From the NCBI GenBank assembly GCA_028289605.1, contig JANQON010000009.1, positions 310,001-374,000 of the forward strand: 64,000 nt of DNA, given 5' to 3'. Within the stretch, counting starts at the first letter, position 1; every line of letters starts with the position of its first letter. Below are positions 1 to 64,000 of this stretch, one piece after another. A program made the translations under genes and the position numbers. The stretch comes from Hyphococcus sp. GTDB taxonomy: Bacteria; Pseudomonadota; Alphaproteobacteria; Caulobacterales; Parvularculaceae. The notes under the pieces are model-generated. The model searched no databases, had not been told where the DNA came from, and saw nothing but the letters and a program-made list of their open reading frames with translations.

Positions 1-1857
1 GAAATAGGCGTCGACGCCGAGCTTGCGCGCAATGTCTTCAATCTCTTCGTCACGCGCATCCGGCCGAGCCATCCGAATGTTTTGCGCGACTGTGCCGTGA
101 AACAGACCCTGCGCCTGGAGCGCAACGCCGAGCGCCTGGCGCCACTCGCCCTTGTCCAGTTGCCGCAGATCAAGGCCGTCTATGCGAACCGACCCCGCCT
201 GCTGTTGATAAAGACCCAGCAACACCCGAAGCGCCGTTGACGATCCCGAGCCGCTCTGTCCGTATAGGCACAAAAGCTCTCCTGGCTTCACGTCGAAGGA
301 AACCCCGCGCAGCGACGGCTCCCGCGCTGTCGGGTATCGGAAAGTCACCTTGTCAAAAACCACATGACCATTGAACGTACGCGGGATTGATGGTCCGGTA
401 TCGGGCGTGCGTTCAAGCGGCAGCTTAACCAGCCGGTCAATCTGCTGAATGCTCTGTACGGTCTGTCCCAGGACCAACCCGCTCAGAAAAATGTTCCTGA
501 TGGGGCCGAGCACGCGCCATGAAAGCGCCATGACCGCGATGAGCGCGCCGGCGCTGAGGTCGCCTGAGACAACCATGCCGGTGCCGAGCGCCAGAATCGC
601 GACGCCTGCAACGGCGACCATCGACTGCGACAGCGTTTGAATCAACGCATGGAAGGAACGCGCCTTCATATTCGCCGTAGCCGCTTCCGCTGACAGACGA
701 CGCTGCCGGCGAAGCCAAATATGTTCTGCAGCGAGATCCCGGATCGCCCGTTGCGACGACACGGCCTCCACCGTCAGATTGTTCAACTGCGCCCGCGCAT
801 TGCCGGATTGACGCACCAACAATGCCGTACGCGGCATCGCCCACGCCGCCAATACGGCGAATCCGCCGATCAATGCAATCGGCGCCCAGACCAGAGGCCC
901 GCCGATCAGCGCAATCACAACGACAAACAACAAGAGAAATGGTAGATCAAACAGCGCGCTCGCCAAAGGACCGGTGAACGCTTCATGCAGCGACGTCATT
1001 TGTTTCAGCCGCGTCAGCTGCGATCCGATCGGCGTATCTTCGGTGTGCGATAAGGACAGGTGCATGAGATGGGAAAACGCTGTCCCGTTCAGTTGGGCGT
1101 CGAGGCGCGCGCCCAGATAGGCCTGCAGTTTCACGCGAATGATGCGTAAAACGAAGTCGGCGCAGAGCACGATCATGACGCCGATGGCAAGCCCGATCAG
1201 CACGTCAATCGACTTGGCGCCGATGGCTTTGTCGTAAACCGCCATGACAAAGAGCGGCGGCGCAAGCGCGAACAGGTTCACCGCAAAGCTGATCAGGAAT
1301 ATCTGACGAATCACGGGCTTGAAGGCGTTCAGCGCATCGCGCGACCATTTTGCGTCGGACGGGGCGGAGGCCTGTTTTTCGATCGCCTCCGGAAAGACGC
1401 ACAGGCCCGAAACATCCTGTGGCTCTTCTATCCGCGGCTCTTTGGCCGCTGGATCAAACAATACGACTCCGCCGTCGGCGTCGCACTTTTCCGCAAGGAC
1501 CGTCGTCCCGTCGTCAAATCGTATGAAACAGGGAAGATAATCATTGCGCAGATTGCCTGTCGACGCCGGTTCGACGGTCGTTCGATAACCGAGCCGAAAG
1601 AGAACGGACCGAAACGCCGCAAGCGTGCCAACTGAGTCAGCGTGCGGCATAGCTTCAAAGACGCGCCGCGCGCCCTGAGACCAGCCGGTCAGTGTGAGAA
1701 ACCGGCTAAGCAACGAGGCGATGTCGGCATTAAGCGTACGCGGCGCTGAATCGGCGAACGCTGCAGAAAGACGCTTGTGCATCGCGCGCACGGGGTTCTC
1801 TCTGATAACAAGCGCCGGATCGAAGCCGGCGCCGCCATGTTTTTCCAGGCTGATCAT
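1..1857 (-). CDS. Type I secretion-type ABC transporter, 3' end cut by window edge
   Basis: Open minus-strand frame from ATG at 1857 to the left edge (619 codons visible). Residues 1-150 resemble the degenerate, Cys-less peptidase-C39-like domain of type I secretion ATPases. A six-helix membrane domain follows at about 170-450, then an ATP-binding domain from about 490. The P-loop reads GQSGSGSST, so the invariant Walker A lysine is Ser (residue 539, codon 241-243). The signature, Walker B and H-loop lie outside the window or at its edge. It overlaps the end of the next ABC gene by 4 bases, so the two are co-transcribed and probably form a heterodimer with the TolC-like gene upstream. Family membership is clear; the exported substrate is not visible. 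Confidence 0.85.
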   Translation of the reverse strand, partial: MISLEKHGGAGFDPALVIRENPVRAMHKRLSAAFADSAPRTLNADIASLLSRFLTLTGWSQGARRVFEAMPHADSVGTLAAFRSVLFRLGYRTTVEPASTGNLRNDYLPCFIRFDDGTTVLAEKCDADGGVVLFDPAAKEPRIEEPQDVSGLCVFPEAIEKQASAPSDAKWSRDALNAFKPVIRQIFLISFAVNLFALAPPLFVMAVYDKAIGAKSIDVLIGLAIGVMIVLCADFVLRIIRVKLQAYLGARLDAQLNGTAFSHLMHLSLSHTEDTPIGSQLTRLKQMTSLHEAFTGPLASALFDLPFLLLFVVVIALIGGPLVWAPIALIGGFAVLAAWAMPRTALLVRQSGNARAQLNNLTVEAVSSQRAIRDLAAEHIWLRRQRRLSAEAATANMKARSFHALIQTLSQSMVAVAGVAILALGTGMVVSGDLSAGALIAVMALSWRVLGPIRNIFLSGLVLGQTVQSIQQIDRLVKLPLERTPDTGPSIPRTFNGHVVFDKVTFRYPTAREPSLRGVSFDVKPGELLCLYGQSGSGSSTALRVLLGLYQQQAGSVRIDGLDLRQLDKGEWRQALGVALQAQGLFHGTVAQNIRMARPDARDEEIEDIARKLGVDAYF

Positions 1858-3560
1858 GCGACAACCTCTCCCTTGTCGCTTTCAACCGGCGCAATCCGTT
1901 GGATTCTTCGGCCGACAATCTTGTAGGCCTCATCCGCCATCGAGATCAGCGAGGGCCGGTGCGTCGCAAGTACGATCGTGATGTCGCCGCGCAATTGGCG
2001 CAATGCCTTAACGAGGCGCTGCTCGCCCGCAAGATCAAGCAACGTATTCGCCTCATCAAGGATCAGGACAGACGGTTTTGCGCTCAGGGCGCGGGCAAGG
2101 CACAGGCGCTGCGCCATCGGCGTCGGCACGTCCCGTCCGGCCGCATTCTTGAGCATCGTGTCGTAGCCCATGGGCATGCGAACGACTTCGTCGTCGAGGC
2201 CGATGAGCCTCGACGCTTCTAGGGCCGCGCTCGCCGGCAATTCGCCGAACAGGGTCAGGTTTTCAAGGATCGTGCCCCGAAAAATCGTCGGGTTTTGTCC
2301 GACATACCGAACGGCGCTGCGACTGCGCGCAACGTCCTCGTCATCGCCGATAATCACCGCGCCGGCGGTCACCGGCGTGTCATCCATAAACAAGCGCAAC
2401 AGCGAGGACCGGCCCGAGCCATCCGGTCCCTCGATCGCCGCCAACGAGCCGGGCTTGATATCGAGATTTAACGCTTCGAACAGCGGTGGACCATCGCCAT
2501 ACCGGACCGAGACATTCCGAAGCGCCAGTCGTTTTGGCCGATAGACGGTCTGATGCTCAATATGCGCGTCAACGCCGTCCGCTTCTTCCTCAAAGATTGT
2601 CGACGCGCGCTCGCGACGATGCTTCGTCAACTCGATCTCGTTCAAATTAGCGAGTGAGCGCATCAGGGGCTGCAAGAGTTGCGACGACAGCAGCATACAG
2701 CAGGCAAGCGCGCCGAGAGTCAGCTTGCCTTGCAGGACAAGAACGGCGCCGACGCCGACAATTCCAACCACGGACAGGCCAGCGTAAATCGCGCTATAGG
2801 TCTGCGCCTCGCCAGTGAGTGTGATAATTCTTCGCGTCGCCATACTGACGGATGATTGAAGCCGCTCAAACCGACGCATCATCAGCGGCTCCATCGCCGC
2901 AGACTTGACCGTCTGCATCGTGGTCAGCACCTCGATAATGAAATCATGCTTCTGCGTTTCGAGAGATTCTCGCTCCGTCAGCGCCGTATTGAGCGCTTGC
3001 GTGCGGCGCATGGCGAGGTATCCAAAGAGAGAAAACAACACCAGGACGACGAAAAAAACCACGCCGCCGACCAACAAAATCACAGCGGCGAACAGCGGAA
3101 TAAACAAGATGTCCACGCCGATCAGCCGCGCTTGACCACCGACAAAGTTTCCGAGATTAGCGCCGGCTGAGAGCCGCTCTAAATGCTCGCTCGCCATGGT
3201 GCGGCTGAACCGGTTCGGCTTCGACGACAGCATCACTGACAACGCTTTGGTGGAAAACGCATGCGTGAAGGAGGCGCCGGACCAGCAGACCAGCGACGCG
3301 CGCAAGTATTTCAGGATCGCATCGATAGCCACGACAGCGATGAGTGCAGTGATGAGCACCGCCAACGTATCGAAAGATTGATTGGGTAGCACGCGATCGT
3401 AAATCTGCAAGATCGTGATCGGCAAAGCGAGCGCGAGCAGATTGATGACGCCCGAGGCGGCGTATATCGACGCGCCAAGGGGCGGCTCTTCAACACCCGG
3501 CGTTCCGGAGGATAAATCCCGAGCCGGTCCGAGGATCGGATTCATCGCCTTCCGCAACAT
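1854..3560 (-). CDS. ABC transporter (membrane + ATPase), degenerate nucleotide-binding site
   Basis: 568 aa. Exporter-type membrane domain at about 30-310, then an ATPase domain. It lacks the C39-like N-terminus of its downstream partner. The P-loop reads GPDGSGRSS, with Arg384 in place of the Walker A lysine (codon 2409-2411). The signature region reads VPTPM before AQRLCLARAL, not LSGGQ. Walker B (LILDEA) and the H-loop His (LATHRP) are retained. Its stop overlaps the start of the partner ABC gene, and a TolC-like gene lies 224 bases upstream on the same strand. This is probably one half of a heterodimeric type I exporter. Both halves lacking the P-loop lysine is unusual. Confidence 0.87.
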   Translation of the reverse strand: MLRKAMNPILGPARDLSSGTPGVEEPPLGASIYAASGVINLLALALPITILQIYDRVLPNQSFDTLAVLITALIAVVAIDAILKYLRASLVCWSGASFTHAFSTKALSVMLSSKPNRFSRTMASEHLERLSAGANLGNFVGGQARLIGVDILFIPLFAAVILLVGGVVFFVVLVLFSLFGYLAMRRTQALNTALTERESLETQKHDFIIEVLTTMQTVKSAAMEPLMMRRFERLQSSVSMATRRIITLTGEAQTYSAIYAGLSVVGIVGVGAVLVLQGKLTLGALACCMLLSSQLLQPLMRSLANLNEIELTKHRRERASTIFEEEADGVDAHIEHQTVYRPKRLALRNVSVRYGDGPPLFEALNLDIKPGSLAAIEGPDGSGRSSLLRLFMDDTPVTAGAVIIGDDEDVARSRSAVRYVGQNPTIFRGTILENLTLFGELPASAALEASRLIGLDDEVVRMPMGYDTMLKNAAGRDVPTPMAQRLCLARALSAKPSVLILDEANTLLDLAGEQRLVKALRQLRGDITIVLATHRPSLISMADEAYKIVGRRIQRIAPVESDKGEVVA

Positions 3561-3784
3561 GATGCCACACCAGTTCGTGATCTAACCTCAACCGACACAC
3601 TTTTATGGTTAAATCCTTTCGGAAGAATAACCATACCGCCCGCCTTCAACCGTTTACGGATCATTAATTATACCAACGAAAGCCCTGCGTTCGTCTTGTT
3701 TTGAGCGCGACAATGGTGTGGGAGCCGCTGTTTGATCAGGACCTAAGCGCCGCTCGTGCGAGATTTTTATTAACCAATCAGCGA
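3561..3784. other. Intergenic gap between tolC-like gene and ABC pair
   Basis: 224 bases, AT-richer than the flanking genes, with no supported ORF. It probably holds the promoter and leader of the ABC pair. I see no clear hairpin terminator or operator. Confidence 0.4.
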
Positions 3785-5197
3785 TTACTCATCGCCGATA
3801 GCGAACACTTCGAGCAAGGAGCCAGTCGCCGTCGCCAGTTCGTATTGCCGCACCCGCAGATCGAATTCAGCCTGCGACAGACTGATCTCCGCCTGGACAA
3901 GATCACGCTGACCGTCAAGAACGTCGATCACCGTTCGCTGGCCGGCCTCATATTCCAGCTGTAATCCTCTGACGGATTGTTTGGCGGCGTCGATGCCCAA
4001 TGACGCAGCGGCGCGCCTGGCCTCCGCCTCAACCAATTGCCGCCAGCTTCGCGACACCGTTTCATCGATGAATAGACGCGCCTGATCGCGCTGCGCCTGC
4101 GCCTCGCGCACCGACGCCCGCGCCGTCCGCAGCGCTGCAATGTTGCGGCCCTGATTGAAAATCGGCATGCGCATGCGGGCGACCAGCTGGTACTCTTCTT
4201 CCAGTTGCGTCGCCGCCGGATCGTCGTCAAACCGGCGAAGATAGCTGCCTTCCAGCGTCACCCTGGGGGCGAAGTCGCCGGCGGCCGCGCTCTTGGAATA
4301 CCGCGCGGCCTTGAACCCGGCTTCAGCGGCGTTAACGGACGGATTTCGATGTCGTGCGCGGTCAATGGAATCCTCAAGCGATAACGGCGTGCGCGACGAA
4401 TCGTAAACATCCGGGGCGAACGGCGATGACGGGTCCCGACCCGTAATACGTCGGTAGGCCGCCTCGCTGTCGGCGAGCGCGGAGCGCGCAGCGGCGAGAT
4501 CCACTTGCGCCCGCGCGCGTCTGACGCGAGCCTGTTCAACACCGGTGCGGCCTTGGGCGCCGGCCCTTTCCCGCTCGCTGACAATCTCGAACTGGCGGCT
4601 GAGAAGCGCCAGATTGTTAATTCGATGACTGACAATCTCGCGCGCAAGAACCACGCTGGCGTGGGCGTTCGCCGCTGCAAACGCCGTTTGCAGCTGCGCC
4701 GCCAGGTACGCCAGTTCGGCCTGGGACTGACGCGCTCGCGCGCTTCGAAACCGGTTAAAGGCCGTCAGCCCCTGAGAAACAGGCTGGACAGCGGTCACGC
4801 CCAGCGTGGCGCCGTCTCGGTCGGTTAGGGTTTGAAGCGACGCGCTGCGCAAATTCTCGTCTGTATACGCTGCTGTAACTTCGATGTCAGGCAGGAATTG
4901 ACCAAGCGCGGCAAACCGGTCCGCCTTAGCGGCGGCGAACTGCGACCGCGCAATTTCAACATCCGGATTAAAGGCCAAAGCGGCTTCGATCGCGTCGGCG
5001 ACGGTGTCGCCGTCCTGATCAGCCACGATGGGGCTCGCCTGGGATGCGCCGTCCTGCGCCAGATCAGGCTCGCCGGTTTCGTCGGAAGGATAAAGGCTGC
5101 CGCGGTATTGCGCGCCGCTATCGTCAAGCGCCCATGCGGCGCTCGTCCAACATACGAACACAACGCAAACCAGGCGATGGAGAACGCTTCGGCGCAC
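3785..5197 (-). CDS. TolC-family outer membrane channel of type I secretion
   Basis: 470 aa with an N-terminal signal peptide (hydrophobic core at about 8-22, cleavage near AWA-LDD). Two long Ala/Arg/Gln-rich coiled-coil repeats follow, as expected for TolC-fold outer membrane factors: the first half has DAIEAALAFNPDVE and the second DSIDRARHRNPSVNAAEAG, both typical starts of OEP repeats. The start is GTG at 5197 with a poor ribosome site, so the exact start is uncertain. It lies upstream of two exporter ABC genes on the same strand. No membrane fusion protein (HlyD type) is visible; it may lie beyond the left edge. Confidence 0.88.
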   Translation of the reverse strand: MRRSVLHRLVCVVFVCWTSAAWALDDSGAQYRGSLYPSDETGEPDLAQDGASQASPIVADQDGDTVADAIEAALAFNPDVEIARSQFAAAKADRFAALGQFLPDIEVTAAYTDENLRSASLQTLTDRDGATLGVTAVQPVSQGLTAFNRFRSARARQSQAELAYLAAQLQTAFAAANAHASVVLAREIVSHRINNLALLSRQFEIVSERERAGAQGRTGVEQARVRRARAQVDLAAARSALADSEAAYRRITGRDPSSPFAPDVYDSSRTPLSLEDSIDRARHRNPSVNAAEAGFKAARYSKSAAAGDFAPRVTLEGSYLRRFDDDPAATQLEEEYQLVARMRMPIFNQGRNIAALRTARASVREAQAQRDQARLFIDETVSRSWRQLVEAEARRAAASLGIDAAKQSVRGLQLEYEAGQRTVIDVLDGQRDLVQAEISLSQAEFDLRVRQYELATATGSLLEVFAIGDE

Positions 5198-5394
5198 TGA
5201 AAAAACCCATTCAATTGAATGCGCGTTTTACGCGTTTTTTGGTTAATGGCGCGTTTAGCGGGTTCGCTCTCAAGCCTGGAATTCCCTGCGCCTGCTCGCG
5301 TTTCTCGCTGGGGACACCCTGTATTGGGATATTTATCAATTCGTAGGCAAACTTAATGGTGTGATACGTCCGCACGCCGGGCGCTGCCGGTCGT

Positions 5395-7560
5395 TCAGCC
5401 AAATACGACAGTGGGCGTTTTTTTATCTTCCGCCGCGAACGCTGCAACAATCACATTGTTCAGCGTTTCAAGATTAATGGGTTTGGCGATGCAATCAGTC
5501 ATGCCATGGCGCGCGCATGTTTCGCGCACCTCGCGGGATGGATTGGCCGTAAGCGCGATAATCGGCGTTTCCGAATTGAAAGCTGAGTGCGCGCGAATGG
5601 CGTCTGTCGCTTTGAAACCGTCCATGACGGGCATCTGGATATCCATCAGAATAATATCGAAACGCTCTTCCTGCGCCGCCGCGACTGCGCGTTCCCCGTT
5701 CTCCGCAATCGTGATGACATGGCCGTCTACTTCCAATAATGCCCGCAGGACCTGTTGATTGACGACTTGATCTTCGGCGGCGAGGATCTTGAGGCGAGCG
5801 ACGCGGTCGCTGTCGATGGACACGATATCGGGCGTCTCCTCCGGCGCCTCTACGATGTTGACCGGCAGGGTAAACCAAAACGTGCTGCCAAGCCCGGCGA
5901 CGCTGTCGAAACCGATCTCGCCGCCCATACGCTCGACCAGCCGTTGCGAAATCGCCAGTCCAAGGCCGGTGCCGCCAAACTTTCTGGTGATAGACGCATC
6001 GGCTTGCGAGAAGCGCCGGAACAGCCGTTTTTTGTCCGCATCGGCGACGCCGATGCCGGAATCCTGAACGCTGAACTGAACGACGCCGTACTCGTCATTT
6101 GCCCCGCGATAGGCGACCCGAACGGCGACGCCGCCCGCATCCGTAAACTTGATGGCGTTGGACACGAGATTGATCAGGACCTGGCGAACGCGTGTCGGGT
6201 CTACGCTGACGAATTCCGGGACGTCGTCAGCGATCTCGACCTCCAGTCGAAGCTTCTTCTCCTCAGCCTTCTGGCGCAACAGCTCCACAGCAGATGTCGT
6301 CAACTCCGTCAGCTCGCTATCCAGCATTTCAAGCTCGACACTGCCGGCGTCTAGACGCGAGAAGTCAAGAATGTCGTTGAGAATGTTCATCAAACTGTCG
6401 GCCGACTGCAGCGCAACGTGAATTCTGTCCTGTTGTCGGGGTTCCAGACGCTCGCGGCTGATAGCGCTCAGCATTCCGAGCACCCCATTCATGGGTGTGC
6501 GGATTTCATGGGTTACTGTCGCCAGAAACTCCGACTTGGCGGCGTTTGCCTTCTCCGCCTGCAACTGTGCTTCGACGAAATCAGTGACGTCGCTCAACGT
6601 GCCCGAAACGACGCTTTCCTGGCCGTTCTCACTGTTTCCGGGAACGCTTCCCTTGATTCGCACCCAGCGCCATGCGCCCTTTCCGTCGCGAATTCTGCAG
6701 TTGATGTCGTGGACCTCTTTGTCGGACAGATGCGCGGCCCAAGAAGCCTCCAGCCCGCCAAGGTCTTCCGGATGCGCATTTGTCGTGAGCCAGGCGACAA
6801 GGTCCGTCTCTCCCGGATCAGGCAGTCCAATATGTTGAAAAAAATGGTGCGAGGCATGGACCTTGCCCGTTGATTGATCCCATTCCCAGATCGCCTCATT
6901 CGAGCTTTCAAGGGCGAGGTTCAATCGATCGGCGTTTTGACGAGCTTCTTTCGAAACGGCGTCAAGCTCAACGAAGCTGTCCGCAATACGGTTGGAAAGG
7001 CGCATGCCGAAATAGGCGATGGCAATGCCTTTGAGGCTTATGAGCACGATCATTGTCCACAGAACGGCGTCGACAGTATGCTTGACCAACGGTTCAAAGG
7101 CGGCGGAATTGGCGGCGAAGGCGATGCTGGCGCGATCGAGTTCTGCGCGGAGCTGCTCGCCGGACAACGCCCCCTCGTCGTAAGACGCCAACGCGCCAAG
7201 CGCCCTGTCGGCGTCTACGATATCCTGCTCGCATAACATAACCGCGTCGTATGTTCCGGCGACGCGCATGGCGAATGCTTCCACCGGGCCAATGATCTCC
7301 AGGCAGGCAACCGGCTGCTTACGAATGTTCAGGATCAGTTCCGTCAACGCGCCAATTTGGCGGTTCTCTTCAAACGACGTCATCTCTTCCATGAGCTGAT
7401 AGTTGTATTTGACATGGAGGAAGTTGAGTTTGTGCAGCGTCGCCCCTTTTGAGATTTCCCATGCGCACAAAATGCTGACCAGCGCCGAAGCCAGAAACAG
7501 AACGTTGATGGCGGTCAGACGGGCTTGCGTATGAGAGTGTCGAGCAGAGGACATAAACAT
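5395..7560 (-). CDS. Hybrid sensor histidine kinase (PAS-HisKA-HATPase-REC)
   Basis: About 721 aa from the ATG at 7560; a longer frame reaches 7650 and the ribosome site is weak. Order: a membrane helix near the N-terminus, a periplasmic helical sensor region of about 140 residues, a second helix, a short coil, a PAS-like domain (AIWEWDQSTGKVHAS), HisKA with the phospho-accepting His in [10 protein letters not shown], an HATPase with N and G boxes (NLVSNAIKFTD, DSGIGV), and a C-terminal receiver with phospho-acceptor Asp in ILMDIQMPVMDG. No Hpt domain is fused, so a separate phosphotransfer protein is expected. The signal is unknown. It is monocistronic as far as can be seen. Confidence 0.9.
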   Translation of the reverse strand: MFMSSARHSHTQARLTAINVLFLASALVSILCAWEISKGATLHKLNFLHVKYNYQLMEEMTSFEENRQIGALTELILNIRKQPVACLEIIGPVEAFAMRVAGTYDAVMLCEQDIVDADRALGALASYDEGALSGEQLRAELDRASIAFAANSAAFEPLVKHTVDAVLWTMIVLISLKGIAIAYFGMRLSNRIADSFVELDAVSKEARQNADRLNLALESSNEAIWEWDQSTGKVHASHHFFQHIGLPDPGETDLVAWLTTNAHPEDLGGLEASWAAHLSDKEVHDINCRIRDGKGAWRWVRIKGSVPGNSENGQESVVSGTLSDVTDFVEAQLQAEKANAAKSEFLATVTHEIRTPMNGVLGMLSAISRERLEPRQQDRIHVALQSADSLMNILNDILDFSRLDAGSVELEMLDSELTELTTSAVELLRQKAEEKKLRLEVEIADDVPEFVSVDPTRVRQVLINLVSNAIKFTDAGGVAVRVAYRGANDEYGVVQFSVQDSGIGVADADKKRLFRRFSQADASITRKFGGTGLGLAISQRLVERMGGEIGFDSVAGLGSTFWFTLPVNIVEAPEETPDIVSIDSDRVARLKILAAEDQVVNQQVLRALLEVDGHVITIAENGERAVAAAQEERFDIILMDIQMPVMDGFKATDAIRAHSAFNSETPIIALTANPSREVRETCARHGMTDCIAKPINLETLNNVIVAAFAAEDKKTPTVVFG

Positions 7561-7970
7561 TGGGCCGGACGCAAAGCCCGAGATTTCGCTTGAAAACGGA
7601 TATTCCCCACAATGGTGTGGATTGGTTAATTTTTGGTGGGAACGAGACAAGGGCTATGGGCGCTGATACGCCTGCGGCGGCGCGGCATGTGCGGAGCGCC
7701 AGGCAAGTAATAGGAAAATTGCTCTTTAGTGTTTGATTTACGAATTCAGCCCCACGATTACCTTTCATACTTGATCTCGAGGAAAAGACAGAACCAGCGA
7801 CAATTTTCACATATATAGAAGCGCGCGCCGCTCCCCCATGGCGCCGCCGGCAATGGCGCGAAATGCGCGGCGCAAACGCCTTTTCCGCTGGCCCCAACCG
7901 ATCGATATCGAGCATCTGTGAATTGTTATTGAACTGCTGTTGATGTATTCTTCAACTGTAGGGGTAGGGA
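7561..7970. other. Intergenic region with presumed divergent promoters
   Basis: About 410 bases between the divergent hybrid kinase and the barrel-protein gene. Short frames here overlap both flanks and have no family resemblance. An AT-rich stretch at about 7915-7960 precedes the barrel gene and is the likely promoter zone. No clear operator or RNA structure was seen. Confidence 0.4.
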
Positions 7971-10124
7971 GTGTTGGGGGTGGACCAATCAGGCAGGCGC
8001 CAGGCGTCGCGCTTATGCGTGGCGTTCGTATTTGCACTCGTCGTTTTGACAAGCGGCGGGGCTCTTGGCGGCGGCGTCCTTGTCGCCGGCGCAGCGGCCC
8101 AGGCGATTTCGCCGTCAGCCGGCTGCACGGCGGCCAACGCCGGGACCTATGACCTGACGACAAACACTCCTCTTGTCCCGCTGGTTAACAATTTCACAGA
8201 CGACTTCACCGCCGGCGAAGTCCTGACGTTTACAACGAACAACGGCGGCGGCGGCTTTGTCACATCGCGCGCCGATGACGTCACGGCGGGCGTGACAGTT
8301 TTCAGCTCGATACCGGAGACAACCGTCAACTATTCCATTCCAGAGACAGGCGCGCGCAATTTTTCATTAGCCCTTGAAACCGAACCTGACTTCGCAACCG
8401 GCGAAATCGCCCTCGCCTGCACGCCGGCTCAGGGCGACATCACCATTACGAAGGACAGCGACATTGACGGCGATTTCAACTTTTCCGGCGATCTCGGCGA
8501 TTTTACGATCACAATCGGCGGCGAACCGGCGTCGCAAAGTTTCCCAGGCGTCTTCGCCGGCTCCTATGTTGTGTCTGAAATCGCCGGCGCCGACACCGAA
8601 CTGGAAAGCATTGTCTGCACTGGCGACAATGATAACGGGACAATCATCGACGTCGCCGCCGGCCAGGTGACGATTGATCTCGACGCCGGTGAGAACATTC
8701 AATGTACGTTCACGAACAGAGCCCCGGCGCCGCCGGCGCCCGGCGCGCCGCCCGTCAACCCGACCTCCGCAGACATCGCCGTCGTCAGCAATCACGTTAT
8801 CCGCAACTTTCTGTACCGGCGCAGCAGCCAAATGCTTAATGAACAGCCGGACCGGGCGAGCATCACGCGAAAAAATCCGGATCGGCTGTGGTCTGATGCG
8901 GTTGATTTAAGCGTGCAGGCGAGTTCGGGCGGCGTCGACGCCCGCGCCGGCGCATCCTCAAACGGAGCATGGGGCAATCGGCTCGATGTCTGGGTCGAAG
9001 GCCGATACGCCAGCTATCGGTACGACAATCAGGCGCGAAGCGAAGGCGATTTCGGCGTTGTGTATCTCGGCGTTGACTATCTCGTGAGCGACAAAGTGCT
9101 GATCGGCGCGCTGGGACAGGTAGACTGGACGAGCGAAACAACGCCGATCGTCGGCGAAGATGTCGACGGCAACGGCTGGATGGCCGGTCCCTATCTCTCC
9201 GCACAACTTGATCAGAACCTCTATTTCGACGCTCGCGCCGCCTGGGGCCGGTCGAGCAATACGCTGTCGATCGAGGGCTTTACCGGCGATGACGATTTCG
9301 ACACCTCGCGCTGGCTGTTACAAGGGGCGCTGACGGGCAACCGCCAATTCGGCGCCTGGCGCCTGACCCCGACAGCAATCGTTTCCTATATCGAAGAACA
9401 CCAGGACGCATATACGAGCGGGACCGGCGCATTTATCAGTGAGCAGACCGTTGCGCTCGGGCGGGTTAGTTTCGAACCCGAGCTCGCCTGGCGCCGCGTC
9501 ACGCAAGCAGGCGTCGTCATAGAGCCGCACGTGCGCCTGGCGGGTTTGTGGGATTTTGAATCGCCAAACGGATTGTCTATTCCCGGCTGGACGGTCACCA
9601 CCGACGATGTCCGCATGCGCGCCGAAGCCGGGCTTTACGTCGGATTCCAGAATGGGTTCGGCCTGCGCGCCGCAGGCGGTTATGACGGGATCGGCGCAGA
9701 AAACTATCACGCCTACAGCGCCAGACTATGGCTTGACGTACCGTTCGGACGGCGCTCCGCGCCGAAACCCAAACGCCCGACGCTGAAAACCTGCGCCGAC
9801 GGGTCGATGGTCGCGATGACCGACGCCTGCCCGCCCCCGCCGCCGCCGACAATGCGGGCGCTGATCGCCTTCAAGCCGGGCAAAGCCGCACTAAGCGAAG
9901 ACGGCGCCGCCGCGCTTCGCGGCGCCTGGAACGATGCGTCTGCGTATGACGTGACAAGCATCGTTGTTGATCCGGCCACAAGCGACAGCGCGCTCGCAGA
10001 ACAGCGCATGGCGGCGATAGAAGCGTTGTTGTCTGATGTTGGCGCGCCACCCGGCCTTGTCGCGCCGACGCCGGCGCCGGGCGCGCAAAGCGATATGGCT
10101 GAAGTGACGTTCAATCTCCGTTAG
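7971..10124 (+). CDS. Surface protein: prealbumin-like domain, beta-barrel, OmpA-like tail
   Basis: 717 aa with an N-terminal hydrophobic export signal (about 15-45). Residues 45-260 are Thr/Asp/Gly-rich. They include a segment like SpaA/prealbumin-fold repeats (GDITITKDSDIDGDFNFSGD, ending in a Cys-containing ENIQCTFTNRAP strand). A Pro-rich linker follows, then a roughly 280-residue barrel region of alternating aromatic/polar strands (about 325-605) like autotransporter barrels. A second Pro-rich linker (PPPPPP) leads to a small C-terminal domain reminiscent of an OmpA-like peptidoglycan-binding domain. The start is GTG at 7971 behind a G-rich stretch; GTG at 7980 is an alternative. It is convergent with the cyanophycinase gene. 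Function unknown; the surface location is well supported. Confidence 0.75.
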   Translation: MLGVDQSGRRQASRLCVAFVFALVVLTSGGALGGGVLVAGAAAQAISPSAGCTAANAGTYDLTTNTPLVPLVNNFTDDFTAGEVLTFTTNNGGGGFVTSRADDVTAGVTVFSSIPETTVNYSIPETGARNFSLALETEPDFATGEIALACTPAQGDITITKDSDIDGDFNFSGDLGDFTITIGGEPASQSFPGVFAGSYVVSEIAGADTELESIVCTGDNDNGTIIDVAAGQVTIDLDAGENIQCTFTNRAPAPPAPGAPPVNPTSADIAVVSNHVIRNFLYRRSSQMLNEQPDRASITRKNPDRLWSDAVDLSVQASSGGVDARAGASSNGAWGNRLDVWVEGRYASYRYDNQARSEGDFGVVYLGVDYLVSDKVLIGALGQVDWTSETTPIVGEDVDGNGWMAGPYLSAQLDQNLYFDARAAWGRSSNTLSIEGFTGDDDFDTSRWLLQGALTGNRQFGAWRLTPTAIVSYIEEHQDAYTSGTGAFISEQTVALGRVSFEPELAWRRVTQAGVVIEPHVRLAGLWDFESPNGLSIPGWTVTTDDVRMRAEAGLYVGFQNGFGLRAAGGYDGIGAENYHAYSARLWLDVPFGRRSAPKPKRPTLKTCADGSMVAMTDACPPPPPPTMRALIAFKPGKAALSEDGAAALRGAWNDASAYDVTSIVVDPATSDSALAEQRMAAIEALLSDVGAPPGLVAPTPAPGAQSDMAEVTFNLR

Positions 10125-10147
10125 ACGGGAACGCGGCCGCCGGCGCC

Positions 10148-12358
10148 TCAGTCTTTTTCCTCGCGGGCGCACTCAAGATCGACCGTGGCGGCGAGATCGC
10201 TGTCGCGCCGCAAGCGGATCTTCACCGCATGGCGCGCCGCCGGGTCGCGGCCGGTGCGCTCCAGCAAATCAAGATCGACCCCCTCTCGAAGAAGGTCGTC
10301 AATCAGCTGATCGAAAATCGGTTTCAGCGCAGCGGGATCGGCGCTGCGCGCCACGTGACCGGAGTAGAGATTAACGCTGTCGCCCGGTCCATACATGTTC
10401 AGCTTCACGTTGCGCGCCATGAACCGGCTCGTCGCCGTATCCTTGTCGGTTGGATCCGTTTCCACCGTAACGAAGCCGTAGCGCCCGACCGCTGTCAGCT
10501 CTTGGCCCGACTTCGCGGCCACCACCGCGCTTTCTTCACAGACGCCGATGCCGAAACGCTCATTTTCTTCCGCACACGCAACAACCAAACGACCAAGACG
10601 ACGGGCTGTCAAAATGTTCTGATCAGCTATGCCCGAGGCAAACAACCCGACGCCTTCCTGAATGACCAATCCCTGGTGCCCGAGATCGGAAGCAACACCG
10701 TAACGCAGGGCCTCATAGGTCGACCCGCCTGCGATCATCACGCCGGAAAGCGCTGACACGGCGCCGCTGGACGCGATCAGCGCGGCCCCGTGGGCGTAGG
10801 CGCTGGCGATCGCCTGCAGGACTGCGCTCTCTTCGCCCCTGTGCAAAAGGGTTTCCACCAGCCGGATCTGGTTGCCGCCGCACATGAAAATGCTGCGCAT
10901 CGATGCGATCTTGTCGAGGATTTCCGGATTGCGCGCAGCGTATTCGACATTGTCTATGGTCACGCCGAGATCGATCGCTTCAACGCCGTTGCGTTTGAAG
11001 AAGTCGACATGCTCCTCAGCCGTGCGCCGCGCTTCCGCCGACGCTGCCGCAAATACACCGACCGGCCCCTCTCCAATCAGTTTGATGATGTCGTGTTGTT
11101 CGCGTTCTTCAAAATAGATTGGCGAAGACCCGAGTAGTATGAGCCGCGAACGCTCATTCAGGTCCATTCCGAAACCGCGCGCGCTCTTTTGATCCCGCGT
11201 TGCGAGCGCCGCCGGATCGAGCGTTTGTTTTCGGATCGAGGTGCGCATATTGATCGCAGTCATGCGCAATCCGTCCGTAGGCGTAGCGATCAGGCACCGC
11301 GAGCTTCTCTTGACGCGCTGAAAATCAACCCGCGCGCCGACGCCGGTTTTCGGATCAAAAGCGTCCAGACCGTCAGAGGCGTAATTCGCCTGCTCGCCCA
11401 ATACGAGACGCGCAATCAAATCGTAAATCGCATAGGCGCCGAAGGCGTTGCGCTGCGACCTTAAGGGCGCGCGATAGGCGATTTCACTCTTGCGGACGCG
11501 TCGCTTGCTTTCGGCGGCGGTCATGACAAAGGATTTCAAATCGATTGCGTCGCCGTCATCGAGATAGCTGAGACGGATCTGATCAAATCGGCTAGCCGGC
11601 GCGTCGATGTCTGCCCGGCGCATATCCACAAAGAAAACGCCATACTCGCCGCATACCCGCGCCGTGTCGCCGTCAACGAGGAGCGCGGTGTTTTCATCGA
11701 TGCCGAAACCGCGTTTTTGTTTGGCGTGGGCCATGGCGACGACAAGCCGGGCCAAACGGCCGCGCTTGATGAAATGTTGATCGACGATGCCGTGCGGAAA
11801 GAACCCGAGCCCTTCCCCCATCAAAAGCCCCGGCTTTTCGGGATCGTCGCTGACGCCGTGTATGACGGATTCAAACGATGTGCCGCCAAGGATCATGGCT
11901 TTGGACATAATGGCGGCGCCGGCGCTGGAGCCGGCGAGCAAACCGCCCTCCTTGAAAGCTTGTCTGATTGCGCGCAATAACGGCGTTTCTTTGCCGTTCT
12001 GGATGAGCGCGCTCACAATGTTGGACTGGTCGCCGCCGGTAAAATAGACGCTGGCGTAAGAACTCACGCGCTCGATAATCTCAGGATCATGGGCAGATTG
12101 CGCTGCGTTCTCCGCATAGACTGGAGCGACATCGACGGAAAATCCGTGGGAGGCGAAAGCCGCCTTCGTTTCCTCGCCGACCTCTACCGGCTCTGAGGAC
12201 GCCGTCGGTAAAATGAGAATCTTGCCGCCGGCGAGACGGCGCATTTCTCTGTATACGGCGCGGTTGTTGTCTTCCAGACGCCCGCCGACAATGGCCATCC
12301 GCCGGACGCGCGCCGTCGGCGCCGACGGCGCTGACGCAGCACTGAATGTGGACGCCAT
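10148..12358 (-). CDS. cphB: Tandem two-domain cyanophycinase
   Basis: 736 aa made of two cyanophycinase-like (S51 peptidase) domains; the usual enzyme is one domain of about 270-300 residues. Cyanophycinase cuts the Asp-Arg polymer cyanophycin to beta-Asp-Arg dipeptides. Domain 1 (about 18-250) has the nucleophile elbow GSSAG with Ser145, His195 in DQH, and Glu222 in GIDEN, matching the Ser/His/Glu catalytic set. Domain 2 (about 403-640) keeps a Ser (531) in a changed elbow (ASSGA) and a Glu near 608, but has Asn581 where the His should be (DQN). Only the first domain is therefore expected to be active. It lies 8 bases after cphA in the same operon. Family is sure; the role of domain 2 is inferred. 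Confidence 0.9.
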   Translation of the reverse strand: MASTFSAASAPSAPTARVRRMAIVGGRLEDNNRAVYREMRRLAGGKILILPTASSEPVEVGEETKAAFASHGFSVDVAPVYAENAAQSAHDPEIIERVSSYASVYFTGGDQSNIVSALIQNGKETPLLRAIRQAFKEGGLLAGSSAGAAIMSKAMILGGTSFESVIHGVSDDPEKPGLLMGEGLGFFPHGIVDQHFIKRGRLARLVVAMAHAKQKRGFGIDENTALLVDGDTARVCGEYGVFFVDMRRADIDAPASRFDQIRLSYLDDGDAIDLKSFVMTAAESKRRVRKSEIAYRAPLRSQRNAFGAYAIYDLIARLVLGEQANYASDGLDAFDPKTGVGARVDFQRVKRSSRCLIATPTDGLRMTAINMRTSIRKQTLDPAALATRDQKSARGFGMDLNERSRLILLGSSPIYFEEREQHDIIKLIGEGPVGVFAAASAEARRTAEEHVDFFKRNGVEAIDLGVTIDNVEYAARNPEILDKIASMRSIFMCGGNQIRLVETLLHRGEESAVLQAIASAYAHGAALIASSGAVSALSGVMIAGGSTYEALRYGVASDLGHQGLVIQEGVGLFASGIADQNILTARRLGRLVVACAEENERFGIGVCEESAVVAAKSGQELTAVGRYGFVTVETDPTDKDTATSRFMARNVKLNMYGPGDSVNLYSGHVARSADPAALKPIFDQLIDDLLREGVDLDLLERTGRDPAARHAVKIRLRRDSDLAATVDLECAREEKD

Positions 12359-12366
12359 GATGACCC

Positions 12367-15105
12367 CTAATCCCGAAGCGCCAGCCGCACGCCGCGCTCA
12401 TCCCTCACAATGCGATATCCGTCAGGCACGTCGATGTCGGATACAGGATTGGCAGCTTCGTCGATTCGCTCCTCGGATTTATCGGCTGGGGAAAAATAGA
12501 TGATCCGCTTCCATGCCCGGGCGACGGCCGCGGCGAATAACAGCACCAGATCGTTGCGCCGCGCGAGTTCCAGAGCGCGATCGATAGCGTCTAATTCTCC
12601 CGGAATCACCTCGATGGCGTCCGGCGCCACGCCGGCGGCGATCAGCGCGTCCCGCATCATCTCCGGGATTTCCCGCGGCTCGCGTCCGCGCAAATCATCG
12701 TCCGTATGGCAGATATAGATATCAAATTTTCCGGCGACCGCGCGCGCATTCGCCGTGACGTCCTCATCGCGACGATCGCCCGGACATGTGACGCAGACGA
12801 TTTTCTTGCCGCGCGGCTCCAGCCGTTGGACGAGGTCGGCCATCGACGCGATCGCGGCTTCGTTGTGGCCGTAATCGAGAATGACCCGAAACCCGTGCTC
12901 GTCGAACACGTTCATTCGGCCCGGCGACTGGTAGAAGGAATTATTGAACGTGCGCAACCCGGCCCGGATCTGGTCGAGCGTCAGCCCGAGGGAATAGGCC
13001 ATGGCTGCTGCGAACATGGCGTTTTCAACATTGTGGGTCGCCTTGCCTTCAATGGTCGCAGGGATCAAATGCGTCCAGATCAGGGGGATCTGGCTCTCGT
13101 GGTCATAAAGGACAATCTGTTCGCCATTGGCGCCCCGCTCCAAGACGACCGCCCGATGACCGAGCTTGATATGTTCCTGCACCAGCGCGTTGCCGGGGTT
13201 GCGCGATACGTAACAGATATGTTTCGCCGGGCTGTGTTCGGCCATTTTGAGGGTATAGATATTGTCCGCATTGAGAACAGCTGTATCGCGCGCAACTTCC
13301 ACAACCAGGCGTTTGACCCTCGCCAAATCGTCCAGCGTGTCAACGCCGCCCATGCCCAAGTGATCTGAGCTGACATTCAAGACGGCGCCGACATCGCAAT
13401 ATTGATAGCCAAGCCCCGCACGGACGATGCCGCCCCGTGCGGTTTCCATGACGGCGATATCAACATCCGGGTCGCGCAACACCATGCTGGCCGCCGTCGG
13501 CCCGGTCATGTCGCCTTTCACGGTGACATTGCCGTCGATCGAAACAGCGTCCGTGCTGGTCTGACCGACGACATGGCCGGACATTTTCAATATGTGCCCG
13601 AGCATGCGCGACGTGGTCGTCTTGCCGTTGGTGCCCGTCAGGGCGGCGATCGGAATGCAGCTGGGCTCGCCCGGCGGAAACAGCATGTCCATAACCGCGC
13701 CGCCGACATCGCGCGGTTCGCCCTCGGACGGCGAGATATGCATTCGAATGCCGGGACCGGCGTTGATTTCACAAATGGCGCCGCCGGTCTCGCGATAACT
13801 TGTGGTGATATCGGTCGTCAAGAAATCAACTCCGCCGATATCAAGACCGACTGCCTTGATCGCCCGCTCGGCCATAAGCTTGTTGTCTGGATGAATGGTT
13901 TCGGTGACGTCGACCGCGGTGCCGCCGGTCGAAAGGTTGGCCGTGCGGCGAAGATAGGCCTCGCGCCCTTCTTCCAACACGCTATCCGGTCTTAGTCCCT
14001 GGCCGTCGAGCATGCGCAGCGCGCCCTTGTCGAGTTCAAGGCGCGTCAACATGTTTTCATGACCGACGCCGCGGCGCGGATCCTGATTTTCTTTTTCGAC
14101 AAGCTCTTCGATCGTCGATCGGCCGTCGCCCACGACGCGAGCAGGAACCCGTTTCGCCGCCGCCACAAGGTTTCCGTCAACAACGAGAAGCCGGTGGTCG
14201 GCGCCGGGTATCATCTGCTCGACGACCACGCCGGAGCCTTCTTTCGCCGCTTTGTCGAAGGCGTCCCAGACGTCGTCTTCGTTTTTCAAGTTGATGGAAA
14301 CACCGCGGCCGTGATTGCCGTCAACCGGTTTTACGACAACCGGGTAGCCGATGCGTTCCGCGGCGGCCACCGCGGCTTTTTCGTCCCGCACATAGCGTTG
14401 CTCGGGCACCGGAAGGCCGAGATCATACAAGAGCTGAGTGCAGAACTCCTTGTCTTTTGCGATGTCGACCGCCGTATTCGACGTCTGACTGGTGAGCGCC
14501 GCCTCAATGCGCTTTTGGTATTTTCCCTGACCCAATTGGATGAGGCTGTCTTCGTTTAGGCGGATCCAAGGGATGTCGCGCTCTTCGGCGGCCTTAACAA
14601 GCGCCATCGCCGAGGGGCCAAGGCTGCGTCTCGAGGCGAAGTCGAAAAAGTCGTCAATCTCATCCATGAGGTTGAACTTGCCGGCGGGACCGGGATCGAC
14701 CAGTTCCAGCACTATCAGGCGCGCCAGGTCGCCCGCTTCCAGACCGATGCGGCGCGACACATACCCGAACAGCACCTCGACAACGCCGTCCTCGCCCGCC
14801 GGCTCGGACCTGGCGATGTCCGTCGGCGCCGCCGCCAGTTTCTGAAGCGTCAGCGCCACGCGGGCGACGACCTCGCCGAGGTCGCAATCGCGCGCGCTGC
14901 GCATGCGGTCGACAAACGCCTCGCCTGCGTCCGTTTTCTCCTGGGCGAGGCCCGGCAATGCTTCAATCAGCGGTTCTATAAGCCGGTCGCCGAAATCGGC
15001 GGCGCACCGATCGGCGAACTTGCCGAGATCAAGGGTGAACCGAATAAGCGGTTTCTTTGCAAAGATGTTGGGCCCAACATACACGGACGTCGAACGCAGT
15101 TTCAT
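12367..15105 (-). CDS. cphA: Cyanophycin synthetase
   Basis: 912 aa, the usual length for CphA1-type enzymes. It polymerises Asp and Arg using ATP. There is an N-terminal domain, an ATP-grasp domain at about 225-480 (VVKPVDGNHGRGVS) and a Mur-ligase-like domain from about 490 with the P-loop GTNGKTTTSRM. The C-terminal part carries DYGHNEAAIASM and CPGDRRDED, typical of Mur ligases. It is the first gene of an operon with the double cyanophycinase, so synthesis and breakdown are co-encoded. The divergent neighbour is an M14 deacylase-like gene. The last 30 residues are a variable tail. Nothing key appears missing. Confidence 0.95.
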   Translation of the reverse strand: MKLRSTSVYVGPNIFAKKPLIRFTLDLGKFADRCAADFGDRLIEPLIEALPGLAQEKTDAGEAFVDRMRSARDCDLGEVVARVALTLQKLAAAPTDIARSEPAGEDGVVEVLFGYVSRRIGLEAGDLARLIVLELVDPGPAGKFNLMDEIDDFFDFASRRSLGPSAMALVKAAEERDIPWIRLNEDSLIQLGQGKYQKRIEAALTSQTSNTAVDIAKDKEFCTQLLYDLGLPVPEQRYVRDEKAAVAAAERIGYPVVVKPVDGNHGRGVSINLKNEDDVWDAFDKAAKEGSGVVVEQMIPGADHRLLVVDGNLVAAAKRVPARVVGDGRSTIEELVEKENQDPRRGVGHENMLTRLELDKGALRMLDGQGLRPDSVLEEGREAYLRRTANLSTGGTAVDVTETIHPDNKLMAERAIKAVGLDIGGVDFLTTDITTSYRETGGAICEINAGPGIRMHISPSEGEPRDVGGAVMDMLFPPGEPSCIPIAALTGTNGKTTTSRMLGHILKMSGHVVGQTSTDAVSIDGNVTVKGDMTGPTAASMVLRDPDVDIAVMETARGGIVRAGLGYQYCDVGAVLNVSSDHLGMGGVDTLDDLARVKRLVVEVARDTAVLNADNIYTLKMAEHSPAKHICYVSRNPGNALVQEHIKLGHRAVVLERGANGEQIVLYDHESQIPLIWTHLIPATIEGKATHNVENAMFAAAMAYSLGLTLDQIRAGLRTFNNSFYQSPGRMNVFDEHGFRVILDYGHNEAAIASMADLVQRLEPRGKKIVCVTCPGDRRDEDVTANARAVAGKFDIYICHTDDDLRGREPREIPEMMRDALIAAGVAPDAIEVIPGELDAIDRALELARRNDLVLLFAAAVARAWKRIIYFSPADKSEERIDEAANPVSDIDVPDGYRIVRDERGVRLALRD

Positions 15106-15326
15106 GGCGAACTCCTGTCAGGGCGGGTTCGCGACGGCGCGGCCCAGTGACGGCGGCGAATTTTTGATCAATACGCCCCTTTTCCCTGTCATAATGTTTC
15201 AATAATTAGGGTTGAACGTCAATTGTTGCGATGCGAAAAAGCGCCTTTTTGATTGCTGAAACAGACGCTTAAACTACCCATTGCAAAATCGCCGGGCGGC
15301 TTGCCGCGCAAAACAGACAAAGATCG
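15106..15326. other. Divergent promoter region of cphA and the M14 gene
   Basis: 221 bases between divergent starts, AT-rich around 15160-15250 (a run near ATAATGTTTCAATAATTAGG). It probably holds both promoters. No clear palindromic operator was found. Confidence 0.4.
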
Positions 15327-16472
15327 ATGAACAGATTGAATGAAGACGCGCCGGAATTAGAGATGGACAAACCGCCCTTTCGGCGCAGGCAGGTTGGGCT
15401 AGGCGCTGATCGCACCGGCGAAGAACGGAACCTGGATATTTTGTCCTTCGGCGAGCCCGGCGCCCGCCCCAAAGCCTACCTGCAAACAGCCCTGCACGCA
15501 GACGAGCTCCCCGGAATGCTGGTGATGCGCCGCCTCATCGACGCGTTGTCGTCTTACGCGGCGCGCGGCGATGTCATTGGCGAGATCGTCCTTGTTCCCG
15601 TGGCGAACCCGATCGGCCTCGCCCAGCTGGAGGGCGATTATATGCAGGGCCGCGTAGAGCGCGGCACGGATCGCAACTTCAATCGCGGCTTTCCGGACCT
15701 GGCGCGCCTGATCCGCACAAAGATCGAACCCAAGCTAGGCGACGACCCAACGGAAAATACAGCTATCATCAGAAAAGCGATGCGCAAAGCCCTCGCAAAG
15801 ATTGATCTTGCCGACGCGTTTGAAAAACTGCAGCTAACGCTGATTCAGAACGCCTGCGACGCTGACATCGTGTTGGACTTGCATGCAGACAATCAGGCGC
15901 TGGTTCATCTCTACACCGGAAAGGCGCTGTGGCCCGACGCCACCGACCTTGCGGCGGAAATAGACGCGCGCGCTGTGCTCTTGTGCGATTATTCCGGCGA
16001 CGGTCCATTCGACGAAGCCTGCGGCGGCCCATGGTGGACGCTGTCGGACCTGTTTCCGGACCTACCGATTCCACCGGCCTGCCTCTCCGCTACGGTGGAG
16101 TTGCGGTCAAACAACGACGTCAACAGCGACCTGGCGGCGCGCGACGCTGACGCCATCCTGCGGTTCCTGGAACGGCGCGGATGCCTGAAAGGCGATCCCG
16201 GCGCGCTGCCGAGACTGATCGGAAACGCCGTTCCCGTTAACGCTATGCGCCGCTTGAAGGCATCCATCGAAGGCGTCATCGACTACAAGCTGAGGCTGGG
16301 CGACACCGTGAGGAAGGGCGATGTTATCGCCGACATCGTTCCGGTCATGGGCGATCCGGAAACCATTGTCGCGCCCATCGACGGGCTCTTGTTCGCGCGC
16401 CACGACCAGACCTGGGCCTGGCCGGGCAAGACAATCGGAAAAGTCGCGGGGCGGAACGACGCTGACGCTTAG
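15327..16472 (+). CDS. M14-type succinylglutamate desuccinylase/aspartoacylase family protein
   Basis: 381 aa. Zinc-carboxypeptidase fold of the AstE/AspA branch: the first zinc ligands are in LHADELPG (His and Glu), a later His is in DLHAD, and the likely catalytic Glu is in ATVELR. The C-terminus (about 295-375) resembles a biotinyl/lipoyl-like sandwich seen in this branch (RLGDTVRKGDVIADIVPV). Such enzymes remove an acyl group from amino acids. Being divergent from cphA-cphB, it may process an acylated amino acid or peptide linked to arginine/aspartate metabolism; that link is inferred only from position. It is not the arginine succinyltransferase pathway enzyme by context, since no ast genes are nearby. 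Confidence 0.8.
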   Translation: MNRLNEDAPELEMDKPPFRRRQVGLGADRTGEERNLDILSFGEPGARPKAYLQTALHADELPGMLVMRRLIDALSSYAARGDVIGEIVLVPVANPIGLAQLEGDYMQGRVERGTDRNFNRGFPDLARLIRTKIEPKLGDDPTENTAIIRKAMRKALAKIDLADAFEKLQLTLIQNACDADIVLDLHADNQALVHLYTGKALWPDATDLAAEIDARAVLLCDYSGDGPFDEACGGPWWTLSDLFPDLPIPPACLSATVELRSNNDVNSDLAARDADAILRFLERRGCLKGDPGALPRLIGNAVPVNAMRRLKASIEGVIDYKLRLGDTVRKGDVIADIVPVMGDPETIVAPIDGLLFARHDQTWAWPGKTIGKVAGRNDADA

Positions 16473-16486
16473 GCCGGCGGCGCCTG

Positions 16487-17629
16487 TTAAGCCGCGGCCA
16501 CCAGAGCGGCGCGCTTGTAAACAATCGTCGCCTCAGCGCCGCCGTTTTTGCGAGGCGCGATCTTAAATCGGGCGTCGCTGAGGTCGGCAATGGTCGACAC
16601 CAGCGCAAGGCCAAGCCCAACGCCGTCATGAGCCCGAGCGTAACTTTCGTCGCCCTGCCTGAACGGCTCCATAATTTGACTTAGCTGATCAGCAGAAAGC
16701 TGTTTGCCGGTGTTGTTGACCCGCACGCCGACGCGGTCGCGTTCGCACTTGACGATAATACTCACATGGCCGTCTTTCTGATTGAACTTCACCGCATTCG
16801 TGAGCAGCTCCTTCAACGCAAGACGTACGTTTTCTTCGCTCGATTCGATATTGACCTGATTGCGCAGTGAATCGATTGAAACTGTCACGTTTTTCTGTAT
16901 CGCATACGGACGAACATCTTCGACCTCTTCGCGAATAATATCAATCAGATTGACCGTGTCGCCGCTATTGGCGTCGGACGCCTCCGAGCGTAACCGCGAA
17001 AACTCCAAAATGCGGCTCACAAGCGCCAGCATTTGCTGGCCGCTCGCCTGGATTTGCTTAAGGTGCTCGAAGGACGCTTCATCATCGCTTTTGGGCGGAT
17101 TGGACTCAATCGCGCTCGCGAGCCCGATGATGTGATGAAGCGGCGTGCGCAGTTCATGGTTCATGATAGCAAGAAAGGCCGAACGCGCCTTTTCGCTGCT
17201 GTCAGCCGCTCCGGCTTCATTGATGTCCTGCGCAATATCTACAGACTGATAATTATATTCCTCCAACGCCATGGACAGTGCGGACTTAATGTCTTCTATA
17301 TCGCACGGTTTGCGCAGAAACCGCATGACCTTGCCCTCATTGATGGCGGCGATGGCGGTTTCCTGGTCCGCATTGCCGGTCAGCATCAGGCGGCGAATCT
17401 TGGGCGCTTCCGTCTTCACGCGTTTCAAGAGTTCAATACCGTTCATGTCCGGCATCTGCATATCGGCGACGATCACCGCTATGTTCGGGTCCGTTTCGAT
17501 CACCTTCAGCGCCTCAGGCCCGCTCAGCGCGGTCTCAATCTCGAACGCGCCGGAAAGCCGGCGCCGCAGGCCGGATAGAAGCCGTTCTTCATCGTCAACA
17601 AGGAGAACTTTGTTAGGCTGCGAAGACAT
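16487..17629 (-). CDS. Response regulator fused to histidine kinase (REC-HisKA-HATPase)
   Basis: 380 aa, soluble. An N-terminal receiver (phospho-acceptor Asp in VADMQMPDMNG, conserved Lys in LRKPCD) is followed by HisKA (His in MNHELRTPLHH) and an HATPase domain (ELLTNAVKFN, DGVGLGLAL). It is the last gene of a three-gene minus-strand operon after the H-NOX sensor and a PAS kinase, overlapping the latter by 17 bases. It is expected to receive phosphate from that kinase and relay or modulate the NO signal. Its output partner is not in the window. Confidence 0.9.
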   Translation of the reverse strand: MSSQPNKVLLVDDEERLLSGLRRRLSGAFEIETALSGPEALKVIETDPNIAVIVADMQMPDMNGIELLKRVKTEAPKIRRLMLTGNADQETAIAAINEGKVMRFLRKPCDIEDIKSALSMALEEYNYQSVDIAQDINEAGAADSSEKARSAFLAIMNHELRTPLHHIIGLASAIESNPPKSDDEASFEHLKQIQASGQQMLALVSRILEFSRLRSEASDANSGDTVNLIDIIREEVEDVRPYAIQKNVTVSIDSLRNQVNIESSEENVRLALKELLTNAVKFNQKDGHVSIIVKCERDRVGVRVNNTGKQLSADQLSQIMEPFRQGDESYARAHDGVGLGLALVSTIADLSDARFKIAPRKNGGAEATIVYKRAALVAAA

Positions 17630-18980
17630 TTTTCTGCTCCATATTGATCTCGGTCGCCGTCGCTTCGCGCGGCAGTCTGATCACGAATGTTGTTGAAAAG
17701 CCGTCGATTTCCGCCAGCGTCAGGACGCCGCCATGTCCCTTAACAATGCAGTCCTTGGCCAGGGCGAGACCCTGCCCCGTGCCCTTGCCGACGCTTTTCG
17801 TCGTGAAGAAGGGATCGAAAATTTTTGCGCGGAGCGACTCCGGCACGCCGGGACCGTTGTCACTGATCATGATCGACACGAATTTGTCGTCGTATGAAGA
17901 TCCGATCCGGATTCGACCCGTCTCTGGTTTGGCTTCTTCGATGGCGTCAATGGCGTTGATGACAATGTTGAGCAGAACTTGTTGCACCTGGCCGCGCCGG
18001 CATTTGATCGGCGGCAGGGCTTCTTCAAGGTGAAAGTCCACTTTCGCTACGTTTTTGTGTCGATTCTTGCACAGCGTGACGACATTCTCGACGATCTTGT
18101 TGAGGTCGGCGTCTTCTTTGTCGCCGGTGCCGGGATGGGCGAATTCTTTCATCAACAGAACGATATCGCGGACCTGGCAGATCCCCTCCCGCGATTCCGT
18201 CAGCGCCGCGAAAATTTCCGCAACGAGCGTCTCCAGACCGATTTTCTCGTTGAATGCCTTAATCGCGTTCGTCTCTTCGACATAAGCGCCGTCGGCGGCG
18301 GACGCCGTCATCAGGTGATTATAGAGAACGTAAGCCTTGTGAATCTGCTTCAAGGCGTCTTTGAGATAGTCGAGATTGTCGCCGATGAACTGGATCGGCG
18401 TATTGATTTCGTGGGCGATGCCAGCGGATAACGCGCCGATCGCTTCAAGGCGACGGGCCTCGTCCATTTGCTGCTCGACCTGCTTGCGCTGGTCTTCGGC
18501 CCTGAGGCGCCGCGAAATGTCGTGAAAGATCAACAAATACTGCACATCGCCGGAGATCGGTCCGGCGAAGCCGCGGATTTCCGCCGGAAAGGTCTCCCCC
18601 GTCGGCCGGCGCGCATCGATCCGTTCGATGAAGAAATCGCCGCTGTAATCCGGCGGGATCTTTTCCTCAATCGCCGGAAAGAACTCATTCAGCCGCCGCC
18701 CGGCAAGATCCGCCTGTTGTGAGTCCAGCGCATGTTCGCAGGCGGAGTTGGTGTTGAGGATCGAAAGGTCCTGCGCGCACAGTACGATGCCGTCCGGAGC
18801 GACGGCCATAATCTCTGTAAAGAGATTGTTTGCAGTCTTTAGGTCGGTCGCAACTTTTTCCAGCGCCTCATGCTGTTGGTAGAGGAGCCGCGCCTTGTCT
18901 TCCAGCAGGCGCTCTGCTTCCAGCCGGCTCGCTTTTTCGCGCTCAGCAATCGCTTTGTAGATTTCCAGCCGTTCGCTCAT
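17613..18980 (-). CDS. Soluble PAS histidine kinase partnered with H-NOX
   Basis: 455 aa. An N-terminal coiled coil (about 1-50, Glu/Lys/Ala-rich) is followed by a PAS domain (FTEIMAVAPDGIVLC), then HisKA with His in GIAHEINTPIQF and an HATPase domain with DNGPGVP and GKGTGQGLALAK. There are no membrane segments, so it is cytoplasmic. It overlaps the H-NOX gene (ATGA type) and the downstream REC-kinase. In such operons the NO-bound H-NOX protein inhibits or alters the kinase; here this is inferred from the operon. Confidence 0.9.
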   Translation of the reverse strand: MSERLEIYKAIAEREKASRLEAERLLEDKARLLYQQHEALEKVATDLKTANNLFTEIMAVAPDGIVLCAQDLSILNTNSACEHALDSQQADLAGRRLNEFFPAIEEKIPPDYSGDFFIERIDARRPTGETFPAEIRGFAGPISGDVQYLLIFHDISRRLRAEDQRKQVEQQMDEARRLEAIGALSAGIAHEINTPIQFIGDNLDYLKDALKQIHKAYVLYNHLMTASAADGAYVEETNAIKAFNEKIGLETLVAEIFAALTESREGICQVRDIVLLMKEFAHPGTGDKEDADLNKIVENVVTLCKNRHKNVAKVDFHLEEALPPIKCRRGQVQQVLLNIVINAIDAIEEAKPETGRIRIGSSYDDKFVSIMISDNGPGVPESLRAKIFDPFFTTKSVGKGTGQGLALAKDCIVKGHGGVLTLAEIDGFSTTFVIRLPREATATEINMEQKNVFAA

Positions 18981-19525
18981 GCCGCCGCCCGCTCAATAGA
19001 AAATTCAATGACCGAATTCGGATCAACCTCTTTGACGACCCTGCCCACCGTCGCGGCCTCACCGAAATGGGCGAGGCATCCGCGGATGAGTCCTTCGCAA
19101 AAGTCGCCGAGATGGCGCGACGACGTGTAGACCATGACGAACCGGGACGGCGTATGTTCGATGACCTCGAACCGCGGCAGTTCCGCATCCGGATAGAGCT
19201 GGCGGACTTCCACATGAATCTTGTCTTCTACCGACGCCAGAAAGTCGAAAGCATTATCAGCGTCGCGGAACATGGCCGGAAACCCATCCGCAAACCGTCC
19301 GAACAAGTGCTCGCCAAAAACAAGCAGCAGCCTGGAAACGTCCGTCCCGGTCTTTTCCGCCAGCGACCCCAAAAGCGCCGCCATCTCGCAAACAGGGTAA
19401 GTCCCTGTCGCGGTATAGACGCCTTTGGAGGCGATTTCCGAGCAGTTTATGACGTCCTGCAGAAACTCCGGCGAGTGTTGCTCCTCGACGAAGGAAAAGA
19501 ATTCCGTGAATACAACGCCCTTCAT
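18977..19525 (-). CDS. hnoX: H-NOX heme nitric-oxide sensor
   Basis: 182 aa from the ATG at 19525; the frame extends to a TTG at 19552, but MKGVVFTEF is the usual H-NOX start. It binds heme and senses NO in the cytoplasm. The expected proximal heme ligand is His104 in DKIHVEV, and the porphyrin-binding YxSxR motif is Y133-S135-R137 (YTSSR). Length and motif spacing match the stand-alone bacterial family. It is the first gene of the operon with the two kinases. A Tyr able to form a distal hydrogen bond, as in O2-binding members, cannot be judged without alignment. Confidence 0.93.
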   Translation of the reverse strand: MKGVVFTEFFSFVEEQHSPEFLQDVINCSEIASKGVYTATGTYPVCEMAALLGSLAEKTGTDVSRLLLVFGEHLFGRFADGFPAMFRDADNAFDFLASVEDKIHVEVRQLYPDAELPRFEVIEHTPSRFVMVYTSSRHLGDFCEGLIRGCLAHFGEAATVGRVVKEVDPNSVIEFSIERAAA

Positions 19526-19846
19526 GGCCCGCCCCGCTTCGCAATCAGCCAAGGGAAAGGCATTAACACCAATGAGTTGCGTTTTCGTTTAGGGGTTCTG
19601 CAGACTATTTGATCAAAATGAAAAAACGCGGAGATTGAGCACGGACGCGCGGCGCCCGAACGCCGAGAACCGTTTTTAGCGATTGCGTTAATCGACCTTT
19701 AGCATGTCGGCGGCGCGCCGCGCCCGACGACCTAGGCCCATATCCGCCGATCGCGGCGCCGGCGCCTTTCAACCTGTCGCCCAAAACGGCTTCGGCAGCC
19801 GACCCGATCGGGGCCGGCTGCCGAACCATCCGCGGCGTGGGAGGGA
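19526..19846. other. Intergenic gap before TonB receptor 3' end
   Basis: 321 bases. It contains the hnoX promoter zone near 19550-19620 (AT-rich) and the hairpin listed separately at 19791-19825. Short frames here are not supported. Confidence 0.4.
19791..19825 (-). terminator. Hairpin terminator-like structure after TonB receptor gene
   Basis: Perfect 11-base inverted repeat, TTCGGCAGCCG (19791-19801) with CGGCTGCCGAA (19815-19825), around a 13-base loop, 22 bases past the receptor stop. On the minus strand it is followed by a short T run (CGTTTT). Stem and position are seen; the terminator role is inferred. Confidence 0.6.
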
Positions 19847-22228
19847 TTAGTTAAAGTTCGCCCGGAAATTAACGCCGAAATAGCGGTCGGCTTCGCGCGG
19901 GATCTGATAACGGAACCCGTCGCCGGAGAACGTCGTGACGAAGCTGTCGTCGGTGAGGTTCTTGCCGATTGCGGTGATCCGGTACCGATCGTCATAGAGC
20001 GATACGCCGATATTGATGTCGAGCTGGTTGTAGCTCGGCAGTGGGCTGTTCGGGCTGACCGACCCGTCATTGCCCGGCAACAGCGACAGCTGATCGTCAA
20101 CATGGCTGAACGAGCCGTTGATGAAGCCGGTGATGTCTTCCGTAATCGGCGCTTCATAGCTGGCGCCGAAGGAGTAGTTGAAGTCCGGCGAGAAGAAGAG
20201 ATCGAGACCGGAACGGTCCGTACAATTCGCAGGCGGCATCGCCGTCGTCGGATCGATCGGACAGTTGAACTCATTGATCTCGGCTTCGTTTATGGCGATC
20301 GCGCCGTTAAACGTAAGGTTGTCGATCGGCGACCACAGGGCGTCGATTTCGATGCCGCGGGTCTGAACCGAACCGGCGTTGGTCAGGCGCGTAATGGTCA
20401 CGCCCGTCGAATTGTCGAAGTTATTCGCCTGGAAGTCTTCGATGTCGGCGGTGTAAAGCGCGATGTTGAAGACGACGCCCCCGGCGTTGAACTTGTAACC
20501 AACCTCGAAGCTCTCGCTTGTCTCGGGCGCGATCGGCAGCGCGTCGTTGAAGCCCATATTGTAGAAGGTGTTGAAGCCCGGACCTTTGTATCCCTGGCTA
20601 TACGTGAAATAGACATTGCCGTAATTGCCGCCGTCCCCGAAAAGCGCGCCAAGCTCGGCGTTGGCGCCGGCCTTGATGGAAAAGTCGCTTTCCTCGGTTT
20701 CGTTTTCAAACGTGTTGTCGAAACCCCCGGTTGCCGGACCGAACTGGCTGTTGGGCTGCGCGGGACGAACGCCCACCCCTTGTCGGCCGAACGGATCGTT
20801 ATTGCGACGGGTGTAGACAAACTGGACGTTGTCGTTGGTGTAGCGGAAACCGAACAAGACGCCGAACCAATCGGTAACGTCGAAATCCGCCTGACCGAAG
20901 ATCGCATAGTTATCAAAGCTGTTGTCGAAGAAACCAGTCGCCGAAACGATGTCATCGGCGTTACAGGTCAGGCCGGGATTGGCGTCGAGGATCGGCTGGT
21001 TCTGTCCGCCGTTATTTTGGCAACTGGCGTTCCGAGTGAAGTCCGCCTCCACGTCCAGGCTGAGAATATACCCGCCGAGCAAGTAACGGAGCCGTTGGTC
21101 CTGCGGCGACTGGATGCGCAGCTCTTGCGTAAACTGGCGCCAATCCCTTGTGCCGTCGTCATGGAGCTGAAAGGGAACGCCGAAGACCGGCAATGACGAC
21201 GTACCGCCGATGGACGTGAAATCGCCTTCGCGGAATTCGGTGTTCTCCCAGTTTCGATAGGCCGAGATCGACGTCAATGTGTGGCCGTCGAGGAAGTCAA
21301 GATTCATCTCAACGGAGAACGCGTCAGTGGTGTCGATGGTTCGCGTCGTGAAGTCGTGGTCGACGCGGCGCTGATCGAGATCGAGGTCGGCAACGCCGTT
21401 AACGATGCCGGCGCTGTCGGGAACAGCGAGCGACGCCGGATTGCGTCCGCTCGGCAAAACTTCGAGGTCGGCGCAGCAATCATCGTCAGCTTCCGAATGC
21501 TCATAGATAAAGAGCATGTCGAAATTATCGCTGGGCCTGAATTCAAGCATGCCCCGAACGCCCCAACGGTCGTATCCGTTGACCATCTCATTGTCGAAGA
21601 CGTTGCGGATATGACCGTCGAATTCGGATTTTGTGAGAACGATGCTGCCGTTGATTTCGTCGGAGATGGGCCCGGAAATCTTACCGCGAATCTTCCATTC
21701 ATTGCCTTCGAAATAAGACGCATCGACATAGCCTTCGAGTTCGTCGGAAGGCCGCTTGGTGACGATATTAATCACGCCCGCTTGCGCATTTTTGCCGTAA
21801 AGAGTGCCCTGAGGACCGCGCAGAACTTCGATGCGCTCGATGTCGTAAAGATCGGCGAAAGCCTGACCGGACCGGCCGAGGACAACGCCGTCGACAACGG
21901 TCGACACCGCCGGCTCCGCCGCGAGGGAAAACGAAACCGTGCCGATGCCGCGAATTGAGATCGCTGAGTTGGCGTTGGTCGAGCCTTTTCGGAAACTTAT
22001 CGACGGCACCAGGGTCTGGAGATTTTCGATATTGTTCGCGAACTTATTCTCGATCGCCTCTTCCGGAAGGACGCTGACGGCGACGGGAACCTCCTGAAGG
22101 TTTTGTTCCGTCTTTTGCGCTGTGACGACAATCGTGTCGTATTGTGCGTGGGCGGCGCCAAACAGGGCTAGACACATCGCTGCAATACTCGAAGAGGCGT
22201 AGGCGGTCGTTTTGTGGGTCTTCGTCAT
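19847..22228 (-). CDS. TonB-dependent outer membrane receptor (probable sulfoquinovoside uptake)
   Basis: 793 aa from the ATG at 22228, chosen because GGGAGG lies 7 bases before it; the frame runs further up to 22252. Signal peptide about 1-28 (ends AAHAQ). The TonB-box-like DTIVVTAQK is next, then the plug (LQEVPVAVSVLP, IRGIG, LRGPQGTLYGKNAQAGVINIVTKRP) and a 22-strand-type barrel ending in a Phe/Asn-containing final strand (YFGVNFRANFN). It is a single gene with an operator copy 40-53 bases before its start that matches those at the sulfolactate and sulfoglycolysis operons. It therefore probably imports the sulfoquinovose glycoside across the outer membrane. Substrate is inferred from regulon membership. 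Confidence 0.9.
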   Translation of the reverse strand: MTKTHKTTAYASSSIAAMCLALFGAAHAQYDTIVVTAQKTEQNLQEVPVAVSVLPEEAIENKFANNIENLQTLVPSISFRKGSTNANSAISIRGIGTVSFSLAAEPAVSTVVDGVVLGRSGQAFADLYDIERIEVLRGPQGTLYGKNAQAGVINIVTKRPSDELEGYVDASYFEGNEWKIRGKISGPISDEINGSIVLTKSEFDGHIRNVFDNEMVNGYDRWGVRGMLEFRPSDNFDMLFIYEHSEADDDCCADLEVLPSGRNPASLAVPDSAGIVNGVADLDLDQRRVDHDFTTRTIDTTDAFSVEMNLDFLDGHTLTSISAYRNWENTEFREGDFTSIGGTSSLPVFGVPFQLHDDGTRDWRQFTQELRIQSPQDQRLRYLLGGYILSLDVEADFTRNASCQNNGGQNQPILDANPGLTCNADDIVSATGFFDNSFDNYAIFGQADFDVTDWFGVLFGFRYTNDNVQFVYTRRNNDPFGRQGVGVRPAQPNSQFGPATGGFDNTFENETEESDFSIKAGANAELGALFGDGGNYGNVYFTYSQGYKGPGFNTFYNMGFNDALPIAPETSESFEVGYKFNAGGVVFNIALYTADIEDFQANNFDNSTGVTITRLTNAGSVQTRGIEIDALWSPIDNLTFNGAIAINEAEINEFNCPIDPTTAMPPANCTDRSGLDLFFSPDFNYSFGASYEAPITEDITGFINGSFSHVDDQLSLLPGNDGSVSPNSPLPSYNQLDINIGVSLYDDRYRITAIGKNLTDDSFVTTFSGDGFRYQIPREADRYFGVNFRANFN

Positions 22229-22267
22229 TGATCCCTCCCAATGCAGTCCCATTTCGATGATTCTATT

Positions 22268-22281
22268 GTCTTATATATGAG
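22268..22281. promoter_or_regulatory. GntR-type operator copy 1 (before TonB receptor)
   Basis: GTCTTATATATGAG: 12 of 14 bases match the palindrome GTCTTATATAAGAC shared with three other sites in the cluster. It lies 40-53 bases upstream of the receptor start, in promoter position. Confidence 0.7.
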
Positions 22282-22399
22282 TTAGATAGCATATCGCAGC
22301 GACGGTGATCAACGGCGATTAACCCTAAAAACTGTCATGGGATTCGCTGTTGCAAGAATATCACATTCACCGGTCGCAGCGTCCGTGCGCGCTCGGCGC

Positions 22400-24109
22400 T
22401 TACGCAGCGATCGCGGGACGCTTGCGCATCCCAAGCGTCCAGGCAGCGATGTTGCTCAAGACAAGGCTCGCCATTCCGGTCCAGAAGACGCCCGAAAAGG
22501 CGCCGTTCACGATGCCGATTGGGGAAAACAAAAGGTACAGCGCGACAACGGCCGAGAACAATGTGAACGCCAGGGGCCGCGCAAACCGCCACGGCGTCAT
22601 ATCGACCTTGGCGTCTGTTTCATATGTCCAGGCCTCCCGCTTGGGCGCGATTGCGCCCGCAACGAGCATAATTCCCACCTCAATCACGAACAAAATCGCA
22701 TACTGATGAAGGAAATGCAGCGTGACGACATCGTCGAAGACAAATCGCAAGGCGCCGTAAGCAAGCACGTGGAAGATAATGACCGCCTTGGCCCCGATGG
22801 CCGGGGTTCGGCGCGTAAACAGCCCGACGATGACAATCGCCACGATGGGTATGTTGTAAAAGCCGGTAAATATCCGAATGATCTGCCAAAGACCTTCCGG
22901 CGCGAAATAAAGAAGCGGCGCGACGCCGAACGAGAAGAGCGCAATGACCAGGCTCGCGATTTTCGCAACCTTCACCAACTGCTGATCGGACAGCTTGCCG
23001 CCGCGCATCGGCGCATAGATGTCAAGGCAGAACAGCGTCGCCGCACTGTTCAACAACGAATTGAAAGAGCTGAATACCGCGCCGAGCAAGACGGCAAGGA
23101 AAAAGCCGGCCATGCCCACCGGCAAAACATCATTGATCAACCGCGGATAGGCCTGGTCGATCGTCGCCAACTCAGGGCCATAAAGGTGGAACGCAATGAC
23201 GCCCGGGATCATCATCATGAAAGGCACAAGCACTTTGAAGAAACCGGAGAGAAGCACGCCCTTTTGACCTTCGGCAAGGCTGGCCGCTCCGAGCGTGCGC
23301 TGAATGACATACTGGTTCGTGCACCAATAAAACAGATTAGCGAATATCATGCCGGTGAATATCGTCGCGAAAGGCGTAGGATCTGTAGGAGCGCCGATCG
23401 CGTTCAGCTTGTCGGTGTGCACCGTCGTTATGGTCTCCAGCCCGGCGAAAAAGTCTCCCTCGCCGAGAGCAATCAGGCCGAGCGTCGGCACCAAAATTCC
23501 TATAATTAGAAGGCCGACGCCGTTTAGCGTGTCGGAAACCGCGACCGCCCGCAGCCCCCCGAATATTGCGTATACCGACCCGACCGCGCCGATGGCGATC
23601 ACCGTTGCGACGAGCGCTCCAAAATAGCCGACGCCAAGGATTCCCGGAACATCGAAGAGCTGCATGACGGCGACGGAACCGGAATAGAGCACCGACGGAA
23701 TCGTGATCAGTCCGTATCCCAACATGAATAGGATGACCGAGTAGCGCCGCACATCGTCGTCATAGCGCGAGCGCAGAAACTCAGGCAGCGTCGTAAAGGC
23801 GCCGGCGAGATAGCGCGGCAGAAATACGAGCGCCATGAATATTGTCGCGACGGCCGCCGTCACTTCCCACGCCATGCTGCTGAGGTTGAAACCGTAGGCG
23901 GAACCGTTCAGGCCGATTAATTGCTCTGCAGACAAATTGGTCAGCAGCAACGAGCCTGCAATGAAAACGCCGCTCAGCCCGCGCCCAGCAAGAAAATAGC
24001 CGTCCTTGGTGTCGACTTCTCCACGGGTCTTCAGATACGAAATCCACGCGACCAGCGCCATAAAGGCGATACAGGATCCAACCGTCAGCACTAAATCGTT
24101 TTGTTCCAT
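22400..24109 (-). CDS. Sodium:solute symporter (SSS/SLC5 family)
   Basis: 569 aa with about 14 hydrophobic membrane segments. N-terminal signature DGYFLAGRGLSG and the SSS core (LLTNLSAEQLIGLNG, LFMLGYGLITIPSVLYSGS) resemble the Na+/sugar branch (vSGLT-like). It moves a solute across the inner membrane with Na+. It is the second gene after the pseudo-phosphatase gene (61 bases between them), whose promoter carries operator copy 2. Within this regulon it is the only inner-membrane importer, so it is the candidate transporter for sulfoquinovose or sulfoquinovosyl glycerol. Export of an intermediate is less likely given the family. Confidence 0.88.
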   Translation of the reverse strand: MEQNDLVLTVGSCIAFMALVAWISYLKTRGEVDTKDGYFLAGRGLSGVFIAGSLLLTNLSAEQLIGLNGSAYGFNLSSMAWEVTAAVATIFMALVFLPRYLAGAFTTLPEFLRSRYDDDVRRYSVILFMLGYGLITIPSVLYSGSVAVMQLFDVPGILGVGYFGALVATVIAIGAVGSVYAIFGGLRAVAVSDTLNGVGLLIIGILVPTLGLIALGEGDFFAGLETITTVHTDKLNAIGAPTDPTPFATIFTGMIFANLFYWCTNQYVIQRTLGAASLAEGQKGVLLSGFFKVLVPFMMMIPGVIAFHLYGPELATIDQAYPRLINDVLPVGMAGFFLAVLLGAVFSSFNSLLNSAATLFCLDIYAPMRGGKLSDQQLVKVAKIASLVIALFSFGVAPLLYFAPEGLWQIIRIFTGFYNIPIVAIVIVGLFTRRTPAIGAKAVIIFHVLAYGALRFVFDDVVTLHFLHQYAILFVIEVGIMLVAGAIAPKREAWTYETDAKVDMTPWRFARPLAFTLFSAVVALYLLFSPIGIVNGAFSGVFWTGMASLVLSNIAAWTLGMRKRPAIAA

Positions 24110-24170
24110 TGTCGGCCGCCGCGTGTTGTTAGACCGGTCTTAAGAAGCGATCGCTTGTGAACCGGATTCG

Positions 24171-24629
24171 TTAATGCGTAGAAAGGAGCGATTCGATGCG
24201 GGCCTCGATCATGTCGATAACCCTGACAAAGGCGCCGTCGCCGTCATAGAAGGGATCAGGAATCTCATGGTCGGGGTCGAAGGGTTCAACAACGGCGCTG
24301 TCCCCCGCCCTCCGCGCGAGCTTGAAGACCGCCAGGTTCTGCGCGTCCATGGCCAGTATGCGGTCAAATTCTCCGAAAACAGATTGAGTCGCTTGCCGAC
24401 AAATGAAACTGGATAAATCATAGCCGCGCCGCGCGCATTCCTCGACGGTGCGAGGATCTGCAGGCCCGCCTACATGTTTCCCAATGACGCCGGCCGAAGA
24501 AAACGTGAAGCGATGCGACGCATTTCGTTCGGCGGCCTTGTAACCGGCAATAATCTCAGCGGCCGGCGACCGCGAGTAATTGCCATTGTCGACGAAGAGA
24601 ATGCGACTGCGCTGGACGTCCGCGGTCAC
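24171..24629 (-). CDS. Low-molecular-weight protein-tyrosine-phosphatase homologue lacking the catalytic Cys
   Basis: 152 aa from GTG at 24629. The fold matches LMW-PTP: P-loop region FVDNGNYSRSPAAE, DLSS-xx-RQ helix, and a PDPFYDGDGAF loop with general-acid Asp125. The P-loop should be C-x5-R; here residue 14 is Asp (codon GAC), Arg20 is kept, and the second usual Cys is Ser19. A Cys-thiol phosphatase mechanism is therefore excluded. It could be a binding protein, a regulator, or an enzyme of altered chemistry. It sits behind operator copy 2 and before the symporter, within the sulfoquinovose regulon. No clear role can be assigned. Confidence 0.85.
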   Translation of the reverse strand: MTADVQRSRILFVDNGNYSRSPAAEIIAGYKAAERNASHRFTFSSAGVIGKHVGGPADPRTVEECARRGYDLSSFICRQATQSVFGEFDRILAMDAQNLAVFKLARRAGDSAVVEPFDPDHEIPDPFYDGDGAFVRVIDMIEARIESLLSTH

Positions 24630-24674
24630 GCCGGCGCTCCGTATGCGCCGATCACAACAGAATGGCTCACGCGA
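24630..24674 (-). other. Possible 14-codon leader ORF before the pseudo-phosphatase
   Basis: A GTG codon (GTGAGCCATTCT) preceded by GGGAGG opens a frame of 14 codons. Its TGA stop overlaps the GTG start of the pseudo-phosphatase gene (GTGA). The strong ribosome site belongs to this small frame, so translation of the downstream gene may be coupled to it. It may equally be chance, or point to a different start. Confidence 0.3.
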
Positions 24675-24713
24675 CCTCCCTAACCGCCGTTACGCGTTTT
24701 ATTATGGTTATTG

Positions 24714-24727
24714 ATCTTATATAAGAC
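24714..24727. promoter_or_regulatory. GntR-type operator copy 2
   Basis: ATCTTATATAAGAC contains the perfect 12-base palindrome TCTTATATAAGA (24715-24726); 13 of 14 bases match the consensus. It is 85 bases upstream of the pseudo-phosphatase start and just past the end of glpD. Confidence 0.75.
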
Positions 24728-24787
24728 AGTAAAGTCTCCGCCTCATCTCTTGTCAATATCGAAGCGGCGTCCTCACCGACGCCCCGG

Positions 24788-26290
24788 TCATGCAGCGGCG
24801 TCAGCGCTCGCGCAATGCGCGCGGACGGCGGCGATCTCTTCTTCGGTCAAATGCAAGTAAAGCTTGGAGCGCCGTTTCAGGATGTCGTCTGCAGTCGCCG
24901 CAAACTCCTTGTCCTGAAGATATTGGATCTCCGCATCTGTAAGACCGCTTCCATAGCAGCGGCCCAGTGCGCCGTAATTTGCCGCACCGCCCAGAACGTC
25001 TTCTATCCGCGTGCCGTAGGCGCGAAGAAGCCGCAACAGATGCTGGCTTTCAAGCCAGGAGAATTGCTGCGCCATTTCCCGGTGGAAGGCGCCAAAGTCC
25101 GCGTCCTTCATGTCGCCGCCGGGCAGCGGGGCGCCGGCCGTCCAGGCGCCGCCGCGCTGGGACAAAACCGGACCGAGTTTTTCCAGTGCATGCTCCGCCA
25201 GTTTCCGATACGTCGTTATCTTACCGCCGTAGACTGACAACATGGGGGGATCGCCTTCTACGTTGAAAACGTAGTCGCGCGTCACAGCCGATGCGTTCTT
25301 GTCTTCGGCATTGTCAAAAAGCGGACGCACCCCTGCGTAGGTTGCACGGACCTGCTCGCGCGTCACGGGAAGTCTGAAATACTCGCTTGCGCTGCGACAG
25401 AGATAGTCGATTTCGCTTTCGGTTATATCGACAGCGCCAGGCTCGTCTTCATACGGTACGTCTGTCGTACCGATCAATGTGAAGTCGCGTTCATACGGAA
25501 TGGCGAAAATGATGCGCCCGTCGCCGCCCTGAAATAGATACGCATGGGCGCCGTCATAAAGACGGCGGACAATGATGTGGCTGCCTTTGACAAGGCGGAG
25601 TCCAAATGATGGTTTTGCGTTTGTCTGGGCAACGTTCTGAACCACGTCATTGACCCACGGCCCGGCCGCATTGACGACGACCTTGGCGCGCACATCCTCC
25701 ACAGCGCCGCCCGCCCCTTCGAGACGCGCCGTCCATACGCCGTCTCCGCGCGTCAAACCCGTTACTTTCGTTCTTGTCAGGATGGTCGCGCCGCGCTCAG
25801 CGGCGTCCATCGCGTTCAACACCACCAGACGCGAATCTTCCACCCAGCAGTCGGAGTATTCATAGCCGTGACGAAACGTTTCCTTGAGCGGAGCGCCGCG
25901 CGGATCGCCTTTGAAGCGCACCGCCCTCGTCGGCGGGAGTTTCCGGCGCCCGCCTAGATGGTCGTAGATGAAGAGCCCTGCGCGCAACATCCATCGCGGG
26001 CGAAGTTCCTTGTGGTGGGGAAGGACGAAACGCATTGGCCAGATGATATGCGGCGCCGCGTTCAACAGCGTTTCGCGTTCGATCAGCGATTCGCGCACCA
26101 GTCGAAACTCATAATGTTCAAGATAGCGCAGGCCCCCATGAATCAACTTGGTGCTTGCCGATGAGGTTGCGGAGGCAAGATCGCCCTTCTCGCACAAGAG
26201 CACGCTATGGCCGCGTCCGGCGGCGTCCCGCGCAATGCCGGCGCCGTTGACGCCGCCGCCGATGATCAGGATGTCGTAGGCATTTGTCAC
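24788..26290 (-). CDS. glpD: FAD-dependent glycerol-3-phosphate dehydrogenase
   Basis: 500 aa, usual length for GlpD. N-terminal Rossmann motif IIGGGVNGAGIARDAAGRG binds FAD. The GlpD landmarks SSASTKLIHGGLRYLE, NAAGPWVNDV and YGGKITTYRKLAE are all present. It oxidises glycerol 3-phosphate to dihydroxyacetone phosphate at the membrane, passing electrons to quinone. The start is GTG at 26290, 9 bases after slcC, so it is the last gene of the suyA-suyB-comC-suyZ-slcC operon. Glycerol released from sulfoquinovosyl glycerol, once phosphorylated by a kinase not in this window, would feed it, and its product joins the DHAP made by the sulfosugar aldolase. Confidence 0.92.
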   Translation of the reverse strand: MTNAYDILIIGGGVNGAGIARDAAGRGHSVLLCEKGDLASATSSASTKLIHGGLRYLEHYEFRLVRESLIERETLLNAAPHIIWPMRFVLPHHKELRPRWMLRAGLFIYDHLGGRRKLPPTRAVRFKGDPRGAPLKETFRHGYEYSDCWVEDSRLVVLNAMDAAERGATILTRTKVTGLTRGDGVWTARLEGAGGAVEDVRAKVVVNAAGPWVNDVVQNVAQTNAKPSFGLRLVKGSHIIVRRLYDGAHAYLFQGGDGRIIFAIPYERDFTLIGTTDVPYEDEPGAVDITESEIDYLCRSASEYFRLPVTREQVRATYAGVRPLFDNAEDKNASAVTRDYVFNVEGDPPMLSVYGGKITTYRKLAEHALEKLGPVLSQRGGAWTAGAPLPGGDMKDADFGAFHREMAQQFSWLESQHLLRLLRAYGTRIEDVLGGAANYGALGRCYGSGLTDAEIQYLQDKEFAATADDILKRRSKLYLHLTEEEIAAVRAHCASADAAA

Positions 26291-26299
26291 CGCTTGCGA

Positions 26300-27229
26300 T
26301 CAACTCCCGGACAACGCGTTGACAATGTTTTTCAGCGTGACGCGACTGACGCGCACATTCGACTCCTTGGTAACGCCGGCAATATGCGGCGTGAGGATGA
26401 CGTTTTTCAGCCCGTCGAAAATGGCGCCGGCGTCTTTGGTCAGCGGTTCTGTTTCAAATACGTCAAGCGCTGCGCCCGCTAGCCGGCCCTCGCGCAGCGC
26501 TGCAGCAAGCGCGATTTCCTCGATGACGCCTCCCCTCGCAGCATTGATAACAACGGCGTCTTCTTTCATTTTCCTGATCGAGTCGGCGTTGATTAAATGA
26601 CGCGTTTCATCTGTCAGCGGCGTATGCAGGCTGACGATATCTGAGGTCGACAGGAGCCCCTCGAGCGTCACCTTCTTTGCCGCGCGCCAATGAGGGCTGT
26701 CTTCCGGCAAGTAGGGATCGAAAGCGATCACGCGCATGCCGAGCGCATCTGCGCGCACAGCCGTTTCTCGGGCAATCGCGCCAAATCCGATAAGCCCGAT
26801 TGTCCGCCCACTGACTTCGCCGCCCATCAATGCACCGCGGGGCCAGTCTCCCGCCGCCACCGCAGATGACGACAGAAATGCGCCGCGCACCAGCATCATT
26901 GCGGCCGCGATCACATATTCCGCCACGGCGACGTCATTGGCGCCGGTCGCCGGAAATACCTCTGCGTTGCGCGCCTTGCAGGCGTCAAGGTCGATATTGT
27001 CGAGCCCCACACCGAGACGGCCAACCGCCAAAAGGTTCGGCGCCGCCTCAAGCAGCGGTCCGCGCACCTGCGTGCGGTTGCGCACAATCAAAGCGCGGGC
27101 GTCGGAAAGGGCTGCATGAAGGCGCGCTGTATCGTCGACGAGGGTCGGGTCGTAGACAACATCAAATCCGGCAAGCAACTCTTCAATCGCCGTTTCATCC
27201 ATGAATTCGGAAATCACGATGTCCGCCAT
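26300..27229 (-). CDS. slcC: (S)-sulfolactate dehydrogenase (D-isomer 2-hydroxyacid dehydrogenase family)
   Basis: 309 aa from the ATG at 27229; a longer frame to 27334 overlaps suyZ. NAD-binding motif GLIGFGAIARETA, followed by the family catalytic Arg (NAARGG), Glu (DVFETEPL) and His (LTPHIAG). It resembles phosphoglycerate dehydrogenase but lacks the ACT domain, like known SlcC. SlcC oxidises (S)-sulfolactate to sulfopyruvate with NAD+. Co-location with comC and suyAB reproduces the known sulfolactate-epimerising set, which supports this over a serine-biosynthesis role. Confidence 0.8.
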   Translation of the reverse strand: MADIVISEFMDETAIEELLAGFDVVYDPTLVDDTARLHAALSDARALIVRNRTQVRGPLLEAAPNLLAVGRLGVGLDNIDLDACKARNAEVFPATGANDVAVAEYVIAAAMMLVRGAFLSSSAVAAGDWPRGALMGGEVSGRTIGLIGFGAIARETAVRADALGMRVIAFDPYLPEDSPHWRAAKKVTLEGLLSTSDIVSLHTPLTDETRHLINADSIRKMKEDAVVINAARGGVIEEIALAAALREGRLAGAALDVFETEPLTKDAGAIFDGLKNVILTPHIAGVTKESNVRVSRVTLKNIVNALSGS

Positions 27230-27245
27230 CGGGGGCCGTCCTTGA

Positions 27246-28244
27246 TCAAAGAATAAATACGGCGCCCATGGCCGCCGCCATGAGCAGAAGCGTTGACGCC
27301 ACAACAACGCCGATATGACCGCCGCCCAGATCAACCATCGCCTTCAATGACGTCTTCATGCCGAGCGCCGCGATCGCAGCGATCAGCAGCCAGCGCGACG
27401 CCTCGGTCATTGCGGAAACCATCATCTGGGGAATGATCCCTGTACTGTTAATGACGAGAAGGACTGCAAAAGCGACAGCGAACCAGGGAAAACTTGATTT
27501 CATGTCGCTTTCTTTCGACCGGGCGATGAAGGCAATGGCGACAACCAGAATCGGCAGCATCGCAACCCGCATCATCTTGACGTAAGTCGCAACGTCGCCG
27601 GCGCTATCGGATACGCTGTATCCGGCGCCGACCACCTGCGCGACATCATGAATGGTTGCGCCGATCAAAAATCCGATCTCCTGATCATCAAAGCCAAAGG
27701 CGGAGAAAATGAGCGGATAAACAATCATCGCCACCGTCGACAGGGTCGTCACGGCGATGACGGTAAATAGGGTGTCGCGCTCGCTGCTGGCGCTGCGCGG
27801 CAGCGCCGAGGAAATCGCCAGCGCCGCAGAGGCCCCGCAAATAGCAACCGCGCCGCCGGTTAAAACGCCGAATTTCACGCCGCGGCCGAACAATCGGCTC
27901 ATCGCCATGCCGGCGAGAACCGTTCCGGCCACCAATGCCGGCACGATTAGCGCCGGCGCCAGGCCCAGGCTGGCCAGCTGGGAAAAGGACACTCTAACGC
28001 CCAGCAGCGCGACGCCGATCTTCAGAAGGATGGAGGCGGTAAACGAGACGCCTTCAACGCACCGCCCCTCCTGACTGAGAAAGTGAAACGCCATGCCGAT
28101 CAGCAGCGCGAACAGCATCACCGGCGCGCCGTAGTGTTCTGAAAGAAAGCTTGACGCCGCGGCGACCGTGAACGCCATCATCACCCCAGGCGCCAGGGCC
28201 ACCGCGCGCTCTCTGATGCCGGCGCTCACTGTTGCGGCGCTCAT
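27246..28244 (-). CDS. suyZ: YeiH/UPF0324-family sulfite/sulfate exporter
   Basis: 332 aa integral membrane protein with about 10 hydrophobic segments. The family signatures GVALLGVRVSFSQL, GGAVAICGASAALAI and GATIHDVAQVVGAGYS are clear. This putative sulfate exporter family includes SuyZ, encoded beside sulfolactate sulfo-lyase in other bacteria. Its start overlaps the comC stop (TAATG), so translation is coupled. The expected role is to expel sulfite made by SuyAB; direct evidence for transport is limited in the family. Confidence 0.82.
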   Translation of the reverse strand: MSAATVSAGIRERAVALAPGVMMAFTVAAASSFLSEHYGAPVMLFALLIGMAFHFLSQEGRCVEGVSFTASILLKIGVALLGVRVSFSQLASLGLAPALIVPALVAGTVLAGMAMSRLFGRGVKFGVLTGGAVAICGASAALAISSALPRSASSERDTLFTVIAVTTLSTVAMIVYPLIFSAFGFDDQEIGFLIGATIHDVAQVVGAGYSVSDSAGDVATYVKMMRVAMLPILVVAIAFIARSKESDMKSSFPWFAVAFAVLLVINSTGIIPQMMVSAMTEASRWLLIAAIAALGMKTSLKAMVDLGGGHIGVVVASTLLLMAAAMGAVFIL

Positions 28245-29254
28245 TACCCCTCCGCCAGATCCTTAATCTCTTCAAAAAGCGCGCGCGCGAGGTGAAGCCC
28301 CGTTTGACCAGCCCGTTGACGGTTTTCCAGTCGCCGCTGCCCCGGCAAGCGCGCACCCGGCTCCGCCTCGATCGCCGCCGCCAGCGTTCCTATTCGCTCA
28401 AAGTACCCGTCGCCGGCAAGCGCTTTCGGATCGATTGCGACAAAGAGGCAACCGACATCCGGCGCCGGGCCTTCCGCATTCAGGAAGGAACTGGCCTCAA
28501 ACCCGAAGTTCGATCCGGTGAGCGCGGCCGCAATAACTTCCACCATGAGGGCGAGCGCCGCGCCCTTCGCCCCGCCCAGCGGCGCCATGGATCCGGCGAG
28601 CGCAGCTTCGGCATTTGTTGTCGGATTACCCTCAGCGTCAAACGCCCATCCTTCAGGAATGTCCTCGCCGGTCTTAGCGGTGGCCATGATCTTGCCCCGC
28701 GCGGCGACAGACAAAGCGAGGTCGATGACCAGCGGCGGGCCGTCCGGCAGCGGCGCCGCGAAAGCGATCGGATTGGTGCCCATCATCGGCCGAGCGCCGC
28801 CCCAAAAAGCGATCCCTTTCGGCGTGTTGCCAAAAAGGAATGCAACAAGCCCCGCTTCGGCAAGGCGTTCAACATGGGCCCCGGCCTGACCGAAATGGTG
28901 CGATCGCCTGATCGCCGCCGCCGCTATGATTGAGCGCTGCGCAAGGTCGCGGAGCTCTTCAATGGCGAGGTCGATAGCCGGATAGGCGAAACCGTGGGCC
29001 GCATCGATCAGCGTTGCTCCGTCACTTAGCCGGCGCGCCGTCGGCGCGGCGTCAGGATCGATCTTCCCGGCCCGCACCTGTTCGCAGTATGAGGAAACGC
29101 GGGAAAGGCCATGCCCTTTTTGGCCGTCGCGTTCCGTAGCGACAAGCGCTTTCGCTGTCGCTTCGGCGGACGCGGTCGTAACGCCCGTCGCCCTGAACGC
29201 ACGCATTGCAAGCGCCGTCGCATCAGCGATGCTGAGCGTTATCACTTCACCCAT
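28244..29254 (-). CDS. comC: (R)-sulfolactate dehydrogenase / sulfopyruvate reductase (LDH2 family)
   Basis: 336 aa, a member of the malate/L-sulfolactate dehydrogenase family. The catalytic His region RRSHHFGQAGAH and the nucleotide-site segment MGTNPIAFAAPLP are present, as is GGAKGAALALMVEV. It reduces sulfopyruvate to (R)-sulfolactate, the stereoisomer SuyAB cleaves. Together with SlcC it inverts (S)-sulfolactate. It sits between suyB (42 bases) and suyZ (overlap). Confidence 0.82.
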   Translation of the reverse strand: MGEVITLSIADATALAMRAFRATGVTTASAEATAKALVATERDGQKGHGLSRVSSYCEQVRAGKIDPDAAPTARRLSDGATLIDAAHGFAYPAIDLAIEELRDLAQRSIIAAAAIRRSHHFGQAGAHVERLAEAGLVAFLFGNTPKGIAFWGGARPMMGTNPIAFAAPLPDGPPLVIDLALSVAARGKIMATAKTGEDIPEGWAFDAEGNPTTNAEAALAGSMAPLGGAKGAALALMVEVIAAALTGSNFGFEASSFLNAEGPAPDVGCLFVAIDPKALAGDGYFERIGTLAAAIEAEPGARLPGQRRLENRQRAGQTGLHLARALFEEIKDLAEG

Positions 29255-29296
29255 GTTGATCCCGCTTTCTTCGCGTCGCCGGCTCGACGCGGTTTT

Positions 29297-30469
29297 CTAG
29301 GCGCTTCTGTAAAGCTTGGTCATGACGAATTCACGATGGCCAAGCGCTTCGGCGGCCGTGGCCCGACCGTTCGCCGTGCGCACGACCATGTCAATCAAGG
29401 CGTCGCCAGCCTCGCTCATCGTCAATTCGCGGCGTAAAATACCCGATACGTCGACATCGATATGTTCAGACATCGTCCTGATCGTGCGCGGATTAGCGGT
29501 GAGCTTGATCACGGGCACGATCGGATGACCGATGATATTGCCCTGCCCTGTCGGAAAGGTGTGAACTGAAAACCCCGCCGCCGCCATCAGGGTGACGCAT
29601 TCGGCCGCCGCAGATGAAGAGTCCATGAAATACATGCCCGGCCCTTTTTCGGGCTCCTCGGCCGGCCCGAGCACATCGATGTATTTTACCTCGCGGCCGA
29701 TTTTCTCGAGATTGCCCAGCGCTTTTTCTTCGATCGTCGAGAGCCCGCCTTCGATGTTGCCTTTTGTTGGTTGGCTATCCGACAAATCCGACGTTTTGTG
29801 CGCTTCGATCACTTCATCCTGATAAGCCTGGAAAGTTTTGAGAAACTTCTCGCCGGCTTCCGGCGTCGCCGCCCTCGCCTTGCACAGATGTTCCGCGCCC
29901 GTCAGTTCCGACGTTTCGCCGAAGACGCCATAGACGCCTTTTGGGATAAGCTTATCGTACATATTTCCCACGGCTGGATTGGCGCCGCAGCCGGACGTGG
30001 TGTCCGATTCGCCGCATTTGGTCGAAATCCAAAGATCAGCGATCTCACATTTTTCGCGGGGCAGCTCCGTCGCCCAGTGGACGTACTCCTTCGCCTGGCG
30101 GGACGCCGCCGCCACGGTGGCGATGTCGCCGTTTTGTTCGATCGAGAAACCGCTCACCGGCTTTCCGGTTTTGGCGATGCCGTCGACCACTTTTTGCGTC
30201 CAGCCCGGCTCGATGCCGATGACAACGCAAGCGGCGACGTTGGGATTGGCGCCGGTGCCGATAATCGTTCGAAAATGCAGATCAAGATCAGCGCCGAACT
30301 GCAGCCGGCCATAGGCGTGCGGCAGCGCCAGGGTTCCCTTGATGTTGTTGGCGACCGCTTCGGCGGCGGCGTTCGAAATATCATCGACAGGCAGAATGAC
30401 AACATGGTTGCGCACGCCGACGCGCCCGTTCTTACGGCGATACCCAAAAAAATAATCGGAATTGGTCAT
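29297..30469 (-). CDS. suyB: (R)-sulfolactate sulfo-lyase, large subunit
   Basis: 390 aa of the UxaA/altronate dehydratase large-subunit family. Landmarks are [12 protein letters not shown] at the N-terminus, the Cys-containing [20 protein letters not shown] and the C-terminal [20 protein letters not shown]. The Cys residues are expected to bind the metal centre. With SuyA it splits (R)-sulfolactate into pyruvate and sulfite. Altronate or galactarate dehydratase is the alternative, but the neighbours slcC, comC and suyZ point to SuyB. The start is 9 bases after suyA. Confidence 0.86.
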
Positions 30470-30478
30470 GTCTCGCCT

Positions 30479-30766
30479 CTACCAGCGCTTGGTTTTAAGG
30501 TTGTGGACGTGGACATGCGCGCCCTTTACGGCCGGAGCGATCATACGGCCGATATCCGCGCCATATTTGATAACCGTGTCATCCGTCGACAGATCGCTCA
30601 GCGCCACTTTATGTCCGATCGGCACGTCCTCGGTCGCCGTTAACCGAAAATCGGAGTCGTCTTCGGTAACCACGCAGAGCATTTCCGTGCCCGCGGACAA
30701 TCCTTCCACAACGACGACGCCGACATTGTCGTCCTTGTGGTGAACAAGAAGATGTGGTGACGACAC
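30479..30766 (-). CDS. suyA: (R)-sulfolactate sulfo-lyase, small SAF-domain subunit
   Basis: 95 aa SAF domain, as in UxaA/GarD N-terminal domains. Includes DVPIGHKVALSDL, a turn with YGADIGRMIAPAVKGAHV, and the closing HVHNLKTKRW typical of the family. The separate small gene before the large subunit is the SuyA-SuyB arrangement. It is the first gene of a six-gene minus-strand operon reaching glpD. Its promoter region, shared with the divergent gntR, contains operator copy 3. Confidence 0.87.
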   Translation of the reverse strand: MSSPHLLVHHKDDNVGVVVVEGLSAGTEMLCVVTEDDSDFRLTATEDVPIGHKVALSDLSTDDTVIKYGADIGRMIAPAVKGAHVHVHNLKTKRW

Positions 30767-30868
30767 GAGTGTCCTGCCTTTCTTTTTGATGCGTATTCTC
30801 TATTGCGGCGTTGCCGCTCCTGACGTCGAACGGCCGGCGCTTCCGCCCGGTATTGCGGCCGACGCGAA

Positions 30869-30882
30869 CTCTTATATATGAT
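30869..30882. promoter_or_regulatory. GntR-type operator copy 3 (between suyA and gntR)
   Basis: CTCTTATATATGAT matches 11 of 14 bases of GTCTTATATAAGAC. It lies in the divergent region, 103 bases before suyA and 49 bases before gntR, so one site could control both the operon and the regulator itself. Confidence 0.65.
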
Positions 30883-30930
30883 AGAATACAACATTTAAAT
30901 GGACAAGAGGCGGCCGCGGGAATTATAAAA

Positions 30931-31677
30931 ATGGATATGCAACTGAGCGCACGACATCCAGACAGGCCCGGATTCTTACCGCTTTACCAGCAGGTTCGCG
31001 AGCTTCTCTTAGCCCGGATCGCCAATGGCGCGTGGCGCCCCGCCGAAGCGCTGCCGAGCGAACAATCGCTCGCCGCCGAACTCGGCGTCAGCCAGGGGAC
31101 AGTGCGCAAGGCGCTCGACTCTCTCGCCGCGGAAAGCGTGGTCGAACGCCGCCAGGGCAAGGGCACCTATGTTACGCAGCACACAACGGAAAGTGCGCAA
31201 TTCAGGTTCTTTCGGCTGAACTATGACGGATCCAACGAACGGGCGCTGCCGACCTGTAAACAGGCCAGCATTTCCAAACGCAAGCCGCCGCAGGACGTAA
31301 GAACGGCCCTGGAACTAGCCGCAAATGAAGATGTATTCTGCGTCGGGCGCACGCGATACATCGACGACCAGCCGATGCTCCGCGAAGAGATTTTCGTGTC
31401 GGCCGACAGGATGCCCAATCTTGACGCCCATCACCCGCTGCCCAACACGCTTTATACGTTCTACCAGCATCATTACGACGCGACGATTGTCAGCGCGGCG
31501 GAACAGATAAAGGCCTCCCCCGCGGACAAACGCGTCGCACGCGAACTGCAAATTGAAGTGGGGGCCCCGGTGCTGTTTGTCGAGCGTCGCGCTTTCGGCC
31601 TCAAAGGAGCCCCGATTGAATTTCGCAGGGCCATTTTCAACACCGAGTTCACTCACTATGAGGTCAATCTGACCTGA
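30931..31677 (+). CDS. GntR/HutC-family regulator with UTRA ligand domain
   Basis: 248 aa from the ATG at 30931 (the frame runs further upstream, across operator copy 3). The N-terminal winged-helix domain (about 15-82) has the GntR hallmarks LPLYQQVRELLLARI, LPSEQSLAAELGVSQGTVRKALD and RRQGKGTYVT. The UTRA domain (about 100-245) binds a small molecule and ends EFRRAIFNTEFTHYEV. It sits between the divergent sulfolactate operon and the sulfosugar operon. The likely ligand is a pathway intermediate, with repression relieved on binding; this follows the usual HutC mode and is inferred. Confidence 0.9.
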   Translation: MDMQLSARHPDRPGFLPLYQQVRELLLARIANGAWRPAEALPSEQSLAAELGVSQGTVRKALDSLAAESVVERRQGKGTYVTQHTTESAQFRFFRLNYDGSNERALPTCKQASISKRKPPQDVRTALELAANEDVFCVGRTRYIDDQPMLREEIFVSADRMPNLDAHHPLPNTLYTFYQHHYDATIVSAAEQIKASPADKRVARELQIEVGAPVLFVERRAFGLKGAPIEFRRAIFNTEFTHYEVNLT

Positions 31678-31734
31678 CGATACGTGCGCGATAGAGCGCG
31701 CCGATCCGATCTCTTTACGTCGGCAATATTTTAT

Positions 31735-31748
31735 GTCTTATGTAAGAC
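31735..31748. promoter_or_regulatory. GntR-type operator copy 4 (before aldehyde dehydrogenase)
   Basis: GTCTTATGTAAGAC matches 13 of 14 bases of the palindrome. It lies 27-40 bases upstream of the ATG at 31775, and its presence there argues against the longer frame that starts at 31733. Confidence 0.75.
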
Positions 31749-31774
31749 AGCATAGTTCAATGGACGGTGCGATT

Positions 31775-33214
31775 ATGGACAAGCGGCAGCAGGTTTTCAT
31801 CGACGGTCAATGGCGCGACGCTGCGGACCGCGCGACGTTTGACGTGCTCAACCCAGCAACCGGCGATGTCATCGGAACCGCGCCCATGTGCGGCCGGCCC
31901 GACACGGCGCTCGCGATCGATGCGGCGCACAAGGCCTTTTTGACCTGGCGCGAGGCGGGATCGGAAGCGCGCGCCCAGATCATTTATCGCATGTATGAAT
32001 GCCTGATGGACCATCAGGTCGCGCTCGGCGCATTGCTGACCGAGGAAATGGGCAAACCGCTGGCAGAGGCGAAGGGCGAAGTCGCCTTCGGCGCCAAATT
32101 CTTCAAATGGTTCGCCGAAGAAACCCGCCGCGTGTACGGCGACGTGATCCCCTCCCCCTGGCCCGACAAGCGCATCGTGGTGACGAAGCATCCTGTCGGA
32201 GTCGTCGGGGCCATCACGCCCTGGAACTTTCCGAACTCCATGATCGCCCGCAAACTCGCTGCGGCGCTGGCGGCCGGTTGCACCATGGTGGTCAAGCCTG
32301 CTTCGCAAACGCCCTACTCAGCGCTCGCTTACGGCGACATTGCCGAGGAAGCGGGCGTTCCCCCGGGCGTCGTCAACATTCTCACCGGACGCGCATCAGA
32401 GATCGCCGCTGAAATGTGCGAAAACCCCAAGCTTCGCAAAATTTCGTTCACCGGGTCCACCGAAGTCGGCAAACGGCTCGCCGCACAGGCCGGCGCCCAT
32501 ATGAAGCGCGTCTCTATGGAGCTCGGCGGCAACGCGCCCTTCATCGTGTTCGACGACGCCGACCTCGACGCCGCCGTCGAAGGCGCGATGATTTCAAAAT
32601 TCAGAAACGCCGGCCAAACCTGCGTTTGCGCTAATCGCGTTCTGGTTCAATCAGGCGTTTACGATCAATTCGCTGAGAAGCTCGGCGCCGCCGTTCGAGC
32701 TCTAAAAGTGGGCAACGGCGTTGAGGCGGGCGTAACCCAAGGCCCGCTGATCGACGAGGCGGCGGTCGACAAGGCGCGCGAGCATATTACCGACGCTACA
32801 AGTCTTGGCGCCGAAGTCCAGGTCGGCGGGGACAGCCATGAACTGGGTGGGCTCTATTTTCAGCCGACATTGCTGACCAACGTGCCGCGCAACGCAAAAA
32901 TCTTCAGTGAGGAAACCTTTGGCCCGGTCGCCCCGCTTTTTCGGTTCGAAACGGAAGAAGAAGCCATCGCCATGGCGAACGACACCGAGTACGGCCTTGC
33001 CTGTTACGCCTATACCGCCGACCTCGGCCGCGCATGGCGCCTTATGGACAAGCTCGAATATGGAATGGTCGGCGTCAATGAAGGCCTTGTTTCAACAGAG
33101 GTTGCGCCATTTGGCGGCGTGAAGGATTCCGGCCTCGGCAATGAAGGCTCAAAGTACGGCGTCGACGACTATCTGGATATCAAATACTCGTTGATCGGCG
33201 GGCTGAAAACCTGA
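31775..33214 (+). CDS. Aldehyde dehydrogenase, probable sulfolactaldehyde dehydrogenase
   Basis: 479 aa from the ATG at 31775 (31760 is an in-frame alternative). Succinate-semialdehyde dehydrogenase (GabD)-like. It has the cofactor motif GFTGSTEVGKRL in the form SFTGSTEVGKR, the catalytic Glu in ELGGNAPF, the catalytic Cys in NAGQTCVCANR, and the C-terminal SGLGNEGSKYG-like segment of GabD proteins. Sulfolactaldehyde dehydrogenases of sulfoglycolytic bacteria belong to this family and make sulfolactate. It is the first gene of the five-gene plus-strand operon with kinase, aldolase, isomerase and glycosidase. The sulfolactaldehyde substrate is inferred from that context. Confidence 0.85.
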   Translation: MDKRQQVFIDGQWRDAADRATFDVLNPATGDVIGTAPMCGRPDTALAIDAAHKAFLTWREAGSEARAQIIYRMYECLMDHQVALGALLTEEMGKPLAEAKGEVAFGAKFFKWFAEETRRVYGDVIPSPWPDKRIVVTKHPVGVVGAITPWNFPNSMIARKLAAALAAGCTMVVKPASQTPYSALAYGDIAEEAGVPPGVVNILTGRASEIAAEMCENPKLRKISFTGSTEVGKRLAAQAGAHMKRVSMELGGNAPFIVFDDADLDAAVEGAMISKFRNAGQTCVCANRVLVQSGVYDQFAEKLGAAVRALKVGNGVEAGVTQGPLIDEAAVDKAREHITDATSLGAEVQVGGDSHELGGLYFQPTLLTNVPRNAKIFSEETFGPVAPLFRFETEEEAIAMANDTEYGLACYAYTADLGRAWRLMDKLEYGMVGVNEGLVSTEVAPFGGVKDSGLGNEGSKYGVDDYLDIKYSLIGGLKT

Positions 33215-33250
33215 TGCCTCTCGTCGCATCGCCAGCGAAGGATTATTGAG

Positions 33251-34165
33251 ATGGCGCGCGTTTTCTGCGTCGGCCACGCCGTTGAAGACCACATATTCCG
33301 TGTGGATACGTTGCCTGCGCAGGCGAAGAAATATCAGGCCAAGGGATTTGAGGTTATCGGCGGCGGGCCGGCCGCGAACGCGGCTGTCGCCATCGCCAGG
33401 CTGGGCGGCCACGCTTATCTTGCGGCGCGTATTGGCGATGACATAATCGGCGACTCAATTGTCCGGAACCTCACGGCGGAAGGCGTCGACTGCGACGCCG
33501 TACGGCGCTGTGAAGGGGTTCCCTCCTCGCTGTCGTCTGTGTTTGTCGACGACAAGGGCGAGCGCATGATCGTGAACCATCGCCCTGCGGATATGCCGAC
33601 GGAACCCGATTGGATCGCGCCCCTGTTTCCAGACGGCGCCGGCGCCGTCCTCGCCGATGTCCGCTGGCCGGAAGGCGCGCTTTTCGCCCTGCGCCAGGCG
33701 AAAAAACGCGGCATCCCCGGCATTCTTGATGCGGACCTTCCGGTCCCGCACGACGGCGCCCTTGTCGACGAAGCGTCGATTGTCGCGTTCTCTGCGGACG
33801 GTTTGCGCGACTATACGGGCGTGACCGACATTGCCGAGGCCCTCGTGAAAGTCAGCACCGAAACGGAAGCGCAATGCTGTGTGACCTGTGGCGCAGAGGG
33901 CGTCCTTGTCGCTGAATCGTCCGGCGTGCGCAGGACGCCGGCGTTTCCGGCAGAGGCGGTCGACACCCTCGGGGCCGGCGACATCTGGCACGGCGCTTTC
34001 GCCTTGGCGATTGCAGAACAACAATCCATGGACGAAGCAGTCGCGTTCGCCAGCGCCGCCGCCGCCATCAAGGTGACGCGGCCGGGCGGGCGCGCCGGCG
34101 CGCCGACGCGCGCAGAAGTCCTCTCACTGATGAACACACCCACCAATCTGGAGACCGTTGAATGA
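33251..34165 (+). CDS. PfkB-family sugar kinase, probable sulfofructose kinase
   Basis: 304 aa ribokinase-type fold. It has the N-terminal GGGPAANAAVAIARLGG sugar-binding motif and the C-terminal signature DTLGAGDIWHGAFA, with Asp244 as catalytic base. Length matches YihV, the sulfofructose kinase of the E. coli pathway, and the overall look is similar. It would make 6-deoxy-6-sulfofructose 1-phosphate using ATP in the cytoplasm. Its stop overlaps the aldolase start (ATGA), indicating tight coupling. Another ketose substrate is possible on sequence alone. Confidence 0.82.
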   Translation: MARVFCVGHAVEDHIFRVDTLPAQAKKYQAKGFEVIGGGPAANAAVAIARLGGHAYLAARIGDDIIGDSIVRNLTAEGVDCDAVRRCEGVPSSLSSVFVDDKGERMIVNHRPADMPTEPDWIAPLFPDGAGAVLADVRWPEGALFALRQAKKRGIPGILDADLPVPHDGALVDEASIVAFSADGLRDYTGVTDIAEALVKVSTETEAQCCVTCGAEGVLVAESSGVRRTPAFPAEAVDTLGAGDIWHGAFALAIAEQQSMDEAVAFASAAAAIKVTRPGGRAGAPTRAEVLSLMNTPTNLETVE

Positions 34166-35208
34166 CCGCGACCGCCGGGAAATTATGGGGGATGCGTCGC
34201 CTCGCCGATGCGAACGGCCGATTTAAAATGACCGCCGTCGATCAACGCCCGCCGATCAAAAACCCAATTAAGGAAAAACTGAACCTCGATGCGGCGCCGT
34301 GGGAGCCTGTCGCCGAATTCAAGAAGATCCTAATCGAGGAACTGCAGGACGAGTCGAGCGCCATGTTGCTCGACCCTCATTACGCTTACCCCCACGGAAT
34401 TTCTGTCTACAGCCCGGCGAAGGGTCTCATCCTGACACTGGAAGACTCGGTATTCGAAGACACGCCCGACGGCCGCATCTCAAGTGAAATCGATCATTGG
34501 TCAGTTGAAAAGATCAAACGCGCCGGCGGCGACGCGGTGAAGGTGTTAACCTGGTATCGGCCCGATGCGCCGAAGCACGTTTGCGACAAGCAGAAGGACT
34601 TCACCGCGAGAATCGGCGAGGCCTGCGCGCGATTCGACATTCCCTATGTCTTTGAACTGCTCGTTTACCCGCTCGCCGCCGACAGCGAGCAGACCCGTGA
34701 CTATGTCGAAATGAAAACCAAAAAGCCGGAACTGGTGATTGAAAGCGTCCGCACATTCGCCGACGACCGTTACGGCGTTGACGTGTTCAAACTAGAGAGC
34801 CCGCTGGCCGCGTCGGACACGCCCGGCGTCGACGGCGACGACGCGGAGGAAGCGCAGCGGTATTTCGACGAGCTTGGCGCGGCCGCGGGCAGGCCCTGGG
34901 TCATGCTCTCCGCCGGCGCCGGCAAGGAAGAGTTTCGCAAAGTCCTCACCCACGCCTATCGCGCAGGCGCTTCCGGCTATCTCGCTGGCCGCGCCATCTG
35001 GCTCGAAGCGTTTCAGGCGTTTCCCGACTGGGATGCGATCCGGAACGGTTTGCGGCAAGATGCTGCGTCTTATATGCGCGCCCTGAATGAGCTGACGGAC
35101 GCCGACGCGACGCCCTGGACGCAACATCCGAAGTTCGACCAAACGGGCGGCGACATTGCACCCAACAACGAAACTTTTCGAATTCACTATCAAGGGATGG
35201 AGGTCTAA
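34162..35208 (+). CDS. LacD-like class I aldolase, probable sulfofructose-phosphate aldolase
   Basis: 348 aa, similar to tagatose-1,6-bisphosphate aldolase LacD and longer than YihT (about 290). N-terminal GMRRLADANGRFKMTAVDQR matches LacD starts. The expected Schiff-base lysine is Lys210 in VDVFKLESP, and VMLSAGA with the GYLAGRAIW phosphate-site loop is conserved. It would cleave sulfofructose 1-phosphate into DHAP and 3-sulfolactaldehyde. The next genes encode an isomerase and a glycosidase, and the previous gene a kinase, giving a complete sulfo-EMP-type set. The substrate is inferred. Confidence 0.82.
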   Translation: MTATAGKLWGMRRLADANGRFKMTAVDQRPPIKNPIKEKLNLDAAPWEPVAEFKKILIEELQDESSAMLLDPHYAYPHGISVYSPAKGLILTLEDSVFEDTPDGRISSEIDHWSVEKIKRAGGDAVKVLTWYRPDAPKHVCDKQKDFTARIGEACARFDIPYVFELLVYPLAADSEQTRDYVEMKTKKPELVIESVRTFADDRYGVDVFKLESPLAASDTPGVDGDDAEEAQRYFDELGAAAGRPWVMLSAGAGKEEFRKVLTHAYRAGASGYLAGRAIWLEAFQAFPDWDAIRNGLRQDAASYMRALNELTDADATPWTQHPKFDQTGGDIAPNNETFRIHYQGMEV

Positions 35209-35212
35209 ACAG

Positions 35213-36610
35213 ATGGGCCTGACATACGGCGTTGCGGCGCTCGGCCGCCCGACATTTGATGTTCCGTTTGCAGAGGAAATGCTCGAAAAGGCGTTTGACG
35301 CCCTTGAAGCGGCGGGCATTTCCGTTGTGGGGCCCAAGCGTTTGCTGTTCGACGCCGATGCAGCGGAAACCGCATTTGAAGAGATCGCTGCGCACGGCGC
35401 GATAGACGCTCTTCTTATTCTCCAAATTACATTCACTGACGCGACGATGACGGTCCGGCTCGCCGAGCGATCGCCGGCGCCGGTCGCCATCTGGGCGGTT
35501 CCGGAACCGCGCATCGGCGGGCGGCTGCGTCTGAACGCGTTTTGCGGATTGAACCTCGCCGCCCATGCGCTTGGCAAAGCGGGCGTGCCCCATAGCTGGC
35601 TTTACGCCGCGCCGGATGCGCCAAAAATCGCTGAAGACTTGAAGGCGCTTGCGCGCCCGGGCGAAATCAAACCCACTGCGGCGGCGGTCTCCGACAAATC
35701 CGCCGGCGCGGCGGCGGCGACAGCGCTTGAAGGTCTGAAGGGCGCCAAGATCAGTGTTGTCGGCGAACACCCCGCCGGCTTTGACACGTGTGAGTTCGAC
35801 GCCAAGGAACTGAATGCAATGGCAGGCCTTGAAGTAGAACAGTTCGATCTCACGGGATTATTCGACAAGGCCAAATCCGTCGACGCCGATCGCGTCGCCG
35901 CCGTCAAGTCCTCGGTGGAGGCCGACCTCAGCAAACTCAATGAGGTGGATCAGGAACAGCTCGACCGTTCCTTACGCCTGTTCTGCGCATTGGAGGACCT
36001 CCAACAATCGTCCGGGGCGAGTGGACTGGCGGTGCGCTGTTGGCCGGAAACCTTCACCGAATATGGCTGCGCCGCCTGCGGCCCGATGGCGATGATGAAC
36101 CAGAAATGCGTCCCGAGCGCCTGCGAAGCGGATGTATACGGATCTTTTTCCGCGCTGCTGCTCCAAGAGATCGCCAGGGAACCGGTCTGGATGGCGGATC
36201 TGGTGGACCTCGACTTCAACGACGACACCGGCGTCTTCTGGCATTGCGGGCTGGCGCCGCTCACCATGTGCGATCCCGAAGCAACGCCGGAAGCGACCAT
36301 CCACACCAACCGGAAAATGCCGCTGTTGCATCAATTTCCCTTAAAGCCAGGCCGCTTTACTATTGCGCGGGTTTCGCAGTCGCGCGGCGAGACCAAGCTC
36401 GTCATCGGAAAGGGTGAATTCATCCGCAGGCCGATGGCGTTCACCGGTACGTCGGGCGTAGCGCGGTTTGATGTCTCAGCGAAGGAATTTTGCACCCGGG
36501 TGATGGATGAATCCCTGGAACACCACTACGCCATCGCCTATGGCGATCACCGATCGACGCTCAGGGAAATTGGCGCTTCACTGAAGCTGCCGGTGCTGGA
36601 GTTGTGTTGA
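35213..36610 (+). CDS. L-fucose/arabinose-isomerase-like protein, probable sulfoquinovose isomerase
   Basis: 465 aa from the ATG at 35213, with GGAGG 10 bases upstream; a frame from 35156 overlaps the aldolase. The N-terminal half is variable. The C-terminal half carries L-fucose-isomerase-type features: RCWPETFTEYGCAACGPMAM, an acidic metal-site candidate (CEADVYGS), DLDFNDDTGVFWHCG and a late His-rich EHHYAIAYGDH. Such enzymes interconvert aldoses and ketoses with a metal ion. By position it should convert sulfoquinovose to sulfofructose. It is unrelated to YihS (AGE family), so the step is done by a different fold than in E. coli. Confidence 0.72.
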   Translation: MGLTYGVAALGRPTFDVPFAEEMLEKAFDALEAAGISVVGPKRLLFDADAAETAFEEIAAHGAIDALLILQITFTDATMTVRLAERSPAPVAIWAVPEPRIGGRLRLNAFCGLNLAAHALGKAGVPHSWLYAAPDAPKIAEDLKALARPGEIKPTAAAVSDKSAGAAAATALEGLKGAKISVVGEHPAGFDTCEFDAKELNAMAGLEVEQFDLTGLFDKAKSVDADRVAAVKSSVEADLSKLNEVDQEQLDRSLRLFCALEDLQQSSGASGLAVRCWPETFTEYGCAACGPMAMMNQKCVPSACEADVYGSFSALLLQEIAREPVWMADLVDLDFNDDTGVFWHCGLAPLTMCDPEATPEATIHTNRKMPLLHQFPLKPGRFTIARVSQSRGETKLVIGKGEFIRRPMAFTGTSGVARFDVSAKEFCTRVMDESLEHHYAIAYGDHRSTLREIGASLKLPVLELC

Positions 36611-36611
36611 G

Positions 36612-38684
36612 GTGAGCGCGTTCAATCCCGTCCACAGCGGCTGGCTGTCGCTGCCGCTGCTCCAGGCGACGACGGCGCCGGCGCACTCCCGCCACGGCAA
36701 GGTTGAATTAGAGACAACGGCGGGACCGCTGGTTGTATCCTTGCATTCCTTTGGCGTGCGTCTTCGCTTTGGCGGCGAACGACCGCGTGACTATGGCCTA
36801 GTGACGCAGGTCGACAAGGCCGATGTCGTGTCGGTCAAGAAAGACGCGAACAAGATTGTAATCGAAAGCGCGACGCACAGCGTCGCCATCGATCCTCAGT
36901 CGCTTGCCATTGAAGTGGCTCGCGGCGGCGATGTGAAACTGCGCAGCGCGCGAGACGGTCATTTCGTTCGCGAATACCGCCTGGCGCCGATTTCACGTAC
37001 GGACAAGGGTTGGGTGGCCCATTTCGATCTGACCTCGGAAGATCATGTTTACGGCCTCGGCGAGAAATGGAGCAAACTCGACAAGCGCGGTCAGTACATC
37101 CACTCCTACAATCACGACGCCCTCGGCGTGAATGCGGAAGCGTCATACAAAAACGCTCCGTTCGCCTGGAGCACGAGGGGCTGGGGCGTTTTCACCAATA
37201 CGCCCGCTCCCGTGCAACATGGCGTCGGCTTCTCTCCGTGGTCGCAGCGCGCCTACGGCGTTTATGTTGAGGACGATTATCTCGACCTGTTTCTGTTCAC
37301 TGAGGATACGGGCGCCGCTATCCTGCGCGACTACACTGCGCTGACAGGACGTGCGCCCACACCGCCTGACTGGGCGCTCGGCCTTATCATGTCAAAAGCC
37401 TACTATCAGGATGAGGAGGAACTCCTCTCCGTCGCCGCGGAGATCCGCCGGCGCGGCCTGCCTTGCGATACGATCACCTTAGACGGGCGCGCGTGGCTTG
37501 ATGTCCAGACACGGTTTTCCTTTGAGTGGGACAAGTCGCGTTACCCGGACCCCGCCAGTACGCTGAAAAAACTGAAGGACATGAACTTCAAGGTCTGCGT
37601 CTGGGAATTTCCGCTCATATCGACGCAGAACCCTCTCTTTGGCGAGCTCGCCGACAAAGGGTGGCTATTGAAGGACGCCCCGACTGGACAAACGCATATT
37701 TATCAGTGGGACCCTGAGCCCTTCAGCGACGTTCTCACGCCGCTTCCAGACTCAGGCATTCTCGATTTCACCCATCCCGACGCTTATGCATTCTGGCGAG
37801 ACAGTCATAAGAATTTGTTCGACGTCGGCGTTGACATGATCAAAGCGGACTTCGGCGAACAGGTGACGGACGAGGTCGTCGCGCACAATGGAGAATCAGG
37901 GCGCGCCCTGCATAATGTCTATTCGTATCTCTACAATAAGTGCGTGTACGAAGCCTCTGAACAATACGCCGAGAACGGTCCGTTTCTGTTCAGCCGCTCA
38001 TCGTGGACCGGCTGTCAGCGCTTTCCTTCGCAATGGGGCGGCGATCCGCAAGCTGACTGGGAAGGCCTCGCAGCCAGCCTGCGCGGCGGCTTGTCCTGGG
38101 GGTTGAGCGGCGGACCATTTTACGCGACCGATATTGGCGGATTTTACGGCGACCAGCGTGATCCAAAACTCTATGTGCGCTGGCTGCAGATGGCCATTTT
38201 CTCGGCGCATGTTCGCATGCATGGAATCGGACCGCGCGAACCCTGGTCATATGGCCCGGCCGCCGAGCAAGCGGCCATCGAGGCGGTTCGGCTGCGTTAT
38301 CAGCTTCTGCCTTACGTGAAAAGAGTTGTTGAAGCCGCGTCGCAGACTGGCCTGCCGGTGCAGCGCGCGATGGCGCTCGCCTGTCCGAAAGAACCGGAGG
38401 CGTGGCACTTTGATCAACAGTTCTTTTTCGGCGACGACCTCCTCGTGGCGCCGTGCGTGCGCGACGACGACACGGTCCGCGTTTATATTCCGGAAGGCCG
38501 GTGGCGCCGGTTTCCGGACAACCAGCCGATCGACGGCGGCAAGATTCACAATTTGCGGCTCGACCTCAATCAAATCGCCGTCTTTGCCCGAGAGGGCGCG
38601 GAAATTCCATTGGCCTCGCCAACCGAATACATCGACAAAATTGACGAACTGGCAATCGAGCGAGTCTGGCGAGCCGAAGGCTAG
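36612..38684 (+). CDS. GH31 alpha-glycosidase, probable sulfoquinovosidase of divergent type
   Basis: 690 aa from GTG at 36612, one base after the isomerase stop. GH31 architecture: N-terminal beta domain, (beta/alpha)8 core at about 245-600, C-terminal beta domain. The nucleophile is Asp413 in IKADFGE and the acid/base Asp478 in WGGD. There is no signal peptide, so it acts in the cytoplasm on an imported glycoside. Compared with what I recall of E. coli YihQ, which grips the sulfonate with Arg301, Trp304 and Tyr508, this protein keeps Arg301 but has Phe304, and Phe511-Tyr512 in the DIGG loop. Sulfoquinovosyl glycerol is the likely substrate by context; an alpha-glucosidase or alpha-xylosidase is possible. 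Confidence 0.85.
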   Translation: MSAFNPVHSGWLSLPLLQATTAPAHSRHGKVELETTAGPLVVSLHSFGVRLRFGGERPRDYGLVTQVDKADVVSVKKDANKIVIESATHSVAIDPQSLAIEVARGGDVKLRSARDGHFVREYRLAPISRTDKGWVAHFDLTSEDHVYGLGEKWSKLDKRGQYIHSYNHDALGVNAEASYKNAPFAWSTRGWGVFTNTPAPVQHGVGFSPWSQRAYGVYVEDDYLDLFLFTEDTGAAILRDYTALTGRAPTPPDWALGLIMSKAYYQDEEELLSVAAEIRRRGLPCDTITLDGRAWLDVQTRFSFEWDKSRYPDPASTLKKLKDMNFKVCVWEFPLISTQNPLFGELADKGWLLKDAPTGQTHIYQWDPEPFSDVLTPLPDSGILDFTHPDAYAFWRDSHKNLFDVGVDMIKADFGEQVTDEVVAHNGESGRALHNVYSYLYNKCVYEASEQYAENGPFLFSRSSWTGCQRFPSQWGGDPQADWEGLAASLRGGLSWGLSGGPFYATDIGGFYGDQRDPKLYVRWLQMAIFSAHVRMHGIGPREPWSYGPAAEQAAIEAVRLRYQLLPYVKRVVEAASQTGLPVQRAMALACPKEPEAWHFDQQFFFGDDLLVAPCVRDDDTVRVYIPEGRWRRFPDNQPIDGGKIHNLRLDLNQIAVFAREGAEIPLASPTEYIDKIDELAIERVWRAEG

Positions 38685-38730
38685 CGATCGCCGCATCGCA
38701 AGCGAGACTGCGCTGAGTTTCAAAAACCCC

Positions 38731-38755
38731 TCCGCTTATGCGGATTTCTCGATGT
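38731..38755 (-). terminator. Weak hairpin at the end of the flavoprotein gene
   Basis: TCCGC-TTAT-GCGGA (38731-38744) overlaps the minus-strand stop codon. On that strand it is followed by GGGGTTTTTG, which suits a rho-independent terminator. The short stem keeps confidence low. It lies between convergent genes. Confidence 0.45.
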
Positions 38756-40364
38756 CGTGAATAAATTGCCAGACGTGAGAGACAACGACGGATCCCTCGC
38801 CGACGCTGGATGCAACACGCTTGACGGATCCGGACCGAACGTCGCCAACGGCGAATATTCCGTGGGCGGATGTTTCATAGGATGAACCGCCGCCATAGTC
38901 TCGGCCCGTCAATACAAATCCTCTATTATCGAGCTTGACGAGACCGCAGAGCCATTCGGTTTTCGGAACGGCGCCGACCATGACGAAAAGCGCTCTGGCG
39001 TCAATCGTTGTCTTTGCGTCTTCCTTCTTGTTGTGGATTTCGACAGTCTGCAGCGCGTCGTCGCCGTCAAGACCCGTGCATTCCGTCATGAAGTGCAGGG
39101 TGATGCGCGGGTCCTGCCGTAACCGGTTGGAGAGATAGGCGGACATTGACGTCGCCAGACTTTCGCCGCGAATTAGAACATGCACATGGTTGGCGTAGCG
39201 GCTCAAATACATGGCCGCTTGCCCGGCGGAATTCCCGCCGCCGATGATGACGGCGTCCGAACCTTTGCAGTATCGCGCTTCAGAATCGGTGGCGCTGTAA
39301 TAAACCCCGGCCCCTTCAAAGTCGGAAAGACGCGGAATCGGCAGTTGCAGATACTGTACGCCGGTGGCGACTATCACCGCCTTGCAGCGCACGGATTCTC
39401 CATCGTTGAGCGTGATGCGATAACCGGCGTCGGTCTTTTCAATCTCCGACACCCGGCGGGGCATCACAAAACGCGTCCCGAGCCGCATCGCCTGGATCTC
39501 GCCGCGAAAGCATAGGTCAGCCCCGGAAATGCCGGTCGGAAAGCCCATGTAGTTTTCGATGCGGCTTGAGGTGCCGGCTTGCCCGCCGATCACCTGGTCC
39601 TCGACGACAAGCGCCTTCAGTCCTTCCGCGCCGGCGTAGACGGCCGAGGCGATGCCCGCCGGTCCCGCGCCTACGATCACCACGTCGAAGCCGGCGTCCT
39701 CGCCGAGAGGCATGTCGAGACCGACGGCCCGCGCCACGTCTCTTATGGTCGGCTCGTAAAGCACCTGATCGCGCCCGAATATCAGCGCCGGCGCATCACA
39801 CTTCCCCTCCGCCGCCGTGAGCGCCGCCGTGGCTTCGGGCGACCCGAGTTCGTACTCTCGGATCGGGATCTTGTTGCGCACCGCGAAGGACGCGATGGAA
39901 CGCAACTTAGCATCGCGCTCGGCCCCGATGACGATCAGCCCGCTCTTTTCCTCTTCGATCACGCGGCGACGGCGCGCGGCGAACACGGTGATGACGATAT
40001 CGCTGATCTCCGGCACGCGCGCCATCAAATCCAGCATGTCTTCGCGCGGCGTAACGATGCAGCGGGTGTCTTCGCGGGCGCGCATCGATATGCCCCAGGC
40101 GCCCTTGTTCAAAAACGAAATCTCGCCGATGAACTGGCCGGGCCCGATATAGGAATCAAACGCCGCTTCATCGGTTACCGGATCGACCGCCTCGATCTCG
40201 CCCTCCTCGCAATAAAAGAACGCGTCGGCGGCGTCGCCAGCGGCGACGACTGTTTCACCCTTCTTGAACCGTCGCTCCTCGCCGAGTTCCCGGATGCACT
40301 CAACATGCTCAGGCGTTAAAGGCGTGCGCTGCATCACGCGTAAATCGAGGGCGAAAGCTTCCAT
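38736..40364 (-). CDS. cNMP-binding domain fused to thioredoxin-reductase-like flavoprotein
   Basis: 542 aa from the ATG at 40364 with AAGGA 8 bases upstream. Order: a cyclic-nucleotide-binding domain (about 10-125, GPGQFIGEISFLN), a small thioredoxin-like stretch (about 135-215), and an FAD/NADPH oxidoreductase domain (DVVIVGAGPAGIASAVYAG, VIIGGGNSAGQAAMYLS, GIFAVGDVR). Thioredoxin reductases carry a CxxC pair in the second nucleotide domain; here the equivalent stretch is YYSATDSEARYC with one Cys. It is therefore unlikely to be a standard thioredoxin reductase. Electron acceptor unknown. Confidence 0.87.
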   Translation of the reverse strand: MEAFALDLRVMQRTPLTPEHVECIRELGEERRFKKGETVVAAGDAADAFFYCEEGEIEAVDPVTDEAAFDSYIGPGQFIGEISFLNKGAWGISMRAREDTRCIVTPREDMLDLMARVPEISDIVITVFAARRRRVIEEEKSGLIVIGAERDAKLRSIASFAVRNKIPIREYELGSPEATAALTAAEGKCDAPALIFGRDQVLYEPTIRDVARAVGLDMPLGEDAGFDVVIVGAGPAGIASAVYAGAEGLKALVVEDQVIGGQAGTSSRIENYMGFPTGISGADLCFRGEIQAMRLGTRFVMPRRVSEIEKTDAGYRITLNDGESVRCKAVIVATGVQYLQLPIPRLSDFEGAGVYYSATDSEARYCKGSDAVIIGGGNSAGQAAMYLSRYANHVHVLIRGESLATSMSAYLSNRLRQDPRITLHFMTECTGLDGDDALQTVEIHNKKEDAKTTIDARALFVMVGAVPKTEWLCGLVKLDNRGFVLTGRDYGGGSSYETSAHGIFAVGDVRSGSVKRVASSVGEGSVVVSHVWQFIHDIEKSA

Positions 40365-40617
40365 GCGGGGTTCCTTTATCGACGGGCCATGCCGGAACCT
40401 AGGGATCATCCGAAAAGATGCAACAGACGGCGAACGCAGAAATAGCGATCGCGCCGTCGCCGTCGTTGATCAGGCGCTTCCGGTGGGCGACGTCCATATC
40501 GCCCGATTGTGGACATCGCGCGGTTGTTTCGTATGGTTCTTCCCGCGGTTGAGATTGCGCCGCGCCTAAAAGGGTTTACGCCCCCGGAGACGACCGACAA
40601 AAAACGAAAAGCACGCC

Positions 40618-42279
40618 ATGACTGAGAAAATAGCCGCCCTTTGGCGCAATCTTTACGGCGAGGACCACGCCGACGAATTTGATCGCTTGACGGCGGTCCT
40701 CGAAGCGGCGCGAGCAACGCTGGACGCCGAACCGGCCGACAGCGATCCTTATTGGTACAAGCACGCGGTCATTTACGCGCTCTACGTCGATGCATTCGCC
40801 GAGCATTTCGACGGCGTCTCGGAGAATCTGGATCATCTTCAAAAGCTCGGCGTCAATACGCTTTGGCTGCTCCCGATCTTGAAATCGCCCCTGCGCGATC
40901 AAGGATTTGATATCTCAGACTATCGCGACGTGCGCGAGGATCTCGGCGGACTGGAAGGATTTCGTCGGTTTATGAAATGCGCCCGCGATCACAACATCCG
41001 GGTCATTTTCGACCTTGCCGTCAATCACACGTCCGATCAGCACCCGTGGTTTGTGAACGCAAGGCAATCGAGGGACAGCCAATATCGAGACTATTACATC
41101 TGGAGCGACACGGAAGAGAAATACAGCCAAGCGCGCCTCCTCTTCAAAGGCATGGTGCCGTCGAACTGGGAGCGGAACGAAGCAACCGGCGACTACTACT
41201 TTCATCGATTCTACGAATTTCAGCCCGACTTGAACTATCGCAACCCCGCCGTCCTGATCGAAATGCTCTCGACGTTTCTCTTCTGGATGGAGGAAGGCGT
41301 GGACGGATTGCGCATGGACGCCATCCCGTTCCTTTGGAAGGAAGACGGCACAAACTGCGAGAACCTGCCGCAAACTCATCTGATATTAAAATTGTTCCGC
41401 GCCGCGCTCGATTACTGCCGTCCCGGCATGTTCCTCGTGGCTGAGGCGAATATGGAGCCGAAGGACGTCGTTCAGTATTTTGGCGACGGAGACGAATGTC
41501 ACGCCGCCTATCATTTTCCAGTCATGCCCCAATTTTTTCTCGCTATTGCTGAAGGCGACTACCGGCCGATTGAGAACGCCTTGTCTCATGAGGTGACGCC
41601 GCCCACGCCGGAGGGAACGGAGTGGCTCTTGTTCCTGCGGTGCCATGACGAACTAACGCTTGAGTTCGCCGACGCATCGGTGCGCACGCGCATGATCGAC
41701 CACTATTTGCTGGGGCCGAAATATGATTTTCGCGAGGGCGAAGGCATCGCCGGGCGCCTGTTCAACCTCATGCGCGGCGATACGCGTAAGATTGAATGCA
41801 TCTATTCCATGCTGTTCGCGGCCGGCGGCGCCCCCGTCATCTACTATGGCGACGAAATCGGCATGGAGAACAGCGAAGAGTTCTACGAAATGTATCGCAA
41901 GCAAACCGGTTTTGATGATGCGCGGTTTTTGAATCGCGGCGCGCTGGATTGGTCTAAACCGGAGATCGCCCATGCCGATCACGAGGCGACAGAAGGCGAA
42001 ATATTCCATGCGCTGCGCCGCTTTGTTCATTGGCGTGTCCAATTCAAAGCTTTATTCGAGGGAAAGAGAAGCGTTCGGGACCTCGGCGATGCATCTCTGT
42101 ATTGCGTGGAATGGCGCGAAGGCGACGAGAAACTCATCATCCTGCACAATCTTTCAAGCGCAGCGCGAACAACTCAGATCGGCGACGACGTGGCGGACTT
42201 GCATGCGGACGAAGCCATAAGCGACGAGGTTTGGCTCGACGCTTATGGCGTAAAATGGATGAAGACACGTTCTGGCTGA
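40618..42279 (+). CDS. GH13 alpha-amylase family enzyme, trehalose-synthase-like
   Basis: 553 aa. GH13 motifs in order: DLAVNHTSDQHPWF, nucleophile Asp in GLRMDAIPF, acid/base Glu in LVAEANMEP, and FLRCHDELTLE with the transition-state Asp. The opening YKHAVIYALYVDAFAE and the motif set resemble TreS (maltose/trehalose interconversion) or maltosyltransferase relatives. No maltokinase, TreY or TreZ is adjacent. It is a single gene between a flavoprotein and a lipid hydroxylase, so its pathway cannot be read from context. A C-terminal beta domain (about 490-553) is short. Confidence 0.82.
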   Translation: MTEKIAALWRNLYGEDHADEFDRLTAVLEAARATLDAEPADSDPYWYKHAVIYALYVDAFAEHFDGVSENLDHLQKLGVNTLWLLPILKSPLRDQGFDISDYRDVREDLGGLEGFRRFMKCARDHNIRVIFDLAVNHTSDQHPWFVNARQSRDSQYRDYYIWSDTEEKYSQARLLFKGMVPSNWERNEATGDYYFHRFYEFQPDLNYRNPAVLIEMLSTFLFWMEEGVDGLRMDAIPFLWKEDGTNCENLPQTHLILKLFRAALDYCRPGMFLVAEANMEPKDVVQYFGDGDECHAAYHFPVMPQFFLAIAEGDYRPIENALSHEVTPPTPEGTEWLLFLRCHDELTLEFADASVRTRMIDHYLLGPKYDFREGEGIAGRLFNLMRGDTRKIECIYSMLFAAGGAPVIYYGDEIGMENSEEFYEMYRKQTGFDDARFLNRGALDWSKPEIAHADHEATEGEIFHALRRFVHWRVQFKALFEGKRSVRDLGDASLYCVEWREGDEKLIILHNLSSAARTTQIGDDVADLHADEAISDEVWLDAYGVKWMKTRSG

Positions 42280-42319
42280 CGCAGCCGCGTCGGCCCTTCG
42301 CCTCAACACCGCATGAAGA

Positions 42320-43174
42320 TCATGCATGCGCTTCGCGCTTTTGCGTTCGCTCTTTGCCCCGGCCCGGCCGCCCGAACAGTGCGAGCGCGATATCGCCGAG
42401 GCTCTGCGCGTTTCGAAGATCGCCGAACAACCGGCGCCATTCGTGAAAAGCGATAGCGATCGGATTGTTGGTCTCCAGCGGTTCGGTGAGACCGTAAACC
42501 ACAGGGTTATCGCCGCGCTCCTCCGCAAAAGTTCCGAAAATCCGGTCGAAGATGATGAGGACGCCGCCGAAGTTCTTGTCCAGATACTCAGAATTTGATC
42601 CGTGATGGACGCGATGATGGGAAGGCGTATTAAAAATCCACTCAAACGGGCCGAGCTTCCCGATCGCTTCGGTGTGTAAAAAGAACTGATATCGCAAATT
42701 GAAAATCAACAGGGCGCCGATCATCAAAGGCGGCATGCCCGCCGCCGCCAAAGGCAGGAAATAGATCCAGCTTCCGGAAAAGAGGCTTGTCCATCCAAGC
42801 CTGATCGCAGCAGGCAGCACGAATTCGTTTGGCGAATGGTGGACGGCGTGATTGGTCCATAACCACCGCACCGTATGGCTGAAGCGGTGCTGCCAGTAAT
42901 AGGCGAACTCCACCGCGAAAAAACCGACCACCCAGGCGCGCCAGTCATCAATCGGCCATTCAAATGGCGCGAGTTGATGACAAGCGACAAGGCAGCCGGC
43001 GATGACGCCGTTCGACAACGCCTTAGAGACGGTCTGACCGATCGCCACGCCGATGGTGCCGCCGAGCGCGCCCAGTTGGTAGTCACGACCTGTTTGCTTG
43101 CGCCAGTAGAATTCAATGATGCTGATCGACATCAGCAACGCCAGAAACGAAGGCGTCAGCATAGATCCTGACAT
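42320..43174 (-). CDS. Sterol desaturase / fatty acid hydroxylase family membrane protein
   Basis: 284 aa from the ATG at 43174 with GAGGAG upstream; a longer frame to 43318 overlaps the EF-hand gene. Several hydrophobic segments. The His clusters of the di-iron hydroxylase family are present: HRFSH, NHAVHHSPNE and HHRVHHGSN. It probably hydroxylates or desaturates a membrane lipid. The gene ends shortly after the convergent GH13 gene and is preceded by the EF-hand gene on the same strand, 19 bases away. Confidence 0.88.
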   Translation of the reverse strand: MSGSMLTPSFLALLMSISIIEFYWRKQTGRDYQLGALGGTIGVAIGQTVSKALSNGVIAGCLVACHQLAPFEWPIDDWRAWVVGFFAVEFAYYWQHRFSHTVRWLWTNHAVHHSPNEFVLPAAIRLGWTSLFSGSWIYFLPLAAAGMPPLMIGALLIFNLRYQFFLHTEAIGKLGPFEWIFNTPSHHRVHHGSNSEYLDKNFGGVLIIFDRIFGTFAEERGDNPVVYGLTEPLETNNPIAIAFHEWRRLFGDLRNAQSLGDIALALFGRPGRGKERTQKREAHA

Positions 43175-43193
43175 CTTGCTCTCCTCGAAACGG

Positions 43194-43628
43194 TTACTGG
43201 GAATTGGAGGCGGCGCGCATCGACCGCAGCGCCGCCATTTCATCGGGGCTGAGCGCGTTGTCGCCGTCGAAGTCTCCGGCCTCAAACGCGGGCGACGGCG
43301 CATCGACAAACTCAGCATGTGAAATGCGACCGTCGCTGTTTACGTCGAACCGAGATCTCAGCTCCGTCAGTTTTTCATCGTAACGCCGCCCAAAGGCGCC
43401 GCGCGGCCGGTCGCGATCGTCCGCATAGCCGTCTCCGTTCCGGTCGATCCGGGCGAAAAGGCCCTCGCGCATGGTCACGACTTCGGCCCAGGTGATCGTG
43501 CCGTCGCCGTTCTGATCGGCTTCTGCGAGCACTTCGGCCGGATCGCGATCGCTTTTTTTGGCGGCGGCCGGCGCAACGCTGATGGTGAGGGCGCCGACGA
43601 ACAAGGCGGTGATTAGTGTATGTTTCAT
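43194..43628 (-). CDS. Secreted EF-hand calcium-binding protein
   Basis: 144 aa from the ATG at 43628 (GGAG upstream). Signal peptide about 1-20 (ends AAAKK). EF-hand loops: DQNGDGTITWAE, DRNGDGYADDRD, DVNSDGRISHAE and DGDNALSPDE. They contain the D-x-[DN]-x-DG spacing expected to bind Ca2+. Periplasmic. It is divergent from a two-component regulator pair, and small EF-hand proteins often sit beside such pairs, so it may be their target. The intergenic inverted repeat at 43725-43764 is compatible with that. Confidence 0.88.
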   Translation of the reverse strand: MKHTLITALFVGALTISVAPAAAKKSDRDPAEVLAEADQNGDGTITWAEVVTMREGLFARIDRNGDGYADDRDRPRGAFGRRYDEKLTELRSRFDVNSDGRISHAEFVDAPSPAFEAGDFDGDNALSPDEMAALRSMRAASNSQ

Positions 43629-43724
43629 GGGTTTCTCCTTTTTTGGATGCGCCGGCGACCGTCGCCGTTGCGCACTGGAGAAATCGGCCTTGAACATTGC
43701 TGCAATTTTGGCCGGTTCAGGAGA

Positions 43725-43764
43725 TTTGTGACGAATTGTGCAGCCGCCGACGCTTCGTCACAAA
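43725..43764. promoter_or_regulatory. Inverted repeat operator candidate between EF-hand gene and response regulator
   Basis: Perfect 11-base arms TTTGTGACGAA (43725-43735) and TTCGTCACAAA (43754-43764) with an 18-base spacer. A further CGTGACAAAC follows at once, giving three copies of a GTGACAA-like half-site. The position in a divergent promoter suggests a binding site for the adjacent OmpR-type regulator. Confidence 0.55.
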
Positions 43765-43816
43765 CCGTGACAAACTGATGGATGCAGATGGCCCGGCGAC
43801 GGGGTATGATGACAAT

Positions 43817-44572
43817 ATGGAAATGGCGACCGGGGCGGCGCGCGTCCTCATTGTGGATGACGACAGCGAAATCCGCCGGCTTCTCATTGATCTTCTTGAG
43901 CGCAACGGCATGGCGGCCGAAGCGGCGAACAGCGTTGCGGCGGCTGAAAAGATCCTTTCCGGCGGGCGAACCGATCTTATCATTCTTGATGTCATGATGC
44001 CGGGCGAAGACGGCTTGGCGTTTTGCAGGCGCCTGCGGGTCGATTCCCGCGTTCCCATCATCATGCTGACGGCGCTTGGAGAAGATGTTGACCGCATTCT
44101 CGGCTTGGAATTCGGCGCTGACGACTATCTCGCCAAACCCTTTAATCCGCGCGAACTGGTGGCCCGCATCAAAGCCGTATTGCGGCGGGCGCCGCCGCTT
44201 TTGCCTGGCGAGACATATCAGCGGCGCGATCAATACGCGTTCGGGAGATTTGTTCTTGACGTCGACAAGCGAGAGTTGCGCGACGACTCCAACGCGGCCG
44301 TCGACCTAACGTCGGGCGAATTTGCGTTGCTGCTGGCCCTCGTCGAACACAGCCCCCGAGTTTTGAGCCGCGATCAATTGCTTGATCTCACCCGCGGCGC
44401 GGTCGCCAATCCGTTCGATCGCAGCATTGACTCCCAGATCAGTCGGTTACGTCGCAAGATTGAGGATGATTCAAGACGCGCCCAATTCATCAAGACGGTT
44501 CGCAATATCGGTTATGCGTTCGCGGGTCCTGCGAAACGCATCGACGGCGACAGCGGCGTCAAAATGTCATGA
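43817..44572 (+). CDS. OmpR-family response regulator
   Basis: About 251 aa from the ATG at 43817; an in-frame ATG at 43778 lies directly against the inverted repeat and neither start has a strong ribosome site. Receiver domain with the Asp pair in IVDDDSEI, the phospho-acceptor in LDVMMPGEDG and Lys in LAKPFNP. The C-terminal winged helix has LTSGEFALLLALVEHSPRVLSRDQLLDL and DSQISRLRRKIE. Overlaps the sensor kinase gene by 4 bases (ATGA). Probably autoregulated through the upstream repeat. Confidence 0.9.
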   Translation: MEMATGAARVLIVDDDSEIRRLLIDLLERNGMAAEAANSVAAAEKILSGGRTDLIILDVMMPGEDGLAFCRRLRVDSRVPIIMLTALGEDVDRILGLEFGADDYLAKPFNPRELVARIKAVLRRAPPLLPGETYQRRDQYAFGRFVLDVDKRELRDDSNAAVDLTSGEFALLLALVEHSPRVLSRDQLLDLTRGAVANPFDRSIDSQISRLRRKIEDDSRRAQFIKTVRNIGYAFAGPAKRIDGDSGVKMS

Positions 44573-45948
44573 CCAATTGGCGGAGAACAATTGGTTCGTC
44601 GTTGTTTACGCAAGTGCTCGCCGTTTCGCTAAGCGGGCTTGTTGGTTTTCTCCTATTCATTTTGATCTTGTTTCAAACGACGACGATTTTTCGAGTGTTT
44701 CCCTCAGCATTGCAGGGCATTGCAAAGCCCCTTTCAGAAATCGTCTTCCTGATCGAGAACGTTCCTCCCGATGCAGAGGAAACAGCGCTTTCCGCTCTTG
44801 CGGGGCAAAGCTACGCGGCGCGGCTGAGCGACGCCTTCCCACCCGACGCCAAGCCGCGCCCGGGTCTTCGCGACCAAATTCTCGCTTATGACCTTGAGGT
44901 CGCCGCAGCCTTCGCGCGCCGCGACTTGCGCTTTCGCCATCTTTCGCCGGCGGCGCTGGTCGGACAAAACCGCGCCGGCGAGACGTCTGCATTTCGGGCG
45001 ATGGCAGCGCTGGAAATATCGGTAACCCTGAAAGACGGACGGGTGCTTTCCGTATTGTTCTCCCCCACTTCGTTGCTCGTTGGACAATCCAGGGGATTTG
45101 TCATTCTTTTGGTATTGGCGGTGTTTTTCTTCGGCGGCGTTTCAGCGGTGTTGCTCAACCAGGCGCTAAGGCCATTGCGCGAACTCGAACAAGCAACCCA
45201 TCGTTTTGGAGAAACAGACGCCGCGGCCACTCCCTTGCGCGAGACAGGCGCGGAAGAAATTCGCAGAGTGGCCCGCGCGCTCAATCGGTCTCAAAGACGC
45301 GTCGAGTCCCTGATGGAAGAGCGTGCGCGGATTGTATCAGCCATCGCCCATGACGTGCGCACAAGCATTACGCGTTTGCGCCTGCGAATCGACCAGCCGA
45401 GCGATTTCGACAGCGCGGCGGCGACCCGAGATCTCGACCAGATGCAAACCCTGATCGAAGATATGCTGACCTACGCGCGATCCAGTCAAAAGTCGCCGCA
45501 ACTGGAGCTGATGGAACTGACAGAGTTCATTCAAGCCTATGCGGAAGATTCTCCCGCGCCGCTTGAAGCTGAGGAAATCGGACATCAAGAAGTTTTTTCC
45601 GTCGCCGGCGATCCCGTGTCGTTGCGCCGGGCCTTGAACAATTTGGTTGACAACGCCGTGCGCTACGGCGGCGGGGCTGCGTTGAAGTACGGCCGGACTG
45701 ACCACGGTTTCGAGATTCGCATCGAGGACGACGGACCCGGTATCGACAACAGCCTCCTCGAAACGGTCTTTGAACCCTTCTACAGGCTGGAAGACTCGAG
45801 AAACCGGGCGACCGGCGGGAGCGGCCTTGGCCTTGGCATTGCGCGCACCTTGATCGAGGCGCAGGGCGGCGCGCTGATGTTGGAAAACAGAAAGTCCGGC
45901 GGCCTGCGCGCGATTATTCAGTTTCCAGAATCATGCCGCGTCGTATGA
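44569..45948 (+). CDS. Membrane sensor histidine kinase paired with the OmpR regulator
   Basis: 459 aa. Two membrane segments (about 15-38 and 170-195) flank a periplasmic sensor of about 130 residues rich in Ala/Arg/Pro. HAMP (ALRPLREL), HisKA with His in SAIAHDVRTSITRL and HATPase (ALNNLVDNAVRYGG, DDGPGID, GSGLGLGIA) follow. EnvZ-like layout. Cognate of the regulator immediately upstream. The signal is not evident; the nearby EF-hand protein hints at metal or envelope state. Confidence 0.9.
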   Translation: MTNWRRTIGSSLFTQVLAVSLSGLVGFLLFILILFQTTTIFRVFPSALQGIAKPLSEIVFLIENVPPDAEETALSALAGQSYAARLSDAFPPDAKPRPGLRDQILAYDLEVAAAFARRDLRFRHLSPAALVGQNRAGETSAFRAMAALEISVTLKDGRVLSVLFSPTSLLVGQSRGFVILLVLAVFFFGGVSAVLLNQALRPLRELEQATHRFGETDAAATPLRETGAEEIRRVARALNRSQRRVESLMEERARIVSAIAHDVRTSITRLRLRIDQPSDFDSAAATRDLDQMQTLIEDMLTYARSSQKSPQLELMELTEFIQAYAEDSPAPLEAEEIGHQEVFSVAGDPVSLRRALNNLVDNAVRYGGGAALKYGRTDHGFEIRIEDDGPGIDNSLLETVFEPFYRLEDSRNRATGGSGLGLGIARTLIEAQGGALMLENRKSGGLRAIIQFPESCRVV

Positions 45949-45989
45949 GCCCAACCAGACGCAATCCAGCCGGCGCCGAGCTTTTTGGG

Positions 45990-46730
45990 CTACCAGGCCT
46001 CGCCGTTACCTTGCCATTGGCTTTCGATCAGTCGTTCTTCTTCCGCCTGCGAAATTTTTCTGTATTCGGACAGTATGTCGGAAAATGCGCCTTGCATTGC
46101 GCCGGCGGTTACATAGGCGTCGGCTGGCGGCGCCGGCGCGAGCGCTGTAATACGCCAGTCGTTCGCGCTGCGCCGGCAGGCGACACCTTGCAATCGCTCA
46201 TCCTCGCCCAGAAAGAAACGCCGGCAAACCCCGCCGTCGGCGGTGATATAGGTTGCAGCGATGTGAAACCTGTCGCCGGCTTTGGCGGACGGATCATTTT
46301 CCAACTGTGCAACGAACGTACCGGCCGACAGGGTTTGGTCAGCAGCCAGTTGAAGTCCGTCGCCATCTTCAGAGGAAGGCGACAAAACGCCGAGCGAAAA
46401 CCCAATCGCGAGGGAGGCGGCGACAGCGCCGCCGGTCAGAGCGACAAAGCGGCGGCTTTTGCGCCAGCCGGGACGATCCAACCGCCGACTCGATGGCGCG
46501 GACTCTGAGGAGACGGTATTCAACATATTTGTAAATCGGCGCGGCGGCGGCGCATTCATAACCAGCCGGAAACTGGAATCGATCTCAGCACGCAGCGTGC
46601 GATAACGCTGGACGGCATCCCGGACAGCGCTGTCTTCCGCTTCCGCTCTACGGACTTGCGCGGCCTCTTCGCCAGTCAATTCGCCGTCGACATAGGCGGC
46701 AATCATGTCGTCAGAAATCTTCATCGTCAT
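45990..46730 (-). CDS. Membrane anti-sigma factor
   Basis: 246 aa. N-terminal anti-sigma domain (about 1-60, ISDDMIAAYVDGELTGEEAAQVRR) without the zinc-binding HxxxCxxC motif. A single membrane helix at about 95-117 (VALTGGAVAASLAIGFSLGVL) and a periplasmic domain with two Cys follow. The start overlaps the sigma gene stop (ATGA), the normal sigma/anti-sigma arrangement. It would hold the ECF factor inactive until an envelope signal arrives. Confidence 0.85.
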   Translation of the reverse strand: MTMKISDDMIAAYVDGELTGEEAAQVRRAEAEDSAVRDAVQRYRTLRAEIDSSFRLVMNAPPPRRFTNMLNTVSSESAPSSRRLDRPGWRKSRRFVALTGGAVAASLAIGFSLGVLSPSSEDGDGLQLAADQTLSAGTFVAQLENDPSAKAGDRFHIAATYITADGGVCRRFFLGEDERLQGVACRRSANDWRITALAPAPPADAYVTAGAMQGAFSDILSEYRKISQAEEERLIESQWQGNGEAW

Positions 46731-47245
46731 GACACGCCATCCGTCAGCAAGCGCGATTCCAGCGTCCGGCGCGCTCGGGAAAGCCGGCTCATAAGCGTTC
46801 CAATTGGAATGTCGAGATGGCGCGCCGCTTCCGCATAGGACTGACCGTCGACGAGCACGTGGGCGACAACCAGACGTTGCGCCTCCGGCAAATCGGCGAT
46901 CGCCGCGATGACTTCGGCCATTTGCGCGCGCCGTTCGACCGTGTTGCGTCCGTCCTCTCCTTCGAAATCCACAATCTCGTCGACATCGACGCGATCTCCG
47001 CGTCGGACCGCGGCGCGTTTTTCGTCGATCCAGATATTTTGCGCGATCTTGATCATCCAGCTATCCATTCGGGTTCCAGGCGTATACGTCGAGATTCTCT
47101 TCAATGCCTTTTCGAGCGCCATCTGCACGAGATCGTCGGCGTCATCGATCGCACCGGTGAGCGAAAGCGCAAACCGGCGCAGTCGTGGCAGCTGCGCGAC
47201 CATCTCATCTCTAAGGTCGTTCAAAACCTTACCCTTGATTGACAT
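46727..47245 (-). CDS. ECF-family RNA polymerase sigma factor
   Basis: 172 aa. Region 2 (about 15-85: RLRRFALSLTGAIDDADDLVQMALEKAL) and region 4 (about 115-165: LPEAQRLVVAHVLVDGQSYAEAARHLDIPIGTLMSRLSRARRTL) are clear. It recognises its own promoter class. Upstream lies GGAATAA-N15-CGTT, and the same pattern precedes the divergent subtilase, so both genes are likely under this factor. Operon with its anti-sigma. Confidence 0.92.
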   Translation of the reverse strand: MSIKGKVLNDLRDEMVAQLPRLRRFALSLTGAIDDADDLVQMALEKALKRISTYTPGTRMDSWMIKIAQNIWIDEKRAAVRRGDRVDVDEIVDFEGEDGRNTVERRAQMAEVIAAIADLPEAQRLVVAHVLVDGQSYAEAARHLDIPIGTLMSRLSRARRTLESRLLTDGVS

Positions 47246-47251
47246 GCTGAT

Positions 47252-47277
47252 AACGAAATACGCCCGAATATTATTCC
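47252..47277 (-). promoter_or_regulatory. ECF-type promoter of the sigma gene
   Basis: On the minus strand GGAATAA (47271-47277), 15 bases, CGTT (47252-47255), 7 bases before the sigma start codon. Matches the -35/-10 form of alphaproteobacterial ECF promoters. Confidence 0.6.
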
Positions 47278-47310
47278 ACGGGACAGAAAGGAAAATCCGT
47301 CGCCGAATAT

Positions 47311-47336
47311 GGAATAATTTTTGTAATTTAATCGTT
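47311..47336 (+). promoter_or_regulatory. ECF-type promoter of the subtilase gene
   Basis: GGAATAA (47311-47317), 15 bases, CGTT (47333-47336), the same spacing as the divergent sigma promoter 34 bases away. It lies 33 bases before the subtilase start. Confidence 0.6.
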
Positions 47337-47369
47337 GTCCCGTCAGGCGCGAGTTTTTATTGAGATATC

Positions 47370-48689
47370 ATGAATCCTGTCCACAGATGCCTGGTTTCGA
47401 TCGCGGCGCTCGCTGCCCTCGCTCCCATATTCGGCGCAGACGCAGCGGTCCGGACCGAAAAGCGAGAAAATCCGGTCCCCGACGCGGAAGCGCCCCAGCA
47501 ATACCAGCCCGACCGCACAACAACCCTGCCCGGCATGGTCCTGCCCAACCCGGCCGGCCAGGAGCGCATGGAAGACGGGGTCGTCATTATCGGCGGTCAC
47601 GGGCGCACCCCAGACAGGACCCCGCCATTTGTCGGCGATTTCGACGCCGGCCGATCCGACTTCGTACCGTACATATCGCCGGATCGCATTTATCAGGTCC
47701 GCCGGGCTGAAGTCATCGCAATCGACATCGCGCCGGAGTATCTTGCGCGCGCCGAGCGAAAGGGTTTCCGGGTGCTCCGGTCCCAGCGGCTTGAATCTGT
47801 CGGCGTGTCGATAGACATCCTGAAGCCGCCGGACGGCATGTCTCTGAAACGCGCGCTGAAACGACTTAGAAAAGCTGATCCGCAAGGGAGCTACGAACCC
47901 AATCCGGTTTTCGCCGGCATGGGGCGGGCGGGCGCCCTGCCCGACGACGTCAAGCCGTCGGCCGGCGAAACACGGATCGGCATCGTCGATACTGGTTTCG
48001 ACGCAACCAGACCGGCGTTTTCGCTCACCGACATTACGCAGCGCAATTTCGGTCGCGGCGCGACCACGACTCCGCGCGATCACGGCGCCCATGTCGCAGC
48101 GCTCGCGGTCAAAAACGGCGCCGGCGAATTGTTGGTGGCCGACGCTTTTTCCGGAGACGGCGAATTCGCGGATGCTGAAGGATTGGCCCGGAGTCTCGAC
48201 TGGCTCGCGAGTCAGAACGTGCCGGTCATCAATATGAGCATCGCCGGCCCGCGCAGCGAGTTACTGGAACTGGCGGTGAAGCGGCTCATCGCGCGCGGAC
48301 ACGTCATTGTCGCCGCTGTGGGTAATGACGGCCCTGATACCCCGCCGCAGTTTCCGGCCGCCTATCCGTCCGTCATCGGCGTCACCGCGGTTGATCGCAC
48401 GCTCGACATCTATGAGTTCGCCAATCGCGGTCCCGGCGTCGACATTGCGGCCGTAGGCGTTGACCTGATTGCTGACGATTCTGATGCGGTCGCCGTTTCC
48501 GGGACGTCCTTCGCGGCGCCCGCCGTCGCTGCGTTTCTTGCGTCAAGGATTCGGGACGTATCCCCGGGCGCGGCGCGGTTCTCCAATACGCTGATCCGGG
48601 AACAGGCCATCGATCTCGGAGCGCCCGGCAGGGACCCTGTCTACGGTTCAGGCTTTTTGTCCCCGGACCAATCATTCGCCAAGAAATAG
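47370..48689 (+). CDS. Secreted subtilisin-family serine protease
   Basis: 439 aa with a signal peptide (about 1-26, ends AGA/DAAV). A pro-region of about 170 residues precedes the S8 domain. Catalytic triad: Asp207 (IVDTGFD), His238 (DHGAHVAAL) and Ser380 (SGTSFAAPAVAAF); the oxyanion Asn is in AVGNDGPDT. It is exported to the periplasm or outside. It is divergent from the ECF sigma gene with a matching promoter, so it may be an envelope-stress output or the protease acting on the signal. Confidence 0.9.
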   Translation: MNPVHRCLVSIAALAALAPIFGADAAVRTEKRENPVPDAEAPQQYQPDRTTTLPGMVLPNPAGQERMEDGVVIIGGHGRTPDRTPPFVGDFDAGRSDFVPYISPDRIYQVRRAEVIAIDIAPEYLARAERKGFRVLRSQRLESVGVSIDILKPPDGMSLKRALKRLRKADPQGSYEPNPVFAGMGRAGALPDDVKPSAGETRIGIVDTGFDATRPAFSLTDITQRNFGRGATTTPRDHGAHVAALAVKNGAGELLVADAFSGDGEFADAEGLARSLDWLASQNVPVINMSIAGPRSELLELAVKRLIARGHVIVAAVGNDGPDTPPQFPAAYPSVIGVTAVDRTLDIYEFANRGPGVDIAAVGVDLIADDSDAVAVSGTSFAAPAVAAFLASRIRDVSPGAARFSNTLIREQAIDLGAPGRDPVYGSGFLSPDQSFAKK

Positions 48690-48803
48690 CGCTTGGTCCT
48701 CAGTCAAGTGCGACAAAACGCAAGGAAGCGCGTTCGCGCGCCGACCTACTTCTCATACAGATTTTGTTCGAGAATGAAGTTCAAAAATGTTTTGGACCGG
48801 ATG

Positions 48804-48828
48804 GGAATAATTTGTGCAATGGCGCGTT
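48804..48828 (+). promoter_or_regulatory. ECF-type promoter before the HATPase protein gene
   Basis: GGAATAA (48804-48810), 14 bases, CGTT (48825-48828), followed by TGTC like the subtilase promoter. It lies about 90 bases before the ATG at 48920. Spacing is one base shorter than in the other two sites. Confidence 0.5.
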
Positions 48829-48919
48829 GTCGTGGTGCGAGACGCATTCGCCGCGACGCTTGAGGGGAGCGCAAGGCGAAGGATCGCAACGCGCACCGTC
48901 AACACAGAGGTTTTTGTAA

Positions 48920-49687
48920 ATGAACACTGTCCCCCTCCAAGCATCTTCACTAACGTGCGAGATATATGAGACCCTCCGCATCGCCTATCTCGACGCTTCC
49001 GAACTCATCGCTCATCACGACCAGGGCGTCTCCCGAAAAGGTCGAGACATCAAAAAGCGAGTGAACCAATCACTGGATTATGTTCGGCGCATCGGCGGCC
49101 ATCCGATCTTCGACGACCACGCATTCGCAAACGACGACGTCTCCGCGCGCCAGGTGCTGATGCGCGCTTGCATGCGCGACGACATAGACCTCAACAACGC
49201 CGTTTCCATTAATATTGACTGCGACCGCAACGTTGTCGTTCGCCGCCATGCGGCCGAGATTTCGCTGGTCTTGCGCGAACTCTGCCAGAACGCGATCGAG
49301 GCGCTGATTCGTCAACAAGACCCGAGATTAAGAGTGTCGCTTGAGGCTGAGGAAAGCCTTGTTCGGATTATTGTCGAGGATAACGGGCCGGGCCTGCCGG
49401 AAGAAACACTCAACGAGCTTGTGCCCACTATTCTGCCGATTACGCGGTCAATTGAAAACCGGGCCCTTGGCAGAGGACTTCCATTGGCCATCCGCGCGGC
49501 GCGATCAATCGGCGCAGAACTTGTACTGATGTGGACCAGCCGCCATGGGACCGTCTTTAGTCTGACATTGTCCGCGGAAGACTTTGACCTCGTCGCGAAC
49601 GCGCCGAGCAAAATGTCGGAACAGGTCCTTCCAGTAGACCTCTCCGCCGTCGCACCGACAGTCCCGCTCCGCAACACCGCGAGCTGA
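48920..49687 (+). CDS. HATPase-domain histidine kinase-like protein
   Basis: 255 aa, soluble. An N-terminal helical region (about 1-90) has a candidate His in LIAHHDQG, but no standard HisKA box. The ATPase domain has an N box (LRELCQNAIEAL) and a G box (VEDNGPGLPEETLNELVP), with a later GRGLPLAI. It resembles the PdhS/WalK-like soluble HATPase group or sensor proteins of general stress pathways. A possible ECF promoter lies upstream, which would place it under the neighbouring sigma factor. Partner unknown. Confidence 0.72.
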   Translation: MNTVPLQASSLTCEIYETLRIAYLDASELIAHHDQGVSRKGRDIKKRVNQSLDYVRRIGGHPIFDDHAFANDDVSARQVLMRACMRDDIDLNNAVSINIDCDRNVVVRRHAAEISLVLRELCQNAIEALIRQQDPRLRVSLEAEESLVRIIVEDNGPGLPEETLNELVPTILPITRSIENRALGRGLPLAIRAARSIGAELVLMWTSRHGTVFSLTLSAEDFDLVANAPSKMSEQVLPVDLSAVAPTVPLRNTAS

Positions 49688-49789
49688 ACGCAAAGCACAC
49701 GAAACGCCAACACGAGCGCTCGCTTTGCATTGCGGCGCGACCGTTGGGCCGCGCCGCCCGTCGTCCAAACGAAACTTAACACGCAGCTC

Positions 49790-52700
49790 ATGCATCCCCA
49801 CGCTCACATTAAGTCCTTGCTCGGTCTGCATTGCAGCATGCTCGCAGTTGCGGCGTCTTCTACGGCGGCGGCGCAAACCATTGACAACGATCAATCAACG
49901 CCGGTGCAAACGTCGACTGCGAACAACGGCGCCGCCGGCGATATCACCATTACCGAAAACGGCGCCATCGCCATTGCCGCCGGAACCGACATCACCGCCG
50001 TCACCATCGACAGCGACAACTCTTTGTTTCACGAGGGCGAAATTACGCTTGATGCAATAGACGGCGGCATCGGCGTCCTCATGGAGGGAGGGCTTTCAGG
50101 CGACCTCATTTCCAGCGGTCTGATCGAGCTCACCGACGGCTACGACCGCGAAGACACGGACGACGACGACGATCTGGACGGGCCGTACGCCATTGGAACA
50201 TCTCGCACGGGCGTTCTTCTGGACGGCGGCGGCGCTTTCACCGGCGATATCCTGCTTGAACCCGGCGCCGCGATTGTCGTGGAAGGCAATGAATCGGCCG
50301 GCGTCGTCCTGATGAGCCCGCTTCTCGGTTCGTTCGTCAACGATGGCGTAATTACAGTCACCGGGGATGAGGCCGTCGGCGTGGGCGTCCAGGGCGGGAT
50401 CGCCGGCGATTTGTTTCAGTCCGGACCCATTACGGCGCAGGGCGTGAATGCGCGCGGCCTGTCCGTCATCGGTGATATCGACGGCGCGTTCTCTAATGAC
50501 GGCAGCATCGTTTCCACTGGGTTCGCCAGCACCAGCATCACCAACTATGCGGACCCGGACGATCTGGAAGACGACGATACGCCGATCGACGAACGTATCG
50601 ACGCTGAGGATCTGCTTGACAACACGTCCGGCGTCTCCGTCGGCGGCAGCATCGCACAGGGATTTTTGAACAACGGAATCATTGACGATTTCATCGACGA
50701 GGAAGAAGCGGAAGACGAAACCAAGGATACGATCGAAGACTTCGATGAAAACCGTCCCGCCGGGACCATTTCCAGTTATGGCTCCGGCCCGGCGCTGATC
50801 ATCTCGCCTGATCTCGACCCTGCCCGAAGCGAAGACATCGTCCTTGGAACTGTCGTTGAAACCGTCCGCGACACGCTCGACGACGATGAGGACGACAACG
50901 TTACCGAAACCCTGGCGACGTTCGCTTATGACTACGGCTTCATCAATCGAGGATCCATATTCGCCAGCGGACTGAATGTCGGATTTGATGCGACAGCGCT
51001 TCGGATCGAAGGGTCGGATGACGGCCTCTATCAGACGATCGTAACCGGCGGTATCGAAAACACGGGAACGGTCCGGGCTGTCGCTTTTGAAGCGGACGCC
51101 CACGCATTGTCGCTTGGGAGCGGCGCAATCATCGGCAGGCTCGACAATTCCGGCATCATTGACGCGGATGTGTTCTCCGAATTCGACAACACGGCGACGG
51201 GGCTGTTGATTGAAGACGGCGCCGATCTCAGCGAAATCTTCAATACAGGAACGATTTCAGCGTCCAGCGTCGGCAATCAAACCAACGCCTACGCCATTCG
51301 CGACCTTTCGGGCGGCCTTTTGACGATTGAAAATCAGGGGCTGATCAGCGCCAGCGCGTCGCTTGACGGCGAGGAGGATATGGGCGCCGCCGCCATCGCC
51401 ATTGACCTGTCAAATCACTCGGCGTTGCAGAGCGCCATTGTCCTGCAAACGCAGCGCCAGCCGGTCGACGACATCAATGGCGACGATGAAATTGACCTCG
51501 GCGACGTCGCCTCGCCGGCCATCGTCGGTGACATCCTTCTTGGGGCCGGCGATGACATCGTCGATGTTCAGGCTGGCGACGTCATTGGCGACCTGCGCCT
51601 GGGCGAAGGCAACAACAGCGTTCAGTTTACCGACGCCGATTTCGCCGGCGACGTCCGAGGCGGCGGCGGAACGGACCGGTTTTCCATCACCGGCGGCGTT
51701 TTTGACGGAGCAATCGACCTCGGCGCCGGCGATGACTTCTTAAACGTCGCCGCCGACGCTGAATTTGTCGGCGATGTGAGCGACGCGGACGGGTCGCTGC
51801 AGATCGAGATTACGGATGCGACTTTCGACCTAACGAATGACGACCCGCTGTCTATTCGCAGTTTGACGGTCAACGGAACGTCAACGCTTTCCATCACCAC
51901 CGACGCGAACAGCGCCAACGCGTCCGCACCGCGGATCACGGTTTCCGAAACGGCGACGCTGTCCGCCGACACGACGGTTAACGCGACGATTGAGAACTTC
52001 ACACTGGACGCTTTGGAACTGACCCTGATCGACGCCGGCGCCCTTAATGTCGAGGACGACAATATCAGCGGCGTCGTTGTCGGCGCGCCGGCGATCTATA
52101 ACGAGACAATCTCGTTTGACGCCACGAGCCTCAACGTCACGCTGGCGCCGAAGTCGCCTGATGATCTCGGGTTGAACGCGAATGAATCCGCCGCTTTCGC
52201 GTCATTCCTTTCGGTCGCCGCCGACAACGACGACGTTGGTTCGGTCCTGACAAGCTTCGATGAGGAAAGCGACCTCACAAAAGCCTATCGCAATGTTCTG
52301 CCCGACTATACGGACGCCATGACCCGGTTTCTCTCGGAACAGACGAACATCGCAACCGGCGCCATGTCGACGCGACTTGACCAGGTCCGCGCAGGCCGCG
52401 ACGGTTTTTGGATCCATGCGGTCGGAGCTTATGCTCGCGAAAAAGCCAGTGTTCAGTCCACCGGATACTCCGGCCAAGGCGTCACATTCCAGTCCGGATA
52501 CGACCGGAACCTGACCAGGAATTTCACCTTGGGCGCAGCCGGCGCGATACGCATTGTGAAGTTTACGCCAAACAACGATGTGAACGGGGAAATCGAAACG
52601 GTCGCCCTTGACTTAAACGTATACTCCGCCGTTACGCTTGGAGGTCTACAAGTTGACGTCAGCGGCGTTGTCGGCAAGGGCAACTTCTATTCCGACCGCT

Positions 52701-53278
52701 CTACAACCCTGGCTAACGCACTTGAGATATACGAAAGCGATTGGGACGGATTCTATTACGCCGGCGGAGCCCGTCTTGGCTATGAAGCCAAGCTCGGACA
52801 GTTCTACGCCCGCCCGACCGTCTCGATCGACTACTTTACTTTGTCGCAGGACGCACATGTCGACGCCGCCGGCGGAGACGATCTTTTGGCGCTTTTCATT
52901 GAGGACGCCGACACCTCTCGCACGACGGGCGCTGCTGTCCTGAGACTCGGCCGGCGGATTGGACGCAGCGGCTCCGCCGGCAATCGCAACGCGTATGCGC
53001 TCAGAGCAACAACCAGCGAGAGAGTGTTCGTTCAGGAGATCTACGGCGGGTATCGTACTGAAATAGATTCTCAGTCATACCAAACCATCGCCAGTTTTGG
53101 TGTCGACGGAGACGCGTTTACGATTTTTGATCCGACCGAAAACGAAGATGCGTTGCTGGCGGGCTTCAGCATCGGCGCTGTCGGCGACGGCTATGCGCTT
53201 ACGGTTGGGTATGATGGAGAGTTCGCAGGCGACTACATGTCCCACAAATTAGGAGCAACATTTGGACTGAGCTTTTAG
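49790..53278 (+). CDS. Large autotransporter (type V secretion) with acidic repeat passenger
   Basis: 1162 aa from the ATG at 49790 (signal peptide about 1-29, ends AAAQ). The passenger (about 30-880) is beta-helix-like, rich in Gly/Ile/Thr turns (GSFVNDGVITVTG, LDNSGIIDADV). Unusually acidic inserts (EDTDDDDDLDGP, DDFIDEEEAEDETKD, DDDEDDNVTE) interrupt the helix and may bind Ca2+; a repeat of GAGDDxxD form lies at about 600-700. The C-terminal autotransporter barrel (about 880-1162) ends in Phe (HKLGATFGLSF), as required for outer membrane insertion. Monocistronic, followed by a strong hairpin. Function unknown; adhesin is the common role. Confidence 0.88.
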   Translation: MHPHAHIKSLLGLHCSMLAVAASSTAAAQTIDNDQSTPVQTSTANNGAAGDITITENGAIAIAAGTDITAVTIDSDNSLFHEGEITLDAIDGGIGVLMEGGLSGDLISSGLIELTDGYDREDTDDDDDLDGPYAIGTSRTGVLLDGGGAFTGDILLEPGAAIVVEGNESAGVVLMSPLLGSFVNDGVITVTGDEAVGVGVQGGIAGDLFQSGPITAQGVNARGLSVIGDIDGAFSNDGSIVSTGFASTSITNYADPDDLEDDDTPIDERIDAEDLLDNTSGVSVGGSIAQGFLNNGIIDDFIDEEEAEDETKDTIEDFDENRPAGTISSYGSGPALIISPDLDPARSEDIVLGTVVETVRDTLDDDEDDNVTETLATFAYDYGFINRGSIFASGLNVGFDATALRIEGSDDGLYQTIVTGGIENTGTVRAVAFEADAHALSLGSGAIIGRLDNSGIIDADVFSEFDNTATGLLIEDGADLSEIFNTGTISASSVGNQTNAYAIRDLSGGLLTIENQGLISASASLDGEEDMGAAAIAIDLSNHSALQSAIVLQTQRQPVDDINGDDEIDLGDVASPAIVGDILLGAGDDIVDVQAGDVIGDLRLGEGNNSVQFTDADFAGDVRGGGGTDRFSITGGVFDGAIDLGAGDDFLNVAADAEFVGDVSDADGSLQIEITDATFDLTNDDPLSIRSLTVNGTSTLSITTDANSANASAPRITVSETATLSADTTVNATIENFTLDALELTLIDAGALNVEDDNISGVVVGAPAIYNETISFDATSLNVTLAPKSPDDLGLNANESAAFASFLSVAADNDDVGSVLTSFDEESDLTKAYRNVLPDYTDAMTRFLSEQTNIATGAMSTRLDQVRAGRDGFWIHAVGAYAREKASVQSTGYSGQGVTFQSGYDRNLTRNFTLGAAGAIRIVKFTPNNDVNGEIETVALDLNVYSAVTLGGLQVDVSGVVGKGNFYSDRSTTLANALEIYESDWDGFYYAGGARLGYEAKLGQFYARPTVSIDYFTLSQDAHVDAAGGDDLLALFIEDADTSRTTGAAVLRLGRRIGRSGSAGNRNAYALRATTSERVFVQEIYGGYRTEIDSQSYQTIASFGVDGDAFTIFDPTENEDALLAGFSIGAVGDGYALTVGYDGEFAGDYMSHKLGATFGLSF

Positions 53279-53338
53279 CACGCCTTCACCAAACCCTGCT
53301 GCGCACCTCTTACCCAACGGACGTTGCGAAGCAGCTAG

Positions 53339-53382
53339 CGCGCCCTTTCGCCAACGCGCCCCCCGTCCCGCGAAAGGGCGCG
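53339..53382. terminator. Strong hairpin between convergent autotransporter and TetR genes
   Basis: Perfect 13-base inverted repeat CGCGCCCTTTCGC (53339-53351) / GCGAAAGGGCGCG (53370-53382) with an 18-base loop, followed by CCCCTCTTTC. Sited between two convergent stops; likely a terminator serving one or both genes. Confidence 0.65.
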
Positions 53383-53443
53383 CCCCTCTTTCGAAACGAC
53401 TATTATTTGTATACAGATGAATTCTTTGTTTGAACGAACTGCG

Positions 53444-54100
53444 CTAGACCTCGGCGCCGCGCGCAACCAGATAAAGGTCGACGGCGCGGCGAACACGAGC
53501 GTAGCGGCGTTCCTTCGACCGCGGCGGCCCGGCGTTGAGTTGCAGCTCGATATGATGCAGGCCCCGCCACATGCCGATGAGGAAGTCGGCGTCCTCTTCA
53601 GGATCGTCCGTTTTCAACGCGCCGGCCGCCTTGGCCGATGCGATAAGACGACCGAGCCGGCGGTGCATGCGCAGGGGGCCGTTTTCAAAGAAGACCTTGG
53701 TTTCGGCGGACATGCTGTGCGCTTGCCCGATCATCATGCGACCGGAACGGATCACGTGCGGCTGCTCAACGAAATCGAGCAGACTGCATCCAAACGCGAC
53801 AAGCGCGTCGCGGACATCTTCACGCGACCGGTCGCCGCCGTCGAGCGCGGACGAAAGCGCGCCGAAATCCCGCGTTTCTTCGTGCAGGACGGTCGCCATC
53901 AAACACTCCTTGTTCTCGAAGTGGCTGTAGATGGTGACGCGGGAGACGCCGGCTGCCTCGGCGATGGCGTCGATCGTGGCGCCAGTCGGGCCATGTTCGA
54001 CGAAGATCCGGCGCGCGGCGTCGATAATGGCGCTGCGTTTGGAATCGTCTTTCGGTCGCCCCGGAGAGCGTCCAACACCTGATTTTTCTAACGTTTCCAA
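53444..54100 (-). CDS. TetR-family transcriptional regulator of the RND operon
   Basis: 218 aa. N-terminal helix-turn-helix of TetR type (about 20-65: RSAIIDAARRIFVEHGPTGATIDAIAEAAGVSRVTIYSHFENKECLM). The C-terminal ligand domain is variable. It is divergent from the RND efflux operon, the usual layout for a local repressor. A palindrome in the shared region (54117-54133) is a possible operator. Confidence 0.88.
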   Translation of the reverse strand: METLEKSGVGRSPGRPKDDSKRSAIIDAARRIFVEHGPTGATIDAIAEAAGVSRVTIYSHFENKECLMATVLHEETRDFGALSSALDGGDRSREDVRDALVAFGCSLLDFVEQPHVIRSGRMMIGQAHSMSAETKVFFENGPLRMHRRLGRLIASAKAAGALKTDDPEEDADFLIGMWRGLHHIELQLNAGPPRSKERRYARVRRAVDLYLVARGAEV

Positions 54101-54116
54101 CCCTTTTCGCCCCTTT

Positions 54117-54133
54117 GTTGAAGTCTTTTCAAC
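54117..54133. promoter_or_regulatory. Candidate TetR operator
   Basis: GTTGAA-gtctt-TTCAAC (17 bases), a perfect 6-base inverted repeat, 17 bases upstream of the TetR start and in the divergent region shared with the RND operon. Confidence 0.35.
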
Positions 54134-54283
54134 TTCCAGTCGCCATTCATCGCTGAAAAAACGAACTTTCGCACCGAATTTTTGAACTATTCAGTATGGT
54201 ATTTCGTTTAACATGTAACTATGGTCGAGAAAAGTGCGATATTTTTCGGGACGACGGTCGTGTACGAGGCGATTCCCAAGTTA

Positions 54284-55696
54284 ATGCGCCTGAAGGCGGC
54301 TGCGGCGGGACTGGCGCTGACCGGATGTGCGCTCACCACCGTGGAAACAGACCCAGCCGCGCCGTTTTCCGATCAGACAGAATACGCCGCGCCCACGCCG
54401 GCGGATCGGATGGGGCCGGCGAACGCGCCGGGATATGACGATCCGGCCCTCTATGCGATGATCGAGGAGGCCCTCGCCAACAACTTCACGGTCGCCGGCG
54501 CACGCGCGCGGATGCTGCGGGCGGGCTTTGTCGCCGACGAGGCCGGCGCCGCCCTGTTGCCCTCCTTCGGCGGCAGCGGCGACTACTCTCAGATTGTTCC
54601 TCTCGACGGGGAAACGTCCGGCGCATCGACCGGCACCGGCTTCGCCAGTTTCGCGCCTGACTTTGCCGGACGGCGCCGGGCCGCAGCGCGGGCGGCGCGG
54701 CGCGACTCCTTCGCCGCCGCCGGCGATTTTGAACTCACGCGTCTGGAAATCGCGCACGCCGTCGCAGACGCCTATTTCGACGCCGGCGAAGCGCGCCGAT
54801 CGCTCGCGCTGATCGAAGCGCAGATCAACGCGACTGAAAGTTTTGCTCAGTTGGCGGAACAGCGGTTTGCGCAAGGCGTCGGCAGCGCCGCAGACGCATT
54901 GCAGCAACGCGATCTCGCCGCTTCCCTGCGGGCCCAGCGCCCCACTGCTGAAACCGCCCTCGCCGTCGCGGAAAGTCGGCTTGACGTTTTGCTCGGTCGT
55001 CCCCCTGACGGCGACGCCGACGGACCAACCGTATTGCCTGAGGCGCCGTCGCCCGCTTCCGCCGGAACGCCGCTCGAATTGATCGCGCGCCGTCCGGATT
55101 TGGCGGCCTCGCGCGAGCGCTTGATCGCTGCCGATTATCGCGTCGCCGAAGCGATTGCGAGCGCTTTCCCGGATATCGTTCTCAGTGCGACGGCGACTGG
55201 ACCGTCTTTTCAGGTCGGCGGCGCATTTCAATCCGCCAATACCGTCATCAGCGTGTTCGTCGCGGAAATCACCCAAACCGTTTACGAAGGCGGCGCCCGT
55301 AAGGCGCGTCGCCGCCAGGCGCGGGCGTCATTTGACGAAGCGCTGGCATCCTATGCGGACACCTGGCTCTCGGCGATCTCGGCGGTGCATGTCGGGCTCG
55401 TGCGCGACGACCGCCAGAGGCAGCGCGTAGACCTTCTCGCCGCCCGAGAGGAGGCCGCACGAGCCGCGTTCGAAGCGGCCAAGGCGGGCTACGCTTTTGG
55501 CGCAAGCGACTTCCTCAGTGTTCTGACAGCGCAGCAGTCTCTCCTGTCGGCGGAAAGCGATTCCCTGTCCGCCCGGCGCGAACGGCTAAGACTTCACGGC
55601 GACCTCCTTGAGTCGCTCGGCGCCTACCCCGATGGAACTTTTATCGACACCGCATCACAGACATCGACGTCTGGCCCCGAAGGAGCGGAAACATGA
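54284..55696 (+). CDS. RND outer membrane factor lipoprotein (NodT family)
   Basis: 470 aa from the ATG at 54284. Lipoprotein signal LALTGCALTT places a lipidated Cys near residue 15. OEP repeats of the TolC fold (two copies; LIARRPDLAASRERLIAADYRVAEAIA is the hallmark NodT segment). The first gene of a three-gene RND operon; its stop overlaps the adaptor start (ATGA). Channel across the outer membrane for the efflux pump. Confidence 0.9.
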   Translation: MRLKAAAAGLALTGCALTTVETDPAAPFSDQTEYAAPTPADRMGPANAPGYDDPALYAMIEEALANNFTVAGARARMLRAGFVADEAGAALLPSFGGSGDYSQIVPLDGETSGASTGTGFASFAPDFAGRRRAAARAARRDSFAAAGDFELTRLEIAHAVADAYFDAGEARRSLALIEAQINATESFAQLAEQRFAQGVGSAADALQQRDLAASLRAQRPTAETALAVAESRLDVLLGRPPDGDADGPTVLPEAPSPASAGTPLELIARRPDLAASRERLIAADYRVAEAIASAFPDIVLSATATGPSFQVGGAFQSANTVISVFVAEITQTVYEGGARKARRRQARASFDEALASYADTWLSAISAVHVGLVRDDRQRQRVDLLAAREEAARAAFEAAKAGYAFGASDFLSVLTAQQSLLSAESDSLSARRERLRLHGDLLESLGAYPDGTFIDTASQTSTSGPEGAET

Positions 55697-57219
55697 TCAA
55701 ACAGCTCAGCTCGCTCTCCCTGTCGGTGGTATTGCTCGCCGGCGCAGCGATCGTCGCGTTCATCCTGATCGCCACGCGATCAACGCCCTCGCCCCAGACA
55801 AATGGCGAGAAATCGATCATCGTAGAGCTTGCGCCCCTGCAGCCGCAAACGGCGGATGTCATTATCGAAGCCTTCGGCGTTGCCCGCGCCGCTAATGAGG
55901 CAAGCCTCCAGGCGCAAGTAGCGGCGCGGATCGAAGCGGTGCACCCAAGTCTTCGCATCGGCGGCATTATTCCCGCCGGCGAGCCGGCGATCCGTTTGGA
56001 GAAAGCCGACTTTGAAGCGGCCGTCGCCGCGGCGGAAGCCGCCGTCGCCAGAGCGCAGTCGAATCTTGCTCTGGAGCAAGGGCGGCGCAAAGTCGCCGAA
56101 CGGGAAGCCGAACTCATCGGCGACGCTGCGCCTGATCTTGAAATTGACCGTGCATTGGCGCTGCGCGAACCGCAGCTCGCAGACGCCAGGGCGGCGCTGC
56201 GACAGGCCGAAAGCGATTTGAAAACGGCCCGGCTCAGCCTTCAGCGCACCGACATTACGTTTCCATTCGACGCGCTTGTGCTCAATGAAACCGCCGACGT
56301 CGGCGATTTCGCCGCTGTCGGCGCAAGCCTCGGCGCGGTGGCGGATGTAGCAGCCTTTTGGCTGGAAGTCGAAGTTCCCCAATCGACATTGCAGCGTTTG
56401 CGCAGCCTTGAGCGCGCCCAAGGCGGGAACGCCGCCGCGCAAGCCTTTCCGTCCGGTGCGCCGTCAACAGATGCGTCTTCTTCCGGGAACGTTACCGGCC
56501 AGACCTTTCGCCATGCGGAGGTCATTTCACTGTCCGGGTCGGTATCCGATCAATCGCGTCTCGGCGTGGCGCTTCTCGCTGTCACTGATCCATTGGCGCG
56601 ACTCCCGGAAAACGCAGACGCGCCAGTTATCTTGCTGGGCAGCTACGTAGATGTTGAAATCAACGCCGGCGAAGTCGCTGACGTCTATCCAACGCCGATC
56701 GCGGCCCTGCGTGAAAATGACCAGGTCGCCGTGCGCGCGGCTGACGGCCGGCTGGCTATCCGTAGTGTCGAGGTTATCCATCGGCAGTCTTCCAACGCCC
56801 TGGTGCGCGGCGCGTTTGAGCCCGAGGACGAACTCGTCGTCAGCCGGTTGGCGAACGCAATTCCAGGCACGCTCCTGCAAACGGCTGAGGAAGCCGACCG
56901 CAACCGCAGCCAGGAAGAGGATGAAGGCGATGACGATGAGCAACGCGTTTCCGACCGCCGAGCCGCACTCGAAACGCCCCTGCGCGTCGCGCACGGAGCC
57001 GCTGCAGACGCAGTGACTTCGATTATTCGCTTCGCCAGCGCGTCGAGCAACACGGTTGTCGCAAACACCAACGATTTTCACCGATGCGCAGAGACAAGCG
57101 GGAACCCAGAGCATCCGAACAGGGCCAATGAAACCAAACCATGCGATACGATCGGCGGCAGTGTCGGCCACGCCGCGGGGCGCGTCGCCGCTCGGTTGTC
57201 GCAAGTCTGGCAAGGATAA
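55693..57219 (+). CDS. RND periplasmic adaptor protein with odd C-terminal extension
   Basis: 508 aa. One N-terminal membrane helix or signal (about 10-30), then the adaptor layout: lipoyl-like halves around a long coiled coil (LEKADFEAAVAAAEAAVARAQ) and beta-barrel domain (VVEVIHRQSSNALV-like). Family adaptors usually end near residue 395 (PGTLLQTA). Here more than 100 residues follow, starting acidic (EEDEGDDDEQ) and ending in a Ser/Asn/Arg-rich stretch with no domain look. The extension may be read-through into formerly noncoding DNA. It connects the OMF and the RND pump. Confidence 0.85.
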   Translation: MIKQLSSLSLSVVLLAGAAIVAFILIATRSTPSPQTNGEKSIIVELAPLQPQTADVIIEAFGVARAANEASLQAQVAARIEAVHPSLRIGGIIPAGEPAIRLEKADFEAAVAAAEAAVARAQSNLALEQGRRKVAEREAELIGDAAPDLEIDRALALREPQLADARAALRQAESDLKTARLSLQRTDITFPFDALVLNETADVGDFAAVGASLGAVADVAAFWLEVEVPQSTLQRLRSLERAQGGNAAAQAFPSGAPSTDASSSGNVTGQTFRHAEVISLSGSVSDQSRLGVALLAVTDPLARLPENADAPVILLGSYVDVEINAGEVADVYPTPIAALRENDQVAVRAADGRLAIRSVEVIHRQSSNALVRGAFEPEDELVVSRLANAIPGTLLQTAEEADRNRSQEEDEGDDDEQRVSDRRAALETPLRVAHGAAADAVTSIIRFASASSNTVVANTNDFHRCAETSGNPEHPNRANETKPCDTIGGSVGHAAGRVAARLSQVWQG

Positions 57220-57228
57220 GCGCGGGCG

Positions 57229-60200
57229 ATGACCAATCAAACAACGCAAGGCGGCGCTTCGTTCGGTCCGGGTCACGGCGGCGGACTGCTCAGCTGGTTC
57301 GCATCAAACGCCTACGCCGCCAACTTCCTGATGGTATCGCTGATTTTCGCCGGTTTCATCAGCATCGGGACCGTCAAGCAACAGGTGCTTCCTTCCATCA
57401 AACCCAACGAGGTATCGGTTTCCGTCTCCTATCTAGGCGCGAGCCCGGATGAGATTGTCGACGGCATTATCCTGCCAATCGAGAGCGAAGTAGAAGGCCT
57501 CGATGTCGTCAAGCGCGTGGAATCCACCGCGGTGGAAGGGCTTGGCACGGTCCGGGTTGAACTTCAGGACGGCGTAAACCGGGATATCGCACTTCAGGAC
57601 ATTCGGAACGCGGTCGATACGATCCAGACCTTTCCCGATGACGCGGAACCGCCGCGCACGGATCTTCCCGCCGACCGTAACCAGGTGCTGCGATACGGAA
57701 TCGTTGTGGACGCTCCCGACCGGGAAATCTTTGACTATGCGAATGCGCTCAAAGATCGATTGCTGGCGCTGCCGGACGTAAGCCAGGTCACGCTCGACGG
57801 CATGCGCGAGCCGGAAATTTCGATAGAGATCCCTGAGGCGACGCTGCGCGGTCTCGGCCTCAGCTATGACGATGTCGCAGCGATCGTGTCGCAGTTTTCC
57901 GTCGACACGCCGGCCGGCGCCATCCGCAGCGACGGCCGACAGCTTTTACTGCGCGGCGAAGGCCGAAAAGAAACCGCCAGCGATTTCGCTGATATTCCCA
58001 TCGCCTCCAGCCCGCGCGGCGTCGTTCGCCTTGGGGACGTGGCGACGCTTCGCGATGGTTTTCGGGACACCGATCGCTTTTATCGGATTGACGGCCGTTC
58101 GGGCTTCGCCATCGAAATCTTTCAGGTCGGCGATCAAAAACCGCTCGAAGTCGCCGCGGCTGTTGAGGAACTGTTCGAAGAATTCGAAGCTGAACAACCT
58201 GACAGCGTCGAGATCATCAAGCTTTTTGACATCACCAAAGACTACCGCGACCGAATTCAGCTCCTTACCGAAAACGGCGTTCTCGGATTTTTCCTGATAT
58301 TGATCCTGCTCGCCATGTTTCTCGAACCGCGGGTCGCGTTCTGGGTGGCGGCGGGCGTTCCGGTGGCGTTGATTTCTGCGCTGTCGGTGTTTCCGTTTTT
58401 CGGCGTCAGTATCAACATGCTGTCGCTCTTCGCCTTCATTCTCGTGCTCGGTGTTGTAGTCGACGACGCGATCATCGTCGGCGAAGCCATCTATTCCCGC
58501 ATCGAAGCAGGCGTCAGTCCAGCCCAGGCCGCTGCGGAAGGCGCGCAGCGCATGCTGGCGCCGGTGCTGCTGGCGGTTGCGACTAACATTATTGCGTTCG
58601 CGCCGCTTCTGTTCGCGCCGGGCGATCTCGGCCAGTTCCTGGTTAACATTCCGATGGTCGCCACCATCGTCTTCGTTTTTTCTCTCATCGAAGCGCTGTT
58701 GATTCTGCCGGCGCACCTCGCGCACGCAGGCAAGGTCGGCGGCCAGCAGGACCATAGCGGCGTCTTCGGATTTCTCGGCAGAATGAGCAGCGCGACCTCT
58801 CGCGGGTTCTCCAACTTTGAGAAAAATGTCTACGCGCCGCTCGTCCGCACTGCAGTCGGGTCGCCAGGCCTGACGACCGTCGTTTTCGCCGCCGTCGCCA
58901 TCCTGGTGATTGGCTATGTCGCGTCGGGACGCCTGCCGTTCCGACTCGCGCCCTCCGTCGAAGGCCGCGGCGTTACGGCCACCTACTCTCTCGCCGTGTC
59001 TGCGCCTTTTGAAGCGACGAAGGAATACGCCGATACGCTTGTTGCCGCCGCCGAGCGCGCCATCGTCAGTATCGACGGCGAAGACGCATTCATCGCCGCG
59101 ATCAAGGATCTGGGCGCCAACGGCAACGAAACAGGCAGCGTCAATCTTGTATTCGTCCCTTCGGAGGAACGCGACTTCGGACTAGCTGAGTTTGTGTCGG
59201 CCTGGCGTCGCGAGATTCCACCCGTGGCGGACGTTGAGAGTTTCTCCGTTTTGTTCCGCATCGGCCCGGGCGCCGGCGGCGCGTTTGAAGCGGACCTCTC
59301 ACATCCGGATATCGACGTCTTGCGCGAAGCCTCCGCCAGGGCGGCGGCCGGTATCGCGGAATTCCCAGGCGCGACCGATATCGATGACGGCTTCTCGCTC
59401 GGAAAACCGCAATACAGCTATGTTCTTACTCGCGAGGGACAGGCGCTCGGTCTTTCAGAAGCCGATCTCGGCCGAGCATTGCGGTCCCGGTTTGAAGGCG
59501 CCGAAGCGCGGCGGCAATTGCGCGGTCAGGATGAATTGCGCATTCGCGTGCGCCCGCCGCTCGACGACATTCGCGACGAAGGCGCCCTCGACCGGATTGT
59601 CGTGCGCAACGCCGCCGGCGTTGAAGCGTTTCTGGGCGACGTCGCGCAGTCGCGCGAGGAACGCGCCTTTCAGGAAATCAATCGCATTGACGGCAAGACG
59701 ACGGTGACGGTCTCCGCAGACGCTGATACGGACGTGATCGAGCCGAGCGCGCTCATGGACGCGTTTGCAAACCAAATCATGCCTCCACTGCAGCAAGAGT
59801 ATCCGCAACTCTCCTGGAGTTTCGGCGGCCAGGCGGAAGAGGACCAGGAGGCGCTGTCGCTGTTGCGGACGGGGTCGGCGGCCGCCGTATTCCTGATTTT
59901 CTCCATCCTCGCAGTAACATTCCGCAGCTTGCGGCTTGCCGGCGTGGTCATGGCGACGATTCCGTTCAGCGCTTTGGCCGCCTTTGTCGGCCATGTGCTC
60001 ATGGGATATCCGATAAATTTTCTGTCCATATTCGGAATCATCGCGCTCGCCGGCCTTGTCATCAACGGCTCTCTCGTTCTCGTCCTGCGATACCGGGAAG
60101 GCCTTGAGGGCGGCGCCGCAGCGAGGGACGCGCTCATCGATGCGGCTGTGCGACGCTTCCGACCGATTACGCTCACCGCCATGACAACCACCGCCGGGCT

Positions 60201-60363
60201 GACGCCTCTCTTGTTCGAACAGTCCCTGCAGGCGCAGTTTCTGATCCCCATGGCGATCTCATTGAGCTTCGGCGCGCTGTTCTCTGTTTTTGTCGTATTG
60301 ATCTTCATTCCAGCGCTCGCAACGCTTGTGACGCCAGAGCTTCGGAACGCGCCTGCAGAGTAG
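57229..60363 (+). CDS. RND-family efflux permease
   Basis: 1044 aa inner membrane pump with 12 membrane helices in two halves and two large periplasmic loops, the AcrB-like architecture. Starts with NFLMVSLIFAGFISIGTVKQQVLPS and has the helix-4 acidic pair in VLGVVVDDAIIVGEAI, which carries the proton-relay Asp residues. The second half shows FGIIALAGLVINGSLVLVLRYRE. It expels small molecules by proton antiport. Together with the adaptor (9-base gap) and OMF it forms a tripartite pump under the TetR regulator. Substrate unknown. Confidence 0.93.
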   Translation: MTNQTTQGGASFGPGHGGGLLSWFASNAYAANFLMVSLIFAGFISIGTVKQQVLPSIKPNEVSVSVSYLGASPDEIVDGIILPIESEVEGLDVVKRVESTAVEGLGTVRVELQDGVNRDIALQDIRNAVDTIQTFPDDAEPPRTDLPADRNQVLRYGIVVDAPDREIFDYANALKDRLLALPDVSQVTLDGMREPEISIEIPEATLRGLGLSYDDVAAIVSQFSVDTPAGAIRSDGRQLLLRGEGRKETASDFADIPIASSPRGVVRLGDVATLRDGFRDTDRFYRIDGRSGFAIEIFQVGDQKPLEVAAAVEELFEEFEAEQPDSVEIIKLFDITKDYRDRIQLLTENGVLGFFLILILLAMFLEPRVAFWVAAGVPVALISALSVFPFFGVSINMLSLFAFILVLGVVVDDAIIVGEAIYSRIEAGVSPAQAAAEGAQRMLAPVLLAVATNIIAFAPLLFAPGDLGQFLVNIPMVATIVFVFSLIEALLILPAHLAHAGKVGGQQDHSGVFGFLGRMSSATSRGFSNFEKNVYAPLVRTAVGSPGLTTVVFAAVAILVIGYVASGRLPFRLAPSVEGRGVTATYSLAVSAPFEATKEYADTLVAAAERAIVSIDGEDAFIAAIKDLGANGNETGSVNLVFVPSEERDFGLAEFVSAWRREIPPVADVESFSVLFRIGPGAGGAFEADLSHPDIDVLREASARAAAGIAEFPGATDIDDGFSLGKPQYSYVLTREGQALGLSEADLGRALRSRFEGAEARRQLRGQDELRIRVRPPLDDIRDEGALDRIVVRNAAGVEAFLGDVAQSREERAFQEINRIDGKTTVTVSADADTDVIEPSALMDAFANQIMPPLQQEYPQLSWSFGGQAEEDQEALSLLRTGSAAAVFLIFSILAVTFRSLRLAGVVMATIPFSALAAFVGHVLMGYPINFLSIFGIIALAGLVINGSLVLVLRYREGLEGGAAARDALIDAAVRRFRPITLTAMTTTAGLTPLLFEQSLQAQFLIPMAISLSFGALFSVFVVLIFIPALATLVTPELRNAPAE

Positions 60364-60395
60364 AAATGGTTGTTGAAAACGGCCTGCGGCGCGGT

Positions 60396-62804
60396 TCAAG
60401 CTGACTTTTTCTCCGCCTCGGCAAGACCCCTCTTCGTTGTCCATTTGTACAGCATACCGACGATGATGTCTTTGCGAATCGGCTTGCTCATATAGTCGTC
60501 CATACCCGCTTGTCGGCATTTTTGGCGGTCTTCATCCATCACATGCGCCGTGGCGCCGATGATTGGCGTACGGGAGATTTTGTGTGAAGTCTCAAATTCG
60601 CGAATCTCTTTGGTCGCTTCAAGTCCGTCCAACACCGGCATGGAAACGTCCATAAATACAAGATCGGGCCGCCAGTCCTTGAACTTCTGCGCAGCGACCG
60701 CGCCATTGTCGGCCAGCTCAATCTCAACCGGCTGGTCGCGTAGCATATTGGAAATCACGAGCTGATTGACGACATTATCTTCGGCGATCAGCACTTTTAG
60801 CTTGTCCTTAAGCAGCGCCGGCGACGCCAGCGGCAACGCCGCTGCTTGCACAGCGGGCGTCGTCCCGTCAGATCCGGACACAGGACGGCGGGCCGCGGGC
60901 GCCGCGCGCTGCAGGCCGTCAACCAGCGCCTGGGCGAGCGTCGCTCCGCGCGTCGGTTTCACAAGCCATGCCGTTAAGTTCAACACGCCTGACGTTTCCG
61001 ACTGGTGCTCGGCGACCGACGACAGCATCACAATAGGTACGCTTGCATAAGTCTCGCGCGCACGCACGCCCAGCGAGAACGCCTCCCCGTCGATTTCCGG
61101 CATCTGAAAGTCGGAAATGATTGCGTCCGGACGCACGCCGTCGGGATCGTTTGCGTCCAACCATGAGAATGCGTTTTGCGCGCAGTCAAAAGCGAGCGGC
61201 GTCGCTTTCCAGTTTCGCATTTGCTCGCAAAGAATACGGCGATTGATGGCGTTGTCGTCAACCACAAGAATATGCTTGCCTTCCAGCACGGAGATGTCGG
61301 CGGTCGGGGACGCGACAACCTCATCGCTCGCAGGGAAAGAGACGTTGATTGTGAAAGCGGCGCCGGCGCTCAGCTCGCTTTCCGCTCTGATGTCGCCATC
61401 CATCATTTCAACAATGGTCTTGCATATTGTCAGGCCAAGACCAGTGCCCTCATGCGAGCGGGAGCTGGTCGTATCGGCCTGCTCGAACTTCTCAAAAATA
61501 ACTTCCAGTTTGTCGGATGGAATACCAACGCCGGTGTCGGATACCTCGATTTTGAGATCGACCCAGTCATCGCGCCGCTCCCCGGTCACCTCGAGCAGGA
61601 CATGACCGCTTTCGGTAAACTTAATGGCGTTGCTGATCAGGTTCGTCATCACCTGACGCAGTCGCCCGCCGTCTGCGACAACGCCTTCGGGCAGCCCCGG
61701 CGCATACCGAACCATCAACTCCAGGCCTTTTTCCGTCGCCCGTCCCGCCATCAGAGTCGCTACATCTTCGACGGCGCATCGAAGGTTGATCGGCGCCGCG
61801 CTCAGCCGAAACTTGCCTGCCTCGATTTTAGAGAAGTCCAGAATGTCGTTGATGATGGTCACGAGACTGGAGCCGGACGCCATGATAATACTGGCGAGTT
61901 CCTCCTGTCGCGGGTCGAGTTCCGTTTCCAACAGCAATTCCGTCATGCCCAAGACGCCATTCATTGGCGTGCGTATTTCATGGCTCATATTGGCAAGGAA
62001 TGCAGACTTTGCACGGTTCGCCGCCTCTGCTTCGTGCAGCGCCTGTTCGAGATCCGCCGTCCGTTGCGCAACTGTCTCTTCAAGATCTTCGTCGCGCCGT
62101 TGAATTTCGTCGAGCATGGCGTTGAAGCCGTCCGCGAGCCGGCCGGCTTCGTCATACGACTTTTTTGACGCGCGGAGACGATAGTCTTTGCGCTCGCGCA
62201 CCTCTTCCATTGTCCCGACAACTTCACGGACGGGTTGCACCAATCCATGGGCGGTAACGCGCGATAGAATGTACGCAGCTGTAAAACCAATGATCAGAAC
62301 GGTGCCGAGAAGCTCGATATAGCGAGCGATTGTCGCGTGCAGGCGGTTAAAAGAGGAATTGAGACTTAAATAGCCGACAATTTCATTCTCGACTTTGATC
62401 GGTGTCAGGACGATAACGCCTTCCGGCGTGACGACGCGCTCGATCTCGCCAGCCGGGCGGAATTGAAACTCGGATTGCCCGGACCTCGAATATGCGGCCA
62501 ACAACTCCCCGTGCGCTGACCATAACGCAGCCGACCGCAGGTCCGGCAGCTGCGCCAATGTCTCCAGGTTTTCCTGGATCATCTTCTCATCTTCAAACAC
62601 CACCGCCGCTGAAACGTTGGACGCCGTGATGACGGCCAGGTCCGCGCGCTCGCGCAACAGCTCGCGCTTGAACGACACATTTTCATTGAGCAACAACCCC
62701 GCCGACATCAGACTTAGTGTCAGCGCCACGATCGATAGATTGGTGATCGTAATCTTCGACGCGATGCCCAATCGCTTCGCAGCGTTTGCAATCAGCCGGA
62801 ACAC
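60396..62804 (-). CDS. CHASE8-type hybrid histidine kinase with two receiver domains
   Basis: 802 aa from GTG at 62804, preferred over TTG at 62822 because GGGAGA lies before it. Membrane helix, periplasmic CHASE8-like sensor (about 35-150), second helix (about 150-175), HAMP, a coil, HisKA (His in [10 protein letters not shown]), HATPase ([20 protein letters not shown]), then REC1 (Asp in [11 protein letters not shown]) and REC2 (Asp in [11 protein letters not shown]). Both receivers look intact. No Hpt domain. Monocistronic and convergent with the RND operon. Signal unknown. Confidence 0.9.
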
Positions 62805-63110
62805 TGAAGCTCTCCCACACAACTCGCGCCTCGGTAGTGTCTTTTAGTAAGAATTTGTAAACGGCGTCTTTAAGCGTGAGCGCTTGCGGAAGAATTCTCT
62901 TGTGGCCGGGGTCCTGGCGATGGGGCGCATCACTCAAGTCTTAACGCTGTGGCAAGCTATTGATGTCCGCCACGGCGATGTTGCGCCGCCGTACCCGGTT
63001 TCGGCGCTGAACCGCGCCGCCGGGCCGTCTAGATCAGCGCCGCTTGACAAAGCTCACCGAGACAGGTCGCATAGCCCATCTGACGCGCTTTGCGAGGGTG
63101 GGAGGTCAGC
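62805..63110. other. Intergenic region between divergent kinase and metallophosphatase
   Basis: 306 bases. No supported ORF, repeat or clear operator. The only notable site is the GGGAGG ribosome site just before 63111. Confidence 0.4.
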
Positions 63111-64000
63111 ATGTCAGCCAATTGGATTCGCGTTTGCCTGGTCGCTGCGGCTCTTATTGTATTTCCGGGCGGTTCTGCTGCGGGTGATTCCGTCCCGAGC
63201 GCCCCGCGTGTTGTCGCCGTAGGCGATATTCATGGCGACTACGACGCATTTCGAACTATTCTGTCAGCGTCCGGCGTATCTGAGTCGCGCGGCCGCTGGA
63301 CAGGAGGAGATACGATCCTGGTGCAGATGGGCGACCTCGCCGATCGCGGCCCGGATTCGCGCAAGATCATCCGTGAACTGCAACGTTTGCAAAAGCGCGC
63401 CGCCAAACAAGGCGGAAAGGTCATTGTATTGGTGGGGAACCACGAAGCCATGAACATGACCGGCGATTTGCGCTACGTGCACCCCGGCGAATACGAGGCG
63501 TTCAAGGATCGCAATTCCGAGCGCCGCCGCGCACAACTTTTTGACGCAAACCGGGAGCTCATTGAAACCTCTTACCTTGAACGCGATCCATCGCTTTCGA
63601 GCGACGCGATTCGGGAAGCATGGTACGCGGAATGGCCGCTTGGCAGAATCGCCCACCAACGCGCCTGGGCGCCGGACGGCGAGATCGGAAGCTGGGTCGC
63701 AGCGAACCCGTCAGTCGTTCTGATCGGGGACAGCCTGTTCGTGCACGCCGGACTCAGCGCGGAATATGCGGGTTTTTCCGCCAACCAAATTAATGCGCGC
63801 GTGAGCGCCGCACTCTCCGCCCAGGATGGGTCGGTGGGGTCAGTCCTCTATGACGAACTGGGACCCTTATGGTACCGCGGCAACATCAGGCGGAAGGAAC
63901 CGTCGCCTGACGAATACGATGAGCAAGTCGGCGCCGACGCCGCGGAGCCGCGCCCGTCGATGCAGAACGAAATTGCAATCGTGTTGGCGGCCTATGATGC
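63111..64000 (+). CDS. Secreted calcineurin-like metallophosphatase (Shewanella-like), 3' end cut
   Basis: The visible 296 residues start from an ATG with GGGAGG upstream and run off the right edge. Signal peptide about 1-24 (ends SAAG). Metallophosphatase metal-site motifs are complete so far: GDIHGDY, GDLADRGPDS and GNHEAM, and a later His in FVHAGL. It resembles the Shewanella-like Ser/Thr protein phosphatases. Probably periplasmic. The C-terminal His motif and true length lie beyond the window. Confidence 0.88.
   Translation, partial: MSANWIRVCLVAAALIVFPGGSAAGDSVPSAPRVVAVGDIHGDYDAFRTILSASGVSESRGRWTGGDTILVQMGDLADRGPDSRKIIRELQRLQKRAAKQGGKVIVLVGNHEAMNMTGDLRYVHPGEYEAFKDRNSERRRAQLFDANRELIETSYLERDPSLSSDAIREAWYAEWPLGRIAHQRAWAPDGEIGSWVAANPSVVLIGDSLFVHAGLSAEYAGFSANQINARVSAALSAQDGSVGSVLYDELGPLWYRGNIRRKEPSPDEYDEQVGADAAEPRPSMQNEIAIVLAAYD

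Follow-up and report, generated by a model that had tools for sequence, protein, structure and literature searches.

Sulfoquinovose (SQ) is the sulfur sugar of plants and algae, and its breakdown by C-C cleavage has mostly been described as a relay between species, the first releasing a C3 or C2 sulfonate that others go on to use. Roughly 10 billion tons of it are made each year (PMC12890257), and the union of a sulfosugar pathway with sulfolactate breakdown in one bacterium is termed unusual in the account of PMC12421959. The cluster at positions 19847-38684 of the analyzed stretch of DNA (64 kb, hereafter the window) raises the question of whether both halves can run within one cell. Very probably it encodes a tandem pathway, controlled by a SuyR-like regulator, that would turn SQ-glycerol or SQ into pyruvate, DHAP, and sulfite in a single cell. 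All genes named in the original prediction are intact open reading frames with the places and families assigned to them, and its central claim, a single regulon leading from a sulfosugar to sulfite, is supported by an isomerase matching the SftI model, a YihV-type kinase, GH188-like and CsqR-like neighbors in related loci, and a common operator.

Layout of the cluster and the sulfolactate half

The minus strand carries suyA-suyB-comC-suyZ-slcC-glpD, the first five in the order and families claimed for them, and the plus strand carries gntR followed by genes for a sulfolactaldehyde (SLA) dehydrogenase-like aldehyde dehydrogenase (ALDH), a PfkB kinase, a LacD-like class I aldolase, a probable SqvD-type isomerase, and a GH31 glycosidase, the five enzyme genes likewise intact and of the families expected. 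The symporter unit and the TonB receptor form two further transcription units on the minus strand. Two genes had been missing from the earlier map, namely glpD (glycerol-3-phosphate dehydrogenase; 24788..26290, minus strand; NCBIfam PRK13369, 748 bits), located 10 bases past slcC as the last gene of the suy row, and a gene for a low-molecular-weight phosphotyrosine phosphatase-like protein (24171..24629, minus strand; Pfam LMWPc, 2.5e-25) placed with the symporter gene.

The small and large subunits of (R)-sulfolactate sulfo-lyase, SuyA (30479..30766, minus strand) and SuyB (29297..30469, minus strand), were assigned by identity to Paracoccus and Cupriavidus proteins. Checked separately, SuyA is 71 % identical to its Paracoccus versutus and 48 % to its Cupriavidus pinatubonensis counterpart, and SuyB 77 % and 68 %, respectively, with values of 68-79 % across the Paracoccus and Cupriavidus proteins. 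Against 26 plasmid records, SuyB showed 60-80 % identity to 13 and at most 38.4 % to the other 13 (other UxaA hydrolases), with a gap between the two groups. By their sequences, the separate SuyA and SuyB belong to the true SuyAB clade, and on this strong family basis they are predicted to split (R)-sulfolactate into sulfite and pyruvate.

The (R)-sulfolactate would be supplied from the (S)-enantiomer via sulfopyruvate by SlcC and ComC, as their families and the known scheme suggest. The top NCBIfam match of ComC, the predicted (R)-sulfolactate dehydrogenase (28244..29254, minus strand), is L-sulfolactate dehydrogenase at 186 bits, under the cut-off of 500 bits. The slcC-like gene for a putative (S)-sulfolactate dehydrogenase (26300..27334, minus strand) probably has an internal true start, because the listed reading frame overlaps suyZ; its product belongs to the D-2-hydroxyacid dehydrogenase family, its PDB matches at E 1e-45 are phosphoglycerate dehydrogenases, and relatives with 54-66 % identity lie in sulfoglycolysis and suy clusters. 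Family and order of the SlcC/ComC pair fit, and the same pair adjoins suyAB in three further loci (L161, L163, L165). Sulfite would leave the cell through the SuyZ-like sulfite/sulfate exporter of the YeiH family (27246..28244, minus strand), which matches PF03601 and TIGR00698 (133 bits, cut-off 233) and is 48 % identical to the exporter adjoining suyAB in P. versutus. GlpD may serve the glycerol arm, as it would suit the use of glycerol from SQ-glycerol; a glycerol kinase gene is present elsewhere in the genome (C6:5302-6762), and glpD also occurs in the loci L028, L037, L085, and L091.

A common operator and the GntR regulator

All four transcription units of the cluster are preceded by the palindrome GTCTTATATAAGAC. 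With up to three mismatches, the 64 kb contain four matches, each before a unit of the cluster (0.44 expected), a number reached in 0 of 100 shuffles of the window. The sites lie before the TonB receptor (22268..22281, two mismatches), before the phosphatase-symporter unit (24714..24727, one mismatch), between suyA and gntR (30869..30882, three mismatches), and before the sulfoglycolysis operon (31735..31748, one mismatch); receptor and symporter do share these sites, as had been proposed. Because the pattern was drawn from the window itself, it was tested in the whole genome and in the loci of relatives. With up to two mismatches, it occurs at four places in the genome, three of them in this cluster, and the reversed control pattern at 13. 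The relatives are the best-scoring 80 of at least 552 loci with a related isomerase, so that all frequencies drawn from them are biased; among these best 80, a site with up to two mismatches was found in 24 of 25 loci with the GntR gene versus two of 55 without it. The equivalent of the suyA/gntR site is present within two mismatches in 20 of 23 relatives, the window's own site having three.

The regulator, a GntR/UTRA protein of the HutC type (30811..31677, plus strand; true start probably further in, at about 30931), is 41 % identical to the GntR protein adjoining suyA in P. versutus, where, as in L161, L165, and L166, a regulator of the same kind and the operator stand beside suyA in a stretch without sugar-cleavage genes. 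As the operator tracks the GntR gene and adjoins suyA in such clusters, the protein is most likely a SuyR-like regulator of the sulfolactate cluster that now also controls sulfoglycolysis. As a pattern in the DNA, the common operator of the four units is real, and comparison of loci suggests that GntR probably binds GTCTTATATAAGAC before all of them. Its effector is probably, at a guess, sulfolactate or a neighboring C3 sulfonate, in which case the downstream half of the pathway would control the upstream half.

The predicted sulfosugar enzymes and their recurrence

The isomerase (35156..36610, plus strand), which by its family would convert SQ into sulfofructose, has as its only NCBIfam match at E 1e-4 the SQ isomerase model SftI (NF048012, E 6e-84, residues 29-479; 282 bits, under the model's cut-off of 700) and carries Pfam Fucose_iso_C. 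It gave no match in the PDB at E 0.01 and no blast match to YihS (AGE family). Its invariant E311, D335, and H443 line up with E337, D361, and H528 of FucI, which we take to be metal ligands; since hhalign of A2 against FucI is weak (7 % probability, E 0.005), this agreement depends on where these three residues fall. The enzyme does differ from that of E. coli, as the original prediction held, but is probably not new, being most likely of the known SqvD/SftI type.

Best supported among the sugar steps is the phosphorylation of sulfofructose to sulfofructose-1-phosphate that the PfkB-family kinase (33251..34165, plus strand) would perform. Its top PDB match is the sulfofructose kinase YihV (7ag6, 222 bits; the next two 157 and 108), to which it is 41 % identical, and it keeps YihV K27, R105, N109, and R138. 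Lys27, Asn109, and Arg138 of YihV presumably hold the sulfonate. The best 80 of at least 552 relatives' loci contain 71 orthologues with ≥40 % identity and >90 % coverage, of which all 71 keep K27 and R138 and 61 keep N109; ribokinase has none of these three residues, PfkB only Lys27, and in the Deinococcus kinase both position 27 and position 109 are Arg. Genomic context and a conserved lysine suggest that the candidate class I aldolase (34162..35208, plus strand; LacD/PRK12858 branch) would then yield DHAP and SLA. It is indeed unlike the E. coli enzyme (25 % identity to YihT) and closer to 8tnf and tagatose-bisphosphate aldolases, with K210 aligned to YihT K193, presumably the Schiff-base lysine, and invariant in the aligned orthologues, YihT, and a Deinococcus relative. 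Finally, the ALDH (31733..33214, plus strand; true start probably at about 31775, past the operator) may, as a member of the SSADH family, oxidize SLA to (S)-sulfolactate. Its top PDB match is E. coli GabD (640 bits), and it contains WNF, the catalytic Cys, and equivalents of Arg171 and Arg289 of the RlGabD pocket, which is described as WNF plus two Arg (PMC10599462); these features fail to separate SLA dehydrogenases from SSADH, and E. coli GabD also has WNF and both pocket arginines.

Set against E. coli sulfo-EMP (yih), the cluster shares an isomerase, a PfkB sulfofructose kinase, and a PF01791 class I aldolase, and comparison recovered the YihV-type kinase and the aldolase lysine, but neither YihS nor YihU. 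It is unlike sulfo-EMP in its FucI-like isomerase, its distant aldolase, and its GH31 outside the YihQ type; sulfolactate, moreover, would be degraded rather than exported. Neither YihR nor the SLA reductase YihU had a match among the window proteins compared, the ALDH standing in the place of the latter, and a mutarotase had none among 17 of them. Oxidation of SLA is a feature shared with the Arthrobacter sulfo-EMP variant that ends in sulfolactate (PMC8873060). With sulfo-EMP2 (Bacillus urumqiensis SqvD/SqiK/SqiA) the isomerase type is probably shared; in place of the families of SqiK (PF00365) and the class II aldolase SqiA (PF01116), PF00294 and class I PF01791 were found, and sulfo-EMP2 proper was rejected since kinase and aldolase families differ. 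Hybrids mixing EMP1 and EMP2 enzymes have been reported from Proteobacteria (PMC12890257, PMC9594981).

Among the best 80 of at least 552 loci, SuyB (≥80 % coverage, ≥60 % identity) lies beside the isomerase in 19, all 19 with GntR, and this adjacency spans alpha- and gammaproteobacteria. GH188-like genes occur in 59 of these best 80 and CsqR-like regulators (≥30 % identity) in 30; the GH188-like genes point to sulfoquinovose. The GH188 query was a Zymomonas protein, which itself matches SqgA in the PDB (8qc2, 345 bits; 8qc3, 344 bits), followed by 8zn9, annotated as an oxidoreductase (305), and the dehydrogenase 3ezy (90). Two relatives of the same genus have the isomerase, G012 (L019) and G002 (L020 and L028), and neither lacks any of the enzyme genes from slcC through GH31. 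Other loci do not all have the full set: of the 21 in which SuyB reaches ≥40 % coverage, only five have the window-type ALDH (L031, L033, L048, L049, L068) and five lack the aldolase (L032, L034, L038, L039, L043), some of these on short contigs. The two halves are also separable, as three members of the genus carry SuyB without the isomerase (G010, G019, G026).

The GH31 glycosidase, rival substrates, and known pathways

The last gene of the operon encodes a GH31 alpha-glycosidase (36612..38684, plus strand), which, by family and operon position, is a candidate sulfoquinovosidase outside the YihQ clade that may liberate SQ. The GH31 of the original prediction stands as to family; it is no YihQ-type enzyme, and its activity is a predicted one. 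Like YihQ, it keeps the catalytic Asp pair, the Asp of ADFGE and WGGD aligning with D405 and D472. YihQ R301, W304, and Y508, which we take to be the sulfonate contacts, are replaced by Q, F, and F, and Q288 is also not conserved; among the 16 rows of the enzyme's group, no row retains W304 or Y508, and a single row (L026) retains R301. The enzyme scores below the cut-off of the nearest NCBIfam models, and orthology to YihQ was rejected on the basis of the score against the NCBIfam alpha-glucosidase model PRK10426 (231 bits versus 449 for alpha-xylosidase PRK10658), the missing residues, and a tree that separates the two. In that tree, from which the rows L143, L132, and L042 had been removed beforehand, the enzyme's own seven-row group is well supported (99/99); a single clade of all cluster-linked GH31s was rejected, as the tree requires two label changes. 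ORF calling is unreliable in the GC-rich GH31 loci L146-L150. No GH188 match was found among the window proteins compared.

It is conceivable, though unlikely, that the SQ pathway holds while this GH31 cleaves another alpha-glycoside (an alpha-xyloside or alpha-glucoside) and free SQ is imported. The closest characterized relative is indeed the alpha-xylosidase YicI (356 bits versus 161 for YihQ), the YihQ residues are missing, and GH31s with 47-51 % identity occur in five genomes without an SQ isomerase match, two of them adjoining generic sugar ABC transporters; the DGRAW and TR segments are kept in these five genomes as well and were therefore rejected as proof of sulfonate binding. Against this, the slot directly after the isomerase holds the GH31 in eight of the nine loci that have one (one of the nine, L042, only 36 % identical to that of the window) and a GH188-like gene in 54 of 59, with no locus having both (best 80 of at least 552), and a 46 % relative ends a Deinococcus operon of ABC, isomerase, kinase, and aldolase genes. 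In a class sample, moreover, SuyB was found in five of seven non-own genomes with this GH31, set against 33 among all 384 (p 6e-5 by the hypergeometric test, uncorrected for kinship), and in two of nine with other GH31s, one of the two being YihQ-type.

That the substrate is a different 6-sulfo sugar (sulfofucose, sulforhamnose, or another sulfo-glycoside) appears improbable. The fucose isomerase family with its Fucose_iso_C domain, the kinship of the aldolase to 8tnf and LacD-type tagatose aldolases, and a GH31 devoid of YihQ's sulfonate residues would all accommodate it, and in Paracoccus wurundjeri a sulfofucose pathway is joined to SlcC/ComC/SuyAB (PMC12421959). That pathway, however, is described as ED-like, and its lysates showed no sulfofucose isomerase activity (PMC12421959); furthermore, the sole NCBIfam match of the isomerase is the SQ model, the kinase is YihV-type, and related clusters bring GH188-like genes and CsqR-like regulators. 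Far less credible still is a chance neighborhood of a sulfolactate cluster and an unrelated sugar operon, for example for fucose or tagatose: the halves do occur apart in other genomes and every enzyme family has unsulfonated members, yet one operator precedes four units and is tied to the GntR gene across the best 80 of at least 552 loci, the SuyB adjacency recurs there in two proteobacterial classes, and the predicted product of the ALDH is the substrate of the sulfolactate half.

With the tandem SQ pathway as the preferred reading, both halves appear to be joined here as claimed, but not without precedent, as coupling of sulfoglycolysis to SuyAB is already known (PMC9594981, PMC12421959). 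"Extended" sulfo-TAL clusters of Thermotogae and Chloroflexi also encode SuyAB with sulfoglycolysis genes (PMC9594981), albeit in other phyla and with a transaldolase instead of kinase and aldolase, and section 11 of that source describes no shared-operator regulon. The tandem pathway of P. wurundjeri likewise completes sulfosugar breakdown within one cell by SlcC, ComC, and SuyAB; it is reported to be ED-type, acting on sulfofucose, with ABC uptake and an unknown SLA dehydrogenase (PMC12421959), whereas the genes here predict SQ, an EMP-type route, and a TonB receptor plus Na+ symporter. Sulfolactate clusters of Paracoccus and Chromohalobacter contain the same SlcC, ComC, SuyAB, and SuyZ (PMC9594981), and in P. 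versutus GntR gene and operator also adjoin suyA; unlike in these, the window regulator's sites extend to sugar uptake and sulfoglycolysis. The C-S cleaving pathways (sulfo-SMO/ASMO, sulfo-SDO/ASDO) also use all of SQ and free sulfite in one cell (PMC12890257). Their oxygenases release it from the intact sugar, whereas here a C3 sulfonate would be formed first and cut by SuyAB. What looks new is the hybrid sulfo-EMP/SuyAB form in a single regulon, with possible TonB uptake and a GH31 without YihQ's sulfonate residues in the GH188 slot.

It is quite possible, if tentative, that SuyR captured a mobile isomerase-kinase-aldolase-glycosidase module, which came to lie under the sulfolactate operator, giving one-cell SQ mineralization with TonB-receptor uptake in several alpha- and gammaproteobacterial groups, and that the GH31 represents a second sulfoquinovosidase line reading the sulfonate, unlike YihQ, via its clade's conserved DGRAW and TR segments. 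If so, full sulfur release via sulfoglycolysis in single cells would recur across both classes, recognizable by a GntR gene and GTCTTATATAAGAC adjoining suyA, and there would be an additional GH31 sulfoquinovosidase line that could escape YihQ- or GH188-based searches. Cultured strains with such clusters exist, among them Exilibacterium tricleocarpae R142 (L033, a tandem cluster of the GH31 type) and Hoeflea alexandrii DSM 16655 (L080, of the GH188 type).

Uptake, for which the common operator speaks, would proceed through the symporter at the inner and the TonB receptor at the outer membrane, the latter being a candidate route for SQ or SQ-glycerol. The sodium:solute symporter (22400..24109, minus strand; NCBIfam PRK10484, 715 bits) has relatives (76-77 %) only in L031 and L039 among the best 80 of at least 552 loci. 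The same-genus cluster L019 has neither symporter nor glpD within 20 kb, and a 61 % relative of the phosphatase adjoins it. The TonB-dependent receptor (19847..22252, minus strand; Pfam Plug and beta-barrel, operator just upstream) has relatives with 36-59 % identity in the tandem loci L032-L035, L037, and L038 and is 30 % identical to the receptor of the Zymomonas cluster.

Organization of the cluster and the sulfolactate genes

All genes named in the original prediction were located in the window, which forms part of a 4.29 Mb genome. On the minus strand, suyA-suyB-comC-suyZ-slcC-glpD follow in this order from 30766 down to 24788, with suyA as a separately located small gene (30479-30766). 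On the plus strand, gntR (30811-31677) precedes the gene of a candidate sulfolactaldehyde dehydrogenase (ALDH), and the genes for ALDH, a PfkB kinase, an aldolase, an isomerase and a GH31 glycosidase lie downstream of it (31733-38684). Two further minus-strand units, a phosphatase-symporter unit and a TonB receptor, are located farther along from the suy row.

The predicted sulfolactate gene set is borne out by family for all five members, with ComC and SuyZ scoring below model cut-offs. SuyB shares 77% identity with its Paracoccus versutus counterpart and 68% with the one in Cupriavidus pinatubonensis. Matches to it in 26 plasmid records (E 1e-60) fall into 13 at 60-80% and 13 at no more than 38.4% identity, a gap that places the window protein in the SuyB group rather than among the general UxaA hydrolases. 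The top model for ComC is L-sulfolactate dehydrogenase (score under that model's cut-off), SlcC is a D-2-hydroxyacid dehydrogenase with 54-66% relatives in both sulfoglycolysis and suy clusters, and SuyZ falls into the YeiH exporter family, again under the cut-off.

Several minor features accompany this arrangement. The last gene of the suy row is glpD (24788-26290) and a glycerol kinase is encoded elsewhere in the genome (contig C6), as if sulfoquinovosyl glycerol were the true substrate. A low-molecular-weight phosphatase-like gene (24171-24629) has its operator in common with the symporter and is also found close to the cluster in one related locus (L019). Adjoining the cluster, 38736-40409 encodes a protein in which a cyclic-nucleotide-binding domain is joined to a thioredoxin-reductase-like one. 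Outside the window, the same genome carries a second, distant SuyB relative (contig C17, 707651-708817; 33% identity), probably another UxaA-type hydrolase.

The operator and the probable GntR regulon

That the TonB receptor and the symporter share the regulator's sites is well reflected in the distribution of the operator GTCTTATATAAGAC: allowing up to 3 mismatches, it occurs four times in the window, once each ahead of the TonB receptor gene, the phosphatase-symporter unit, the suyA/gntR pair and the gene for ALDH. Genome-wide, up to 2 mismatches yield four places, three of them in the cluster, the fourth window site having 3 mismatches. For comparison, the isomerase alignment was scanned against GTDB species genomes and the best 80 of at least 552 relatives were retained. 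Across these 80 loci, the operator tracks with the GntR gene: with up to 2 mismatches allowed, loci that carry the gene yielded 61 sites over 470 kb (in 24 of 25), and those that lack it yielded 2 over 983 kb (in 2 of 55). Wherever both genes were detected, suyA and gntR are adjacent (23/23), and they are divergent in all ten loci drawn. A site within 2 mismatches lies between the pair or at its edge in 20 of the 23 (L031, L040 and L097 have 3 mismatches), while random 400-base stretches from the same loci contain one in 51 of 1150 cases.

A similar GntR (40-45%) together with a site beside suyA is also present in stretches devoid of sugar-cleavage genes, namely in P. versutus and in L161, L165 and L166; these three are the ones with regulator and site among seven SuyB stretches, the other four having neither. 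We infer from this that the regulator is most likely native to sulfolactate breakdown, its regulon having been extended to the sugar.

The predicted sulfosugar enzymes and their likely substrate

The single NCBIfam model hit by the isomerase at E 1e-4 is the sulfoquinovose isomerase SftI (E 6e-84, 282 bits against a cut-off of 700), and its invariant E311, D335 and H443 (alignment numbering) coincide with the metal ligands of E. coli FucI, E337, D361 and H528. Among solved structures the kinase is closest to YihV and keeps K27, R105, N109 and R138; across 71 orthologues (at least 40% identity, over 90% coverage) N109 is found in 61 and the other three are invariant. Ribokinase has none of the four and PfkB K27 only, and the distant Deinococcus kinase reads Arg at each of the four positions. 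The aldolase conserves the Schiff-base lysine but resembles 8tnf and tagatose-bisphosphate aldolases more closely than it does YihT. ALDH carries the residues reported for RlGabD, a Cys, WNF and a pair of Arg (PMC10599462), which fail to separate it from succinate semialdehyde dehydrogenase.

The GH31 protein retains the catalytic aspartates and has D, Q, F and F at the positions of YihQ Q288, R301, W304 and Y508; YihQ is placed on a different branch of the tree. The 16-row group of the window GH31 shares DGRAW (16/16) and, a few residues on, TR (15/16; RR in L035), both lacking in YicI. In an even class sample (385 genomes including its own, SuyB being scored on up to 4 candidates per genome), GH31s at 47-53% identity occur in 7 other genomes, 5 of which have SuyB as compared to 33/384 overall (p 6e-5, uncorrected for kinship); genomes with other GH31s have it in 2/9, one of the two being YihQ-type. 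Against such a link, an isomerase match is absent in 5 of the 7 genomes; two of these five GH31s adjoin sugar ABC transporters, and two have only weak YihR-like matches nearby (23-28%). We consider it likely that this GH31 would prove to be an SQase.

Gene neighbourhoods point to sulfoquinovose as the substrate. By tblastn, the best 80 of at least 552 loci, whose counts are biased toward close relatives, contain the kinase in 72, the aldolase in 64, a GH188-like gene in 59 and a relative of the window GH31 in 9 (one, in L042, only 36% identical). A CsqR-like regulator appears in 30 at 30% identity or more, some of which may be general family members. The two glycosidases never co-occur, and 12 loci have neither. 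Both tend to start within 150 bases of the isomerase end (54/59 and 8/9); in L110, by contrast, the GH31 lies 3.8 kb off, and in L032, L034, L036, L038 and L102 the GH188-like gene is kilobases off. The Zymomonas protein that served as the GH188 query itself scores 345 bits with the SqgA structure 8qc2 and 344 bits with 8qc3. In L033, L034, L035, L037 and L038, ORFs of 180-192, 428-455 and 352-364 aa follow the isomerase or GH31, their sizes suggesting that a TRAP transporter may replace the Na+ symporter there; in L038 the third of these ORFs is on the opposite strand.

Two plasmids carry related sets. In another phylum, the Deinococcus peraridilitoris plasmid pDEIPE01, typed mobilizable, unites SSADH and GntR with an operon of ABC transporter, FucI-like isomerase, PfkB, tagatose-type aldolase and GH31, and an AEC-family transporter (L151, 3331-14994). 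Five of its proteins match window counterparts at 28-47% identity; its GntR does not match that of the window (threshold E 1e-4), and no operator turns up in the stretch even with 3 mismatches allowed. Plasmid pZZM402 (NC_013785.1) of the industrial ethanol producer Zymomonas mobilis ZM4 encodes class II aldolase, epimerase, SqvD-type isomerase, GH188-like protein, MFS, TonB receptor, MFS, SSADH-type ALDH and PfkB (L018, 128-11361; L029, 12958-13854), which looks like a sulfo-EMP hybrid cluster; none of the few papers found on SQ with Zymomonas appears, by title and abstract beginning, to deal with it.

Precedent and occurrence of the proposed joined pathway

Published work describes sulfo-EMP/sulfo-EMP2 enzyme hybrids in Proteobacteria (PMC12890257, PMC9594981), C-S cleaving pathways that use whole SQ within one cell (PMC12890257), and SuyAB in sulfo-TAL clusters, for which complete utilisation of the carbon of SQ was proposed (PMC9594981). 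A pathway joining sulfofucose breakdown to SlcC/ComC/SuyAB was demonstrated by growth, proteome and metabolites, its authors terming such coexistence unusual; they also cite a Klebsiella that formed sulfolactate plus roughly 10% sulfate from SQ through a mechanism still unresolved (PMC12421959). Among the openly licensed papers listed on SQ with SuyAB, TonB, Zymomonas or five taxon names, no title or abstract start describes this cluster form, a weak negative. We regard the form, as read from the genes, as real, well-supported and apparently a new variant of existing pathways.

SuyB (at least 80% coverage and 60% identity) adjoins the isomerase in 19 of the best 80 loci and in 18 of the 50 with full flanks, including Exilibacterium tricleocarpae R142, Hoeflea poritis, Hoeflea alexandrii, Nitratireductor arenosus, N. 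alexandrii, Albidovulum inexpectatum and Woeseiaceae genomes. In the class sample, three of six other genomes with a strong isomerase match (>200 bits) have SuyB, on other contigs (p 0.01). The predicted joining of both halves holds for the own genome and the two of 27 in the genus that also have the isomerase, all three holding enzyme genes of both halves, but less uniformly for relatives: among the 21 loci whose SuyB match covers 40% or more, only 5 have the window-type ALDH and 5 lack the aldolase, so some SuyB-linked pathways either rely on enzymes that are unlinked or not known, or are broken by contig ends.

Three more genomes of the genus have SuyB without the isomerase. In the same-genus loci L114, L115 and L116, SuyB is 87-88% identical and SuyA is present; the isomerase is absent genome-wide, and SlcC, ComC, GntR and operator are unmatched in the surrounding 16-20 kb. 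In the genome pair G319/G215, SuyAB lies beside hpsNOP-like genes (L160, 7832-13741; L162, 7313-14218), away from a CsqR-type SQ cluster, so that DHPS, and not a shared regulon, may connect the two halves.
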